Assembly (NCBI GenBank): GCA_029268205.1
Contig: JAJUGK010000002.1
Coordinates: 1-46,785 of the forward strand
Direction: 5' to 3'
Length of the DNA stretch: 46,785 nucleotides
DNA from: Nocardioidaceae bacterium
GTDB taxonomy: Bacteria; Actinomycetota; Actinomycetes; Propionibacteriales; Nocardioidaceae
A program made the translations under genes and the position numbers. Of the stretch, positions 1 through 46,785 are shown piece by piece. Under the pieces are notes generated by a model, which saw only the letters and a list, made by a program, of their open reading frames with translations, did not search any database and was not told the DNA's origin. Each line of letters begins with the position of its first letter. The stretch's first letter is position 1.

Positions 1-20
1 CCCTCGCACCGCGCCGAGGG
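1..20 (-). terminator. Hairpin just past the FGE gene
   Basis: A 6-bp perfect stem (CCCTCG at 1-6 with CGAGGG at 15-20) encloses an 8-base loop, eight bases past the stop codon of the minus-strand sulfatase-modifying gene. There is no U-tract, as is usual for actinobacterial terminators. The window edge prevents seeing what follows, so a terminator role is inference. Confidence 0.4.
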
Positions 21-28
21 TACTCAGG

Positions 29-988
29 TCAGGCGTCCCCGGCACATCGGAACCCCAGATTGCCGGCGGTCGAGTCGGGCGGGGCCGACGAGCGCGCGGC
101 GACCCGGTAGCGGTGGCAGTAGGAGGCGTGGCAGAGGTAGGACCCGCCGCGCATCACCCGCGTGACCCCGGTCGCCGGCCCGGTCGGGTCGTCGGTGCCG
201 TGGGCCGCCGGGTCGGCGGTGAACCAGTCGGCGCACCACTCCCAGACGTTGCCGCTGACCTGGTAGAGGCCGTAGCCGTTGGGCGGGTAGGTCTTCACCG
301 GCGCCGTCGTCGCGTACCCGTCCTCGACGGTGTTGGTCACGGGGAACTCGCCCTGGAAGATGTTCAGCGGCCACCTCCCGCGGGGGGTGAGCTCGTCGCC
401 CCACGCGTAGCGCGCGCCCTCGAGGCCGCCGCGGGCGGCCTTCTCCCACTCCGCCTCGGTCGGGAGCCGCTTGCCGGCCCACGCGCAGTAGGCCAGCGCG
501 TCGTCGTGGGAGACGTGCACGACCGGGTGGTTCTGCCGGCGTACGACGTCGGAGCCCGCGCCCTCGGGCGCGCGCCAGCTCGCCCCGGCGACCGTCAGCC
601 ACCACGGGGTCTGCGGCGGCTGGCCCAGCACGTCGCGCCCGTCGCCCGCGTACGCGGCGTGGAAGACCGCCGAGAACCCCTCCCGCTCGGCGGTGGTGAC
701 GTGGCCGGTGGCCTTCACGAACGCCGCGAACGCCTGGTTGGTCACCGCGGTGGCGTCGATCCGGAAGGCCGGCAGCGTCACCGTGCGCACCGGACCCTCG
801 CCGTCGCCGGCGTACCCCTCGTCGAAGGCGTCGCCCATCGCGAACCCGCCGGCCGGGATGAGGACCTGGCCGCGGGTGTTGCGGGTCCCGGTCACCCGCG
901 GGCGGGGCGCCGACGCGGCGCCCGGCGGGCCGGCCGCGATCGGTTCCGCCCCGGGCTCGGGGACCCCGCCGGCACAGCACGCACTCAC
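29..988 (-). CDS. Formylglycine-generating enzyme (sulfatase-modifying factor)
   Basis: 319 residues, GTG start at 988. The sequence matches the FGE/SUMF1 family, which oxidises the cysteine of a CxPxR motif in type I sulfatases to the catalytic formylglycine. Seen directly: the family fold motifs GGFAMG near 48, HPVVHVS near 154, RLPTEAEWE at 174-182, GNVWEWC near 246 and RGGSYLCHASYCHRYR near 280. The last carries the active-site pair Cys286 and Cys291, with the same CX4C spacing as Streptomyces FGE. The presence of both cysteines argues for a true FGE rather than a redox-dead relative such as EgtB. The gene starts only four bases after the stop of the dimethylarginine-hydrolase-like gene, so the two are co-transcribed. 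No sulfatase lies in the window. The first 35 residues are low-complexity and may not be structured. Confidence 0.9.
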   Translation of the reverse strand: MSACCAGGVPEPGAEPIAAGPPGAASAPRPRVTGTRNTRGQVLIPAGGFAMGDAFDEGYAGDGEGPVRTVTLPAFRIDATAVTNQAFAAFVKATGHVTTAEREGFSAVFHAAYAGDGRDVLGQPPQTPWWLTVAGASWRAPEGAGSDVVRRQNHPVVHVSHDDALAYCAWAGKRLPTEAEWEKAARGGLEGARYAWGDELTPRGRWPLNIFQGEFPVTNTVEDGYATTAPVKTYPPNGYGLYQVSGNVWEWCADWFTADPAAHGTDDPTGPATGVTRVMRGGSYLCHASYCHRYRVAARSSAPPDSTAGNLGFRCAGDA

Positions 989-992
989 GCCC

Positions 993-1889
993 TCACTGTA
1001 GGGGCGGGACCACGACCTCTCCCCCGGCCGCCGCGGGCAGGTCGCGACCGATGGCGACGTCGAGCGGGTTGGTCAGGCAGCGGACCGAGCCCCCGCCCTT
1101 GTGGAACTCACCGAGGTCGAGCAGGACCACGTCGAAGCCCCAGGCCTCCAGCTGGGCGCGCACCCGCGGCGGGCACGCGGGCATGACGACGGTGCGCCCG
1201 ACGACCACGGAGTTGGCGCAGAACGTCAGGGCCTCGGTCTCGTCGATCACCAGCGGCTCGGGCACCAGCGCGAGCAGCTCCTGCGCGGAGGCGTCGTCGA
1301 ACGCGGCCGGGCAGACGATCGCGCGCCGGTCGTCGAGGGGGCAGAACGCGAGGTCGAGGTGATACATCGCGGGGTGGGTGATCCGGACCCCGCGGACCCG
1401 GACGCCGAGCTCGGTCGCGAGTGCCTTGAGCCCGAGCTCGTCGGTGCGCGGTCCGTACCCGACGACCAGTGCGTCGCCCCAGGCGAAGGCGTCCCCAGCC
1501 TCGAAGCACGGGCCGACCCCGTCGGCGCCGACCCGGCGCAGGGCGAACCCGCGGTCGGCGAACCACGGGCCCGCGCTGCGGCGCTCGGCGCGGCGCTCGG
1601 TGTACCGCATGTGGCTCAGGACGACGCGGTCTGCGGCGCCGTCGGGCCGGGAGAGGGCGAGCCCGAGGTTCATCGCATAGACCATGTCGGGCGAGTCCGC
1701 CCGCTGCGGCAGCACGTCGACCCGGGCGCCGAGCGCGCGCAGGGTGGCGACCATGGCGTCCCACTGGTCCCGGGCCCGCGTCGGGTCGGGCTGGTCGGCG
1801 GGGTCCATGAACGGGTTGATGACGTAGTCGATCCGGTACGCCGTCGGCTCCACCGCCGCGTACCACCGTCCCCAGGCCAGCTCCGCCAT
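993..1889 (-). CDS. Dimethylarginine dimethylaminohydrolase-like amidinotransferase-family protein
   Basis: 298 residues, ATG start preceded by GGGAGGGG. The protein belongs to the guanidino-group-modifying (pentein) superfamily, which cleaves or transfers amidino groups by way of a covalent cysteine intermediate. Visible active-site elements are PDMVYAMN at 67-74, FEAGD at 129-133, MYHLD with His177, and the C-terminal GGGSVRCLTNP with nucleophile Cys271. The length and His/Cys arrangement fit dimethylargininase or a related arginine-analogue hydrolase. The exact substrate (methylarginine, arginine or another guanidino compound) cannot be read from sequence. It is the first gene of a two-gene operon with FGE and is divergent from a GntR regulator across a palindromic operator, so that regulator probably controls it. 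Confidence 0.8.
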   Translation of the reverse strand: MAELAWGRWYAAVEPTAYRIDYVINPFMDPADQPDPTRARDQWDAMVATLRALGARVDVLPQRADSPDMVYAMNLGLALSRPDGAADRVVLSHMRYTERRAERRSAGPWFADRGFALRRVGADGVGPCFEAGDAFAWGDALVVGYGPRTDELGLKALATELGVRVRGVRITHPAMYHLDLAFCPLDDRRAIVCPAAFDDASAQELLALVPEPLVIDETEALTFCANSVVVGRTVVMPACPPRVRAQLEAWGFDVVLLDLGEFHKGGGSVRCLTNPLDVAIGRDLPAAAGGEVVVPPLQ

Positions 1890-1923
1890 GTCACCCCTCC
1901 CGCCTGCCCAGTCCGCGCACCCA

Positions 1924-1950
1924 GTGTCGGATTGTCCGACAATCTGACAC
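1924..1950. promoter_or_regulatory. 27-bp palindromic operator for the divergent GntR regulator
   Basis: Two 13-bp arms around a central C at 1937 match with a single mismatch. The core is TTGTCCGACAAT. TTGTC-N-GACAA type palindromes are the usual targets of FadR/FCD-subfamily GntR proteins. The site lies in the 114-bp gap between the DDAH-like gene and the GntR gene and could control both promoters. Confidence 0.8.
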
Positions 1951-1984
1951 GAGTGTGCGCCCGGTGCCGCGCGGGGTCAAGTCG

Positions 1985-1997
1985 ATGACGGACAATC
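1985..1997. promoter_or_regulatory. Possible second GntR half-site
   Basis: GGACAATC at 1990-1997 repeats the right-hand half of the palindrome centred at 1937 (CGACAATC) except for its first base. It ends six bases before the GntR start codon. A weaker autoregulatory site is plausible, but only one half is conserved. Confidence 0.35.
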
Positions 1998-2003
1998 GAA
2001 TCC

Positions 2004-2693
2004 GTGCCCGCCGACCCGCTGCCGCCGCTGCACCTGAGCGCCCCCGCCTCGACCGTCGACCGGATCGTCGAGGAGCTGCGGCGCGCGCTGTTCGCCGGCG
2101 AGATCACCGCCGGCACCCCGCTGCGCGAGCAGGCGCTCACCGACGCGATGGGCGTCTCCCGCTCCACCGTCCGCGAGGCCCTGGGCGTGTTGGTCGCCGA
2201 GGGGTTGGCCGTCCGCGAGCCGCACCGGGGCGTGCACGTCACCTCGCTGGAGGCCGAGGCCGTCCACGACGTCGTGACCACGCGCGTGGTGCTGGAGTCC
2301 GCCGGCGTCCGGGCCTGGGCCGACGCCGAGCCCGAGGCGCGCGCCCGGGTCCGGGCGGCGCTGGGGGCCTTCGTCGCGGCGGCGCGCGCCGGCGACGACC
2401 CCGGGCGGGTGACCGCGACCCATCTGGCCCTGCACCGCGCGATCGTGGCGCTCACCGGATCGTCGCGTCTGCTCGGCCTCGCCGACGCCGTCTACGCCGA
2501 GATCCGGTTGGCGCTGGCGAAGGTCGACCGGATGCGCCGCGACGCGCCCCAGCAGATCGCCAACCACGAGGAACTGGTCGCACTCCTCGAGTCCGGTGAC
2601 ACCGCGGCGACCCTCGCCGCCCTGCGCGCCCACCTCGAGGAGGCGGCCGAGTCGATGTTGCTGGCGCTCGAACTCGATCCGGACGCCGACTGA
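2004..2693 (+). CDS. GntR-family regulator, FadR/FCD subfamily
   Basis: 229 residues, GTG start. An N-terminal winged helix covers roughly residues 18-80, with the recognition segment around TDAMGVSRSTVREAL (46-60) and the wing REPHRGVHV. An all-helical FCD effector domain follows, with the R..LE segment near 94, H near 137-141 and a late H (NHEEL), as expected for its metal/carboxylate pocket. Such proteins usually repress neighbouring catabolic genes and release DNA on binding an acidic metabolite. Divergence from the DDAH-like/FGE operon and the palindrome between them suggest local control. The effector is unknown. No ribosome binding site is evident, so the message may be leaderless or nearly so. 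Confidence 0.88.
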   Translation: MPADPLPPLHLSAPASTVDRIVEELRRALFAGEITAGTPLREQALTDAMGVSRSTVREALGVLVAEGLAVREPHRGVHVTSLEAEAVHDVVTTRVVLESAGVRAWADAEPEARARVRAALGAFVAAARAGDDPGRVTATHLALHRAIVALTGSSRLLGLADAVYAEIRLALAKVDRMRRDAPQQIANHEELVALLESGDTAATLAALRAHLEEAAESMLLALELDPDAD

Positions 2694-2765
2694 GGCGCCG
2701 GTCGTCCCCGGCGCTTGCACGACTCCGGCACCGATTCTGAGACCGACTCTGGCACCATCGCGGGT

Positions 2766-3140
2766 GTGAACTTCCTGTTGAAGGTCCTCGCCAGCGCGGC
2801 CGGGCTGGCGGTCGCCGCCTGGCTGCTCGACGGCATCACCATCACCGGTGACTCCGACAACGACCGCGTGCTCACGCTGGTGATCGTCGCGGCCATCTTC
2901 GGCATCATCGACTCGTTCGTGGCGCCGGTGATCAAGGTGCTCGCGATCCCGTTCATCATCCTGACGCTGGGGCTGTTCCTGCTGGTGGTGAACGCCCTGA
3001 TGCTGCTGCTGACGTCGTGGGTCGCCGACCAGGTCGGGCTCGGCTTCGCCGTCGACGGGTTCTGGACCGCGGTCGTCGGCTCGATCATCATCACCGTCGT
3101 CGGCTGGATCGCCCACCTGATCCTCCCCGACGCCCGATGA
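2766..3140 (+). CDS. Phage-holin-like family membrane protein (YvlD type)
   Basis: 124 residues from GTG 2766. An in-frame TTG at 2715 would add a hydrophilic 17-residue leader (HDSGTDSETDSG) that does not fit the family, so I prefer 2766. Four hydrophobic segments are visible: FLLKVLASAAGLAVAAWLL near the N-terminus, VLTLVIVAAIFGIIDSFVAPVI, PFIILTLGLFLLVVNALMLLL, and FWTAVVGSIIITVVGWIAHLI. This is the pattern of the small four-helix membrane family annotated as phage holin family/YvlD, which has no proven role in chromosomal settings. It is followed after 13 bases by a tyrosine phosphatase and may be co-transcribed with it. Confidence 0.8.
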   Translation: MNFLLKVLASAAGLAVAAWLLDGITITGDSDNDRVLTLVIVAAIFGIIDSFVAPVIKVLAIPFIILTLGLFLLVVNALMLLLTSWVADQVGLGFAVDGFWTAVVGSIIITVVGWIAHLILPDAR

Positions 3141-3153
3141 GCCCCGACGCCCC

Positions 3154-3663
3154 ATGAGCCCCGCGCCCTACACCGTCGCCCTGATCTGTCTGGGCAACAT
3201 CTGCCGCTCCCCGATGGCACATGTGGTGCTGGAGCAGCGGATCGCCGAGGCGGGGCTGGCCGACCGGGTCCGGGTCGTCAGCGCCGGCACCGCCTCCTGG
3301 CACATCGGCAAGCCGATGGACCCGCGAGCGGCCGCGACGCTGACGGATGCGGGGTACGACGCGAGCCGGCACCGGGCCCGGCAGGTGCTCGACGTGTGGT
3401 TCGCCGACCCGGCAGGGACGGGTGAGGAGCACGTCGACCTGGCGCTGGTGATGGACGAGTCCAACCGCACCGACGTGGTCGCGCTGGCCGGGGTGCACGC
3501 CGACCGGGTGCGGATGTTCCGCGAGGTCGACCCCGAGGGACCGGGCGAGGTTCCGGACCCCTATTACGGTGGCGAGGAGGGGTTCACCGAGGTGCTCGCG
3601 ATGGTCGAGCGGTGTGCGCAGGCCTGGACCGAGGAGATCGCCCGAGCAGTCGGCGGGACCTGA
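3154..3663 (+). CDS. Low-molecular-weight protein-tyrosine phosphatase
   Basis: 169 residues. The phosphate-binding loop CLGNICRS starts at residue 12, giving nucleophile Cys12 and Arg18 (CX5R). The general acid is Asp135 in VPDPYYGG, the family's DPYY motif. The enzyme hydrolyses phosphotyrosine and is cytosolic or secreted, as in mycobacterial PtpA; no signal peptide is seen here. The gene sits between the membrane protein and a fructosamine-kinase-like gene, all co-oriented with short gaps. Residues 80-96 (VWFADPAGTGEEHVD) look like a slightly longer loop than in PtpA. The physiological substrate is unknown. Confidence 0.93.
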   Translation: MSPAPYTVALICLGNICRSPMAHVVLEQRIAEAGLADRVRVVSAGTASWHIGKPMDPRAAATLTDAGYDASRHRARQVLDVWFADPAGTGEEHVDLALVMDESNRTDVVALAGVHADRVRMFREVDPEGPGEVPDPYYGGEEGFTEVLAMVERCAQAWTEEIARAVGGT

Positions 3664-3696
3664 CGACCGGGCCCGCCCCACCGGGAGGAGGAGCAG

Positions 3697-4569
3697 ATGG
3701 CGCGACAGGCGACGGTGGCCCGGCGCGCCGAGGAGCTCCTCGACGTCGCGGTGGTCTCGACCCAGCCGGTGGCCGGCGGCGACATCTGCACGACCACCCG
3801 CCTGCGGCTCTCCGACGGCACCCTGGCGGTGATGAAGACCCGCCCGCACGCCCCGCCGACGTTCTTCCCGACCGAGGCGGCCGGTCTGCGCTGGCTCGCC
3901 GAGGTCGACGACGGCGTCCGGGTGCCGGAGGTGCTCGCCGTCGAGGACGACTGCCTGCTGCTGCGCTGGGTCGAGCCCGGGCGCCCGCATGCGGAGACCG
4001 CCACCGACTTCGGCCGGCGGCTCGCGCGCACCCACGCCGCGGGCGCCCCGGCGTACGCCGGACCGGGCGGCAGCGAGGAGAGCGGCTGGATCGGCACCCT
4101 CCCCCTGCCGCAGCGCACCGCTCCCACGTGGCCGGAGTTCTTCGCGGTCCGACGCGTGCTGCCCTATCTCAAGCTCGCCCGCGACCGCGGCGCGATCGAG
4201 CCCGAGCACGCCCGGGTCATCGAGGACGTCGTCCGGGTGCTCCCCGACCGCGCCGGCCCGCCCGAGCCACCGGCCCGCCTCCACGGCGACCTGTGGTCGG
4301 GCAACGTCGTGTGGTCCGCCGAGGGCGTGTGGATGCTCGACCCGGCGGCCCACGCCGGGCACCGCGAGACCGACCTGGCGATGCTCGCCCTCTTCGGGCT
4401 CCCGCAGCTGGAGCAGGTGCTCATCGGCTACCAGGCCGAGGCTCCGCTCGCCGAGGGGTGGGAGGACCGGGTCGGGCTGCACCAGCTCTTCCCGCTGCTG
4501 GTGCACGCGTGCATGTTCGGCGGCGGGTACGGCGCCCGCGCCGCCGCGGGGGTCGAGCACCTGCGCTGA
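3697..4569 (+). CDS. Fructosamine kinase / phosphotransferase-family protein
   Basis: 290 residues, ATG preceded by a strong GGAGGAGGAG. It has the protein-kinase-like fold of the fructosamine-3-kinase/aminoglycoside phosphotransferase group. Visible motifs are the ATP lysine in AVMKTR (Lys47), LLLRWVEPG at the hinge (88-95), the catalytic HGDLWSGNV (His196, Asp198, Asn203) and the metal-binding LDPA (Asp215). HGDLWSGN is characteristic of fructosamine kinases, which phosphorylate glycated amines so that the sugar can be removed from damaged protein or small molecules. It follows the LMW phosphatase by 33 bases, a common pairing in actinobacteria. Confidence 0.85.
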
Positions 4570-4582
4570 GCCTTTTCTCAGC
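4565..4582. promoter_or_regulatory. Inverted repeat upstream of mprA
   Basis: GCTGAG (4565-4570) and CTCAGC (4577-4582) form a 6-bp inverted repeat around CCTTTT. It overlaps the kinase stop codon and ends 21 bases before the mprA start. CTCAG also occurs in the sequence before pepD (6766-6782), so this may be an MprA-controlled promoter element; alternatively it is a short hairpin ending the upstream transcript. Confidence 0.35.
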
Positions 4583-4603
4583 CTGGGCTGGCACCCTGGG
4601 GTC

Positions 4604-5317
4604 GTGAACGCCGAGAGGTCCGCCCCGCGCCCGCACGTCCTGGTCGTCGACGACGACCGCGCCGTGCGGGAGTCGCTGCGCCGGTCCCTGGAGTTCAACG
4701 GCTACTCGGTCGCGCTGGCCAACGACGGCGCCGAGGCGCTGGCGGCGATCGCCAAGGAGCACCCCGACGCGCTGGTGCTCGACGTGATGATGCCGCGCCT
4801 CGACGGGCTCGAGACGACCCGGGCGCTGCGCGCCGCCGGCAACGATCTGCCGATCCTCGTGCTCACGGCGCGCGACTCGGTCGGTGACCGGGTCGAGGGC
4901 CTCGACGCCGGCGCCGACGACTACCTCACCAAGCCGTTCGCCCTGGAGGAGCTGCTCGCCCGGCTGCGCGCCCTGCTGCGCCGGGCTCGCCCGAGCGCCG
5001 ACGACCTCGACGCCGAGGAACTGGTCTTCTCCGATCTCCGGCTGAACCCGGCCACCCGCGAGGTGCACCGCGGCGAGCGGCTGATCGAGCTCACCCGCAC
5101 GGAGTTCACGCTGCTGGAGATGTTCCTGCGCCGCCCCCGGCGGGTGCTGGAGCGCTCGTTCATCCTCGAGGAGGTCTGGGGCTACGACTTCCCGACCACC
5201 GCGAACTCGCTGGAGGTCTACGTCGGCTACCTGCGCCGCAAGACCGAGGCCGAGGGCGAGCCGCGGCTGATCCACACCGTGCGCGGTGTCGGCTACGTGC
5301 TGCGAGAGCAGGCGTGA
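4604..5317 (+). CDS. mprA: Response regulator MprA (OmpR family)
   Basis: 237 residues from GTG 4604. The reading frame stays open far upstream, but that portion lies inside the kinase gene and has no receiver fold. The receiver domain (about 10-125) shows acidic residues Asp16-Asp18, phosphoacceptor Asp60 in LVLDVMMP, Thr88 and Lys110 in YLTKPF. A C-terminal winged helix (about 138-235) carries [10 protein letters not shown] and the [22 protein letters not shown] end. The order regulator - histidine kinase - membrane-anchored HtrA protease matches mycobacterial mprA-mprB-pepD, a cell-envelope stress circuit. The gene overlaps mprB by four bases (GTGA), so the two proteins are translationally coupled. 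Confidence 0.92.
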
Positions 5318-6807
5318 GCGAGCTGCCGTTCGCCGTCCGGGTCCGCGAGGCGGCGCACTACCGGCGCTCGCTGGCGAGCCGGGTCACGATCCTGACCACC
5401 CTCGCGGTGGCGCTCACCGTGGCCGGCGTGGCCGCATCGGCGTACTTCACCGCCCGCGTGCAGATGTATCAGTCGCTCGACAACTCCCTGGTCACCCGGG
5501 CGACCCAGGCGGCGGAGTCCAACCGGCTCGGGTCGCTCACCGCGCAGGACATCCCCGCGTGGGCACTGGGCGCCGCAGACGTACGGATCGCCTTCATCGT
5601 CGCCGGTGGCGACCCGCAGGTGATCAGCGCCGACCGCACCGCGACCGGCGAGCGACTCGTGCTCGGCGACCCCGAGCTGCGGGTCGCCCTGGGCGAGGCG
5701 CAGCGCTCGATCCGCACGATCCGCGCGGCGAACGGGACCCGCTACCGCGTCGTCGCCGTCCCCACCGACGGCCAGGGGGCGCTGGTGCTCGCCCAGTCGC
5801 TGCTCCCGACCGAGCAGACGCTGAGCAAGCTCGGGCTGGTGATGGTGCTCTTCGGGGTGCTCGGCGTCGCCGGCGCGGCGCTGGCGGGCTGGGCGGTGGC
5901 CCGCAACGGGCTGCGGCCGGTGCGCCGGCTGACCGCCGCGGCGGAGGAGATCGCCCGGACCGAGGAGCTGACGCCGATCGCGGTGGAGGGCAACGACGAG
6001 ATCGCCCGGCTCGCGACGGCGTTCAACGCGATGCTCGCCGCGCTCGGCGCCTCCCGCGACCGGCAGCGTCAGCTCGTCGGGGACGCCAGCCACGAGCTGC
6101 GGACGCCGCTGACCTCCTTGCGCACCAACATCGAGCTGCTGCGCCAGGCCGACGCGGAGGGCGGGCTCGACCGACAGTCGCGCGACGAGCTGCTCGCCGA
6201 CGTGGGCGCGCAGCTGGAGGAGATGACCACGCTGATCGGCGACCTCGTCGAGCTCGCCCGCGACGAGCCGCTCCCGCACGCGGTCGGACCGGTCGACGTG
6301 GCGGAGGTCGTCGACCACGCCGTACGCCGGGTGCGGCTGCGCGCTCCCGGCCTCGGGTTCGTCGTCGGGACCGAGCCCTGGTGGCTCACCGGGGAGCAGG
6401 CCTCGCTCGAGCGCGCGGTGACCAACCTGCTCGACAACGCCGCCAAGTGGAGTCCGCCGCTGGGGACCGTGACGGTGACCCTGGCCGACGGCGAGCTGAC
6501 CGTCACCGACGAGGGCGAGGGCATCGCCGAGGCCGACCTGCCGCACGTGTTCGACCGGTTCTACCGCTCGCGGGAGTCGCGGTCGCTGCCCGGCTCCGGG
6601 CTCGGCCTGGCGATCGTCCAGCAGGTGGTGCAGCGGCACGGCGGCACGGTCGAGGCCGGCAACGCCCCCGACGCGGGCGCCCGGTTCGTGGTCCGCCTGC
6701 CCGGCAGCAGCACGCCCGTGGGCGGGGCCGGGTCGGAGGATTCCTCGGCGAAGTCTGGACCCCTGTTCAGTTCAGGCTCAGGTTCGGTGGGCAGGCTGGA
6801 GACATGA
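5314..6807 (+). CDS. mprB: Sensor histidine kinase MprB
   Basis: 497 residues. Two membrane segments (about 23-45 and 172-195) bracket an extracytoplasmic sensor domain of some 125 residues. A HAMP domain follows (about 195-250), then the phosphoacceptor His260 in [10 protein letters not shown], and an ATP-binding domain with NLLDNAAKW (Asn375), DEGEGI (399-404) and GSGLGL (427-432). It phosphorylates MprA in response to envelope stress in the mycobacterial model. The catalytic domain ends near residue 464. The last about 30 residues ([13 protein letters not shown] onward) are low-complexity and coincide with DNA that looks like the pepD promoter. The stop overlaps the pepD start as ATGA. Confidence 0.92.
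6766..6782 (+). promoter_or_regulatory. Direct-repeat element before pepD, inside the mprB end
   Basis: The 17-base run TTCAGTTCAGGCTCAGG holds three tandem (T/C)TCAG units spaced five to six bases apart, 22 bases upstream of the pepD ATG. MprA is known to bind loosely conserved direct repeats, so this is a reasonable candidate MprA site giving pepD its own promoter. It is coding sequence for the mprB tail at the same time. Assignment is inference. Confidence 0.4.
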
Positions 6808-8156
6808 CCGAGCACGACACCACCGGCAACGACGACCGCACCCACCGCTTCCCGGGGGCCCCGGATCAGGAGCCGACCACCGCCTACCCGGCGGGGTTCG
6901 GGTTCGCCACAGCGGAGCCGGCACCCGCGCCGACCGCCGGGCAGCAGGCGCCGCGGAGCCGGCGCACCGGGATCGGTCTGCTCGCGGGCGCGCTGGTCCT
7001 CGGCGGCCTGGGCGGACTCGGTGGCGCCGCGGCGTACGACGCGCTCACCGACGACCCGGCCACCACCACCTCCTCGAGCACCGCCCGGCAGAGCACCAAC
7101 ACCGCCTCGGTCGCACCGTTGGAGCCGCTCGGCTCGGTGCAGGAGGTCGCGTCCTCGGTGCTGCCGTCGGTGGTCAAGATCAACGTCCGCGGCGGCGGCC
7201 AGGGCGAGGCGGGCTCGGGCTCGGGCATCGTGCTCTCCGCCGACGGAGAGATCCTCACCAACGACCACGTCGTCAGCGCGGCGGCCGACGGCGGTTCCAT
7301 CTCCGTGGCGTTCGACGACGGCTCCACCGCGCCGGCGACGATCGTCGGCACCGACCCGCTCACCGACACCGCGGTGATCCAGGCCGAGGGCGTCTCCGAC
7401 CTCATCCCCGCCGACATCGGCAGCTCCGACGCGCTCCAGGTCGGCGAGCAGGTCGTCGCGGTCGGGTCGCCGTTCGGCCTCGAGGCGACGGTCACCTCGG
7501 GCATCGTCAGCGCCCTCGACCGGCCCGTCACTGCCGGCGCCGAGGACGGCTCGCAGGCCACGATCTATCCCGCGATCCAGACCGACGCGGCGATCAACCC
7601 CGGCAACTCCGGCGGGCCGCTGGTCAACATGGCCGGCCAGGTCGTGGGCATCAACTCCTCGATCCGCACCGCCGGCTCGAGCAGCCCGTTCGGCAGCAGC
7701 GGCGGCGGCTCGATCGGCCTCGGGTTCGCCATCCCGATCTCGAAGGTCGTCCCGATCGTCGAGCAGCTCCGGGCCGGCGAGACCGCCACGCACGCCCGCC
7801 TGGGCGTCACCGTCTCCAACGCCACCGACGACAGCGGCGCGATCATCGGCGCCCGGGTCGAGGAGGTCAGCGACGGCTCCGCCGCGCAGGAGGCCGGGCT
7901 GCGGTCGGGCGACGTGGTCGTCCGGGTCGACGACACCCTGATCTCCGACCGCGACGCGCTGGTCGCCATCGTCCGCGGCTACCGGCCCGACGACGAGGTC
8001 ACCCTGACCTTCCGTCGGGGTGACGACGAGCGCACCGTCGAGGTGACGCTGGGCTCCGACGAGGGTGAGCAGCCGCAGGCTCCCGAGCAGCAGCCGCAGG
8101 GCCAGCAGCGGGAGCGCCAGCTGCCGCCGTGGCTGCAGGACTACTTCGGCGACTGA
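6804..8156 (+). CDS. pepD: Membrane-anchored HtrA-type serine protease (PepD-like)
   Basis: 450 residues from ATG 6804. The frame is open further upstream, but that stretch is a shadow of mprB. A disordered cytoplasmic N-terminus (1-54) leads to one membrane helix (about 55-78), a Ser/Thr-rich linker, and a trypsin-like domain with catalytic triad His155 (TNDHVV), Asp188 (LTDTAV) and Ser269 (GNSGGP). A PDZ domain spans about 335-415, and a Gln/Pro-rich tail ends in PPWLQDYFGD. HtrA proteases degrade or refold misfolded envelope proteins. In mycobacteria PepD feeds back on the MprAB/SigE stress response, and its position directly behind mprB supports the same role. The last 16 bases overlap the end of convergent pabB. 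Confidence 0.92.
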   Translation: MTEHDTTGNDDRTHRFPGAPDQEPTTAYPAGFGFATAEPAPAPTAGQQAPRSRRTGIGLLAGALVLGGLGGLGGAAAYDALTDDPATTTSSSTARQSTNTASVAPLEPLGSVQEVASSVLPSVVKINVRGGGQGEAGSGSGIVLSADGEILTNDHVVSAAADGGSISVAFDDGSTAPATIVGTDPLTDTAVIQAEGVSDLIPADIGSSDALQVGEQVVAVGSPFGLEATVTSGIVSALDRPVTAGAEDGSQATIYPAIQTDAAINPGNSGGPLVNMAGQVVGINSSIRTAGSSSPFGSSGGGSIGLGFAIPISKVVPIVEQLRAGETATHARLGVTVSNATDDSGAIIGARVEEVSDGSAAQEAGLRSGDVVVRVDDTLISDRDALVAIVRGYRPDDEVTLTFRRGDDERTVEVTLGSDEGEQPQAPEQQPQGQQRERQLPPWLQDYFGD

Positions 8157-9433
8157 TCCGGCCGGTCGCCCAACACGCGCAGCAGCCGCTCGGCCTTCCA
8201 GCGCGACTCGGCGTACTCCTCGGCGACGTCGGAGGCGACCGTGATGCCGCCGCCGGTGCCCAGTGACCAGGCACCGGCGGCGTCAACCGTCCAGGACCGG
8301 ATCACCACCCCGAGGTCGGCGCGCCCGTCGCCGGCGATCCAGCCGAACGCGCCGGCGTACACCTCGCGCGGTGTCTCCTCGAGCTCGGCGATCACCTGCA
8401 TCGTGCGCAGCTTCGGCGCCCCGGTCATCGACCCGGCCGGGAAGAGCGCCCGCAGCGCGGCGACGGTGGAGATGCCCTCGCGCAGCCGGCCGCGCACGGT
8501 CGAGACCAACTGGTGCACCGCGGCGTAGGACTCGACCGCCATCAGGGCGGGCACCTCGACGGTGCCCGGCTCGCTGACCATCGCCACGTCGTTGCGCAGC
8601 AGGTCGACGATCATCAGGTTCTCCGCGCGGAACTTCGCATCGGCGACCAGCCGCGCGGCCTCGGCGGCGTCGGACTCGGGGGTGTCGCCGCGCGGCGTGG
8701 TGCCCTTGATCGGCTTGGTCTCGAGCACGCGGTCGGCGGTGATCCGGGCGTACCGCTCCGGTGACGCGCTGAGCAGATGGACCCCGGCGCCGGGCACGTC
8801 GTGCTGGAGGAAGCCGGCGTACGGCGCGGGGTCGAGGGCGCGCAACCGGAGATAGACCGCGAACGGGTCCTCGTCAGGGGCGGCCGGGCCGGGCACCCGG
8901 TAGGTCAGGTTGACCTCGTAGGAGTCGCCGGCCCGCAGGCGTTCCTGCACCTGCGCGAAGGCCTCCGCGTACGCCGGGGGCACCTGCGGCACCGCGGTCC
9001 GCAGCCACGGGGTCGCGGCGCGCTCGTCCTCGTCGTGCACCAGTTCGCGCACGTGCCGCGCGCGCATCCACACCGCGTCCGGCAGCCGGGCCGGGCCCGC
9101 GGGCGCGTGCTGCGCAGGGAGGTCGGGCCGGGCGGCGTACCCGAAGTAACCCACCCAGGAGAACTCCTCGCTGCGGCCGGCCCCGGCGTCGGCGCGCAGC
9201 TGCTCGTCGAGGACGCCGAAGATGTCGGTGCCGACGACCTCGCTGCGCCCGCGCCGGTGCGCCCGCACCTCGCCCGCGGCGGCGTCGTAGCTCAGCGACA
9301 GGTCGTCGGGCTCGAGCCAGCCGACCAACGACCGGCGCACCTCTCCTGGGCGCGCGCCCCCGCCGTCGAGCCAGAACATCCGCGGGTGGGTCGCGGCCAC
9401 CTCGGCGGCGACCTGCACCGCCCGCGTCGTCAC
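8141..9433 (-). CDS. pabB: Aminodeoxychorismate synthase component I (PabB)
   Basis: 430 residues from GTG 9433, which overlaps the pabA stop as GTGA; an ATG upstream in the same frame lies inside pabA. This is the chorismate-binding enzyme that aminates chorismate to 4-amino-4-deoxychorismate, the first step of p-aminobenzoate and folate synthesis. The signature PIKGT (241-245) carries Lys243, which marks PabB against the PIAGT of anthranilate synthase. Other family motifs are ENLMIVDLLRND (271-282), FPAGSMTGAPK (331-341) and GTGGGITVASD (392-402). PabA next to it supplies ammonia from glutamine. The lyase PabC, needed to finish PABA, is not in the window. Its stop lies within the 3-prime end of convergent pepD. 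Confidence 0.9.
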   Translation of the reverse strand: MTTRAVQVAAEVAATHPRMFWLDGGGARPGEVRRSLVGWLEPDDLSLSYDAAAGEVRAHRRGRSEVVGTDIFGVLDEQLRADAGAGRSEEFSWVGYFGYAARPDLPAQHAPAGPARLPDAVWMRARHVRELVHDEDERAATPWLRTAVPQVPPAYAEAFAQVQERLRAGDSYEVNLTYRVPGPAAPDEDPFAVYLRLRALDPAPYAGFLQHDVPGAGVHLLSASPERYARITADRVLETKPIKGTTPRGDTPESDAAEAARLVADAKFRAENLMIVDLLRNDVAMVSEPGTVEVPALMAVESYAAVHQLVSTVRGRLREGISTVAALRALFPAGSMTGAPKLRTMQVIAELEETPREVYAGAFGWIAGDGRADLGVVIRSWTVDAAGAWSLGTGGGITVASDVAEEYAESRWKAERLLRVLGDRPDQSPK

Positions 9434-10056
9434 CGGAGCTCCAGGAACGCCGCGATCAGCGCGGCCCCGTGCTCGGTGAGGATCGACTCGGGATGGAACT
9501 GCACCCCGTGCAGCGGGCGCGTGCGGTGCCGCACGCCCATCACCACCCGGGTGCCGTCGGGGTCGGTCGCCCAAGCGCACGCCTCGATCTCGTCGGGCAG
9601 GTCGAGCACGGCCAGCGAGTGGTAGCGCACCGCCGCGAAGCCCTGCGGCAGACCGGCGAAGAGGCCGGTCCGGTCGTGCGCGATGGCCGCCACCTCGCCG
9701 TGGGCCGGCCGCACCCGGTCGACCCGGCCGCCGTACGCCGTCACCAGGCCCTGCATCCCCAGGCAGACCCCGAGCACGGGGATCGGTGCCGCACGCAGCA
9801 CCTGCGTCCCGACGGCGAAGTCGGCGGGGACCGTGGGGCTGCCGGGACCGGGCGAGAGCACCAGGTGCGTCCAGTCGCCGGCGAGCACGTCCTCGGCGGT
9901 GACGGCGTCGTGCTGGACCAGGTCCGGCAGCGCGCCGGTCACGCCGGCGATCAGGTGCAGCAGGTTGTGGGTGTAGGAGTCGTGATGGTCGACGACCAGC
10001 ACCCGTGGTCGGTCGAGCGGAGCGTCGTCCTGAGCCTGGCGAAGGGTCGAGACCAC
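9430..10056 (-). CDS. pabA: Aminodeoxychorismate/anthranilate synthase glutamine amidotransferase (PabA/TrpG-like)
   Basis: 208 residues from GTG 10056, which follows the phzE-like stop by four bases with GGGGTGA overlapping that stop. It is a class I glutamine amidotransferase: VLVVDHHDSYTHN at the N-terminus, oxyanion strand LSPGPGSP, nucleophile Cys98 in GVCLGMQG, and the His/Glu pair in GVQFHPESIL. It releases ammonia for PabB. Residues 1-17 (VVSTLRQAQDDAPLDRP) are encoded by a REP-like repeat and resemble no PabA N-terminus. A second GTG at 10002 begins exactly at VLVVDHHD and is a good alternative start. In that case the repeat is intergenic and the protein is 190 residues. The upstream ribosome binding site favours 10056; the family alignment favours 10002. 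Confidence 0.88.
   Translation of the reverse strand: MVSTLRQAQDDAPLDRPRVLVVDHHDSYTHNLLHLIAGVTGALPDLVQHDAVTAEDVLAGDWTHLVLSPGPGSPTVPADFAVGTQVLRAAPIPVLGVCLGMQGLVTAYGGRVDRVRPAHGEVAAIAHDRTGLFAGLPQGFAAVRYHSLAVLDLPDEIEACAWATDPDGTRVVMGVRHRTRPLHGVQFHPESILTEHGAALIAAFLELR
10007..10054. repeat. REP-like element at the pabA start
   Basis: About 48 bp lying between the phzE-like stop and the conserved pabA start. Read on the minus strand it begins GGTCTCGACCCTTCGCCAGG and ends TCCGCTCGACCGACC. Both ends reappear in the repeat inside the AtuA-family gene (37986-38009), which reads GGTCTCGAC directly joined to TCCGCTCGACCGACC. Short GGTCTCGAC...GTCGACC-type elements are scattered through actinobacterial genomes. 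Two copies in 46 kb with shared ends support a dispersed repeat family. Confidence 0.65.
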
Positions 10057-10060
10057 GACC

Positions 10061-11974
10061 TCACCCCAGCAGCTCCACGACCAGGTCGTGGACGAGGTCG
10101 TACCCGCGCTCGGTGAGGATCGACTCCGCGTGGAACTGGATCCCCCGGTAGTGCGGCCCGCGCAGCAGGTGGACGTCGCCGCTGTCGGCGTCGGTCGCGA
10201 CCTCCACCCCCGCCGGCAGCGGTGCGCCCTCGGGCACCCGGGCGACGAAGGTGTTGTAGAACCCCACCGCCTCGCGCCGGCCGAAGAGGTCGACGGTCGA
10301 CTGCGTGCCCTGGAAGACGATGTCCTTGTAGGCGAGCTTGAGGCCGAGCCGGTCGCTGAGCACCTGGTGGCCCAGGCAGACCGACAGGAAGGGCCGGTCG
10401 CCGGCGAGGAGGTGCTCCGTGGCGGCCCGGAACGCGGCGATCTTGGGGTGGGCGCCGTCGCGCGGGTCACCCGGACCGGGTCCGACGATGACCAGGTCGG
10501 CGCCGGCGAAGGAGTCCGGCGTCCAGTCCTCGTGGCGGACGACCCGCGAGCGCATGCCCATCACCGCGAGCAGGTGCCGCAGCATGTTCACGAAGTCGTC
10601 CTCGCCGTCGAGGATCACGACCTCGCGGTCCTTGAGGATCGGGTCGGGTGTGGCGTCGCCCTGGTCGGTGAGCCAGAAGCCGGACAGCCGGCGGTTGCGG
10701 GCGTTCAGGGCGACCAGGACGTCCTCGTCGTTGACCAGCTCGAGCATGTCGACCGCCGGCGCCGGCGCGGGCGGCACCAGCCCGAACGCGCTGAGGATGC
10801 CGCCGGCCTTGGCGTGGGTCTCGGCGGTCTCGTACGCCGGGTCGGAGTCGCGCACGAGGGTGGCACCGGCGGTCACGGTCAGCGTGCCGTCGGGTCTGAC
10901 GTCGGCGGTGCGGATGACGATCGGGCTGTCGACGACCGGCTGGCCCTCGTCGTCGCGGCCGAAGATCGCCAGGGCCGCGCCGTAGTAGCCGCGCCCCGCC
11001 GGCTCGTACTTCTTGATCAGCCGGCAGGCGTTCTCTACCGGCGAGCCGGTGACGGTGGCGGCGTACATCGTGTCGCGCAGGACCTCGCGCACGTCGCGGT
11101 CGGTGCGGCCCGCGAGGAGGTACTCGGTGTGGATGAGGTGCGTCATCGGCTTGAGGAACGGTCCGAGCACCTGGCCACCCTCCTGGCACAGGTCGCACAT
11201 CATCTTCAGCTCCTCGTCGACGACCATGAAGAGCTCGTAGATCTCCTTCTCGTCCTTGAGGAAGGTGAGCAGATCGCGGCGCAGCGCGGTGTCATCAGCC
11301 CCCCGCGGGATCCGGAACGTCCCGCTGATCGGGTTCATCCGGACGTCGCCGCCGTGGACGCTGACGTGCCGCTCGGGGGAGGCACCGATCAGGTACCGGT
11401 CGCCGGTGAAGAACAGGTAGGTCCAGTAGGCGCCGCGCTCGCGCTCGAGCAGCCGCCGGTAGACGCTCAGCGCCGTCCGCGCGTCCCACCCGGCGACGAC
11501 CGCGCGGTAGTGGCGTCCTACGACGAGGTTGGCGCCCTGCCCCTGGCCGATCTCGTCGTCGATGATGGCGCGCACGAGCTCGCCGTACGCCTCGTCGTCG
11601 ACCTCGAACCCGCCGCGGTCGGTGAACTCGATCGGCTCATCGGGCAGCGCGGCGAGCACGTCGGCGACGGTGCACTCGATCTCGGTGTCGACATCGACGA
11701 CCACCAGCGGGGTGCCGTCGTCGTGGGCCTCGAAGCCGCGCTCGCTGACCTGACGGAACGGCACCGCGACGAGTCGGTCGCACTGCCGGTCGGGCGCGGG
11801 CACCCCCTCCTCGAGCGGGATGTCGAGGAGTGACTCGGCCACCCAACGGCGGCCGCCGAGCAGGCCGACGGTGTCCCTGCCTCCGATGCGTGTGGACCGG
11901 CGGATGATCGCCCAGGCCTCGTGCCCCTGGATCGCCTCGATCCCAGCACGAGCACGGTCCACTGCGGCAGTCAT
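10061..11974 (-). CDS. PhzE-like fused anthranilate/ADIC synthase
   Basis: 637 residues. The N-terminal chorismate-utilising domain (about 1-400) carries PISGTF (215-220), IYELFMVVDEELKMM (245-259) and TVTGSPVENACRLIKKYE (308-324). The C-terminal glutamine amidotransferase domain (about 450-637) has GPGPGDP, nucleophile Cys533 in SVCLGHQ, and His615/Glu617 in FHAESIL. The fused order and the GSPVENACR motif are those of PhzE-like proteins, which make 2-amino-2-desoxyisochorismate in phenazine producers. Anthranilate formation by stand-alone members cannot be excluded. No phzD, phzF, phzG or phzB is in the window. It is the first gene of the operon with pabA and pabB, so its chorismate use is co-regulated with PABA synthesis. 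Confidence 0.82.
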   Translation of the reverse strand: MTAAVDRARAGIEAIQGHEAWAIIRRSTRIGGRDTVGLLGGRRWVAESLLDIPLEEGVPAPDRQCDRLVAVPFRQVSERGFEAHDDGTPLVVVDVDTEIECTVADVLAALPDEPIEFTDRGGFEVDDEAYGELVRAIIDDEIGQGQGANLVVGRHYRAVVAGWDARTALSVYRRLLERERGAYWTYLFFTGDRYLIGASPERHVSVHGGDVRMNPISGTFRIPRGADDTALRRDLLTFLKDEKEIYELFMVVDEELKMMCDLCQEGGQVLGPFLKPMTHLIHTEYLLAGRTDRDVREVLRDTMYAATVTGSPVENACRLIKKYEPAGRGYYGAALAIFGRDDEGQPVVDSPIVIRTADVRPDGTLTVTAGATLVRDSDPAYETAETHAKAGGILSAFGLVPPAPAPAVDMLELVNDEDVLVALNARNRRLSGFWLTDQGDATPDPILKDREVVILDGEDDFVNMLRHLLAVMGMRSRVVRHEDWTPDSFAGADLVIVGPGPGDPRDGAHPKIAAFRAATEHLLAGDRPFLSVCLGHQVLSDRLGLKLAYKDIVFQGTQSTVDLFGRREAVGFYNTFVARVPEGAPLPAGVEVATDADSGDVHLLRGPHYRGIQFHAESILTERGYDLVHDLVVELLG

Positions 11975-11988
11975 GGCCGCAGCCTAGT

Positions 11989-12004
11989 GACCCGGCGCCG
12001 GGTC
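11989..12004. promoter_or_regulatory. 16-bp perfect palindrome before the phzE-like gene
   Basis: GACCCGGCGCCGGGTC is its own reverse complement and lies 15 bases upstream of the phzE-like start, in the 109-bp gap after the aldo/keto reductase gene. It could be an operator for the phzE-pabA-pabB operon or, folded as a 6-bp stem with a GCGC loop, the terminator of the long catabolic operon ending at 12084. GC-rich palindromes arise by chance fairly often here. Confidence 0.35.
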
Positions 12005-12083
12005 GCCGGCGGCGTCCCGCTGCGCGGAGGCGCCATCGATCTGCGAGTCGGCGCCCATCACGTGCGCGGAAGCGGGATGGCCC

Positions 12084-12974
12084 TCAGAGCTCCTCGAATG
12101 TCTCCGGGTCGCCGCCGATCCGTCCACGCGGGTCGACGGACGCACCGACCTCGGCGTACTCCCGGGTCGTCAACTCGAGGTCAAAGATTCTGAGGTTCGC
12201 CGACTGCCGTCGGCGGTCCGCCGACTTCACGACCACCGCCCGCCCCTGCCGGAGGTGCCAGCGCAACACCACCTGCGCCACAGTGGCGCCATGGCGGTCG
12301 GCGATCTCGCGCAGTCGCGGTTCTTCGTGCACGCGGCCGCTACGCCCCAGGGGGCTCCACGCAACGGTCTGGATCCCCAGGCGTCGATGAGCGGCCTCGA
12401 CGAGACCCGGCACGAACCCGGGGTGGGCCTCGACCTGGTTGACCACGGGCAGCTCGCCGGACTCCGCGCGCAAGCGATCGAGATGCTCCGGCAGGAAGTT
12501 GGAGACCCCGATAGACCCAAGCACACCCTCCTCACGCAGGTCGATCAGTGCCCGCCACGCCTCGACGTAGGCACCGCGCATCGGCAACGGCCAGTGGATC
12601 AGATACAGGTCGATGCGGTCGAGCCCAAGCCGTTCCACGGAAAGGTAGGCAGCACGACGCGCCGCCTCGTAGCCGTGGTCACGGCCTCGGAGCTTGCTCA
12701 CGACGAAGATCTCGTCGCGCGGGAGGCCCGTCGCCCGGACCGCCCGCCCCACCTCGATCTCGTTGCCGTACCGGGTGGCTGTATCCACAAGCCGATACCC
12801 GACGTCGAGCGCACTCGCAACGGCTGCCTCGGCCTCCGCCCCGCGAAGCGGATAGGTGCCGAACCCGACCACCGGCATCGCCGCCGCGTCGGCGAGCCGC
12901 ACTCGGCCACTCGTGTCCACCCCGGACACCAGGTCGGGAGGGACGGATGCGGCTTCGTCAGGCACGGGATTCAC
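12084..12974 (-). CDS. Aldo/keto reductase
   Basis: 296 residues, GTG start inside the end of the GMC oxidoreductase gene (17-base overlap). The NADPH-dependent TIM-barrel family tetrad is complete: Asp64, Tyr69 (TATRYGNE), Lys94 (VVSKLRG) and His127 (YLIHWPLP). Further family landmarks are GSIGVSNF and the late KS.DRRR NADPH-binding segment. Overall it resembles the 2,5-diketo-D-gluconate reductase group, which reduces keto-sugars and small aldehydes. As the last gene of the 13-gene catabolic operon it probably reduces an aldehyde or keto intermediate, or interconverts polyol and sugar. Substrate unknown. Confidence 0.88.
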   Translation of the reverse strand: MNPVPDEAASVPPDLVSGVDTSGRVRLADAAAMPVVGFGTYPLRGAEAEAAVASALDVGYRLVDTATRYGNEIEVGRAVRATGLPRDEIFVVSKLRGRDHGYEAARRAAYLSVERLGLDRIDLYLIHWPLPMRGAYVEAWRALIDLREEGVLGSIGVSNFLPEHLDRLRAESGELPVVNQVEAHPGFVPGLVEAAHRRLGIQTVAWSPLGRSGRVHEEPRLREIADRHGATVAQVVLRWHLRQGRAVVVKSADRRRQSANLRIFDLELTTREYAEVGASVDPRGRIGGDPETFEEL

Positions 12975-14571
12975 CGAGGATGAGTGCCGCTCCCTTCTCC
13001 CCGATCATCATGGAGGGCGCTTGGGTGTTCCCGCTGATGATCGTCGGCATGACGGAGGAGTCGATCACCCGCAGCCCCTCCAAGCCGTGGACGCGAAGCT
13101 CGGGGTCCACAACTGCAAGGTCGTCGACGCCCATCTTGCAGCTGCCGACCGGGTGATAGTCGGTCTTGCCCCAGGCGCGGATAAAGTCGCGGATCTCGGA
13201 GTCCGTGCGCACGCTGTCGCCCGGGAGCCGCTCCTCCTTCAGGATGCCCTTGAACGCCGGCGCAGCGAGCACCTCCCGCATGATCTTGAAGCCCTCGACT
13301 GCCACGTCCATGTCCTCGGGGGTCTCCATGTAGTTCGGGTCGACGATCGGCGGGACGTTCGGGTCCGCGGAGGCGAGGGTGACCGATCCGCTCGACGTCG
13401 GTCGCACATTGCAAGCCAGGAGCGTCACGCCGTGACCGGGGATCTTCTCGGCCTGCTGCGCCCCGTCCTTCCAGACCACGTAAGCCGGAAGGAAGTGCAA
13501 CTGGACGTCGGGCGAGCGCACCTCAGGGCTGCTCGACACGAAGGCGCCGGCCTCGGTGATGGTCGCGGTGGCGGGACCCGTTCGATACAGCCCGTACTCG
13601 AGGGCGTGCAGCGCAGCCCGGTGCGGGCGGTTCTCGCCGCTGTAGGTGATCGGCTGTGCCGCCTCCCGGGTGATGTAGACCTCGAGTTGGTCGCGCAGGT
13701 TCCTCCCGACACCCGGGAGTGCGTGCACGACATCCACACCGACCGCCGCCAGTTCGTCCGCCGGACCAATGCCTGACAGCAACAGCAACCGGGGCGTGTT
13801 GATCGCTCCTGCACTCAGGATCACCTCGCCGTCCGCGTAGGCGACCTCGTCCTTGCCCCGGCGCCGGTAGCGGACCCCCACGGCGCGCCCTCGCTCGACG
13901 AGGACCTTCTGTGCATCGGCACCTGTGAGGACCGTCAGGTTGGGGCGGTCGAGCACCGGGTGCAGGAACGCTGTGGACGCGCTCTCCCGTCGGGCGTTGC
14001 GCTGGGTCACCTGGTGGAAGAAGACACCTTCCTGACTCGCACCGTTCGGGTCGTCGGTACGGGGGATCCCGACCTGCTGAGCCGCACGTACGAACGCCTG
14101 GGAGGTCGGGTTGTGCTGCACCTGATCCGCGACGTTGAGTTCCCCGTCGGTGCCGTGAAACTCATCAGCGAGCCGCTCGTTGCGCTCATGCTTGATGAAG
14201 TACGGCAAAACCTCGTCGTAGGACCATCCCGTGCAACCGAGATCCGCCCACTCGTCGTAGTCGAGACGGTTCCCTCGGATGTAGAGCATGGCATTGACCG
14301 ACGTCGACCCACCGAGCGCCTTACCCTGCGGCAGGAACATCGTCCTGTTGTTGAGGTGCTTCTGCGGAGCCGTGTTGAAGATCCAGTTCGCCTTCGTTCC
14401 CATCAACATGGAGAAACCCGCGGGGATCTTCAGCAACGGGTGTCGGTCACGCGCACCTGCCTCCAGGAGCAGGACGCGGTGTCGCGGGTCTGCACTGAGG
14501 CGATTCGCCAACACGCAGCCGGCTGCGCCGGCGCCCACGATGACATAGGTGTAGCGGCTCAAGGTTGTCAC
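12958..14571 (-). CDS. GMC-family FAD-dependent alcohol dehydrogenase/oxidase
   Basis: 537 residues, GTG start overlapping the glycerate kinase stop as GTGA. FAD-binding GAGAAG (13-18) and LLLEAGARD near 35 open the protein. The family signature GKALGGSTSVNAMLYIRG comes near 83, and the second GMC signature GAINTPRLLLLSGIGP near 255. The catalytic pair is His473 (DYHPVGSCKMG) and Asn515 (SGNTQAPS). It lies closest to the choline-dehydrogenase/AlkJ type, which oxidises primary or secondary hydroxyls and passes electrons to the respiratory chain or oxygen. In this cluster it is the likely first oxidation of an imported hydroxylated substrate, with the aldehyde dehydrogenase next. No signal peptide is present, so it acts in the cytoplasm. 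Confidence 0.9.
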   Translation of the reverse strand: MTTLSRYTYVIVGAGAAGCVLANRLSADPRHRVLLLEAGARDRHPLLKIPAGFSMLMGTKANWIFNTAPQKHLNNRTMFLPQGKALGGSTSVNAMLYIRGNRLDYDEWADLGCTGWSYDEVLPYFIKHERNERLADEFHGTDGELNVADQVQHNPTSQAFVRAAQQVGIPRTDDPNGASQEGVFFHQVTQRNARRESASTAFLHPVLDRPNLTVLTGADAQKVLVERGRAVGVRYRRRGKDEVAYADGEVILSAGAINTPRLLLLSGIGPADELAAVGVDVVHALPGVGRNLRDQLEVYITREAAQPITYSGENRPHRAALHALEYGLYRTGPATATITEAGAFVSSSPEVRSPDVQLHFLPAYVVWKDGAQQAEKIPGHGVTLLACNVRPTSSGSVTLASADPNVPPIVDPNYMETPEDMDVAVEGFKIMREVLAAPAFKGILKEERLPGDSVRTDSEIRDFIRAWGKTDYHPVGSCKMGVDDLAVVDPELRVHGLEGLRVIDSSVMPTIISGNTQAPSMMIGEKGAALILGESRA

Positions 14572-15581
14572 TTCCTGGCTTCAATGGGATCAGATGATTC
14601 AAGGGATAGGGCCACCGTGAGGCGGTGCCCGACGTCGTGCAGGGACTCGGGGCTCCCCGCTTCGTGGACCGCGCACAGCCCCAGGGCCCGGGCTACCTCC
14701 GGCCCGCCGCGGTCGCGTCCGACGACGGCATACACCGGTACGCCCGCCCGCCTCGCGAGCCGGGACACGCCCTGCACGGCCTTCCCTTCCAGGGTCTGCG
14801 CATCGAGGCTGCCCTCGCCGGTCACCACCGCGTCGGCCGACGCGAGCAGCGCCTCGAGACCCACTGTTTCGAGCACGGCCTCGATTCCCGAGACGAGCCT
14901 CGCGTCATGCACGGCCCACAGCGCGCCAGCGAGGCCACCGGCGGCTCCCGTGCGCGCAACCCCGCGCGGATCGCGCGGGAAGGTTCGGGCAGCCTCGTGC
15001 AAGCGAGTGGTCAGACGCCGGACCGTGTCCGGGTCGGCCCCCTTCTGCGGTCCGTAGACCTGCGCGGCCGCTTCATAGGGCGTGGTGACGTCGCACAGCA
15101 CTCGAACCCGGACCGAGCCGAGCCCCCCAGCCGCCGCGAGCGCACCGAGCGCACCCAGACCACCATCGGAGAAGCCGCTGCCACCGCCGCCGAGCAGGAT
15201 CTCCTCCGCCCCGCTGGCGGCGGCATGGGCGAGCAACTCACCGGTGCCGGCGCTCGTCGCGGCGAAGGCGTCGACGGTGCCCGGATCGACGAGGTGCAGC
15301 CCGGACGCCTGCGCGGTCTCGACGACCGCGATGCGCCGGTCCTCAGACAGGAGGAAGGACGCCTCGACCAGGGTGCGATCGGGCGCGTGGACCCGGTAGG
15401 TGTGCAGCTTCCCGCCCAGGGCAGTCCGCAGTGCTTCGAGGGTTCCTTCCCCACCATCGGCCACGGGGCAAAGGCGGGCCGTCCCGCCAGCGGTCCGCAC
15501 ACCGCCCGCCACGGCTTCCGCCACCTCCGCGGCGGTCAGCGTCCCCTTGAACGAGTCGGGCGCGATCACGACTGTCGGCAT
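14568..15581 (-). CDS. Glycerate kinase (GlxK/GarK family)
   Basis: 337 residues, ATG start with GAGGAGG five bases upstream. The family motifs are present: VVIAPDSFKGTLTAAEV at the N-terminus, PVADGGEGTLEA near 39, GGGGSGFSDGGLGALGAL near 131, the YGPQKGAD segment near 175, and GEGSLDAQTLEGKA near 252. It phosphorylates D-glycerate, in this family mostly to 2-phosphoglycerate, bringing a C3 unit into glycolysis. At 337 residues it is shorter than the usual about 370-380; the shortening is spread over loops, with no sign of a broken frame. Its presence implies that the cluster's pathway yields glycerate, for example from tartronate semialdehyde or hydroxypyruvate. Confidence 0.9.
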   Translation of the reverse strand: MPTVVIAPDSFKGTLTAAEVAEAVAGGVRTAGGTARLCPVADGGEGTLEALRTALGGKLHTYRVHAPDRTLVEASFLLSEDRRIAVVETAQASGLHLVDPGTVDAFAATSAGTGELLAHAAASGAEEILLGGGGSGFSDGGLGALGALAAAGGLGSVRVRVLCDVTTPYEAAAQVYGPQKGADPDTVRRLTTRLHEAARTFPRDPRGVARTGAAGGLAGALWAVHDARLVSGIEAVLETVGLEALLASADAVVTGEGSLDAQTLEGKAVQGVSRLARRAGVPVYAVVGRDRGGPEVARALGLCAVHEAGSPESLHDVGHRLTVALSLESSDPIEARK

Positions 15582-16465
15582 CGTGCCTCCTCGGCCACCG
15601 GCTGGCCTTCGGCCGCGCCGGTCAGCACTCGGGCGTCCCTTCCACCGCTGGCGGCACCGACAAGGCTCCGCATCCGGGTCGCGACATCACCCACCAAGTC
15701 GTCGATCGGACGGTCCCACAGACCGCGGTTGAGGATCTCCGCCTCGAACGGCCCGCGGTAGCCACAGGATCTGAGGCGATCGACGAAACCCGCCAGGTCG
15801 ATTACCCCGTCTCCCGGCAGTCCCCGGCCGGCGACCAGATCCACGGTCGGGACCAACCAGTCAGCAATGTGTGCCAGCGCCAAGAAGGGCGCAGCGCGTT
15901 GCAGTGCAGCGCCGAGGTCGGGGTCCCACCATAGGTGGTAGCTATCTGCGACGACGCCGACCGCAGGATCGGCGATGGACGCAACCAGGTCGGTCGCCTG
16001 ATCCAGCCGGACCAGAGCCGAGCGCTCGGCCGCGAACATCGGATGGAACGGCTCCACGCCGAGGGTCACCCGATGCTCGCGAGCGGTCGGGATCAGGCGC
16101 TCGATACCGTCGCGGATCCGTGCGATCGCCTCGGCCGTTCCTGCCTCGAGCACCGGACCACAGACCAGCACGAGCACGGGTGCACCGAGGATCGCGGCTT
16201 CCTCGATGGCCGTGCAGTTGTCGCGGTGCGCAACCTGGTCGGGGCGCGTGCCGGTGAAGAATCCCCCCCGGCACAGGCTGCTCGCACGCAGGCCGTGGTC
16301 ATCGAGCGCACGACGTGTACGCGTCGCATCGCCGTCGATGAACCCGTGGCGCCAGGGCGCGAACCGGGTGATTCCTGCCCGCTCGCACGCGGCGAGAGTC
16401 GTAAGCATCGGTGTCTTCTCCGCCGTCGCCTGATTGAAGGACACCACGTCCGCGAGCCGGGTCAC
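15566..16465 (-). CDS. Sugar phosphate isomerase/epimerase-family TIM barrel
   Basis: 299 residues, GTG start overlapping the DUF993 stop as GTGA. It belongs to the xylose-isomerase-like TIM barrel group (IolE, hydroxypyruvate isomerase, ketose epimerases). Likely metal-site residues are Glu in LGVEPFHPMF, Asp and His in VVADSYHLWWD, His in LALAHIADW, and the late Glu in GPFEAEIL. These are the four positions that normally hold the divalent metal. It may isomerise, epimerise or eliminate from a keto-sugar; some family members also open 3-keto-glycosides. The C-terminal about 30 residues past the barrel are low-complexity and overlap the glycerate kinase gene. Confidence 0.8.
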   Translation of the reverse strand: MTRLADVVSFNQATAEKTPMLTTLAACERAGITRFAPWRHGFIDGDATRTRRALDDHGLRASSLCRGGFFTGTRPDQVAHRDNCTAIEEAAILGAPVLVLVCGPVLEAGTAEAIARIRDGIERLIPTAREHRVTLGVEPFHPMFAAERSALVRLDQATDLVASIADPAVGVVADSYHLWWDPDLGAALQRAAPFLALAHIADWLVPTVDLVAGRGLPGDGVIDLAGFVDRLRSCGYRGPFEAEILNRGLWDRPIDDLVGDVATRMRSLVGAASGGRDARVLTGAAEGQPVAEEARCRQS

Positions 16466-17652
16466 GTCTCCACTCCGGCCATCGCGAGGAAGTGCCGCAG
16501 GCGAGACTGGGCGAGATCGGGATCGGCCAGTGCACCGGCATGGTCAGCCAGCGCAAACACCCGCGCCAGGTGGGGCACCGAGCGCATCGTTTCCGCCCCG
16601 GCAAGCATCCGGAAGTGATCCTGGTGCCCATTGAGCCAGGCCAGGAACACAACGCCGGTCTTGTAGGCCGACGTCGGCGCGGCGAACAGGTGCCGTGCCA
16701 GCGGCACCGTCGGCTCGAGGATGTCGACGAACCCCTCCGCATCCCCGTCGTCGAGGCGAGCGAGCGCGACCCGCGCCGGAACAGCGAGGGCATCGAACAC
16801 CCCCAGGAGCGCGTCGCTGTGGCCCTGATCGTCTCCCCGGATCAGATCGACGTAATTGAAGTCATCACCCGTATGCATACGCACCTCGGGTGGCAGGAGC
16901 CGACGCACTGCGACCTCGCGTTCGGCGTCGAGCAACGAGATCTTGACCCCGACCACCGTCGCGCGATGACGCTGGACGATCCGGAGGAAGGTCTCCTGCG
17001 CAGCGTCGAGATCTCGGTCGCCCCAATACCCGGCGAGGTCGGGATCGAAGCTCTCGCCCAGCCAGTGCAGGAAGACCGGGCCGGATGCGACCGCGAGCAC
17101 GGCGTCGTACACCCGCTCGTAGTCGTCGGCACCGCGGGCGTGCGCGGCCAGGTGCCGGCTGGCCATCACGACGGGCGTCCCGCCGCACTGTTCCACCCAC
17201 GCCACCTGTTCCTGATAGGCCTCGATGATCCGGTCCAGGGTCAAGCCCTGGACACCGGACGGCAGCTGGTCCGTCTGCGCACCGCAGACCACGCGACCTC
17301 CCACTGCTCTCGCCTCCGCGCACGAGCGCCGGATGAGTTCACGCGCACCGTCCCAGCCGAGTCCCATGCCGCGCTGGGCGGTGTCCATCGCTTCGGCGAC
17401 ACCGAGTCCGATGCTCCACAGGTGGTGCCGGAAACGCAGGGTGGCGTCCCAGTCGACCGAGCTCGGCAACAGTCCGACCGGCTCCGCGAGAGGATCGAGG
17501 ACAACGTGCCCGGCGGCGTAGACCGAACGACTGGCGGGAGGGACCCCACCGAGCCTGTCGATCTGGTCGAAGCTGGAGCCACGCCGTCCGAGCACGTGGG
17601 TGATCAGCTCACCGTCCGGCCCGGGCAACCGGATCGAGGAGGTGCCGCTCAC
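16462..17652 (-). CDS. DUF993 family protein (dihydrodipicolinate-synthase-like TIM barrel)
   Basis: 396 residues from GTG 17652, which overlaps the CoA-transferase stop as GTGA; an earlier in-frame start would lie inside that gene. The sequence matches DUF993, annotated as dihydrodipicolinate-synthase-like and never assigned a reaction to my knowledge. Conserved-looking segments are AGHVVLDP, LGVAEAMDTAQRGMGLGW, CGAQTDQL, FLHWLGESFDP, VGVKISLLD (a lysine where class I aldolases carry their Schiff-base residue) and MHTGDDFNY. Direct neighbours are the sugar isomerase and glycerate kinase, so a retro-aldol cleavage of an oxidised sugar derivative is an attractive guess. That is inference from fold and position only. 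Confidence 0.78.
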   Translation of the reverse strand: MSGTSSIRLPGPDGELITHVLGRRGSSFDQIDRLGGVPPASRSVYAAGHVVLDPLAEPVGLLPSSVDWDATLRFRHHLWSIGLGVAEAMDTAQRGMGLGWDGARELIRRSCAEARAVGGRVVCGAQTDQLPSGVQGLTLDRIIEAYQEQVAWVEQCGGTPVVMASRHLAAHARGADDYERVYDAVLAVASGPVFLHWLGESFDPDLAGYWGDRDLDAAQETFLRIVQRHRATVVGVKISLLDAEREVAVRRLLPPEVRMHTGDDFNYVDLIRGDDQGHSDALLGVFDALAVPARVALARLDDGDAEGFVDILEPTVPLARHLFAAPTSAYKTGVVFLAWLNGHQDHFRMLAGAETMRSVPHLARVFALADHAGALADPDLAQSRLRHFLAMAGVET

Positions 17653-19283
17653 GCCCCCTGCTCCTTGCCAGCCCGGTACGAAGCACGCCACTGCTCTCCG
17701 AGAGGAGCATCCGTGAAAATCGCGGGGTGCATGGGCTTCACGTCGGCTGGCACCTCGACCCAGTCACCGAGATGCGCCAGGACGTCGCGCTCCAGGTCGA
17801 TGCCTGGGGCGACCTCCTCCAGCCGTAACCCGTTCTCACCCAGACTGAAGACCGCTCGCTCCGTCACGTAAAGCACACGTTGTCCGCGCAGGCGGGCCTG
17901 CTCGGCGCTGAAGGTGACCTGCTCGACCTCGTCCACGAACTTCGGGTGCTTGCCGTCCGCCCGGAGGTCCAGGAGTCCCGCGCCCGGCACCGCCTGAAGC
18001 CCGCCAGCGTTGAACGTCCCGCAGAACACTACGGTCGCGGCGTTCTGCGAGATGTTCACGAATCCCCCGGTGCCGACGACTCGCTTGTTGAACTTCGAGA
18101 CGTTGACGTTCCCGTACCTGTCGATCTGCGCGAATCCCAGGAAGGTGATGTCGAGCCCGCCACCGTCGTAGAAGTCGAACTGGTAGGGCTGATCGAGCAC
18201 AGCTGCGGGATTGGTGGAGACACCGAAGATCACGCCGCGGGCCGGGACACCACCCACCAGCCCCTGCTCCACGGTCAGCGTGAACAGGTCCGACCATCCC
18301 TCCTCGGCCGCGACAGTGGCGACCCCGTCGGCGATGCCAACGCCGAGGTTCACGACATCTCCGTCGCGGATCTCGGCGAGAGCCCGGCGGGCGACGACTT
18401 TGCGCTGGTCGAGGATGAACGGCTCGAGATGACTGAGGGCCTGCTTGAACTGCCCGGAGTAGGCAGGGTTGTATGCACCTTCCACCGTCTGTTGCTGTTC
18501 GGGGTGAACGACCACGACGTCGACGCAGATGCCGGGCACCTCCACCGACCGGGGCGGCAAAGAACCGGCCTGCGCGACGTACTTCACCTGAGCGACCACC
18601 AATCCACCGGAGTTGCGGGTGGCCTGTGCGATCGAAAGCATCTCCAGGTTCGCCGCTTCGTGCTCCAGCGAGAGGTTCCCCTTCTCATCGGCGACGGTGG
18701 CGCGAATGAAGCAGACATCCAGATCGAGGCTCGGATAGAAGAGCCACTCGCGACCACCGACCTCGACGACCTCGATGAGCTCCTCGGTGGTCACCTCGTT
18801 CAGCTTCCCGCCCTCCAAGCGAGGGTCGCAGAAGGTCCCCAGCCCGACGTGCGTCAGGACTCCGGGACGTCGACCTGCGATCTCCCGGAAGAGCTGGCTC
18901 ATCACGCCTTGAGGGAAGTTGTAGGCCTCGAACTCGTTATTGATGACCATCGTGCTCATTCGCGGCGCCATGCCCCAGTTGCCAGCGATGATCCGACGGG
19001 CCAGTCCGGGGTGGGCGAGAAGATCCATACCCCCACCCGCGCGGTCCCCGATGCCGGTGGTGTGGACCAATGTGAGGTCACCGGGGCCACCGGATTCGCG
19101 GTACCGCCGGCCGAGCGCGGAGAGCAGGAGGTCCGGTTCCACGAGGCCACCCCCCGATCCGCCGATGGCGACCGTGTCACCCGGACGGACCATCCCGACT
19201 GCTTCGTCGGCGTGGAGGAACAGCGGCCCGCCGCGCACTCGCCGGGACGGCCGGGACGAGACTGCGGAAGCGGACAGGGACAT
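17649..19283 (-). CDS. Acyl-CoA:carboxylate CoA-transferase (family I, propionate/acetate type)
   Basis: 544 residues from ATG 19283, chosen because GGAGGAG stands six bases upstream. An ATG at 19313 overlapping the SDR stop is possible but lacks this site. It is a fused alpha-beta family I CoA-transferase: the alpha half has GDTVAIGGSGGG near 36 and the beta half has VNLGVGIADGVATVA near 311. The catalytic glutamate is Glu339 in LTVEQGLVGG, and the late GLQAVPGAG segment fits the YdiF/propionate CoA-transferase type. It moves CoA between short acyl groups, activating a carboxylate without ATP. In a sugar-importer cluster this implies an acyl-CoA branch, together with the crotonase two genes upstream. 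Confidence 0.87.
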   Translation of the reverse strand: MSLSASAVSSRPSRRVRGGPLFLHADEAVGMVRPGDTVAIGGSGGGLVEPDLLLSALGRRYRESGGPGDLTLVHTTGIGDRAGGGMDLLAHPGLARRIIAGNWGMAPRMSTMVINNEFEAYNFPQGVMSQLFREIAGRRPGVLTHVGLGTFCDPRLEGGKLNEVTTEELIEVVEVGGREWLFYPSLDLDVCFIRATVADEKGNLSLEHEAANLEMLSIAQATRNSGGLVVAQVKYVAQAGSLPPRSVEVPGICVDVVVVHPEQQQTVEGAYNPAYSGQFKQALSHLEPFILDQRKVVARRALAEIRDGDVVNLGVGIADGVATVAAEEGWSDLFTLTVEQGLVGGVPARGVIFGVSTNPAAVLDQPYQFDFYDGGGLDITFLGFAQIDRYGNVNVSKFNKRVVGTGGFVNISQNAATVVFCGTFNAGGLQAVPGAGLLDLRADGKHPKFVDEVEQVTFSAEQARLRGQRVLYVTERAVFSLGENGLRLEEVAPGIDLERDVLAHLGDWVEVPADVKPMHPAIFTDAPLGEQWRASYRAGKEQGA

Positions 19284-19309
19284 GGAATCTCCTCCAGTGA
19301 GTGCGGTGG

Positions 19310-20077
19310 TCATGCCATGACTCCGCCGCCGTTGACGTGCAGAGTCTGGCCGTGGATGAAGGACGCGCCGTCGCCCGCGAGGAAGACGACTGCGGGGGCG
19401 ACCTCCTCCGCGCGTCCCATTCGCCGAGCGACGAGCCCGCTCGTGCGCTCGCGGGTGAGCTCCTCGTCGAAGGTGGCGTCCGTCATCGGCGTGACGATCG
19501 GGCCCGGGGCCACAGCGTTGACCCGGATGTCCGGCCCGAGCTCGCGAGCCATCGCACGAGTCAACCCGAGCACCCCAGCCTTGGCGGCACAGTAACTGGC
19601 GAACTCCGCCGCTCCGCGCATCGCCAATTGGGAGGAGATGTTGACGATGACACCGCCGCCGCGTCCGAGCATCCGCTCGGCCGCGTGCCGTGACACGATG
19701 AACACCCCATCGAGGTCCACGGCCAACGTGTGACGCCACTGCTCCAGCGTCATCTCGGTGATCGCGGCTGGGGCCATCACTCCAGCGTTGTTCACCACGA
19801 CGTCCAGCGGACCCAGGGCGCTCTCAGCGGCGTCGATGAAGCCTGCTGTCTGGTCCCAGTCGGTCACGTCGCCCTCGACGACGACTGCAGGGGCCCCTGC
19901 CGCTATAAGCTCCGCAGCAAGCTCGTCAGCTGCTGCAGCCTGCCCGAGATGATGGATCGCCACCGCAGCACCCGCGGCAGCCAGGCCACGGCAGATCTCG
20001 ACACCGAGACCGCCGGGCGCACCCGTCACCAGAACCCGGCGGCCGGCCAGGTCACCGACATCGGCAGATCTGGTCAT
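19310..20077 (-). CDS. Short-chain dehydrogenase/reductase
   Basis: 255 residues from ATG 20077 (ATGA overlap with the aldehyde dehydrogenase stop). Classical SDR features: the cofactor motif TGAPGGLG (18-25), NNAG (96-99), Ser148/149 in NISSQ, and the catalytic Tyr162 and Lys166 in SYCAAK. The C-terminal GQTLHVNGGG is typical of FabG-like members. After the cofactor strand the sequence reads AIHHLGQ, with no acidic residue at the end of strand beta-2, which would fit NADP rather than NAD. It probably oxidises a secondary alcohol, or reduces a semialdehyde (for example to glycerate) for the kinase further along. Substrate unknown. Confidence 0.88.
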   Translation of the reverse strand: MTRSADVGDLAGRRVLVTGAPGGLGVEICRGLAAAGAAVAIHHLGQAAAADELAAELIAAGAPAVVVEGDVTDWDQTAGFIDAAESALGPLDVVVNNAGVMAPAAITEMTLEQWRHTLAVDLDGVFIVSRHAAERMLGRGGGVIVNISSQLAMRGAAEFASYCAAKAGVLGLTRAMARELGPDIRVNAVAPGPIVTPMTDATFDEELTRERTSGLVARRMGRAEEVAPAVVFLAGDGASFIHGQTLHVNGGGVMA

Positions 20078-21606
20078 CGCGCGTACCAGGCCGGGCGCGA
20101 GCCGCGGAACATCTGGACGGTCTTCAGGTCGGTGAACAGCTCCATCCCCTCGCGTCCGAACTCCGCACCGAAGCCGCTGTCCCGACGTCCACCGAGCGGA
20201 AGCTCGGGGTATGCGTCCGTCGATCCGTTGACCCACACGGTGCCCAGGTCGAGACCCAGCGTGAGCTCCAACGCCTCGTCCACGTCACGGGTCCAGATCG
20301 ATGCCGCCAGACCGAAGCGCTGGTCGTTTGCCCGTTCCACGACGGACGGAAGGTCGCCGAAGGACTGCACGGTCGTGACGGGACCGAAGAACTCCTCCTG
20401 GATAGCGTGGTTGTTGTCGCTCTCCGCCATCAGGAGCGTCGGCGCGAGGTACGGACCGGCCGTCCCCGCGTCGACGGCGGCAGCCGATCCGCCTGCGACC
20501 AGCCGTGCGCCCTCTCCGACAGCACGAGAAACTCCGCTCTGGATCGCGGCGAAGTGCTGCTCCGAGATCAGCGGACCCATCTCGGTGGCGTCCTGGTAGG
20601 GATCGCCCAGGCGGATGCTCCTTGCACCGGCGGCGAGTCGCTCCGCCAGCTCGTTGGCGATGGCTTCATCCGCGAGGATCCGCGAACCTGCCACGCACAC
20701 CTGACCCTGGTTGAAGTACGAGGAGAAGAGGATGCCCGCCACCGCGTCGTCGAGGTCGGCGTTGCGGGTGACAATCACGGGCGTCTTGCCGCCTGCCTCG
20801 ATCGCGACGCGCTTCAGCCGCACCTCACCCGCACCGGCCGCGATGTGACGACCCGTCGTAGTGGACCCGGTGAAGCTGATGACATCCGTATGCCGGTGGC
20901 GCACGAGGCTCGCCCCCGTCGCGCCCTCGCCGAGGATGACCGACAGCGCACCGGGCTCAAGGCCCGACTCGTAAAGGACCGCGGCGACCGCTAGCGCCGT
21001 GAGAGGCGTGAGCGGGCTCGGCTTGAGGACGACGCTGCACCCTGCCGCCAACGCCGGCGGCAGCTTCTGCCCGAGGATACCGAGCGGGAAGTTGAACGGG
21101 ACGATCAGTCCTGCCACTCCCACGGGCTCGCGGAGGGTGAAGGCGAAGACGTCGGGGGCGATGTCGCGCTGTGTCCGGCCGGTGACGTCCCGCGCCAGAC
21201 CGGCGAAGTACTCGAAGGCGTTTACGGTCGCCGCCACCTCGCCGCGCGCCTCGCGGATCGGCTTTCCGTTCTCGGCGACGAGCAGACGCGCCAACGCTTC
21301 GGACCGCTCCTCGATCTTCATCGCCGCGCGGCTCAGCACCTTCGCTCGATCGCGACCCGTCGTACGGCCCCACGCGCCTCCTCGGACGGCAGCTCGTGCG
21401 GCGGCGACCGCCGGGTCCACGTGGGCATCACCGGTGTCGATACCGGAGAAGAGGGCGCGACCGTCCGCGGGGCTGATCCGGGCAGGGAGCTCGTCGTCGG
21501 CGGGCATTGCCTGACCTGCGACGAGGGATGCCACCCGTGGCACACCGTCGCGCTCCCCCAGGAACGCCGGGCCGAGCACGGTCAGATCGACGGGAGAGGT
21601 GTTCAC
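20074..21606 (-). CDS. Aldehyde dehydrogenase
   Basis: 510 residues, GTG start with AAGGAG seven bases upstream and a GTGA overlap with the crotonase stop. The NAD(P)-dependent aldehyde dehydrogenase residues are all present: Asn172 (VPFNFPLG), Lys195 (VLKPSP), Glu270 (IEAGGKTP, usually ELGGK) and catalytic Cys304 (GQVCVAGSR). The GSTTTG cofactor turn and the C-terminal LPLGGRRDSGFGAEFG are also seen. Most similar in pattern to vanillin/benzaldehyde- and succinate-semialdehyde-type members. It probably oxidises the aldehyde made by the GMC enzyme to a carboxylate, the substrate class needed by the CoA-transferase. Confidence 0.9.
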   Translation of the reverse strand: MNTSPVDLTVLGPAFLGERDGVPRVASLVAGQAMPADDELPARISPADGRALFSGIDTGDAHVDPAVAAARAAVRGGAWGRTTGRDRAKVLSRAAMKIEERSEALARLLVAENGKPIREARGEVAATVNAFEYFAGLARDVTGRTQRDIAPDVFAFTLREPVGVAGLIVPFNFPLGILGQKLPPALAAGCSVVLKPSPLTPLTALAVAAVLYESGLEPGALSVILGEGATGASLVRHRHTDVISFTGSTTTGRHIAAGAGEVRLKRVAIEAGGKTPVIVTRNADLDDAVAGILFSSYFNQGQVCVAGSRILADEAIANELAERLAAGARSIRLGDPYQDATEMGPLISEQHFAAIQSGVSRAVGEGARLVAGGSAAAVDAGTAGPYLAPTLLMAESDNNHAIQEEFFGPVTTVQSFGDLPSVVERANDQRFGLAASIWTRDVDEALELTLGLDLGTVWVNGSTDAYPELPLGGRRDSGFGAEFGREGMELFTDLKTVQMFRGSRPAWYAR

Positions 21607-22397
21607 GAGTTCGCTCCTTCGGCGTCGTGGCGGGGCTGTACGTTGCGCGCGGCGCGCGCCGCGGCCTTGCGATCGAGGAAGTCCTGCTTGCGTGCCCGAG
21701 AGCTCTCCAGACCTGCGGTGTACGCCGCGATCGCACTCTCCTGGGAGAGCTCCCGCTCGAAGTCGCCCAGCAGTTGCTTGGAGAGCGCGACTGCACGCGG
21801 CTCAGCTGCAGCGAGGCGCGTGAGCACAGCGTCGACAGCACCCTCCAGGTCGGCCGCTTGCACCGCGTTGCTCACCACCAGCAGTTCGGCGGCGCGCGCG
21901 CCACTGATCAGCTCACCGGTCAGGAGGAGGTGGCGGGTCACCCCGAGACCCGCGACGGCGACGAGCCGCGCGAGGCCGCCCCACGAGGGCAGGTTGCCCA
22001 AGCCGAGCTCCGGCAGGCCCAATCGGGCATCGTGGGTCGCTATTCGGACGTCGCAGGCCAAGGCCAACTCGAATCCGCCGCCGATCGCCGTGCCCTCGAT
22101 GGCTGCCACGCTGGGTTGTGGCAGTCCCGCGAGACGACGGAACGCCCGCTTGCCGAGCTCGGAGAGTTCCGCCGCGACGTCGTGTGGCGGCGCAACCCAG
22201 TCGGCGATGTCGGCTCCGGCGCTGAAGGTCCCACCGGCGCCACGCACCACCACCACCTTGGCGGTTGGATCTGCTTCGATCGCGCTCACGGCCTCGTCGA
22301 GGTCCACAAGCATCGCGCGGTCGATCGCGTTGCGTTTGGCAGGGCGCTCCAGGGTCAGGGTCGCCACGCCGGCGGTCACCGACACGGACACAGACAT
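21603..22397 (-). CDS. Enoyl-CoA hydratase/isomerase (crotonase family)
   Basis: 264 residues. The oxyanion-hole segments GTFSAGADIADW (56-67) and IEGTAIGGGFELALACD (100-116) are present. Both catalytic glutamates of classical enoyl-CoA hydratase are there: Glu110 (GGGFELA) and Glu130 (LPELGLG). It should therefore hydrate a 2-enoyl-CoA, or act as a mechanistically similar lyase. It is the first enzyme gene after the importer and overlaps the aldehyde dehydrogenase by GTGA. The C-terminus (RKQDFLDRKAAARAARNVQ) is typical of the family's trimerisation helix followed by a disordered tail. Confidence 0.88.
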   Translation of the reverse strand: MSVSVSVTAGVATLTLERPAKRNAIDRAMLVDLDEAVSAIEADPTAKVVVVRGAGGTFSAGADIADWVAPPHDVAAELSELGKRAFRRLAGLPQPSVAAIEGTAIGGGFELALACDVRIATHDARLGLPELGLGNLPSWGGLARLVAVAGLGVTRHLLLTGELISGARAAELLVVSNAVQAADLEGAVDAVLTRLAAAEPRAVALSKQLLGDFERELSQESAIAAYTAGLESSRARKQDFLDRKAAARAARNVQPRHDAEGANS

Positions 22398-22448
22398 CAG
22401 GGGTAACTCCTTGGGGTCGAAGGGGCGGCGGCCCGATTGGGCCGGTGC

Positions 22449-23444
22449 TCAGGTACGAGAGCGCTTGGCGAGTTGGTCGACCAGGAGCGCGAGGATGATG
22501 GCGGCACCGACGGCCACCTGCTGGTAGAACGCCTGCACGTTCAGCGAGGTCAGACCGGCAGTGAGGGTGGCGATGAGGATCGCCCCGAAGGCAGCGCCTG
22601 CCATGCTCCCCTCGCCCCCGGCGAGCTTGGTGCCGCCCATCACGGTGGCGGCGATGGCGGTCAGGAGCAGGTCGGCACCGAGCGTCGGGTCAGCGGCGCC
22701 GAGGCGCGCGGTGAGGATCGCACCCGCGAGGCCCGCTGCCGCCCCCGCGACCACGTAGGCGGTCGCGGTGTGCCGGCCGACCGAGATGCCCGCCAGCCGA
22801 GCTACCTCGGCGTTCCCGCCGATCGCGATCAGGTACTCCCCGAAAAGGGTGTACTTCAGGACCAGGACGGAGGCGATGGTGAGAACGGTGAAGAGCACGA
22901 CCGGGATCGGGATACCCGCGATACCGCCCGCGAGCGCGTCCTCGAACGGCACGGGAATCCCGTACACGGCCTGTCCGCCAGCGATGATCAGCGCCAGTCC
23001 CGCGTAAATGCTCATCGTGCCGAGCGTCACGATGAACGGAGTGATCCCGGTGACGGTGATGAGGAGCCCATTGACCAATCCACAGAGCGCCCCGACAGCC
23101 AGCGCACCGAGGATCGCGAGCGCTGGTGACGTCTGCTGGGAGAACAGACCGGCGCAGACCGCTGACACCGCGACCGTCGAACCGATTGAGAGATCGATGC
23201 CTCCGGTGAGGAGAACATAGGTCTGACCTAGGGCCAATATCCCCACCACGGACGCCTGCAGGAGCACGTTCATGAGGTTGTTGGCCTCGAAGAAGAACGG
23301 CCGCGCGGCGCCGAAACCCACGACCAGCGCGATGATGACCGCGATCAGGCCGCCCTGCCGGGCGATGGTGCCGAGGCGGGCACGCACCACAGAGCCGACT
23401 GCGGGAGTGGTGGGGACGACGGATGCTGCTGGGGAGTGGGACAC
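22449..23444 (-). CDS. CUT2-type sugar ABC transporter permease (RbsC-like)
   Basis: 331 residues from GTG 23444, eight bases after GAAGGAA; an upstream in-frame start would extend it without adding family sequence. It is an inner-membrane permease with eight or more hydrophobic segments. Family landmarks are the loop LTGGIDLSIGSTVAVSAV near 98, VNGLLITVTGITPFIVTLGTM, and GGNAEVARLAGISVGR, which contacts the ATPase. The IAATVMGGTKLAGGEGSMAGAAFGA stretch is typical of ribose/allose-class permeases. It is the single permease of the cluster's importer and would work as a homodimer with the double ATPase encoded 46 bases upstream. Confidence 0.92.
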   Translation of the reverse strand: MSHSPAASVVPTTPAVGSVVRARLGTIARQGGLIAVIIALVVGFGAARPFFFEANNLMNVLLQASVVGILALGQTYVLLTGGIDLSIGSTVAVSAVCAGLFSQQTSPALAILGALAVGALCGLVNGLLITVTGITPFIVTLGTMSIYAGLALIIAGGQAVYGIPVPFEDALAGGIAGIPIPVVLFTVLTIASVLVLKYTLFGEYLIAIGGNAEVARLAGISVGRHTATAYVVAGAAAGLAGAILTARLGAADPTLGADLLLTAIAATVMGGTKLAGGEGSMAGAAFGAILIATLTAGLTSLNVQAFYQQVAVGAAIILALLVDQLAKRSRT

Positions 23445-23490
23445 GGGTTCGGTTCCTTCGATGCGAGCGGGACGGACTCGGAACTCAAGA

Positions 23491-24975
23491 TCATTCGGCG
23501 GCGGCATGGCGCACGACCTCCTCCTCGCTCAACTCCTCGCGAGAGAGCTCAGCGACCAGGCGTCCATCGCGCATGACGACCACGCGGTCGCTCATCGCGA
23601 GCACCTCCGGCAGGTCGGAGGAGATCATCAGGACGGCCTTGCCGCTCTCAGCCAACTGACGCATCAGATGGTGGATCTCGCCCTTAGCTCCGACGTCGAT
23701 GCCGCGGGTCGGCTCGTCGAAGATGTACACATCGCTGTCGTTGCGCAGCCATCGCGCGAGCACGACCTTCTGCTGATTTCCGCCCGAGAGCGTGCCGACG
23801 GGTTGGTCGACCTGCATCTTCGTGTTGAGCGGGCGCAGCCATTCGGCCGCCACCTCGCGCTGTCGGCGGCGACCGATCACGCCGAATCGGGACGGCGGGT
23901 CCATCAGCGTGACGTTGGATGCCGTCGACATGTGCAGGGCGAGACCCTGGTGCTTGCGGTCCTCGGTGATCAGTGCGATCCCGGCGGCGATCGCATCCGC
24001 GGGCCGATTGATACGGACGAGCTTGCCATGCACCCGCACGTCACCTGCACTGCGCCGGTCGGCGCCGACCACAGCACGCGCGAACTCGGTGCGGCCGGCG
24101 CCGACCATCCCAGCCATTCCGACGACCTCGCCGGCGCGGAGGGTGAGGGAGACGTCATGCACGACTCCGGGCACGGAGACGTTCTCCACCCGGAGGATCT
24201 CGTCACCCGGGGTTGTGTCCCCCTGGACGCCAAGCGCATCCAGGTCGCGGCCCACCATCAGCTGCACCAAGTCACGCTCAGAACGGACTTCCGCTCTCAA
24301 CCTGGTGCCGACAAGCGCACCGTCGCGCAGCGCCGTCACCCGATCGGAGAGTGCCAGCACCTCCTTGAGGCGATGGCTGACGTAGATGATCGCCCGGCCC
24401 TCCTCCCGGAGGGTGTCGATCACCGAGAAGAGACGCTCGCTTTCCGCCGAGGTGAGGGAGGCCGTCGGTTCGTCCATGATGATTACGCGCGCGTCCGTGC
24501 TCACCGCACGCGCCAACTCGATCAGCTGCTGCTGCGCGACGCTGAGCGCAGAGACCGGAACGTCGGCCGGAGCGTCGAACTTCAGCCGGTCCAGCGCGAG
24601 GCGTGCACGTTCGCGCGCCTCGCGCCAGTCCACGATGCCGACCTTGCTGCGCTCCCGACCCAGGACCAGGTTCTGGACCGCAGTGAGCTGCGGCACCAGA
24701 CTCAGCTCCTGGTGGACCATCGCGATCCCGGCCCGCATGGCATCGGACGGCCGGTCGAAGCGAACCTCCTGCCCGTCGACGTGCACCGAGCCAGAGTCCG
24801 GCTGCTGTACGCCGAAGATCGTCTTCAGGAGGGTCGACTTCCCCGCGCCGTTCTCCCCGAGCAGGGTGTGCACTTCCCCGGCGTACGCCGCGAAGCTCAC
24901 CCCTGACAGGGCGACCACGCCTGGGAAGGCCTTGGTCAGTCCGCGTGCCTCCAGAACAGGGGTCGCGTCGGTCAT
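23491..24975 (-). CDS. CUT2-type sugar ABC transporter ATP-binding protein (RbsA-like, two domains)
   Basis: 494 residues carrying two nucleotide-binding domains. Domain 1 (about 7-240) has Walker A GENGAGKST (40-48), signature region LSVAQQQ and Walker B VIIMDEPTASLT. Domain 2 (about 255-494) has the degenerate Walker A GMVGAGRTE, signature LSGGNQQK and Walker B VYIFDEPTRGID. A degenerate second P-loop is normal in RbsA/MglA/AlsA proteins. It powers import through the RbsC-like permease. It lies 47 bases after the binding-protein gene, completing a one-operon importer. Confidence 0.93.
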   Translation of the reverse strand: MTDATPVLEARGLTKAFPGVVALSGVSFAAYAGEVHTLLGENGAGKSTLLKTIFGVQQPDSGSVHVDGQEVRFDRPSDAMRAGIAMVHQELSLVPQLTAVQNLVLGRERSKVGIVDWREARERARLALDRLKFDAPADVPVSALSVAQQQLIELARAVSTDARVIIMDEPTASLTSAESERLFSVIDTLREEGRAIIYVSHRLKEVLALSDRVTALRDGALVGTRLRAEVRSERDLVQLMVGRDLDALGVQGDTTPGDEILRVENVSVPGVVHDVSLTLRAGEVVGMAGMVGAGRTEFARAVVGADRRSAGDVRVHGKLVRINRPADAIAAGIALITEDRKHQGLALHMSTASNVTLMDPPSRFGVIGRRRQREVAAEWLRPLNTKMQVDQPVGTLSGGNQQKVVLARWLRNDSDVYIFDEPTRGIDVGAKGEIHHLMRQLAESGKAVLMISSDLPEVLAMSDRVVVMRDGRLVAELSREELSEEEVVRHAAAE

Positions 24976-25022
24976 CTCCGGGTCACCTCTTCCGGCTCTC
25001 GTCTCGAGCGATCAGGTTCGGG

Positions 25023-26102
25023 TCACTCGAACAGGTCGGTGAGGACCTGACCCTGCTGGTCGTAGTAGTCGTCGACGTTGTCAGCGGTGATCAGCTGCGC
25101 CGGCGCAACGATCCACGGAGCAACCTCCTGCCCCTCGAGCAGACGCAGGGCCGCCTCGACCGCCCAGTAGCCCTCCCAATACGGGAGCGGGCTCACGGTG
25201 GCGGTCATGCTTCCGCCACGGACGCCGGCGATCGCCTCGGGCACACCGTCGGTCCCGACGACCGCAATCTCCTTGCCCGATGCCTTGACGGCCTTCGCAA
25301 CGCCGATGGCCATGGTGTCGTTGTTGGCGTAAATGCCCTTCACGTCCGGGTGCTGCTGGATGATCTGCTGCGCCGCGGCGAAGGCCTTGTCGGGGTCCCA
25401 GTCTCCCGGCACGCTGGCCACCAGGTTGAGACCCGCGTCCTCGACGCCCTCGGTGAAGCCCTTGATCCGCAGGATCGCCGCGCTCGAACCCGCCTGACCC
25501 TCGACCTGAGCCACCTTGGCGCCCTCGTCGAACAGCGCCGCGAACTCCTCCGCGGCCTGGATCCCATTGCTCTCGTGGTTGGGCCCGACGTACACCGACG
25601 CAGCGACCCGGGCATCGTCGACGTTCACGATCGGCGCATCCTGCGCCTTCATCTGGCGCAACGCCGGCGTCAGGTTCGAGGTGCTCTCAGGAGCGACGAC
25701 GTAGGCGTCGAAGTTCTGTCCCGTCATCGTCTGGGCAATGGTCAGCTGCTCCGTCTGTGCCGTCTCACTACTGGCCGCCTGGACGACCACATCGATGCCG
25801 TAGTGCTCAGCCGCGGCCTTGGCGCCGCTCTCGATGCCTTGCCAGTACTGGTTCGTGAGTGCCTTGAGAATGACCGCGACGCGGTACTTCTCGCTGGCCT
25901 CCACGTCGCCGTACGTCGAGGTCATCTCCTCACCAGGGAGCGAGTCGATGTCCTCCTGGTCACTGGTGTACGTGTAGGTGGACTCGGTATCGGTCGAGTC
26001 GCCACTTCCGGAGACCGAGTCGGCCGAAGAACAGGCCGCGAGGGCAAGCAGAGAAGCTCCCGCCAGAAGCGCGAGAGAACGAGTTCGATTACGACGAGTC
26101 AT
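25023..26102 (-). CDS. Sugar-binding lipoprotein of the CUT2 importer (AlsB-like)
   Basis: 359 residues. A lipoprotein signal (RRNRTRSLALLAGASLLALA) ends at Cys24 in the lipobox LAAC. An acidic linker follows to about residue 60, then a periplasmic-binding-protein type 1 domain. Segments such as VAVILKALTNQYW, VAPESTSNL, VAQVEGQAGSSAA, GDWDPDKAFAAAQQIIQQHPDVKGIYANNDTMA and VVGTDGVPEA closely follow the D-allose binding protein AlsB as I remember it. AlsB-like binders also take polyols and other rare sugars, so the ligand is not settled. The 66-base upstream gap holds a LacI-type operator. Confidence 0.9.
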   Translation of the reverse strand: MTRRNRTRSLALLAGASLLALAACSSADSVSGSGDSTDTESTYTYTSDQEDIDSLPGEEMTSTYGDVEASEKYRVAVILKALTNQYWQGIESGAKAAAEHYGIDVVVQAASSETAQTEQLTIAQTMTGQNFDAYVVAPESTSNLTPALRQMKAQDAPIVNVDDARVAASVYVGPNHESNGIQAAEEFAALFDEGAKVAQVEGQAGSSAAILRIKGFTEGVEDAGLNLVASVPGDWDPDKAFAAAQQIIQQHPDVKGIYANNDTMAIGVAKAVKASGKEIAVVGTDGVPEAIAGVRGGSMTATVSPLPYWEGYWAVEAALRLLEGQEVAPWIVAPAQLITADNVDDYYDQQGQVLTDLFE

Positions 26103-26155
26103 CGGGTGCTGCCTTTCTGGAGTGCCCGCCGGAGCGGGTCGGTGGTTCCGAGATC

Positions 26156-26169
26156 GGAAATCGTTTTCC
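26156..26169. promoter_or_regulatory. LacI-family operator before the binding-protein gene
   Basis: GGAAATCGTTTTCC is a 14-bp palindrome with a central CG and one mismatch. It differs at a single base from the site at the lacI start (27241-27254). It overlaps the lacI stop codon and lies 53 bases upstream of the binding-protein start, a position where bound LacI would block the promoter of the importer/catabolic operon. Confidence 0.82.
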
Positions 26170-27257
26170 TAATGGGCAGGGTCGTACCCGGTCGGCGGTG
26201 GCCTGTCGTCCGCGCATCCGCAGGTCGCCCGTGCCATTAGCCGCGCGGGAAGGGTCGTGAGGCTTGGCGCGGTCGCTGGGCGCCCCTCCCAGCGGTCGGT
26301 GATCCGTTGCACAAGGCGCTCGGCAGCCAGCCTGCCGACCTCGCGCGCGCGGGAGTCGACGGTGGTCAACCGGACACCCGGCATTCGACCGACCCAGATG
26401 TTGTCGAAGGCGACCACGGCCAGGCCGCCGGGGACGGCAACCCCCCGGCGCGAGCACTCCTCCAGGACGCCGACGGCCAACCGGTCGCTGCTCACGAAGA
26501 CCGCGGTGGGCGGGGTGCCGAGGTCGAGAAGGCGGGCGGCCGCGTCGGCGCCGGCGTCCACGGTGCTCTCAGTGACCCGCACCTCGAGGTCGGCGTCGGG
26601 CTGCCCCTGCCGCTCCACCATCGTGTCCCACCACGCGTGTCGACGCTCGGCGAAGGGCATCACGTTCTGCGGTCCCGCGATGTGGGCAACCCGCTCATGG
26701 CCGTGGTCGAGGAGGTGTTCGGTCGCGATGCGTCCACCGGCGACGTTGTCGACCACGACCGCATCTACCAGGTCCGCGCGGTGCAGGTGGCGGCTGGCCA
26801 GCACAACGTCGAGGCCGGACCCGACAAGTTTCTCGACCTCGTCGTGGTCCATCGTGACCGAGGCGAGGACCACCCCGTCCACTTGACGCTGACGCATAGA
26901 CCGCACGACGTCGGACTCACGCTCCGGCCGTCCCTCGGTGCTGCCGAAGAGCACCGTGAAGTCGTTGCGGCCCAGTACCTCGTCGACACCGGCCATCAAC
27001 TCCGGGTAGACCGGGTTCGCGATGCTCGCCACGACCATCCCCACCGTTTGCGTTCGGCGGCGGACGAGGTCGCGGGCGATGGCGTTCGGCTGGAAGTCGA
27101 GCTCGTCGACGGCGGCGGCGATGCGCTGCCGCGCGTCCTGGGAGACGTAGTAGTCGCCCCCGCCGAGCACCTTTGAGACGGTCGCCTTGGAGACGCCAGC
27201 GAGCTCCGCGACGTCACCGATCGTGACGCGCCGCTCAACCGGAAACCGTTTTCCCAC
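26169..27257 (-). CDS. LacI-family transcriptional repressor
   Basis: 362 residues, GTG start. The helix-turn-helix with hinge helix covers residues 11-65 (TIGDVAELAGVSKATVS, then NAIARDLVRRRTQTVGMV). A sugar-binding-protein-like effector domain with VVASIANPVY, VLASRHLHRAD and VAFDNIW follows. Such proteins release DNA when the imported sugar or a metabolite binds. Two matching operators flank the gene, supporting repression of itself and of the 12 genes behind it. The first six codons coincide with the upstream operator, and no good ribosome binding site precedes the GTG. The next in-frame initiator would remove part of the HTH, so I keep 27257. Confidence 0.88.
   Translation of the reverse strand: MGKRFPVERRVTIGDVAELAGVSKATVSKVLGGGDYYVSQDARQRIAAAVDELDFQPNAIARDLVRRRTQTVGMVVASIANPVYPELMAGVDEVLGRNDFTVLFGSTEGRPERESDVVRSMRQRQVDGVVLASVTMDHDEVEKLVGSGLDVVLASRHLHRADLVDAVVVDNVAGGRIATEHLLDHGHERVAHIAGPQNVMPFAERRHAWWDTMVERQGQPDADLEVRVTESTVDAGADAAARLLDLGTPPTAVFVSSDRLAVGVLEECSRRGVAVPGGLAVVAFDNIWVGRMPGVRLTTVDSRAREVGRLAAERLVQRITDRWEGRPATAPSLTTLPARLMARATCGCADDRPPPTGYDPAH
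27241..27254. promoter_or_regulatory. LacI-family operator overlapping the lacI start
   Basis: GGAAACCGTTTTCC, a near-perfect 14-bp palindrome with one mismatch, shares 13 of 14 bases with the site at 26156-26169. It covers codons 2-6 of lacI, immediately after the start codon, as expected of an autorepression site. Confidence 0.8.
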
Positions 27258-27311
27258 ATCCAGAGGATGACGTGCCGACCGTCACATGTCAATGCCTGCG
27301 CAGATCCTCAT

Positions 27312-27372
27312 CGGTCGCCGAGGCCCTGCCCGGCATGGCGAGCGCGGCCGCCCCAGTTCGCGGCGGCGACCG
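27312..27372 (-). terminator. Long-stem structure after helD
   Basis: CGGTCGCCG (27312-27320) pairs perfectly with CGGCGACCG (27364-27372), beginning three bases past the helD stop codon. The 43-base interior contains a further GGCC...GGCC pairing. The position suggests termination of helD transcription ahead of lacI, but the large loop and lack of a U-tract make this uncertain. Confidence 0.4.
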
Positions 27373-27375
27373 CCC

Positions 27376-29547
<2,172 letters not shown>

Positions 29548-29702
29548 TGGTCCCCTGATCTGGCTGGTCGGGCTCGGCGAAACTGCGAGCAGACCACTCT
29601 AACGAGCGGCGGGTCGACGCCGGGAGCGGACCGGACCTCCCCGTAGTGTTCCCCCACCAATGTCACGGCGCCGCGTCGCGCCCCACACTCGAGGAGATCT
29701 CG

Positions 29703-30302
29703 GTGCGTACCCTCACCCGATCGATCGTTGCTCTCGCCCTGCCCGTCACGGTCGCCCTGACCGCGCTCCCGGCCCAGGCCGCCCAGATCACCGTCAAGGA
29801 CGCGAAGGGCGACGTCCGGGTCGCCGGTCTCGCGGACGCGGAGAACCAGAAGAAGCTGCGCAAGGCGCCGAAGAACAAGAAGGTCAAGGACCACGACATC
29901 GTCCGCACCAAGTTCGCCCACACCCGCAAGCAACTCGTGGTGCAGACGAAGTTCCGCAGCCTGAAGGGCGAGAAGATCGTCCAGGTCAGCACGCTGGGCA
30001 TCAAGACCCCGAAGCAGACCTTCGCCTACCAGTGGGTGCGCAGCGACGTCGCCGGTGAGCAGTCGACGACCTCGATCCTCACCCGCGCCAAGGGCGGCAA
30101 GCAGGTCAAGTGCAAGGTGCGGGTCGCCAACAACGTCAAGAAGGCCGTGCGCACCATCAAGATCCCCCGCACCTGCCTGGGCAAGCCCAAGTGGGTGCGC
30201 GTGACCTCCAACGCCACGACCGGCACGATGGAGAACCTGCGGATCGACGACGCCCTGGGCAAGGGTCTGGGCAAGGCGACCAAGAAGATCGCCGCCGGCT
30301 GA
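29703..30302 (+). CDS. Secreted lysine-rich hypothetical protein
   Basis: 199 residues from GTG 29703, preceded by GAGGAG at optimal spacing; an upstream in-frame start would add a non-signal leader. A clear Sec signal peptide (RTLTRSIVALALPVTVALTALPAQA) ends near residue 25 at AQA. The mature protein is rich in lysine (KKLRKAPKNKKVKDHD, KGGKQVKCKVRVANNVKKAVRTIKIP), strongly basic, and has two cysteines about 30 residues apart that could pair. No enzyme motif is recognisable. The alternating pattern suggests a beta-rich fold. Function unknown; it is probably exported to the cell wall or medium. It converges with the crotonase gene ten bases further on. Confidence 0.85.
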   Translation: MRTLTRSIVALALPVTVALTALPAQAAQITVKDAKGDVRVAGLADAENQKKLRKAPKNKKVKDHDIVRTKFAHTRKQLVVQTKFRSLKGEKIVQVSTLGIKTPKQTFAYQWVRSDVAGEQSTTSILTRAKGGKQVKCKVRVANNVKKAVRTIKIPRTCLGKPKWVRVTSNATTGTMENLRIDDALGKGLGKATKKIAAG

Positions 30303-30312
30303 TCGGCGCGGC

Positions 30313-31062
30313 TCAGCCCCGGGCGCGCGCGAGGAACGCCTGCATCGCCTCGCGCGCCTCGGGGGAGCCGAACAACCGCGCACTCTGCGCGATGACCTCC
30401 TCGCCGTGCGCCTCGACGCCGGCGAGCAGGTCCCGGGTCAGCAGCGCCTTGGTCTCGCGCAACCCCTGGGGCGCACCGGTGGCGAGGCTCGCCACCTGAG
30501 CAGCGACCGCGTCGTCGAGTTCGCCGTCCGGCACGACCGTGGTCACCAGGCCGTAGTCGCGCGCAGCACTCGCGTCGAAGACCTCGCCGCCGAGGCAGGT
30601 CAGCGCCGCCGCGCGGGAGGTCATTCGCGGCAGCACAGTCAGGGAGATCACCGCCGGCGCGAGTCCGAGCTTGACCTCGGTGAGCGCGAAGGTCGCTCGC
30701 TCGGCGGCCACCACGACGTCACTGGCGGCCACGATCCCGGTGCCGCCCGCCCGCACCGCTCCCTGGACGCGCGTCACCACCGGCTTGGGCAGCGCCAGGA
30801 TCCGCCGCTGCACCTCCACGATCCCCCGCGCGCCCTCCTCCATCGGCACTGTCGAGGCCTCGGAGAGGTCGGCACCCGAGCAGAACACCGAGCCGGTCGC
30901 GCCGAGGAGCACGACCCGCACAGCGTCGTCGTCCCCCGCGCGCGTGAGCGCCTCCAGCAGCTCGGTCACCAACTGCCGCGACAGGGCGTTGCGGTTGTGC
31001 GGGGAGTCCAGGGTGATCCGGGCCAGCGGCCCCCCGACGGCGTACTGCACCAGTGCGGTCAT
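30313..31062 (-). CDS. Enoyl-CoA hydratase, methylglutaconyl-CoA-hydratase-like
   Basis: 249 residues from ATG 31062; a longer form from 31101 has a leader unlike the family. Crotonase fold: VFCSGADLSEA (59-69) and VQGAVRAGGTGIVAASD (99-115). The first catalytic glutamate position is not Glu (GGTGIVA), while Glu129 is present in LTEVKLGLAPAVIS. This pattern, with the LGLAPAVIS ending, is that of LiuC/AUH-type methylglutaconyl-CoA hydratases. That would fit with the biotin-dependent carboxylase operon upstream, as the step after 3-methylcrotonyl-CoA carboxylation. A strong hairpin separates it from that operon, so it probably has its own promoter. Confidence 0.82.
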   Translation of the reverse strand: MTALVQYAVGGPLARITLDSPHNRNALSRQLVTELLEALTRAGDDDAVRVVLLGATGSVFCSGADLSEASTVPMEEGARGIVEVQRRILALPKPVVTRVQGAVRAGGTGIVAASDVVVAAERATFALTEVKLGLAPAVISLTVLPRMTSRAAALTCLGGEVFDASAARDYGLVTTVVPDGELDDAVAAQVASLATGAPQGLRETKALLTRDLLAGVEAHGEEVIAQSARLFGSPEAREAMQAFLARARG

Positions 31063-31161
31063 GGACCCGATCCTGCCGCACGGGCTGGCAACGTGTGCCA
31101 TCTCCTCGTGCTGCTCGCTGGCATCCCACGGACGCGCGGCGGTCCCGGCGACCGTCGGTGA

Positions 31162-31210
31162 TGTGACGTCTCGCAGGTTCTCGCCCTGTCAGAACCTGCG
31201 AGACGTCACA
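31162..31210 (-). terminator. Perfect 20-bp-stem hairpin after the acyl-CoA operon
   Basis: TGTGACGTCTCGCAGGTTCT (31162-31181) is followed by a nine-base loop and its exact reverse complement (31191-31210), nine bases past the stop of the last operon gene. A flawless 20-bp stem is far stronger than needed for a factor-independent terminator. No U-tract follows in the minus direction. It most likely ends the eight-gene transcript. The unusual perfection also allows a dispersed repeat or a protein-binding palindrome. Confidence 0.7.
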
Positions 31211-31219
31211 CGCGTCTGC

Positions 31220-32383
31220 TCAGTAGGACTTCGGCAGGCCCAGGGAGTGCATGGCCACGAAGTTCAGGATCATCTCGCGGCTGACCGGCGCGATGCGCAT
31301 GACGCGGGTGGCGACCAGCAGGGCGGCGACGCCGTACTCCTGCGTGACCCCGTTGCCGCCGAGGGTCTGGACGGCGCGGTCGACGGCGTTGCACGCGGCC
31401 TCGGCGGAGGCGTACTTCGCCATGTTGGCGGCCTCGCCGGCACCCATGTCGTCACCCGCGTCCTGCAGCGCCGCTGCCTTCTGGGTCATCAGCCGCGCCA
31501 TCTCGATCTCGATGTGGGCCTGGGCCAGCGGGTGGGCGATCGCCTGGTGCGCCCCGATCGGGGTGTCGCGGAAGACGCTGCGCTCCTTGGCGTACGCCGT
31601 GGCCTTCTCCAGCGCGAGCCGGGCGATCCCGGTGGCGAAGGAGGCGGCCATGATCCGCTCGGGGTTGAGCCCGGCGAAGAGCTGGATCAGGCCGGCGTCC
31701 TCGTCGCCCACCAGCGCATCGGCGGGCAGCCGGACATCGTCGATGAAGACGGTGAACTGCTGCTCGGGGCTGACCAGCTCCATCGGGATCGGCTGGTACT
31801 CGAAGCCGGGCGCGTCGGTCGGGACGACGAACAGGCACGGCTTGAGGGAGCCGGTCTTGTGGTCCTCGGTGCGGGCGACGACCAGGACGTGGCTGGCCTC
31901 GTCGACGCCGGAGATGTAGACCTTGCGGCCCTTGAGGATCCAGTCGGTGCCGTCGCGGCGCGCGGTGGTGGTGATCCGGTGGGAGTTGGAGCCGGCGTCG
32001 GGCTCGGTGATGGCGAAGGCCATCGTCTGCGTGCCGTCGGCGATGCCGGGCAGCCAGCGCTGCTTCTGCTCCTCGGTGCCGAAGCGGGAGATGACCGACC
32101 CGCAGATCGCCGGCGAGACGACCATCAGCAGCATCGGGCAGCCGACCGCGGCCAGCTCCTCGCACACCGCGGCGACGTCACCGATGCCGCCGCCACCCCC
32201 GCCGTACTCCTCGGGGATGTTGACGCCGAGGTAGCCGTTCTTGCCGAGCGCGAGCCAGAGGTCGGTGGTCTTCTCGCCGGCGCGGGCCTTGCCGGTGAAG
32301 TAGTCCTGCCCCCAGGACTGGGCGAAGGCTCGGACCGCCTTGCGCAGCTCGGTGCGCTCCTCGGTCTCGCTGAACTGGCTCAT
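31220..32383 (-). CDS. Acyl-CoA dehydrogenase (operon's last gene)
   Basis: 387 residues from ATG 32383 (ATGA overlap with the carboxylase alpha stop). FAD-dependent alpha,beta-desaturation of an acyl-CoA. Seen: MAFAITEPDAGSNS (121-134), WILKGRKVYISGVDEA (148-163), FRDTPIGAHQAIAHPLA in the middle helix, and LGGNGVTQEYGVA near the C-terminus. The usual C-terminal catalytic Glu loop reads RIAPVSREMI, without the Glu. NPERIM supplies Glu242 in the helix position used as base by isovaleryl-CoA and long-chain dehydrogenases. That supports a branched or long acyl substrate. Electrons pass to ETF. Confidence 0.87.
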   Translation of the reverse strand: MSQFSETEERTELRKAVRAFAQSWGQDYFTGKARAGEKTTDLWLALGKNGYLGVNIPEEYGGGGGGIGDVAAVCEELAAVGCPMLLMVVSPAICGSVISRFGTEEQKQRWLPGIADGTQTMAFAITEPDAGSNSHRITTTARRDGTDWILKGRKVYISGVDEASHVLVVARTEDHKTGSLKPCLFVVPTDAPGFEYQPIPMELVSPEQQFTVFIDDVRLPADALVGDEDAGLIQLFAGLNPERIMAASFATGIARLALEKATAYAKERSVFRDTPIGAHQAIAHPLAQAHIEIEMARLMTQKAAALQDAGDDMGAGEAANMAKYASAEAACNAVDRAVQTLGGNGVTQEYGVAALLVATRVMRIAPVSREMILNFVAMHSLGLPKSY

Positions 32384-34428
32384 GCGGGCTCCTTCTCGGG
32401 GTGGGTGGGTTCGACGACGGCGAGGACTTCGCCGGCGGCGACCTGCTGCCCGGCGCCGACCGGGAGCAGGCCGACGACGCCGTCGGCGGGGGCGGACACG
32501 GTGTGCTGCATCTTCATGGCCTCCAGCACCAGCACCGGGTCGCCGGCGCGGACCTGCTGGCCGGCCTCGACGGCGACCCGGACGACGGTGCCCGGCATCG
32601 GGGCGAGCAGGGAGCCGGCCGCGACCTGGTCGGCGGGGTCGGTGAAGCGCGGGACCGTCTCGAGCGCCAGGTGTCCCCAGGGCGCCTCGACGTCGTACCG
32701 CCCGGTGTCGCCGTCGGGGCCGAGCGACTCGTGCACGGTGTGCGGGACCCGCACGCCGTCGTGCTCGACGACGACGCGCGCCTCGCTGCCGGAGGTGGAG
32801 ACCGCGACGACGTACGCGCCCTCGGCCTGCTCGTCGACGAGCCGGTGGTGGGTGCGGTGCGGGTCGTCGCGACCAGCCGTGGTGGGGCCGTACCAGGCGA
32901 CCCGGACCTCCTCGCCGCGGCAGGTGAAGGTCGTCGTGGTCGGCGCCGCGACGACGTTGCGCCACCCGACCGGGATGCCGCGCTGCGTCGTACGGCGGGC
33001 GGCGGTGAGCTCGGCGCGACCGACCGCTGCGGCGAAGGCGGCCAGGGTCCGATCGCGTGCCGGGGGACCGGTGCCGGCGAGGTCCTCGTCGGCCAGCAGA
33101 CCGGTGTCGAGGTCGGCGGTCAGGAAGCGCGGGTGCTCGAGGACCGCGAGCAGCTGGTCGCGGTTGGTGACCACGCCGTGGATGCGCGCCCGCCGCAGCG
33201 CCCCGCGGAGGCGGCGGATCGCCTGCTCGCGGGTGGGTGCCCAGCTGATCAGCTTGGCCAGCATGGCGTCGTAGTGCGTGCCGACCTCGTCGCCGCTGCC
33301 GAACCCGGCGTCCAACCGCAGGCCCGGGGCCGTGAGCGGACCGAACCGTACGTCGACGTCGGGCACCTCGAAGGTGTCGAGCCGGCCGCTCTGCGGCTGG
33401 TAGTCGAGGCCGGGGTCCTCGGCGTAGAGCCGGACCTCGACGGCGTGACCGTTGGTCTCGACCGGAGAGGAGTCGCGCTCAACCACGGGCCGTCCCTCGG
33501 CCACCGCGATCTGCGCCTCGACCAGGTCGATGCCGAGGACCGCCTCGGTGACCGGGTGCTCCACCTGCAGGCGGGTGTTCATCTCGAGGAAGTAGAAGCG
33601 CTCGGTCGCGGCGTCGTAGAGGAACTCCACCGTGCCGGCGCCGCGGTAGTCGATCGCCGCGGCGGCTGCACGCGCAGCCCCGTGCAGCGCGGCGCGCACC
33701 TCGTCGCGGAGGCCCGGTGCGGGCGCCTCCTCGACGACCTTCTGGTGTCGGCGCTGCAGCGAGCAGTCGCGGTCGCCGAGCACCAGTACGCCGTCGGGGG
33801 TGCCGACGACCTGCACCTCGACGTGGCGGCCGCGCTCGACGTACGGCTCCACGAAGACCGCACCGTCGCCGAACGCCGACGCCGCTTCATCGCGCGCCGA
33901 ATCAACTGCGGTTGACAGGGATTCGAGGTCGCGGACGATCCGCATGCCGCGGCCGCCGCCGCCCGCGCTCGCCTTCACCAGGACGGGGAGGTCCTCGGCG
34001 GTCACGGTGGCGGGGTCGAGGTCGTCGAGACACGGCACCCCCGCCTCGGCCATGAGCCGCTTCGCCGCGATCTTCGAGCCCATCTGCTCGATCGACGCCG
34101 GCGCCGGACCGACCCAGGTGAGTCCGGCATCGAGGACCGCGCGGGCGAAGCCGGCGTTCTCCGAGAGGAAGCCGTAGCCGGGGTGGATCGCGTCGGCACC
34201 GCTGCGGCGCGCGGCGTCGAGCACGAGGTCGGCGCGCAGGTAGGTCTCGGCCGGGCTGTTGCCGGGGAGGCGTACGGCGAGGTCGGCCTCGGCGACGAAC
34301 GGCAGGCCCGCGTCGGCGTCGGAGTGGACGGCGACCGTCTCGATGCCGAGACGTCGGCAGGTGGCGAAGACCCGACTGGCGATCTCCCCGCGGTTGGCGA
34401 CGAGGAGGCGGTGGATGGTGGAGGACAT
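32380..34428 (-). CDS. Acyl-CoA carboxylase alpha subunit (biotin carboxylase + biotin carrier)
   Basis: 682 residues from ATG 34428; the frame is open through the beta-subunit gene, but that part is a shadow. The biotin carboxylase domain (about 5-450) shows LVANRGEIASRV, HPGYGFLSENAGFA, KASAGGGGRGMRIV, EPYVERGRHVEVQVVG, and EMNTRLQVEHPVTE. A linker domain and the biotinyl domain follow, with Lys639 in EAMKMQHT. The assembly carboxylates biotin with ATP and bicarbonate for the beta subunit encoded five bases upstream. Company with acyl-CoA dehydrogenases, an AtuA-family gene and a LiuC-like crotonase nearby favours 3-methylcrotonyl- or geranyl-CoA over acetyl/propionyl-CoA, but the alpha subunit itself does not decide this. 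Confidence 0.9.
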   Translation of the reverse strand: MSSTIHRLLVANRGEIASRVFATCRRLGIETVAVHSDADAGLPFVAEADLAVRLPGNSPAETYLRADLVLDAARRSGADAIHPGYGFLSENAGFARAVLDAGLTWVGPAPASIEQMGSKIAAKRLMAEAGVPCLDDLDPATVTAEDLPVLVKASAGGGGRGMRIVRDLESLSTAVDSARDEAASAFGDGAVFVEPYVERGRHVEVQVVGTPDGVLVLGDRDCSLQRRHQKVVEEAPAPGLRDEVRAALHGAARAAAAAIDYRGAGTVEFLYDAATERFYFLEMNTRLQVEHPVTEAVLGIDLVEAQIAVAEGRPVVERDSSPVETNGHAVEVRLYAEDPGLDYQPQSGRLDTFEVPDVDVRFGPLTAPGLRLDAGFGSGDEVGTHYDAMLAKLISWAPTREQAIRRLRGALRRARIHGVVTNRDQLLAVLEHPRFLTADLDTGLLADEDLAGTGPPARDRTLAAFAAAVGRAELTAARRTTQRGIPVGWRNVVAAPTTTTFTCRGEEVRVAWYGPTTAGRDDPHRTHHRLVDEQAEGAYVVAVSTSGSEARVVVEHDGVRVPHTVHESLGPDGDTGRYDVEAPWGHLALETVPRFTDPADQVAAGSLLAPMPGTVVRVAVEAGQQVRAGDPVLVLEAMKMQHTVSAPADGVVGLLPVGAGQQVAAGEVLAVVEPTHPEKEPA

Positions 34429-34433
34429 TGCGA

Positions 34434-36002
34434 TCACATCCGGAAGACGCCGAAGCGGTCGGTGCCCTCGACCTGCGTCTGGGCGATGACGGACAGGCAG
34501 ATGCCCAGGACGGTGCGGGTGTCGCGCGGGTCGATCACGCCGTCGTCGTAGAGCATCCCGGAGAGGAAGAACGGCAGTGACTGCTCCTCGACGCTGGCCT
34601 CGATGAAGGCGCGCATCTGCGCGTCGCCCTCCTCGTCGAAGGGTTGCCCCTTCGCCTCGGCCGCGGCCCGGGCGACGATCGACAGCACACCGGCGAGCTG
34701 GGCGGGTCCCATGACCGCCGACTTCGCGCTCGGCCAGGTGAACAGGAACCGCGGGTCGTAGGCGCGGCCGTTCATGCCGTAGTTGCCGGCGCCGTACGAG
34801 GCTCCCATGATCACCGTCAGGTGGGGGACCTTCGAGTTGGACACGGCGTTGATCATCTGCGAGCCGTGCTTGATGATCCCGCCCTGCTCGTACTCGCGAC
34901 CGACCATGTAGCCGGTCGTGTTGTGCAGGAACAGCAGCGGGGTGTCGCTCTGGTTGGCCAGCTGGATGAACTGCGTGGCCTTCTGCGCCTCCTCGCTGAA
35001 CAACACCCCCTGGGCGTTGGCGAGGACGCCGATCGGGTGGCCGTGCAGCCGCGCCCAGCCGGTGACCAGGCTGGAGCCGTAGAGCGGCTTGAACTCGTCG
35101 AAGGCAACTCGGTTCGTCGGGCTCACGCCATCGCAGATGCGCGCGATGACCTCGCGCGGGTCGAACGGTTCCTTGAGGTCGCTGGGGATGAGGTCGAGCA
35201 GACCCTCGGGGTCGGCGTCCGGCTCGGCGTAGGCCGGCGCACCGGCTGCGCGCGAGGAACGGTTGAGCCGGGCGACGATCCGCCGCCCGATCCGGATCGC
35301 GTCGTGCTCGTCGACCGCGAGGTAGTCGGCCAGGCCGGAGGTGCGCGCGTGCATCTCGGCGCCGCCGAGCGACTCGTCGTCGGCCTCCTCGCCGGTCGCC
35401 ATCTTGACCAGCGGCGGACCGCCGAGGAAGACCTTCGCCTGCTCCTTGACCATCACGGTGTAGTCGCTCATGCCCGGCACGTAGGCGCCGCCGGCGGTGG
35501 AGTTGCCGAAGACCAGCGCGATGGTCGGCTGCTTGCGGGCGCTGGCGCGGGTGAGGTCGCGGAAGAGCCGCCCGCCCGGGATGAAGATCTCCTTCTGCGT
35601 CGGCAGGTCCGCGCCGCCGGACTCGACCAGGGAGATGATCGGGAGGTCGTTCTCCTCGGCGATCTGGTTGGCCCGGAAGATCTTCTTCACCGTCCACGGG
35701 TTGCTCGCACCGCCCTTGACGGTCGGGTCGTGGGCGGTGATGAGGCACGGGACGCCCTCCACCACGCCGATCCCGGTGACCACGCTGGCGCCGACGGTGA
35801 AGTCCGACCCCCACCCGGCCAGCGGCGAGAGCTCGAGGAACGCGCTGCCCTCGTCGACCAACAGCTCGATGCGCTCGCGCGGGAGCAGCTTGCCGCGGGC
35901 ACGGTGACGCGCGACGCTCCGCTCCCCTCCGCCGGCCACGGCCGTCGCGTGCTCGGCGTCGAGCTCGGCGAGCTTGGTCAGCATCGCCTCGCGGTTGCTC
36001 AT
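34434..36002 (-). CDS. Acyl-CoA carboxylase beta subunit (carboxyltransferase)
   Basis: 522 residues. Crotonase-fold carboxyltransferase with the N-terminal half acyl-CoA site (LVESGGADLPTQ near 123, FGNSTAGGAYVPGMSDY near 165, FLGGPPLVKMATGEE near 194). The C-terminal half carries the biotin site (GVLFSEEAQKATQFIQLANQ, FLHNTTGYMVGREYEQGGIIKHG, MGASYGAGNYGMNGRAYDPRF, MGPAQLAGVLSIVA). ESGGADLP followed by AGGAYVP and GGPPLVKMATGEE is the methylcrotonyl/geranyl-CoA carboxylase pattern rather than the propionyl-CoA one. It is co-translated with the SRPBCC gene (ATGA overlap at 35999-36002). Methylcrotonyl versus geranyl cannot be settled by eye. Confidence 0.9.
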   Translation of the reverse strand: MSNREAMLTKLAELDAEHATAVAGGGERSVARHRARGKLLPRERIELLVDEGSAFLELSPLAGWGSDFTVGASVVTGIGVVEGVPCLITAHDPTVKGGASNPWTVKKIFRANQIAEENDLPIISLVESGGADLPTQKEIFIPGGRLFRDLTRASARKQPTIALVFGNSTAGGAYVPGMSDYTVMVKEQAKVFLGGPPLVKMATGEEADDESLGGAEMHARTSGLADYLAVDEHDAIRIGRRIVARLNRSSRAAGAPAYAEPDADPEGLLDLIPSDLKEPFDPREVIARICDGVSPTNRVAFDEFKPLYGSSLVTGWARLHGHPIGVLANAQGVLFSEEAQKATQFIQLANQSDTPLLFLHNTTGYMVGREYEQGGIIKHGSQMINAVSNSKVPHLTVIMGASYGAGNYGMNGRAYDPRFLFTWPSAKSAVMGPAQLAGVLSIVARAAAEAKGQPFDEEGDAQMRAFIEASVEEQSLPFFLSGMLYDDGVIDPRDTRTVLGICLSVIAQTQVEGTDRFGVFRM

Positions 36003-36469
36003 GCCTCCACCACCGTCCGCATCCGTTCGAGCGTCATACGCATGCCGCGCTCGTTGGTGCGTCCGCGCAACCGGCCCAGCAGCAGCCAGTACGCGCGGAT
36101 CGGCAGGCTCGGCTCGAGCCGGAAGTACTCGGTCACGACCGTGCCGTCACCGTCGGGTTCGAGCCGATAACCCCAGTTGTTGACCGTCATCGACGACGTG
36201 CCGACGGCGAACTCGAAGACCCGCTGCGGCTCGCACCGGGTCACCGTGCACGGCACCCAGTACGTCGGCCCCACGCCGTTGCGCTTGACGTGGCCCGCGA
36301 AGGTGGCGCCGAGCTCGGGGCCCGTCGAGCCGCGGGTCCAGCGCGCCTCGAACGTCTCGGGCGAGAACTCCCCGATGCGCGTCACGTCGCTGACCAGATC
36401 CCACACCGTCTCCGGCGGCGCCGCCATCCGCACCGACACTTCCCCGCCGAGCGGCCGCAGCAGGCCCAT
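35999..36469 (-). CDS. SRPBCC-family lipid/ligand-binding protein
   Basis: 156 residues from ATG 36469, which shares one base with the preceding stop (TGATG). The helix-grip START-like fold is indicated by VSVRMAAPPETVWDLVSDVTRIGEFSPE at the N-terminus, a beta-rich middle (FAGHVKRNGVGPTYWVPCTVTRCEPQ...FEF) and a long C-terminal helix (GMRMTLERMRTVVEA). Such proteins bind hydrophobic ligands; no catalytic residue can be assigned. Placement between an acyl-CoA dehydrogenase and the carboxylase suggests that it handles or senses an isoprenoid or acyl intermediate. That role is inference. Confidence 0.82.
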   Translation of the reverse strand: MGLLRPLGGEVSVRMAAPPETVWDLVSDVTRIGEFSPETFEARWTRGSTGPELGATFAGHVKRNGVGPTYWVPCTVTRCEPQRVFEFAVGTSSMTVNNWGYRLEPDGDGTVVTEYFRLEPSLPIRAYWLLLGRLRGRTNERGMRMTLERMRTVVEA

Positions 36470-37623
36470 CAGGCGTACCCCAGCAGGCGTACGGCAAGGT
36501 CGTTGAGCACCTCGGTGGCACCACCACCGATGCCGATGATCCGCTGGTCGCGGTAATGCCGCTCGACCTCGGACTCGCGCATGTAGCCCATGCCGCCGTG
36601 CAGCTGGACCGCGGTGTCGACGACGAACGAGCTCGCCTCGACGGCGGCGTTCTTGGCGAGCACGGCCTCGGCGATGACGTTCTCCCCCGCGGCGTGGCGG
36701 CGGGCCACCTCGCGGGTGTAGGTGCGGGCGAGCTCGACCTTCTGCCGCATCTCGACCAGCTTGTGCCGCACGACCTGGCGGGTGTTGAGCGGCTTGCCGA
36801 AGGTCTCGCGCTGCTTGACGTAGTCGACGGTCAGCGCGAGCGCCCGGTCGGCGATGCCGTACCCGTGGACCGCGAGGCCGATCCGCTCGCTGACGAACTG
36901 CTCGGCGATCTGGTAGAAGCCGGTGTTCTCCTCGCCGACGAGGTTCTCCACCGGTACGCGCACGTCCTCGAAGGTGAGCTCGGCGGTGTCGGAGCACTGC
37001 CAGCCCATCTTGCGCAGCGGCTTGCTGACGGAGAACCCCGGCGCGCCCTTCTCGATGACGAGCAGCGAGATGCCGCCGTGGCCCTCCTCGCCGGTGCGCA
37101 CCGCGCAGGTGACGAAGTCGGCGCGCACCCCGGAGGTGATGAAGGTCTTGGCGCCGTTGACGACGAAGTGGTCGCCCTCGCGGCGGGCGCGGGTGCGGAT
37201 GCCGGCGACGTCGGAGCCGCCGTCGGGCTCGGTGATGCCGAGCGCGCCGATCTTCTCCCCGGCCAGCGTCGGGCGGACGAACCGGTCGATCAGGTCGGCG
37301 TCGCCGCTGGCCGCGATGTGCGGCAGCGCGATGCCGTGGGTGAACAGCGTCGACATCAGCCCGCTGCTGGCGCCGGCGGCGAAGAACGCCTCCTGCAGCG
37401 CGAGCATGTCGAGGCCGTCGCCTCCGGAGCCGCCCACCTCCTCGGCGAACCCGACGCCGAGCAGGCCCTGCTTCGCGGCGGCGAGGTGCAGCTCGCGCGG
37501 GACCTCGCCGTCGTCCTCCCACTGCGCCAGGTGCGGGAGGATCTCCCGCTCGACGAACGTGCGGGAGGACTCCTGCAGCGCGCGCTGCTCCTCGGTCCAG
37601 AAATCGGCGTGCTGGGTGCTCAC
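36469..37623 (-). CDS. Acyl-CoA dehydrogenase
   Basis: 384 residues from GTG 37623 (GTGA overlap with the AtuA-family stop). Motifs: ALGITEPDGGSDVAG (127-141), FVVNGAKTFITSG (153-165), ETFGKPLNTRQVVRHKL in the middle, and LHGGMGYMRESEVERHYRDQ near the C-terminus. The C-terminal loop reads GIGGGATEV, so the usual Glu base is missing. Glu246 in VSERIGLA aligns with the base of isovaleryl-CoA dehydrogenase. Together with the downstream carboxylase this is consistent with isovaleryl-CoA or citronellyl-CoA dehydrogenation. The 387-residue paralogue at the operon's end suggests two desaturation steps or two substrates. Confidence 0.87.
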   Translation of the reverse strand: MSTQHADFWTEEQRALQESSRTFVEREILPHLAQWEDDGEVPRELHLAAAKQGLLGVGFAEEVGGSGGDGLDMLALQEAFFAAGASSGLMSTLFTHGIALPHIAASGDADLIDRFVRPTLAGEKIGALGITEPDGGSDVAGIRTRARREGDHFVVNGAKTFITSGVRADFVTCAVRTGEEGHGGISLLVIEKGAPGFSVSKPLRKMGWQCSDTAELTFEDVRVPVENLVGEENTGFYQIAEQFVSERIGLAVHGYGIADRALALTVDYVKQRETFGKPLNTRQVVRHKLVEMRQKVELARTYTREVARRHAAGENVIAEAVLAKNAAVEASSFVVDTAVQLHGGMGYMRESEVERHYRDQRIIGIGGGATEVLNDLAVRLLGYA

Positions 37624-39401
37624 ACAAGCTCCTCGGGGATGTCGACATGGCGGGCGCGCAGCCACTCGCCGACGGCCTTGGCCTGGGGGTCGAAGCGGGT
37701 CGAGGCCGCCACCCCCTGACCGAGCAGGCCGCGCACGAGCACGTTGACCGCGCCCAGGTTGGGGAGGTCGTGGACCTCGATGGGGAGGGACTCGGCCTCC
37801 GGCAGCAGGCGGCGCACCTGCTCCGGGGTGATCAGGGAGCGCAGCCAGGCGTGCCGCGCGGCGTACTGGTCCGCACCGGTGGCCTCGGTGCGCGAGACCC
37901 ACAGCCCGATGTTGGCGTCGCCGCCCTTGTCGCCGGAGCGGCCGTGGACGAAGGTGCCGAGCGGGAGGCGGGTGGTCGGACCGGGGGTCTCGACTCCGCT
38001 CGACCGACCGGGGGGCTCGCTCGACGGCCCTTCGTCGGTTGAGGGCGCTTCGCCGGTCGAGGGCCCTTCGCCGGTCGAGCCTGCCGAGACCCAGCGATCC
38101 GCGATGACCTCCCGCCGCCCGTCGCCGTGCACGACGGTGTGCACGACGACGTCGCGGTCGACGTACGCCGCCCGGTAGACGCCGTACGGCGTGGGCTTGG
38201 CCGGCGGGCCGGTGAGGGTGAAGCCGGGGTAGGAGCCGAGGGCGAGGGCGACGAGGGCGCCGGTGAACGGCTTGCCGACGGGTTCGGGTGCGGGGTCGAG
38301 CACGGTGCAGCGCAGCCGGGCGCTGGCGGCCTCCTGGGTCTCGGCGTCGGCGCGGTCGGTGCGGGCCAGGTCCCAGTCGACGACCGCGGGCCGCTGCTCC
38401 CCCCAGGCCGCCTCGACCTGCGCCCGCACCCAATCGGCCTTGGCGTCGATGTCGAGACCGGTGAGGACCAGTTCGGCGGCGTTGCGCCACCCGCCGAGCT
38501 CGTTGACGCAGACCTTCAGCCGGGCGGGCGGCGGCGCGCCGCGGACGCCGGTGATCGCGACCCGGTCGGCGCCCTGCTGCTCGAGGCGCACGGAGGTGAG
38601 ATCGACACTGACGTCGGGGTTGAGGTAGGTCGCGTCCTGGATCTCGTAGACCAGTTGGGCGGTGACGGTGTCGAGGTTGACCAGACCGGCGGTGTCGTCC
38701 TGCTTGGTGATGACGCTGCTGCCGTCGGCGTGGACCTCCGCGACGGGGAAGCCGAGCCCCCGCCCGTCGCGCGGGAGGGCGCGGAAGCCGGAGAAGTTGC
38801 CGCCGGTCGCCTGGGTGCCGCACTCGATGACGTGGCCCGCGACGACCGCGCCGGCGAGCGCGTCGAGGTCATCGGGCGTCCAGCCGAAGTGGCTCGCGGC
38901 CGGCCCCACCACCAGCGAGGCGTCGGTGACCCGGCCGGTGACGACGACGTCGGCTCCGGCGTCGAGCGCGGCGGCGATGCCGAAGCCGCCGAGGTAGGCG
39001 TTGGCGGTCAGGGCACCCTCGAGGCCGAGGTCGGCGGCCCGCGGCAGCAGGTCGTCACCCTCGACGTGGGCGATGACCGGGTCGAGGCCGAGCCCCCGGG
39101 CGACCTCGCGCAGCCGGTCGGCGAGCCCGGCGGGGTTGAGGCCGCCGGCGTTGGCGACGATCCGCACGCCGCGCTCGAGCGCCGTCCCCAACGACTGCTC
39201 GACCTGGGTGACGAAGGTGCGGGCGTAGCCGAGGCCGGCGTCGCGCATCCGGTCCTTGCCGAGGATCAGCATGGTGAGCTCGGCGAGGTAGTCGCCGGTG
39301 ATCACGTCGACCGCCGGACTGCCCGCGAGCAGTTCGGCCATCGCCGAGAGCCGGTCGCCGTAGAAGCCGGAGCAGTTGCCGATGCGCAGCGCGGGCGTCA
39401 C
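37620..39401 (-). CDS. AtuA-family (DUF1446) protein
   Basis: 593 residues from GTG 39401 (GTGA overlap with the TIGR03084 gene). The large N-terminal domain (about 5-430) has IGNCSGFYGDRLSAM, DVITGDYLAELTM, VANAGGLNP, VVVTGRVTDASLVVGP and HVIECGTQATGGNFSGF, all typical of the family. A separate C-terminal domain (about 485-593) begins LGTFVHGRSGDKGGDANIG. AtuA is required for acyclic terpene utilisation in Pseudomonas, but its reaction is not established. Residues about 437-472 between the domains are a Ser/Gly/Pro/Glu-rich insertion encoded by a repeat element with three tandem six-residue units (STGEGP, STGEAP, STDEGP), read without a stop. Confidence 0.87.
   Translation of the reverse strand: MTPALRIGNCSGFYGDRLSAMAELLAGSPAVDVITGDYLAELTMLILGKDRMRDAGLGYARTFVTQVEQSLGTALERGVRIVANAGGLNPAGLADRLREVARGLGLDPVIAHVEGDDLLPRAADLGLEGALTANAYLGGFGIAAALDAGADVVVTGRVTDASLVVGPAASHFGWTPDDLDALAGAVVAGHVIECGTQATGGNFSGFRALPRDGRGLGFPVAEVHADGSSVITKQDDTAGLVNLDTVTAQLVYEIQDATYLNPDVSVDLTSVRLEQQGADRVAITGVRGAPPPARLKVCVNELGGWRNAAELVLTGLDIDAKADWVRAQVEAAWGEQRPAVVDWDLARTDRADAETQEAASARLRCTVLDPAPEPVGKPFTGALVALALGSYPGFTLTGPPAKPTPYGVYRAAYVDRDVVVHTVVHGDGRREVIADRWVSAGSTGEGPSTGEAPSTDEGPSSEPPGRSSGVETPGPTTRLPLGTFVHGRSGDKGGDANIGLWVSRTEATGADQYAARHAWLRSLITPEQVRRLLPEAESLPIEVHDLPNLGAVNVLVRGLLGQGVAASTRFDPQAKAVGEWLRARHVDIPEELV
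37986..38091. repeat. REP-like element with three 18-bp tandem units, inside the AtuA-family gene
   Basis: Three 18-bp tandem copies occupy 38026-38043, 38044-38061 and 38062-38079 (GGCCCTTCGCCGGTCGAG and variants). They are flanked by an imperfect inverted pair: 37986-38009 begins GGTCTCGACTCC, and 38073-38091 is GGTCGAGCCTGCCGAGACC. The left flank shares its ends with the repeat at 10007-10054. The element falls in the linker between the two AtuA domains and leaves the frame open. Confidence 0.75.
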
Positions 39402-40204
39402 GGGGCGGCGCCGGGGTCCGGGCGGCCCGCTCCGGGCGGGCCGGCGAAGGCCTGGGCGATGGTGAGCCAGTGCGCGGCGTCCTCGCCCGTGGCGACGAGG
39501 TCGAGGGTCGCGCGGTGACGGCGCTGGGTGACCAGCAGGCAGAAGTCGTACGCCGACCCGACGACCCGCTGCTCGGCGTCCTCGGGTCCGTAGGTCCAGA
39601 CCTCGCCGCTGGGCGCGGTCAACTCGATGCGGAACGCCTCGGCCGGCGGCTGCTGACCGTGCACGGAGTAGGCGAAGTCGCGCGTGCGGACGCCGAGGTG
39701 GACCACGTGGCGGATCCGGTCGGTCGGCGCGACGGGGAGGGCGAGGGCGTCGTACACGTCGCGGGCGTGGGCCCAGGTCTCCATGAACCGCGCCGTGGCC
39801 ATCGAGGTCGGGCTCATCGGCGGCCCGAACCACGGGAGCTTCTCGCCGGCCGGGTGGGTACGCAGCGTCTCCGCGAGGCGAGCGCGGCCGTCCTGCCAGC
39901 GGTCCATCAGCTCCGCGCGGGGGACCCCGGACCACTCCTCGGCGCAGGTGTCGACGAAGCCGGTCGGGTCCTCGAGCGCCTGCAGCACCACGGCGTCCCA
40001 GGCCTGCTTCTCACCGAGCGCGGCGCGGGCGGCGAGCACGGCGACGTGGTCGGTCCAGGCCAGGTGGGCGACCTGGTGGGCCACCGTCCACCCCTCGGCG
40101 GGGGTCTCCAGCCGCCACTGCTCGTCGTCGAGATCGGCCAGGTGGGCGGCGAGCTCGTCGCCCTCGGTCGCCAGATCGGCCAGGACCTGCTCGAGTGCGC
40201 TCAC
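39398..40204 (-). CDS. TIGR03084-family metal-binding protein (DinB/maleylpyruvate-isomerase-like)
   Basis: 268 residues from GTG 40204 (GTGA overlap with the TetR stop). The N-terminal half is a DinB-like four-helix bundle: GWTVAHQVAHLAWTDH (38-53) supplies two metal histidines, and FMETWAHARDVYDAL supplies another His/Asp pair. The TIGR03084 C-terminal domain (about 185-260) follows. Related mycothiol-dependent isomerases and transferases share the bundle, so thiol-dependent chemistry is possible. The reaction of this family is unknown to me. It travels with acyl-CoA degradation operons in actinobacteria, as here. Confidence 0.82.
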   Translation of the reverse strand: MSALEQVLADLATEGDELAAHLADLDDEQWRLETPAEGWTVAHQVAHLAWTDHVAVLAARAALGEKQAWDAVVLQALEDPTGFVDTCAEEWSGVPRAELMDRWQDGRARLAETLRTHPAGEKLPWFGPPMSPTSMATARFMETWAHARDVYDALALPVAPTDRIRHVVHLGVRTRDFAYSVHGQQPPAEAFRIELTAPSGEVWTYGPEDAEQRVVGSAYDFCLLVTQRRHRATLDLVATGEDAAHWLTIAQAFAGPPGAGRPDPGAAP

Positions 40205-40806
40205 GGTGCCTCCAGGTGGTCGTCGAGGACGCGCGCCCAGGTGTCGAGGATCCGGCGGCGCCGGGCGGAGTCGTCGGTGAGGGTGTTGGCCAGGCCGAGG
40301 CCGCGCACCAGGTCGAGGGTGCCCTGCACGAGCTCCCGCGCGCCGGGGCGGGACTCGTCGATGCCGAGCGCGTCGACGGTCAGGCGGTGGACCTCGCGAC
40401 CGATGTGCCCCTCCAGCGGCGCGACGGCCGCCCGCAGGGTCTCGTCGGTGCGGGCGGCGACCCACAGCTCGAGCGCGGCCGCGAAGACCGGACCGGTGAA
40501 GTGGTCGGCGAGCATCTCCAGCACCGCGCGGGTCCGTCGCTCGCCCCCGCGCAGCCTCTCCGCCGCCGCGGCGACCTCGGCGCCGCGCACCTCGGCGAGG
40601 TGGACCACCGCGGCCAGCACGAGGTCGTTCTTGGTCGGGAAGTGGTGCAGCTGCGCCCCGCGGCTCACGCCGGCGCGCTGGCTGACCAGCGTCGTGGAGG
40701 TGCCGCCGTACCCCTTCTCCACCAGCAGCTCGACGGTCGCCTCGAGCAGCCGGAGCCGCATCGCGCGGGTGCGCTCCTCCTGGGGGACGCGGGTCGGGGT
40801 GGCCAC
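40201..40806 (-). CDS. TetR-family regulator of the acyl-CoA operon
   Basis: 201 residues from GTG 40806; the upstream extension is unlike the family. The N-terminal HTH (about 12-60) includes LLEATVELLVEKGYGGTSTTLVSQRAGVSRGAQLHHFPTK. A helical ligand domain follows. As first gene of an eight-gene operon whose members all overlap or nearly touch, it most likely represses its own promoter and releases it on an acyl-CoA or isoprenoid signal. An inverted-repeat site lies 30-62 bases upstream of its start, between it and the divergent methyltransferase gene. Confidence 0.88.
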   Translation of the reverse strand: MATPTRVPQEERTRAMRLRLLEATVELLVEKGYGGTSTTLVSQRAGVSRGAQLHHFPTKNDLVLAAVVHLAEVRGAEVAAAAERLRGGERRTRAVLEMLADHFTGPVFAAALELWVAARTDETLRAAVAPLEGHIGREVHRLTVDALGIDESRPGARELVQGTLDLVRGLGLANTLTDDSARRRRILDTWARVLDDHLEAP

Positions 40807-40835
40807 GCGGCTATCTTCGGTGGCCGACAACAAAC

Positions 40836-40868
40836 AGTCAAGCCTGACTTTTTTGCGCGTGCTTGACT
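40836..40868. promoter_or_regulatory. TetR operator region with inverted AGTCAAGC / GCTTGACT arms
   Basis: AGTCAAGC (40836-40843) and its exact reverse complement GCTTGACT (40861-40868) face each other across 17 bases. The left arm is also part of a tighter AGTCA-AGCC-TGACT palindrome (40836-40849). The site lies between the divergent TetR and methyltransferase starts and is the most likely TetR target controlling the operon. Confidence 0.65.
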
Positions 40869-40874
40869 CGGAGG

Positions 40875-41426
40875 ATGACCCTCTCGCAGCGGGTCGCCGA
40901 GGCGTTCGCCGCCGTACCCCGCGCCCACCACCTCCCACTGGCCGCGCGCCGCCGGGCCGACGACGACGGGCCGCTGTCGATCGGGTTCGGCCAGACCAAC
41001 TCCCAGCCGCGCACCGTCGCGGCGATGCTGGAGCTGCTCGACGTCCGCGCCGGTCAGCACGTGCTCGACGTGGGGTCGGGGTCGGGTTGGACCACCGCGC
41101 TGCTGGCTCACCTGGTCGGCCCCGAGGGCAGCGTCATCGGGGTCGAGATCATCCCCGAGCTGGTCGACTTCGGCCGCTCCTGTCTGCCCGCGGGCGCGCC
41201 CGCCCGGATCGAGCAGGCCCGCGCCGGCGTGCTGGGGTGGCCGGCGGAGGCGCCGTACGACCGGATCCTGGTCTCGGCGGAGGCGCGGGAGCTGCCCGCG
41301 GAGCTGGTCGACCAGCTCGTGCCGGACGGCCGGATGGTCATCCCGGTAGCGGGCACGATGTGCAGCGTCGAGCCCGGGCCCGTGGTGTGCGAGCACGGCG
41401 CGTACCGGTTCGTCCCCCTGCTCTGA
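40875..41426 (+). CDS. Protein-L-isoaspartate O-methyltransferase-like protein
   Basis: 183 residues from ATG 40875. SAM-binding motif I is clear: HVLDVGSGSGWTTALLA (about 60-76), followed by the acidic strand IGVEIIPELVDFG. The preceding FGQTNSQPRTVAAMLELL is the family's SQP...M substrate segment, and YDRILVSAEARELP is the post-I region. It should methylate isoaspartyl residues for repair, but it is shorter than the usual 200-220 residues, lacking N-terminal helices. GGAGG abuts the ATG directly with no spacer, so a leaderless transcript or the TTG at 40863 is possible. Confidence 0.82.
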   Translation: MTLSQRVAEAFAAVPRAHHLPLAARRRADDDGPLSIGFGQTNSQPRTVAAMLELLDVRAGQHVLDVGSGSGWTTALLAHLVGPEGSVIGVEIIPELVDFGRSCLPAGAPARIEQARAGVLGWPAEAPYDRILVSAEARELPAELVDQLVPDGRMVIPVAGTMCSVEPGPVVCEHGAYRFVPLL

Positions 41427-41465
41427 GACTTGGTCCGGGCGGGGGATCGCCGGAAGACTGGTGGG

Positions 41466-41915
41466 ATGTTCCGCGAGGCCACCGAAGCCGACGCCGTCGC
41501 GTTGCGCGACCTCGAGCGGGCGGCGAACCTCGCCTCGCTGGGGCACGTGTTCCCGCCCGACCGGTACCCCTACCCGGCCGACGACGTGCTCGCCCGGTGG
41601 ACCCTCGTGCTCGGCGAGCCCGGCGCGCGGACACTGGTGCGCGACGGGGTGGCCGTGGTCTGCCACGACCTCGGCACCCTGCGCCACCTGGCGGTCCACC
41701 CCGACCACTGGGGCCGGGGCTGGGGGCGGCGATGCGTGGAGGTCGCCGTGGCGGCGATGGCCGCGGCCGGCACCGCGCACCCCCGGCTGTGGGTGCTCAC
41801 CGACAACCACCGCGCCCGCGGGCTCTACGAGCACCTGGGCTGGCGCCCGACCGGGGTCACCCGGGAGGCCGCGTGGCCGCCGTACCCCGAGGAGCAGGAG
41901 TACGCGCTGGCCTGA
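41466..41915 (+). CDS. GNAT-family N-acetyltransferase
   Basis: 149 residues from ATG 41466. The acetyl-CoA-binding motif A is visible as LRHLAVHPDHWGRGWGRRCVEVA (about 73-95), with the R/Q-x-x-G-x-G/A element as RGWGRR. Motif B is LWVLTDNHRARGLYEHLGWRPTG near the C-terminus. These show a typical small-molecule or peptide acetyltransferase; the substrate cannot be predicted. It follows the methyltransferase by 39 bases on the same strand. It converges with the next minus-strand gene, leaving only three bases between their stops. Confidence 0.85.
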   Translation: MFREATEADAVALRDLERAANLASLGHVFPPDRYPYPADDVLARWTLVLGEPGARTLVRDGVAVVCHDLGTLRHLAVHPDHWGRGWGRRCVEVAVAAMAAAGTAHPRLWVLTDNHRARGLYEHLGWRPTGVTREAAWPPYPEEQEYALA

Positions 41916-41918
41916 GCC

Positions 41919-42119
41919 TCACCCGTCGCGCTCGGCCCGGCGCGCCGCGTCGCGGATCTCGAACACCTCGGTGGCCAGGCCGCCGAGGGTGCGGGCGACA
42001 TCGCGCACCGCGCCGGTGACGATCGAGGCGACCCCGCCGACGGCCGTGGCGGTGGCCTCGACGGTCGACTGCAGGGCGTCCTTGCGGATCTCGGCCCTGC
42101 TCAGGCGCTCCTGGTCCAT
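41919..42119 (-). CDS. Small conserved-looking protein after the desaturase
   Basis: 66 residues: MDQERLSRAEIRKDALQ, then VEATATAVGGVASIVTGAVRDVARTLGGLATEVFEIRDAARRAERDG. The ATG has GGAGGA at good spacing and overlaps the desaturase end by 19 bases, indicating translational coupling. The middle is an Ala/Gly/Val-rich amphipathic or membrane-touching helix of about 25 residues; the C-terminus is charged and helical. No known family is recognised. Coupling to the desaturase suggests a role in membrane association or as a small accessory subunit, which is inference. Confidence 0.65.
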   Translation of the reverse strand: MDQERLSRAEIRKDALQSTVEATATAVGGVASIVTGAVRDVARTLGGLATEVFEIRDAARRAERDG

Positions 42120-43312
42120 GGCTCCTCCTGATCGCTCGCGGCGGGGGTGCCCGGCCGCGGCGCGTGCCGGTCGGGCAGGGCCAGCCGGCAGATCTTCTTG
42201 GCGACGCTGAACAACTGCTTGCCGAGCCGGCCGGTGTTGTACTCCAGACCGTAGCGCTCGCAGATCTCGCGTACCTCCGCGGCGACCTGGGGGTAGCGGC
42301 GCGCGGGGAGGTCGGGGAAGAGGTGATGCTCGATCTGGTGCGAGAGGTTGCCGGTCATCAGGTGGAAGAGCTTGCCGCCGGTGATGTTGGCCGAGCCGAG
42401 CAGCTGGCGGAAGTACCAGTGGCCGCGGCTCTCGTCCTCGCTCTCGGCCTCGGTGAAGGTCTCCACGCCGGCCGGGAAGTGGCCGCAGAAGATGATGTTG
42501 AACGCCCAGATGTTGCGCACGAGGTTGGCGGTGGCGTTGCCGGCCAGGGTGAGCGGGAACAGCGGGCCGGTCAGTGCCGGGAAGAGCACGTAGTCCTTGA
42601 GCGCCTGGCGGCGCACCTTGCGCATGATCCCGGCGTGCAGCGCCTTGTTGTCGGAGATGCGGCGCTTGCCGGCGACGATGTTCTCGACCTCGAGGTCGTG
42701 CATCGCCACGCCCCACTCGAAGAAGACCATCAGCAGGAAGGCGTAGACCGGGTTGCCGAGGTAGTAGGGGTGCCACTTCTGGTCCTCGTCCATCCGCAGG
42801 ACGCCGTAGCCGATGTCGCGGTCCTTGCCGAGGATGTTGGTGAAGGTGTGGTGGATGTAGTTGTGGGAGTACTTCCACTGCTCGCTGGGGCAGACGTTGT
42901 CCCACTCATACATCCGGGAGTTCAGGCCGGGGTCGCCCATCCAGTCGTACTGGCCGTGCATGACGTTGTGCCCGATCTCCATGTTGTCGAGGATCTTGGA
43001 GATGCTCAGGGCGGCCACCGCCAGCGGCCAGGCGGGCGGGAGGTAGAACAGCGCGCGGCCGGCGACCTCGAAGCCGCGCTGGGTCTTGACGACGTTGCGG
43101 ATGTAGGCGGCGTCCTCCTCGCCGAGGTCGGCGACGATCCGCTTGCGGATGGCATCCATCTCCTCGCCGAACCGCTCGAGGTCGGCGGGGCTGAGGCCGT
43201 ACTTGCCGGCGACGTTGGTGGGGTCGAGCTGCTGGTCGGCCGCGGCGGGCGAGCCGGTGGTGCGCGCGGCGCGGGGCGGGGTCGGCGTACCGGTCAGGGG
43301 GGTGACGGTCAT
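42101..43312 (-). CDS. Membrane fatty-acid desaturase (DesA3-like acyl-CoA desaturase)
   Basis: 403 residues from ATG 43312 with AGGGAG seven bases upstream. The three histidine boxes of diiron membrane desaturases are intact: HNVMH (115-119), HNYIHH (150-155) and HQIEHH (325-330). Hydrophobic segments lie near 85-108, 185-205 and 240-280. It inserts a double bond into acyl chains using O2 and electrons from the reductase encoded just upstream. The desaturase/2Fe-2S reductase pairing is the one known from mycobacterial Rv3229c/Rv3230c, which makes oleate. Expression is probably set by the FabR/DesT-like regulator beside the reductase. Confidence 0.9.
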   Translation of the reverse strand: MTVTPLTGTPTPPRAARTTGSPAAADQQLDPTNVAGKYGLSPADLERFGEEMDAIRKRIVADLGEEDAAYIRNVVKTQRGFEVAGRALFYLPPAWPLAVAALSISKILDNMEIGHNVMHGQYDWMGDPGLNSRMYEWDNVCPSEQWKYSHNYIHHTFTNILGKDRDIGYGVLRMDEDQKWHPYYLGNPVYAFLLMVFFEWGVAMHDLEVENIVAGKRRISDNKALHAGIMRKVRRQALKDYVLFPALTGPLFPLTLAGNATANLVRNIWAFNIIFCGHFPAGVETFTEAESEDESRGHWYFRQLLGSANITGGKLFHLMTGNLSHQIEHHLFPDLPARRYPQVAAEVREICERYGLEYNTGRLGKQLFSVAKKICRLALPDRHAPRPGTPAASDQEEPWTRSA

Positions 43313-43380
43313 GGTGCGCTCCCTTCGGGGGGTGTGTACCTGAAACTGGGGATTCGCGGTGCTGGAACGTGTACGAAGCA

Positions 43381-43410
43381 CCGGGTTCGCCACATATGTG
43401 GCGAAACCGG
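43381..43410. promoter_or_regulatory. 30-bp palindrome between reductase and desaturase genes
   Basis: The inner 20 bp, TTCGCCACATATGTGGCGAA, are a perfect palindrome. Extending to CCGG...CCGG on both sides gives 30 bp with one mismatched pair. It begins one base past the reductase stop and lies 69 bases before the desaturase start. It could be an attenuating hairpin between the two genes or an operator for a separate desaturase promoter. The absence of a loop slightly favours protein binding. Confidence 0.55.
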
Positions 43411-43411
43411 C

Positions 43412-44500
43412 CTACAGCTCGACGGCGCAGTCGCCGACGGGCGCGGAGACACAGACCCGGACGTCCTCGTCGGGGAGGGAGGACTCCTCGCCGGTGAGCA
43501 CGTTGCGGACGGTGCCCTCGCTCTTGCGGGCGGTGCAGGAGAAGCAGATGCCCATGCGGCAGCCGAACTCGGGCCGCAGACCCGCGGCCTCGGCCTGCTC
43601 GAGCAGGGTGGCGCCGGAGTTGGCGGACTGCTCGCCGCTGCGGGTGAAGGCGACGGTGCCCTCGGCGTCGCCGGTGGCCACGGCGGGGGTCTTGAAGTAC
43701 TCCACCCGCAGCCGGTCGGTGTCGGCGTACGCGGCCTGCACCCGCTCGATCAGACCGGCGGGGCCGCAGGCGTAGGCGTCGACCTCGGCCCAGTCGGGCG
43801 CGACATCGGCGAGCGCGGCCGGGGTGAACAGCGCGCCGCCGGCCTCGGTGTGCACCAGGTGCACGTCGACGCCGTTGTCGGCCGCGGCCAGGGCGGCGAG
43901 CTCGTCGGCGTAGATCTGGTGGGCGGGGGTCTGCGCGTAGTGCAGGAACGTGATGCGCCCGTCGTACCCGGAGCGCAGCAGCGTGCGGGTCATCGCCATC
44001 ACGGGGGTGATGCCCGAGCCGCCGGAGAGCAGGACCAGTCGCGGCGGTACGGGGTCGGGCAGCACGAAGTCACCCAGCGCCTGGGAGAGGTGCAGCACCT
44101 GGCCGGGACGCGCCTGCTCGACGAGGTAGGACGACACCGTGCCGCCGTCGTTGGCCCGTACGGTCAGGGTGAACCGCTCGCCCGGTCCGGACGCGGCACT
44201 GGAGATGGTGAAGACGCGGGTGAAGCGTCGCGATCCCGGCAGCTCCAGCCCGACCTGCACGTGCTGACCGGCGCGGTGGCCGGCCCAGGTCGAGGTCGGC
44301 TGGAGCGTGACCGTGGCGACCGGGTTGGCGGTGTCGGTCTCCCGCTCGATCGCCACGACCCGCGCGCGGACCTCGTGCACGGCCCACATCGGGTTGACCA
44401 GCTCGAGGTAGCGATCCACCCCATGCGGCGAGGTCAGGGCCGCGAGCGTACGGGAGCCGAGGACCGCACGGGTCAGGCTGCGGGTCGGGGCCACGGGCAC
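43412..44500 (-). CDS. Desaturase-linked ferredoxin reductase (FAD, NAD(P)H, 2Fe-2S)
   Basis: 362 residues, GTG start five bases after AGGAGG. The FAD domain (about 45-145) contains RRFTRVFTISSA, the NAD(P) domain (about 150-270) contains LLSGGSGITPVMA and the YACGPAGLIE end, and the C-terminal plant-type 2Fe-2S domain has ligands Cys314, Cys319, Cys322 and Cys350 (CRMGICFSC ... VRVC). It carries electrons from NAD(P)H to the diiron desaturase encoded next, equivalent to Rv3230c in mycobacteria. Its promoter region is shared with the divergent FabR/DesT-like gene and holds two operator-like palindromes. Confidence 0.92.
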   Translation of the reverse strand: MPVAPTRSLTRAVLGSRTLAALTSPHGVDRYLELVNPMWAVHEVRARVVAIERETDTANPVATVTLQPTSTWAGHRAGQHVQVGLELPGSRRFTRVFTISSAASGPGERFTLTVRANDGGTVSSYLVEQARPGQVLHLSQALGDFVLPDPVPPRLVLLSGGSGITPVMAMTRTLLRSGYDGRITFLHYAQTPAHQIYADELAALAAADNGVDVHLVHTEAGGALFTPAALADVAPDWAEVDAYACGPAGLIERVQAAYADTDRLRVEYFKTPAVATGDAEGTVAFTRSGEQSANSGATLLEQAEAAGLRPEFGCRMGICFSCTARKSEGTVRNVLTGEESSLPDEDVRVCVSAPVGDCAVEL

Positions 44501-44539
44501 CTCCTGGGTCCGGCTGAATCGGAGAGCTCACCTGAGTTC

Positions 44540-44557
44540 AGTGAACATCTGTACACC
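44540..44557. promoter_or_regulatory. FabR/DesT-type operator 1
   Basis: AGTGAACATCTGTACACC has an 8-2-8 layout: AGTGAACA and TGTACACC (reverse complement GGTGTACA) match at six of eight positions. The layout and the AGTGAACA half resemble the operators I recall for Pseudomonas DesT. It lies 39 bases upstream of the reductase start. Confidence 0.6.
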
Positions 44558-44618
44558 CCAGCGTCGGGGCCAGCGCCCCGCTGCGTCAAGGCGTAGGGAC
44601 GGTGACCGCGCGCACATC

Positions 44619-44636
44619 GGTGTACACATGTGCTCC
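44619..44636. promoter_or_regulatory. FabR/DesT-type operator 2
   Basis: GGTGTACACATGTGCTCC repeats the 8-2-8 layout of the site at 44540. Its left half GGTGTACA is identical to one half of that site; its right half (GGAGCACA in reverse) matches six of eight. It lies 72 bases upstream of the regulator's own start, fitting autoregulation. Confidence 0.55.
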
Positions 44637-44708
44637 GTCACGGTCGGGGTTGGCCGGTCCTCCGGGGGATCCGCACCCGGCCGCACCCGCGGCGCCTACG
44701 ATGGGGAC

Positions 44709-45371
44709 GTGTCCGAGCAGGCGACGGGAGTGACGGCGGTGGTGGAGCCACCGCTGTCGCGTGCCGCCCGCAAGGAGCGCACCCGGCAGGCGCTGCTCGA
44801 CGCCGGGCTCCGGCTCGCGGCCGACCACACGCTGGCGGCGGTGTCGCTGCGCCACATCGCCCGCGAGGTCGGGATCGTCCCGACCGCGTTCTACCGGCAC
44901 TTCGACTCCGTCGAGCAGCTCGGTCTCGAGCTCGTGGACGCCTCCTTCGCCTCCCTGCGCGCGATGATCCGCGAGGTGCGCGCCGGGGAGCCGGAGGTCA
45001 ACACCATCGTTCGCAACTCGGTGGAGGTGCTCGTCGAGCACGTGCACGCACAGCGGGCGCACTTCCACTTCATCGCCCGCGAAAGGTTCGGCGGGGTGCC
45101 CGCGGTCCGCGAGGCGATCGGCCACCAGCTGCAGCTGTTCGAGCGCGAGCTGGCCACCGACCTGGCCCGGCTGCCGACCATGGACACCTGGTCGTCGGAG
45201 GACCTGCGGGTGCTGGCCAACCTGATCGTGCATGCGATGGTCGCCACCGTCGAGCAGCTGCTGGCGGCGCCGGCGAACCGGCCCGACCTGGAGCAGGAGA
45301 TCATGCGCACCGCTCGCCGCCAGCTGCAGATGATCATCGTCGGCGCGGCGAGCTGGGGGAACCCCCGGTGA
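44709..45371 (+). CDS. FabR/DesT-like TetR-family regulator of fatty-acid desaturation
   Basis: 220 residues from GTG 44709. The HTH (about 25-70) reads ALLDAGLRLAADHTLAAVS, LRHIAREVGIVPTAFYRHF, then DSVEQLGLELVDASFASLR. The stretch SLR-IAREVGI-PTAFYRHF-D---LGL-LVD matches E. coli FabR and Pseudomonas DesT rather than generic TetR proteins. Those regulators sense the saturated/unsaturated acyl-CoA ratio and repress desaturase or unsaturated-fatty-acid genes. Here it is divergent from the reductase-desaturase operon with two matching sites between, so the same logic probably applies. Confidence 0.87.
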   Translation: MSEQATGVTAVVEPPLSRAARKERTRQALLDAGLRLAADHTLAAVSLRHIAREVGIVPTAFYRHFDSVEQLGLELVDASFASLRAMIREVRAGEPEVNTIVRNSVEVLVEHVHAQRAHFHFIARERFGGVPAVREAIGHQLQLFERELATDLARLPTMDTWSSEDLRVLANLIVHAMVATVEQLLAAPANRPDLEQEIMRTARRQLQMIIVGAASWGNPR

Positions 45372-45378
45372 GCGGCCG

Positions 45379-46101
45379 ATGACCGATCTCCCCCACGTCG
45401 CCGACCACGAGCACGCCGACGTCACCGGCGGTTGGCTGCGCCCGGCCGTCTTCGGTGCGATGGACGGACTGGTCTCCAACGTCGCCCTGATCGCCGGCGT
45501 CGCGGCCGGCGCCAGCACCGCGGGCGCCGACCGGACCGAGAGCGTGGTCCTCGCCGGGTTGGCCGGACTGTTCGCCGGCGCCCTGTCGATGGCCGCCGGG
45601 GAGTACACCTCCGTCGCCAGTCAGGCCGAGGCCGCCCAGCGCGAGATCGCCCGCGAGCGCGAGGAGATCCGCACCAACCCCGACCAGGAGGTCGCCGAGC
45701 TCGCCGCCCGGCTCGAGGTGATGGGCGTCGACGACGACCTCGCGGCGCAGGTCGCGGCCCAGATCCACGAGGACCCCGAGATCGCCGTCACCGTCCACGC
45801 CCGGCAGGAGCTGGGCGTCACCGACGACGACCTCGCCTCCCCCACCGTCGCGGCGGTGTCGTCGTTCCTGTCGTTCTCGGTGGGCGCGGCTGTGCCGCTC
45901 CTGCCGTGGCTCGTGGGCGTCCCCGAGTTGTGGCTGGCCGTGGCGCTGACCTTGGTCGCGCTGTTCGGCTGCGGCGCGGTCGTCGCGCGGGTGACGGTCC
46001 GCAGCTGGTGGTACGCCGGCCTGCGCCAGGCCGTGCTCGGCGGCGCGGCGGCCGCGGCGACGTACGGGCTCGGGGCCGCGGTCGGGGTGGGCCTGGGCTA
46101 G
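45379..46101 (+). CDS. VIT1/CCC1-family metal transporter
   Basis: 240 residues. An N-terminal His-containing stretch (HVADHEHADVTGGWLRP) leads to helix 1 with FGAMDGLVSNVALIAGVAAG, the family's DG..T/SN signature. Helix 2 follows with AGLFAGALSMAAGEYTSVASQ (the metal-site M..GEY), a cytoplasmic charged segment EREEIRTNPDQEVAEL, and three C-terminal helices. Family members move Fe2+ or Mn2+ out of the cytoplasm. The acidic segment (about 85-150) corresponds to the metal-binding domain of VIT1. Starts seven bases after the regulator stop and may be co-transcribed, with no clear functional tie. Confidence 0.88.
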   Translation: MTDLPHVADHEHADVTGGWLRPAVFGAMDGLVSNVALIAGVAAGASTAGADRTESVVLAGLAGLFAGALSMAAGEYTSVASQAEAAQREIAREREEIRTNPDQEVAELAARLEVMGVDDDLAAQVAAQIHEDPEIAVTVHARQELGVTDDDLASPTVAAVSSFLSFSVGAAVPLLPWLVGVPELWLAVALTLVALFGCGAVVARVTVRSWWYAGLRQAVLGGAAAAATYGLGAAVGVGLG

Positions 46102-46128
46102 CGGGCCCGGGCCGATGGGGTCACCCGG

Positions 46129-46506
46129 TCAGGCCGGCTCCCACAGCCCCATCTGGTTGCCCTCGGTGTCCTTGAAGTAGGCGGTCTTGCCGTAGCCGGC
46201 GACCAGCTGCGGGGCGAGCACCACGGTGCCGCCGGCAGCCTCGACCTTCGCGAGCGCGGCCTCGATGTCGTCGACCTCGATCGTCACCATCGGCCGGTCG
46301 GTCGGGGACTCCCGGCGCAGCAGACCGCCGTTGATCGCGCCGCGGTCGACCGGCTTGCCGTCGTCGCCGACCGGGCCGGGCTCGGCGTTGATGTAGTGCC
46401 GGCCGAGGGCGTCGTGGAAGTTCCAGCCGAACGCCTCGCCGTAGAACGACCGTGCCCGCTCGGCGTCGTCGAAGGGCACCTCGAAGTGGACGACCCGGTT
46501 GCTCAT
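46129..46506 (-). CDS. VOC-family (glyoxalase/bleomycin-resistance fold) protein
   Basis: 125 residues from ATG 46506 (a GTG three codons earlier is possible). The two beta-alpha-beta-beta-beta modules are seen as VVHFEVPFDDAERARSFYGEAFGWNF and VTIEVDDIEAALAKVEAAGGTVVLAPQ ... YFKDTEGNQMGLWEP. His7, the Glu in the MVTIEV strand and the late Glu in DTEGNQMGLWE are likely metal or ligand positions. Members act as lyases, dioxygenases or resistance proteins; no specific activity can be assigned. Confidence 0.85.
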   Translation of the reverse strand: MSNRVVHFEVPFDDAERARSFYGEAFGWNFHDALGRHYINAEPGPVGDDGKPVDRGAINGGLLRRESPTDRPMVTIEVDDIEAALAKVEAAGGTVVLAPQLVAGYGKTAYFKDTEGNQMGLWEPA

Positions 46507-46569
46507 GCCCAGCACTCTAGCCGCGGTCCCGCGCTACCGCGGGCGATGTCCCGGTGCCACCATCGGGGA

Positions 46570-46785
46570 GTGAGCGACCAGGCACCGGCCGGAGGCCCCG
46601 GCACACTGCGCGCCGGGAGCGCCGCGGGGCGCGGGCTCCTCGCCGCGACGATCCTCGGCACCGGCATGGCCTTCCTCGACGGCACGGTCGTCAACATCGC
46701 CCTGCGGGTGCTCGGCGCGGACCTGGACGCGACGCTGACCCAGCTGCAGTGGGTCGTCAACGCCTACCTGCTCACCCTCTCTGCG
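46570..46785 (+). CDS. MFS transporter, DHA2-type (partial, cut by window edge)
   Basis: GTG at 46570 opens a frame that runs off the end of the window (72 codons seen). After a 22-residue cytoplasmic leader comes helix 1 with LLAATILGTGMAFLDGTVVNIAL, then LGADLDATLTQLQWVVNAYLLTLSA. LD.T.VNIAL plus LQWVVNAYLL is the signature of 14-helix drug/proton antiporters (DHA2: EmrB/QacA type). The substrate cannot be told from this fragment. The ribosome binding site is weak (GGGGA close to the start). Confidence 0.85.
   Translation, partial: MSDQAPAGGPGTLRAGSAAGRGLLAATILGTGMAFLDGTVVNIALRVLGADLDATLTQLQWVVNAYLLTLSA

Follow-up and report, generated by a model that had tools for sequence, protein, structure and literature searches.

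The unsaturated uronate route is built from a polysaccharide lyase, GH88, KDG kinase and KDPG aldolase, and the non-phosphorylative Entner–Doudoroff pathway places a DHDPS-family aldolase, an aldehyde dehydrogenase and glycerate kinase in series to reach 2-phosphoglycerate. The BKACE-type deoxyribonate pathway depends on a DUF849 β-keto acid cleavage enzyme, and LgdA of the levoglucosan pathway is a Gfo/Idh-type dehydrogenase. In the levoglucosan pathway (LgdA, LgdB1, LgdB2 and LgdC), as published, the sugar is oxidised, at C3 and with no CoA ester, and then undergoes elimination in place of hydrolysis.

The window (the whole stretch of DNA that was analysed, 46,785 nt) carries a 13-gene cluster on the minus strand at positions 12084–27257, in which every frame is open and the domain matches agree with the families listed in the earlier note. 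The genes are given in order of transcription, followed by two operator-like palindromes.

26169..27257, minus strand: LacI-family regulator (Pfam LacI/Peripla_BP_3)
25023..26102, minus strand: ABC importer substrate-binding protein (SBP), like D-allose-binding protein (Peripla_BP_4)
23491..24975, minus strand: sugar ABC importer, double ATPase (domain matches)
22449..23507, minus strand: sugar ABC importer permease (BPD_transp_2; top NCBIfam model D-allose permease, under its cut-off)
21603..22397, minus strand: crotonase-family enzyme that has the two hydratase glutamates (in GGGFEL and PELGL), presumably the catalytic residues
20074..21606, minus strand: aldehyde dehydrogenase (ALDH) with GQVC, whose Cys we take to be catalytic
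19310..20077, minus strand: SDR oxidoreductase, FabG-like (YxxxK found; start re-read to ATG 20077)
17649..19313, minus strand: fused class I CoA-transferase, YdiF/FadX type (domain matches)
16462..17652, minus strand: DUF993 protein, predicted barrel of DHDPS fold that carries an invariant lysine (re-read start GTG 17652; the open frame extends to 17691)
15566..16465, minus strand: AP_endonuc_2 barrel, xylose-isomerase-like, whose invariant E138, D174, H177 and E241 we take to be a likely metal site
14568..15581, minus strand: glycerate kinase (PF02595; TIGR00045 at 271 bits against a cut-off of 168)
12958..14571, minus strand: GMC oxidoreductase, choline-dehydrogenase-like (54% identity to the GMC of the Shinella cluster)
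12084..12974, minus strand: aldo/keto reductase, DkgA-like (domain matches)
27241..27254, unstranded: operator-like palindrome GGAAACCGTTTTCC over the first lacI codons (exact GGAAANCGNTTTCC match)
26156..26169, unstranded: operator-like palindrome GGAAATCGTTTTCC in the LacI–SBP gap (exact GGAAANCGNTTTCC match)

Six of the eight junctions among the nine enzyme genes are 4-base overlaps, as had been reported for most of them, and the remaining two are of 16 and 17 bases. These counts use the re-read starts of the SDR and of DUF993, the latter preceded by AAGGAG; the DUF993 open frame taken from 17691 gives a 43-base overlap. Gaps of 66, 47 and 51 bases separate LacI from SBP, SBP from ATPase and permease from crotonase, the ATPase and permease genes overlap by 17 bases, and only one permease gene is present in the cluster. 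The GC content is 0.683, against 0.739 and 0.727 in the flanks. The genes and their arrangement, the operator-like sites, the repeated occurrence of the set and the fold and lysine of DUF993 are what the analysis shows. Our preferred reading, at a probability of about 0.38, is one operon under LacI control that would break down a hexopyranose-like compound, be it a free hexose, a glycoside or a relative, through CoA-ester steps; all reactions, their order and the substrate are inferred.

The oxidise-then-eliminate logic proposed for this operon resembles that of the levoglucosan pathway, and a Gfo/Idh dehydrogenase is the usual partner of DUF993 and the isomerase (103 of 108 loci). This cluster, however, has GMC, ALDH and CoA-transferase; a 3-dehydrogenase of the Lgd type is absent from the 13 genes, and a Shinella Gfo query found no match in the window at E 1e-3. 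A DHDPS-fold enzyme, ALDH and glycerate kinase are shared with the non-phosphorylative Entner–Doudoroff pathway, but DUF993 is without GTTGE and the cluster has no sugar-acid dehydratase. CoA activation, an enoyl-CoA hydratase with both glutamates and an SDR recall β-oxidation and the ring β-oxidation of cyclohexanecarboxyl-CoA, as does the acyl-CoA dehydrogenase of seven relatives, whereas here no thiolase was matched among the 13 genes, and tblastn of the S. meliloti acyl-CoA dehydrogenase against the window gave matches only at 31.3–32.4 and 36.5–37.6 kb, outside the cluster (the genome as a whole has 28 matches, the top one at 44%). The myo-inositol (iol) pathway was rejected, with no Gfo/Idh inositol dehydrogenase and no IolD, IolC or IolJ among the 13 genes; the similarity of the isomerase to IolO is only weak (35.5 bits, where the cut-off is 300). 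The deoxyribonate pathway was likewise rejected, with no DUF849 Pfam match among them. No published account of this gene set was found in the literature searched, which agrees with the earlier note, whose author knew of no described route.

The LacI-family protein is probably the repressor of the operon. GGAAANCGNTTTCC occurs at two places only in the 2.6-Mb genome sequence (81% complete), both within the cluster, and no match was found with the reversed pattern in the same sequence or in 100 shuffles of the window; the LacI control proposed earlier gains sequence support from this restriction. The regulator shares 45% identity with its LacI counterpart in the Shinella cluster (L169) and 28–29% with those of L098 and L141. 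The palindrome is seen again on the Shinella plasmid, next to a related regulator/importer pair, with GGAAACCGGTTTCC and GGAAACCGGTTTCT between the divergent LacI and SBP genes. The Peripla_BP_4 binding protein, double ATPase and BPD_transp_2 permease together have the composition of a CUT2 allose/ribose-type importer, bearing out the sugar-type uptake that had been claimed. The top solved chains for the binding protein are MSD3, by name, and then D-allose-binding protein 1gub, and the D-allose-specific NCBIfam equivalog match of the importer reaches 157 bits against a cut-off of 335. The top plasmid match, the Shinella SBP, is 55–56% identical to that of this cluster, and the remaining binding proteins compared are 27–29% identical.

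DUF993 is predicted to adopt a DHDPS-like barrel: among the best 50 of 93 Foldseek matches at E ≤ 0.001, 4dnh ranks first, and all 49 that follow it bear DHDPS/HTPA synthase titles, with E values of 1.6e-8 to 5e-7 and TM-scores of 0.72–0.83 by target length and 0.54–0.61 by query length. The closest solved DUF993, 4dnh, is SMc04132 of S. meliloti, titled ‘hypothetical protein’. K250 (residues numbered from 17691) is kept in all 110 DUF993 rows and lies in strand 246–252 of the model. In an hhalign comparison with 34 templates (probability 91%) it pairs with the VAVKD lysine of the DapA that this genome encodes, and GDD aligns too; against this, a four-template alignment shifts it by one residue from the DapA lysine (probability 63%). 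Alignment and model thus point to a Schiff-base lysine where strand 6 ends, as in the DHDPS/NAL superfamily. DUF993 differs from that superfamily in having MDTAQRG where the GTTGE pyruvate-carboxylate motif of 2-keto-acid aldolases would align (M102–R107 are invariant across the rows, and 93% of the non-CoA rows have G108) and a histidine at the DapA tyrosine position. The cleavage role that had been given to the TIM-barrel pair finds its support in this fold and lysine. DUF993 was matched in 147 of 72,556 plasmid records and 24 of the 296 genomes sampled from the phylum (own genome counted), two further members of the genus that were sampled are without it, and no paper naming it was found in the literature searched. 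CoA-transferase accompanies 5 of 108 DUF993 rows; enolase-superfamily genes occur in 8 of 108 DUF993 loci, none of the eight with CoA-transferase, which counts in favour of the proposed pathway.

GMC, ALDH, CoA-transferase, SDR, DUF993, isomerase and a sugar ABC importer occur together in seven other loci spanning Actinomycetota and Pseudomonadota, so that conservation outside the strain, on which the earlier note had staked its reading, holds for gene content but not for gene order, which differs. All seven other sets contain an acyl-CoA dehydrogenase, whereas this cluster does not, and crotonase is present in five of the eight sets (this one included, stretches as retrieved). The CoA-transferases and DUF993s of the other loci do not group with those of this cluster, which may point to repeated assembly of the combination, although it could also have a single origin. 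Because the cluster's enzymes are 28–54% identical to their counterparts, and the non-Shinella binding proteins fall in the range given above, substrates may differ among loci. A profile of three linked CoA-transferase homologues, excluding the cluster's own sequence, matches YdiF 2ahu at 4e-149. The glycerate-kinase slot is filled by two unrelated families, PF02595 here (BLAST relatives in Rhodococcus and G080) and PF13660/PF05161 in Paracoccus (relatives in S. meliloti and Janthinobacterium), which makes glycerate a likely product and favours the exit through glycerate kinase suggested earlier.

The Embleya locus (L184) encodes on one strand SBP, ATPase, permease, ALDH, CoA-transferase, crotonase, GH88, KDPG aldolase, PfkB kinase and GMC, joining enzymes of the unsaturated uronate route to the GMC/ALDH/CoA-transferase/crotonase module. 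Its GH88 protein matches the unsaturated glucuronyl hydrolase 1vd5 (5e-46) and retains the HD of HDIGF, a site that is HN in entry 2ahf. The present cluster, by contrast, is without GH88, KDPG aldolase and PfkB, and cleavage would fall to DUF993 and the isomerase-family barrel. Both the Embleya and Shinella stretches contain GMC, ALDH, CoA-transferase and crotonase and are without DUF993, isomerase, glycerate kinase and aldo/keto reductase. As Embleya is without DUF993, isomerase and glycerate kinase, and the scanned part of its locus yielded no recognisable KduI/KduD-type gene, it would exemplify a parallel pathway and not the same one. Neither GMC nor ALDH is seen in L109 and L025, whose carriers are of the MFS or TRAP type, and this favours the proposed pathway; L185, which has an MFS carrier and a fragment of an ALDH at the edge of its stretch, runs against this pattern.

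In the proposed pathway, the substrate would be taken up by the allose-type importer and its primary alcohol oxidised to a carboxylate by GMC and ALDH, the supported oxidising pair of the earlier note, with a uronate as the product in the case of a hexopyranose ring. The YdiF-type CoA-transferase would form the CoA thioester, which would acidify the α proton and allow crotonase to eliminate (or add) water across α–β, a thioester counterpart of an enolase-family dehydratase or polysaccharide lyase. Oxidation of a ring hydroxyl by the SDR would yield a ketone, and the carbon skeleton would then be rearranged and cleaved by the isomerase-family barrel together with DUF993, the lysine barrel, in place of thiolase. 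A C3 piece, turned into glycerate by ALDH, aldo/keto reductase or both, would finally be phosphorylated by glycerate kinase. Importer, oxidising pair, TIM-barrel cleavage and glycerate exit are kept from the earlier pathway, but not its use of CoA-transferase and crotonase as last steps. These two enzymes probably act before cleavage, on the oxidised intact substrate, because Embleya and Shinella keep them with GMC and ALDH while lacking the cleavage-side genes, and because in Embleya they adjoin an unsaturated-uronide hydrolase. AroE-like dehydrogenase genes close to the CoA-transferase in L109, L169 and L185 would fit an unsaturated ring acid. Most of the sugar-side hints come from other loci, and the acyl-CoA dehydrogenase of all seven other sets counts against plain uronyl-CoA elimination, which has no need of one.

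That enzyme, with the ETF, crotonase and SDR of the S. meliloti, Paracoccus and Janthinobacterium sets, resembles β-oxidation, and suggests an order in which oxidation, isomerisation and cleavage come first, CoA-transferase and crotonase (in the relatives with acyl-CoA dehydrogenase and SDR) finish an acyl fragment, and glycerate kinase takes the C3 half. DUF993 and isomerase can act first, given that their common state is without CoA-transferase. We consider this order somewhat unlikely, as no thiolase is found in this cluster, none is listed for the stretches of the five sets that carry annotation (all but G080 and P. caribensis plasmid 1), and Embleya, Shinella and L185 retain CoA-transferase and hydratase with DUF993 absent from the stretch. 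The substrate could instead be carbocyclic, the CH2OH of a hydroxymethyl cyclitol or other hydroaromatic alcohol being oxidised to a shikimate- or quinate-like acid whose CoA ester undergoes ring β-oxidation; the AroE-like genes (shikimate dehydrogenase family) and the seven acyl-CoA dehydrogenases would suit this, and the second-best NCBIfam models for the S. meliloti acyl-CoA and alcohol dehydrogenases are cyclohexane-1-carbonyl-CoA dehydrogenase and IolM. Those matches fall far under their cut-offs (317/650 and 192/450 bits), and the GH88, KDPG aldolase and PfkB kinase of Embleya indicate a hexuronide, leaving a carbocycle improbable. A chance or degenerate assembly of a sugar operon with lipid- or acid-type genes and no single pathway, to which the divergent homologues and the two genus members without DUF993 might point, is very improbable given the open frames, tight overlaps, genome-restricted palindrome and recurrence in two phyla.

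Returning to the early CoA-ester reading, its broadest form is doubtful: that bacteria of two or more phyla break down a neutral sugar or a glycoside by way of sugar-acid CoA thioesters, with C6 oxidised, the uronate placed on CoA, β-elimination by crotonase and DUF993 acting as a new Schiff-base C–C lyase that takes the place of thiolase on the way to glycerate. We know of no description of thioester-driven water elimination from a sugar ring; if true, the CoA-ester reading would add a strategy for sugars in which thioester acidity drives that elimination. A function for this operon, whose gene set is also present in laboratory strains, would assign a role to the widespread DUF993 family and would explain the gene set on S. 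meliloti pSymA.

Thirteen open genes on the minus strand fill positions 12084–27257 of the window. HMM scans assign them, in transcription order, to the following families:

12084–27257, minus strand, genes 1–4: LacI, Peripla_BP_4 binding protein, double ATPase, single BPD_transp_2 permease
Same strand, genes 5–9: crotonase, aldehyde dehydrogenase (ALDH), SDR, fused class I CoA-transferase, DUF993
Same strand, genes 10–13: AP_endonuc_2 barrel, PF02595 glycerate kinase, GMC oxidoreductase, aldo/keto reductase

The open frames and scans bear out the cluster and families described in the earlier note, and its statement that most enzyme genes overlap by four bases holds for six of eight junctions with starts re-read (the remaining two, 16 and 17). 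The GC content is 0.683 within the cluster, against 0.739 and 0.727 outside it. The cluster looks acquired, because two other sampled genomes of the genus have no DUF993 gene and 12 of 100 genomes of the family, the window's own included, have one. The source assembly, of which the window is contig C2, comprises 2.6 Mb in 198 contigs and is 81% complete.

Directly downstream of the operon, on the minus strand, three frames (8141–11974) carry chorismate-binding (TrpE/PabB-like) and glutamine amidotransferase domains, both of them in one frame; nearly all of the NCBIfam matches listed fall under curated cut-offs. A second minus-strand cluster (30313–39935) encodes enoyl-CoA hydratase, acyl-CoA dehydrogenase, a biotin carboxylase that includes a biotin domain, a carboxyltransferase and a protein of the AtuA family; it resembles clusters for acyclic-terpene degradation of the geranyl-CoA carboxylase type. 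Acyl-CoA dehydrogenase genes at 31.3–32.4 and 36.5–37.6 kb were set aside as operon members, their neighbours being biotin carboxylase, carboxyltransferase, AtuA and enoyl-CoA hydratase genes.

The pattern GGAAANCGNTTTCC fits two palindromes, one in the gap between lacI and the binding-protein gene and one across the first lacI codons, and no other place in the genome (2.6 Mb, 81% complete); a reversed control pattern has zero places there, and the pattern itself has zero in 100 shuffled windows. On a plasmid of Shinella sp. PSBB067, whose LacI and binding protein are 45% and 56% identical to those of the window, GGAAACCGGTTTCC and GGAAACCGGTTTCT lie between the corresponding genes. The pattern was written only once the window and Shinella sites had been seen, and the test is therefore its absence elsewhere, not its presence. 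The confinement of these putative operators to the cluster favours the proposed LacI control.

The best alignment of the window binding protein, after chains named MSD3, is with D-allose-binding protein, with which it has in common an LK.L(S/T)N..W opening not found in ribose-type 2ioy. The description of the importer as AlsB-like stands to this extent, but the score is far under the allose equivalog cut-off. Mesorhizobium and Vibrio clusters with 40–44% similar binding proteins were set aside, having Gfo, isomerase and kinase genes and no annotated CoA genes.

DUF993 is a common family. Its neighbourhoods were compared in 108 rows, a biased set in which 78 rows come from the window protein's 80 best relatives and 30 are chosen loci, with BLAST labels for neighbours within 12 kb. 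In most rows DUF993 lies near genes for a Gfo/Idh dehydrogenase (103 of 108) and an isomerase (105 of 108); one Janthinobacterium plasmid is counted twice (L164, L165), and two loci with DUF993 found earlier (L017, L028) are absent from the rows. One Gfo-type cluster has an additional, ordinary DHDPS-family gene (L153, 12594–13508) beside ALDH and glycerate kinase genes. The type of set seen in the window, combining GMC, ALDH, CoA-transferase, SDR, DUF993, isomerase and a sugar ABC importer, is rarer than the Gfo/Idh and isomerase type and was found eight times including the window.

Sets other than that of the window
Rhodococcus sp. USK13
Genome G080, of the same family as the window
Janthinobacterium lividum EIF2, flanked by two IS3-family transposase genes
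Paracoccus kondratievae
S. meliloti pSymA
Sagittula sp. P11
P. caribensis plasmid 1

The eight sets were gathered by following matches rather than by random sampling, and absences apply to the fetched stretches alone. Within these, acyl-CoA dehydrogenase accompanies seven sets (all except the window), aldo/keto reductase seven (all except P. caribensis), glycerate kinase six (not seen in Sagittula or P. caribensis) and crotonase five (window, Janthinobacterium, Paracoccus, S. meliloti and Sagittula). G080 has two crotonase-like frames as well, some 3 kb upstream of its GMC gene, which were left out of its set. Conservation beyond the strain, the check proposed in the earlier note, is thus seen in gene content across seven other sets but not in gene order, which in each of them is unlike that of the window. 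The window enzymes are 28–54% identical to their counterparts, with which they are likely to share related function; such identity does not imply a shared substrate.

In a phylum sample of 296 genomes, the CoA-transferase (E ≤ 1e-60) occurs in 9 and DUF993 in 24, and the two together in none besides the window's own. The window joins the Rhodococcus/G080 lineage neither in the CoA-transferase tree (19 rows), where it pairs with L115, a locus without DUF993 linkage, nor in the DUF993 tree (110 rows), for which the tool warned of two long branches, L098 and L141, coming together. The DUF993-linked label takes three changes on the CoA-transferase tree, equally low in 27 of 500 shuffles. With many weak branches and flagged long ones, these sequence trees may be compatible with a single origin of the set. 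The CoA-transferase neighbourhoods L110–L115 were rejected as counterparts: they lack DUF993 and are of the phasin/PHB synthase, acetolactate synthase or acyl-CoA dehydrogenase/MaoC type.

The Janthinobacterium set (L165, NZ_CP049829, 1–32688) includes EtfAB and TetR genes, and its flanking transposase genes encode the same protein accession (WP_176381407.1), an arrangement like a mobile catabolic cassette. On the Sagittula plasmid (L173, NZ_CP021919, 2170–11575) the set adjoins a gene for degradative HMG-CoA reductase, one for a 3-keto-5-aminohexanoate cleavage protein and one for a TRAP carrier; these neighbours resemble a mevalonate-degradation operon. The stretch upstream of the G080 set (L141, 64–5726) has two crotonase-like frames together with genes for a luciferase-like monooxygenase, an AMP-binding enzyme and a protein of the creatininase family; these may form an operon of their own for acid degradation.

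The AlphaFold model of DUF993 (mean pLDDT 83.8) matches first 4dnh and next DHDPS structures. In a profile alignment with 34 DHDPS-family proteins, the genome's own DapA first (hhalign probability 91%), K250 falls on the lysine of DapA VAVKD and TGDD on SGDD, with MDTAQRG where DapA has GTTGE and H209 where it has tyrosine; an earlier four-template alignment was shifted by one residue (probability 63%). DUF993 appears to retain the lysine chemistry, because K250 occupies the VAVKD position, but to have lost the pyruvate handle, MDTAQRG standing in place of GTTGE.

The order of reactions is addressed by a plasmid of Embleya sp. NBC_00888, on which one strand carries genes for binding protein, ATPase, permease, ALDH, CoA-transferase (49% identical to that of the window), crotonase, GH88, KDPG aldolase, PfkB kinase and GMC; DUF993, isomerase, glycerate kinase and aldo/keto reductase were not found in its 24-kb stretch. 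The GH88 protein has a 5e-46 match to unsaturated glucuronyl hydrolase and keeps the HDIGF aspartate, which is asparagine in the 2ahf sequence. Because 4,5-unsaturated uronides are the substrates of GH88 enzymes, the simplest reading of this operon is that GMC and ALDH would make a uronide, into which CoA-transferase and crotonase would then introduce the double bond. For the window we tentatively favour, at a probability of about 0.38, an order in which a hexopyranose-like substrate is oxidised and loaded onto CoA early. The order in the earlier note, with CoA-transferase and crotonase acting late on an acyl fragment, is rather unlikely. Its exit through glycerate kinase is favoured: BLAST links the window PF02595 kinase to those of the Rhodococcus (37%) and G080 (33%) sets, the Paracoccus DUF4147/MOFRL kinase has relatives in the S. 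meliloti and Janthinobacterium sets, and the two types have no mutual BLAST match. The filling of one slot by two unlike kinases argues for glycerate as a real intermediate.

A subfamily of AroE-like dehydrogenases, annotated where at all as ThiF or hypothetical, lies beside CoA-transferase clusters:

L109, P. caribensis plasmid 2, 10593–11417: AroE-like dehydrogenase
L169, Shinella plasmid, 8406–9194: AroE-like dehydrogenase, closest solved chain 4k28
L185, Paraburkholderia, 14217–15254: AroE-like dehydrogenase

Identities are 42% (L109–L169) and 39% (L185–L109). A 4,5-unsaturated uronate would be shaped like shikimate; a carbocyclic substrate would fit these dehydrogenases equally well, and we regard it as decidedly improbable for the cluster as a whole. 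The fetched stretches of L109, with an MFS carrier, and of a Psychrobacillus locus (L025), with a TRAP carrier and a CoA-transferase of family III, contain no GMC or ALDH gene, as expected if an acid is imported directly; L185, with an MFS carrier and no GMC, has an ALDH fragment at the stretch edge that does not fit neatly. An enolase-superfamily gene occurs in 8 of the 108 DUF993 loci, none with a CoA-transferase, which fits two alternative routes to α-proton abstraction.

Named pathways for inositol, levoglucosan, deoxyribonate, carnitine, PEG and vitamin B6 were rejected, their defining genes being missing from the thirteen, as were the hcf genes of plasmid QKH54, which have only GMC in common. 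The claim that no route is described for this gene set agrees with literature searches, their coverage mostly outside subscription papers, which gave no mention of DUF993 in 5.39 million papers, no match to glucuronyl-CoA and similar terms and no relevant description of the gene-name combinations; no such set was among the carbasugar and cyclitol matches listed. The 4dnh protein, SMc04132 of S. meliloti, appears in a table within the PhaR gene-expression section of one paper. The cluster, which no pathway found explains, is real and is broader than a single strain.
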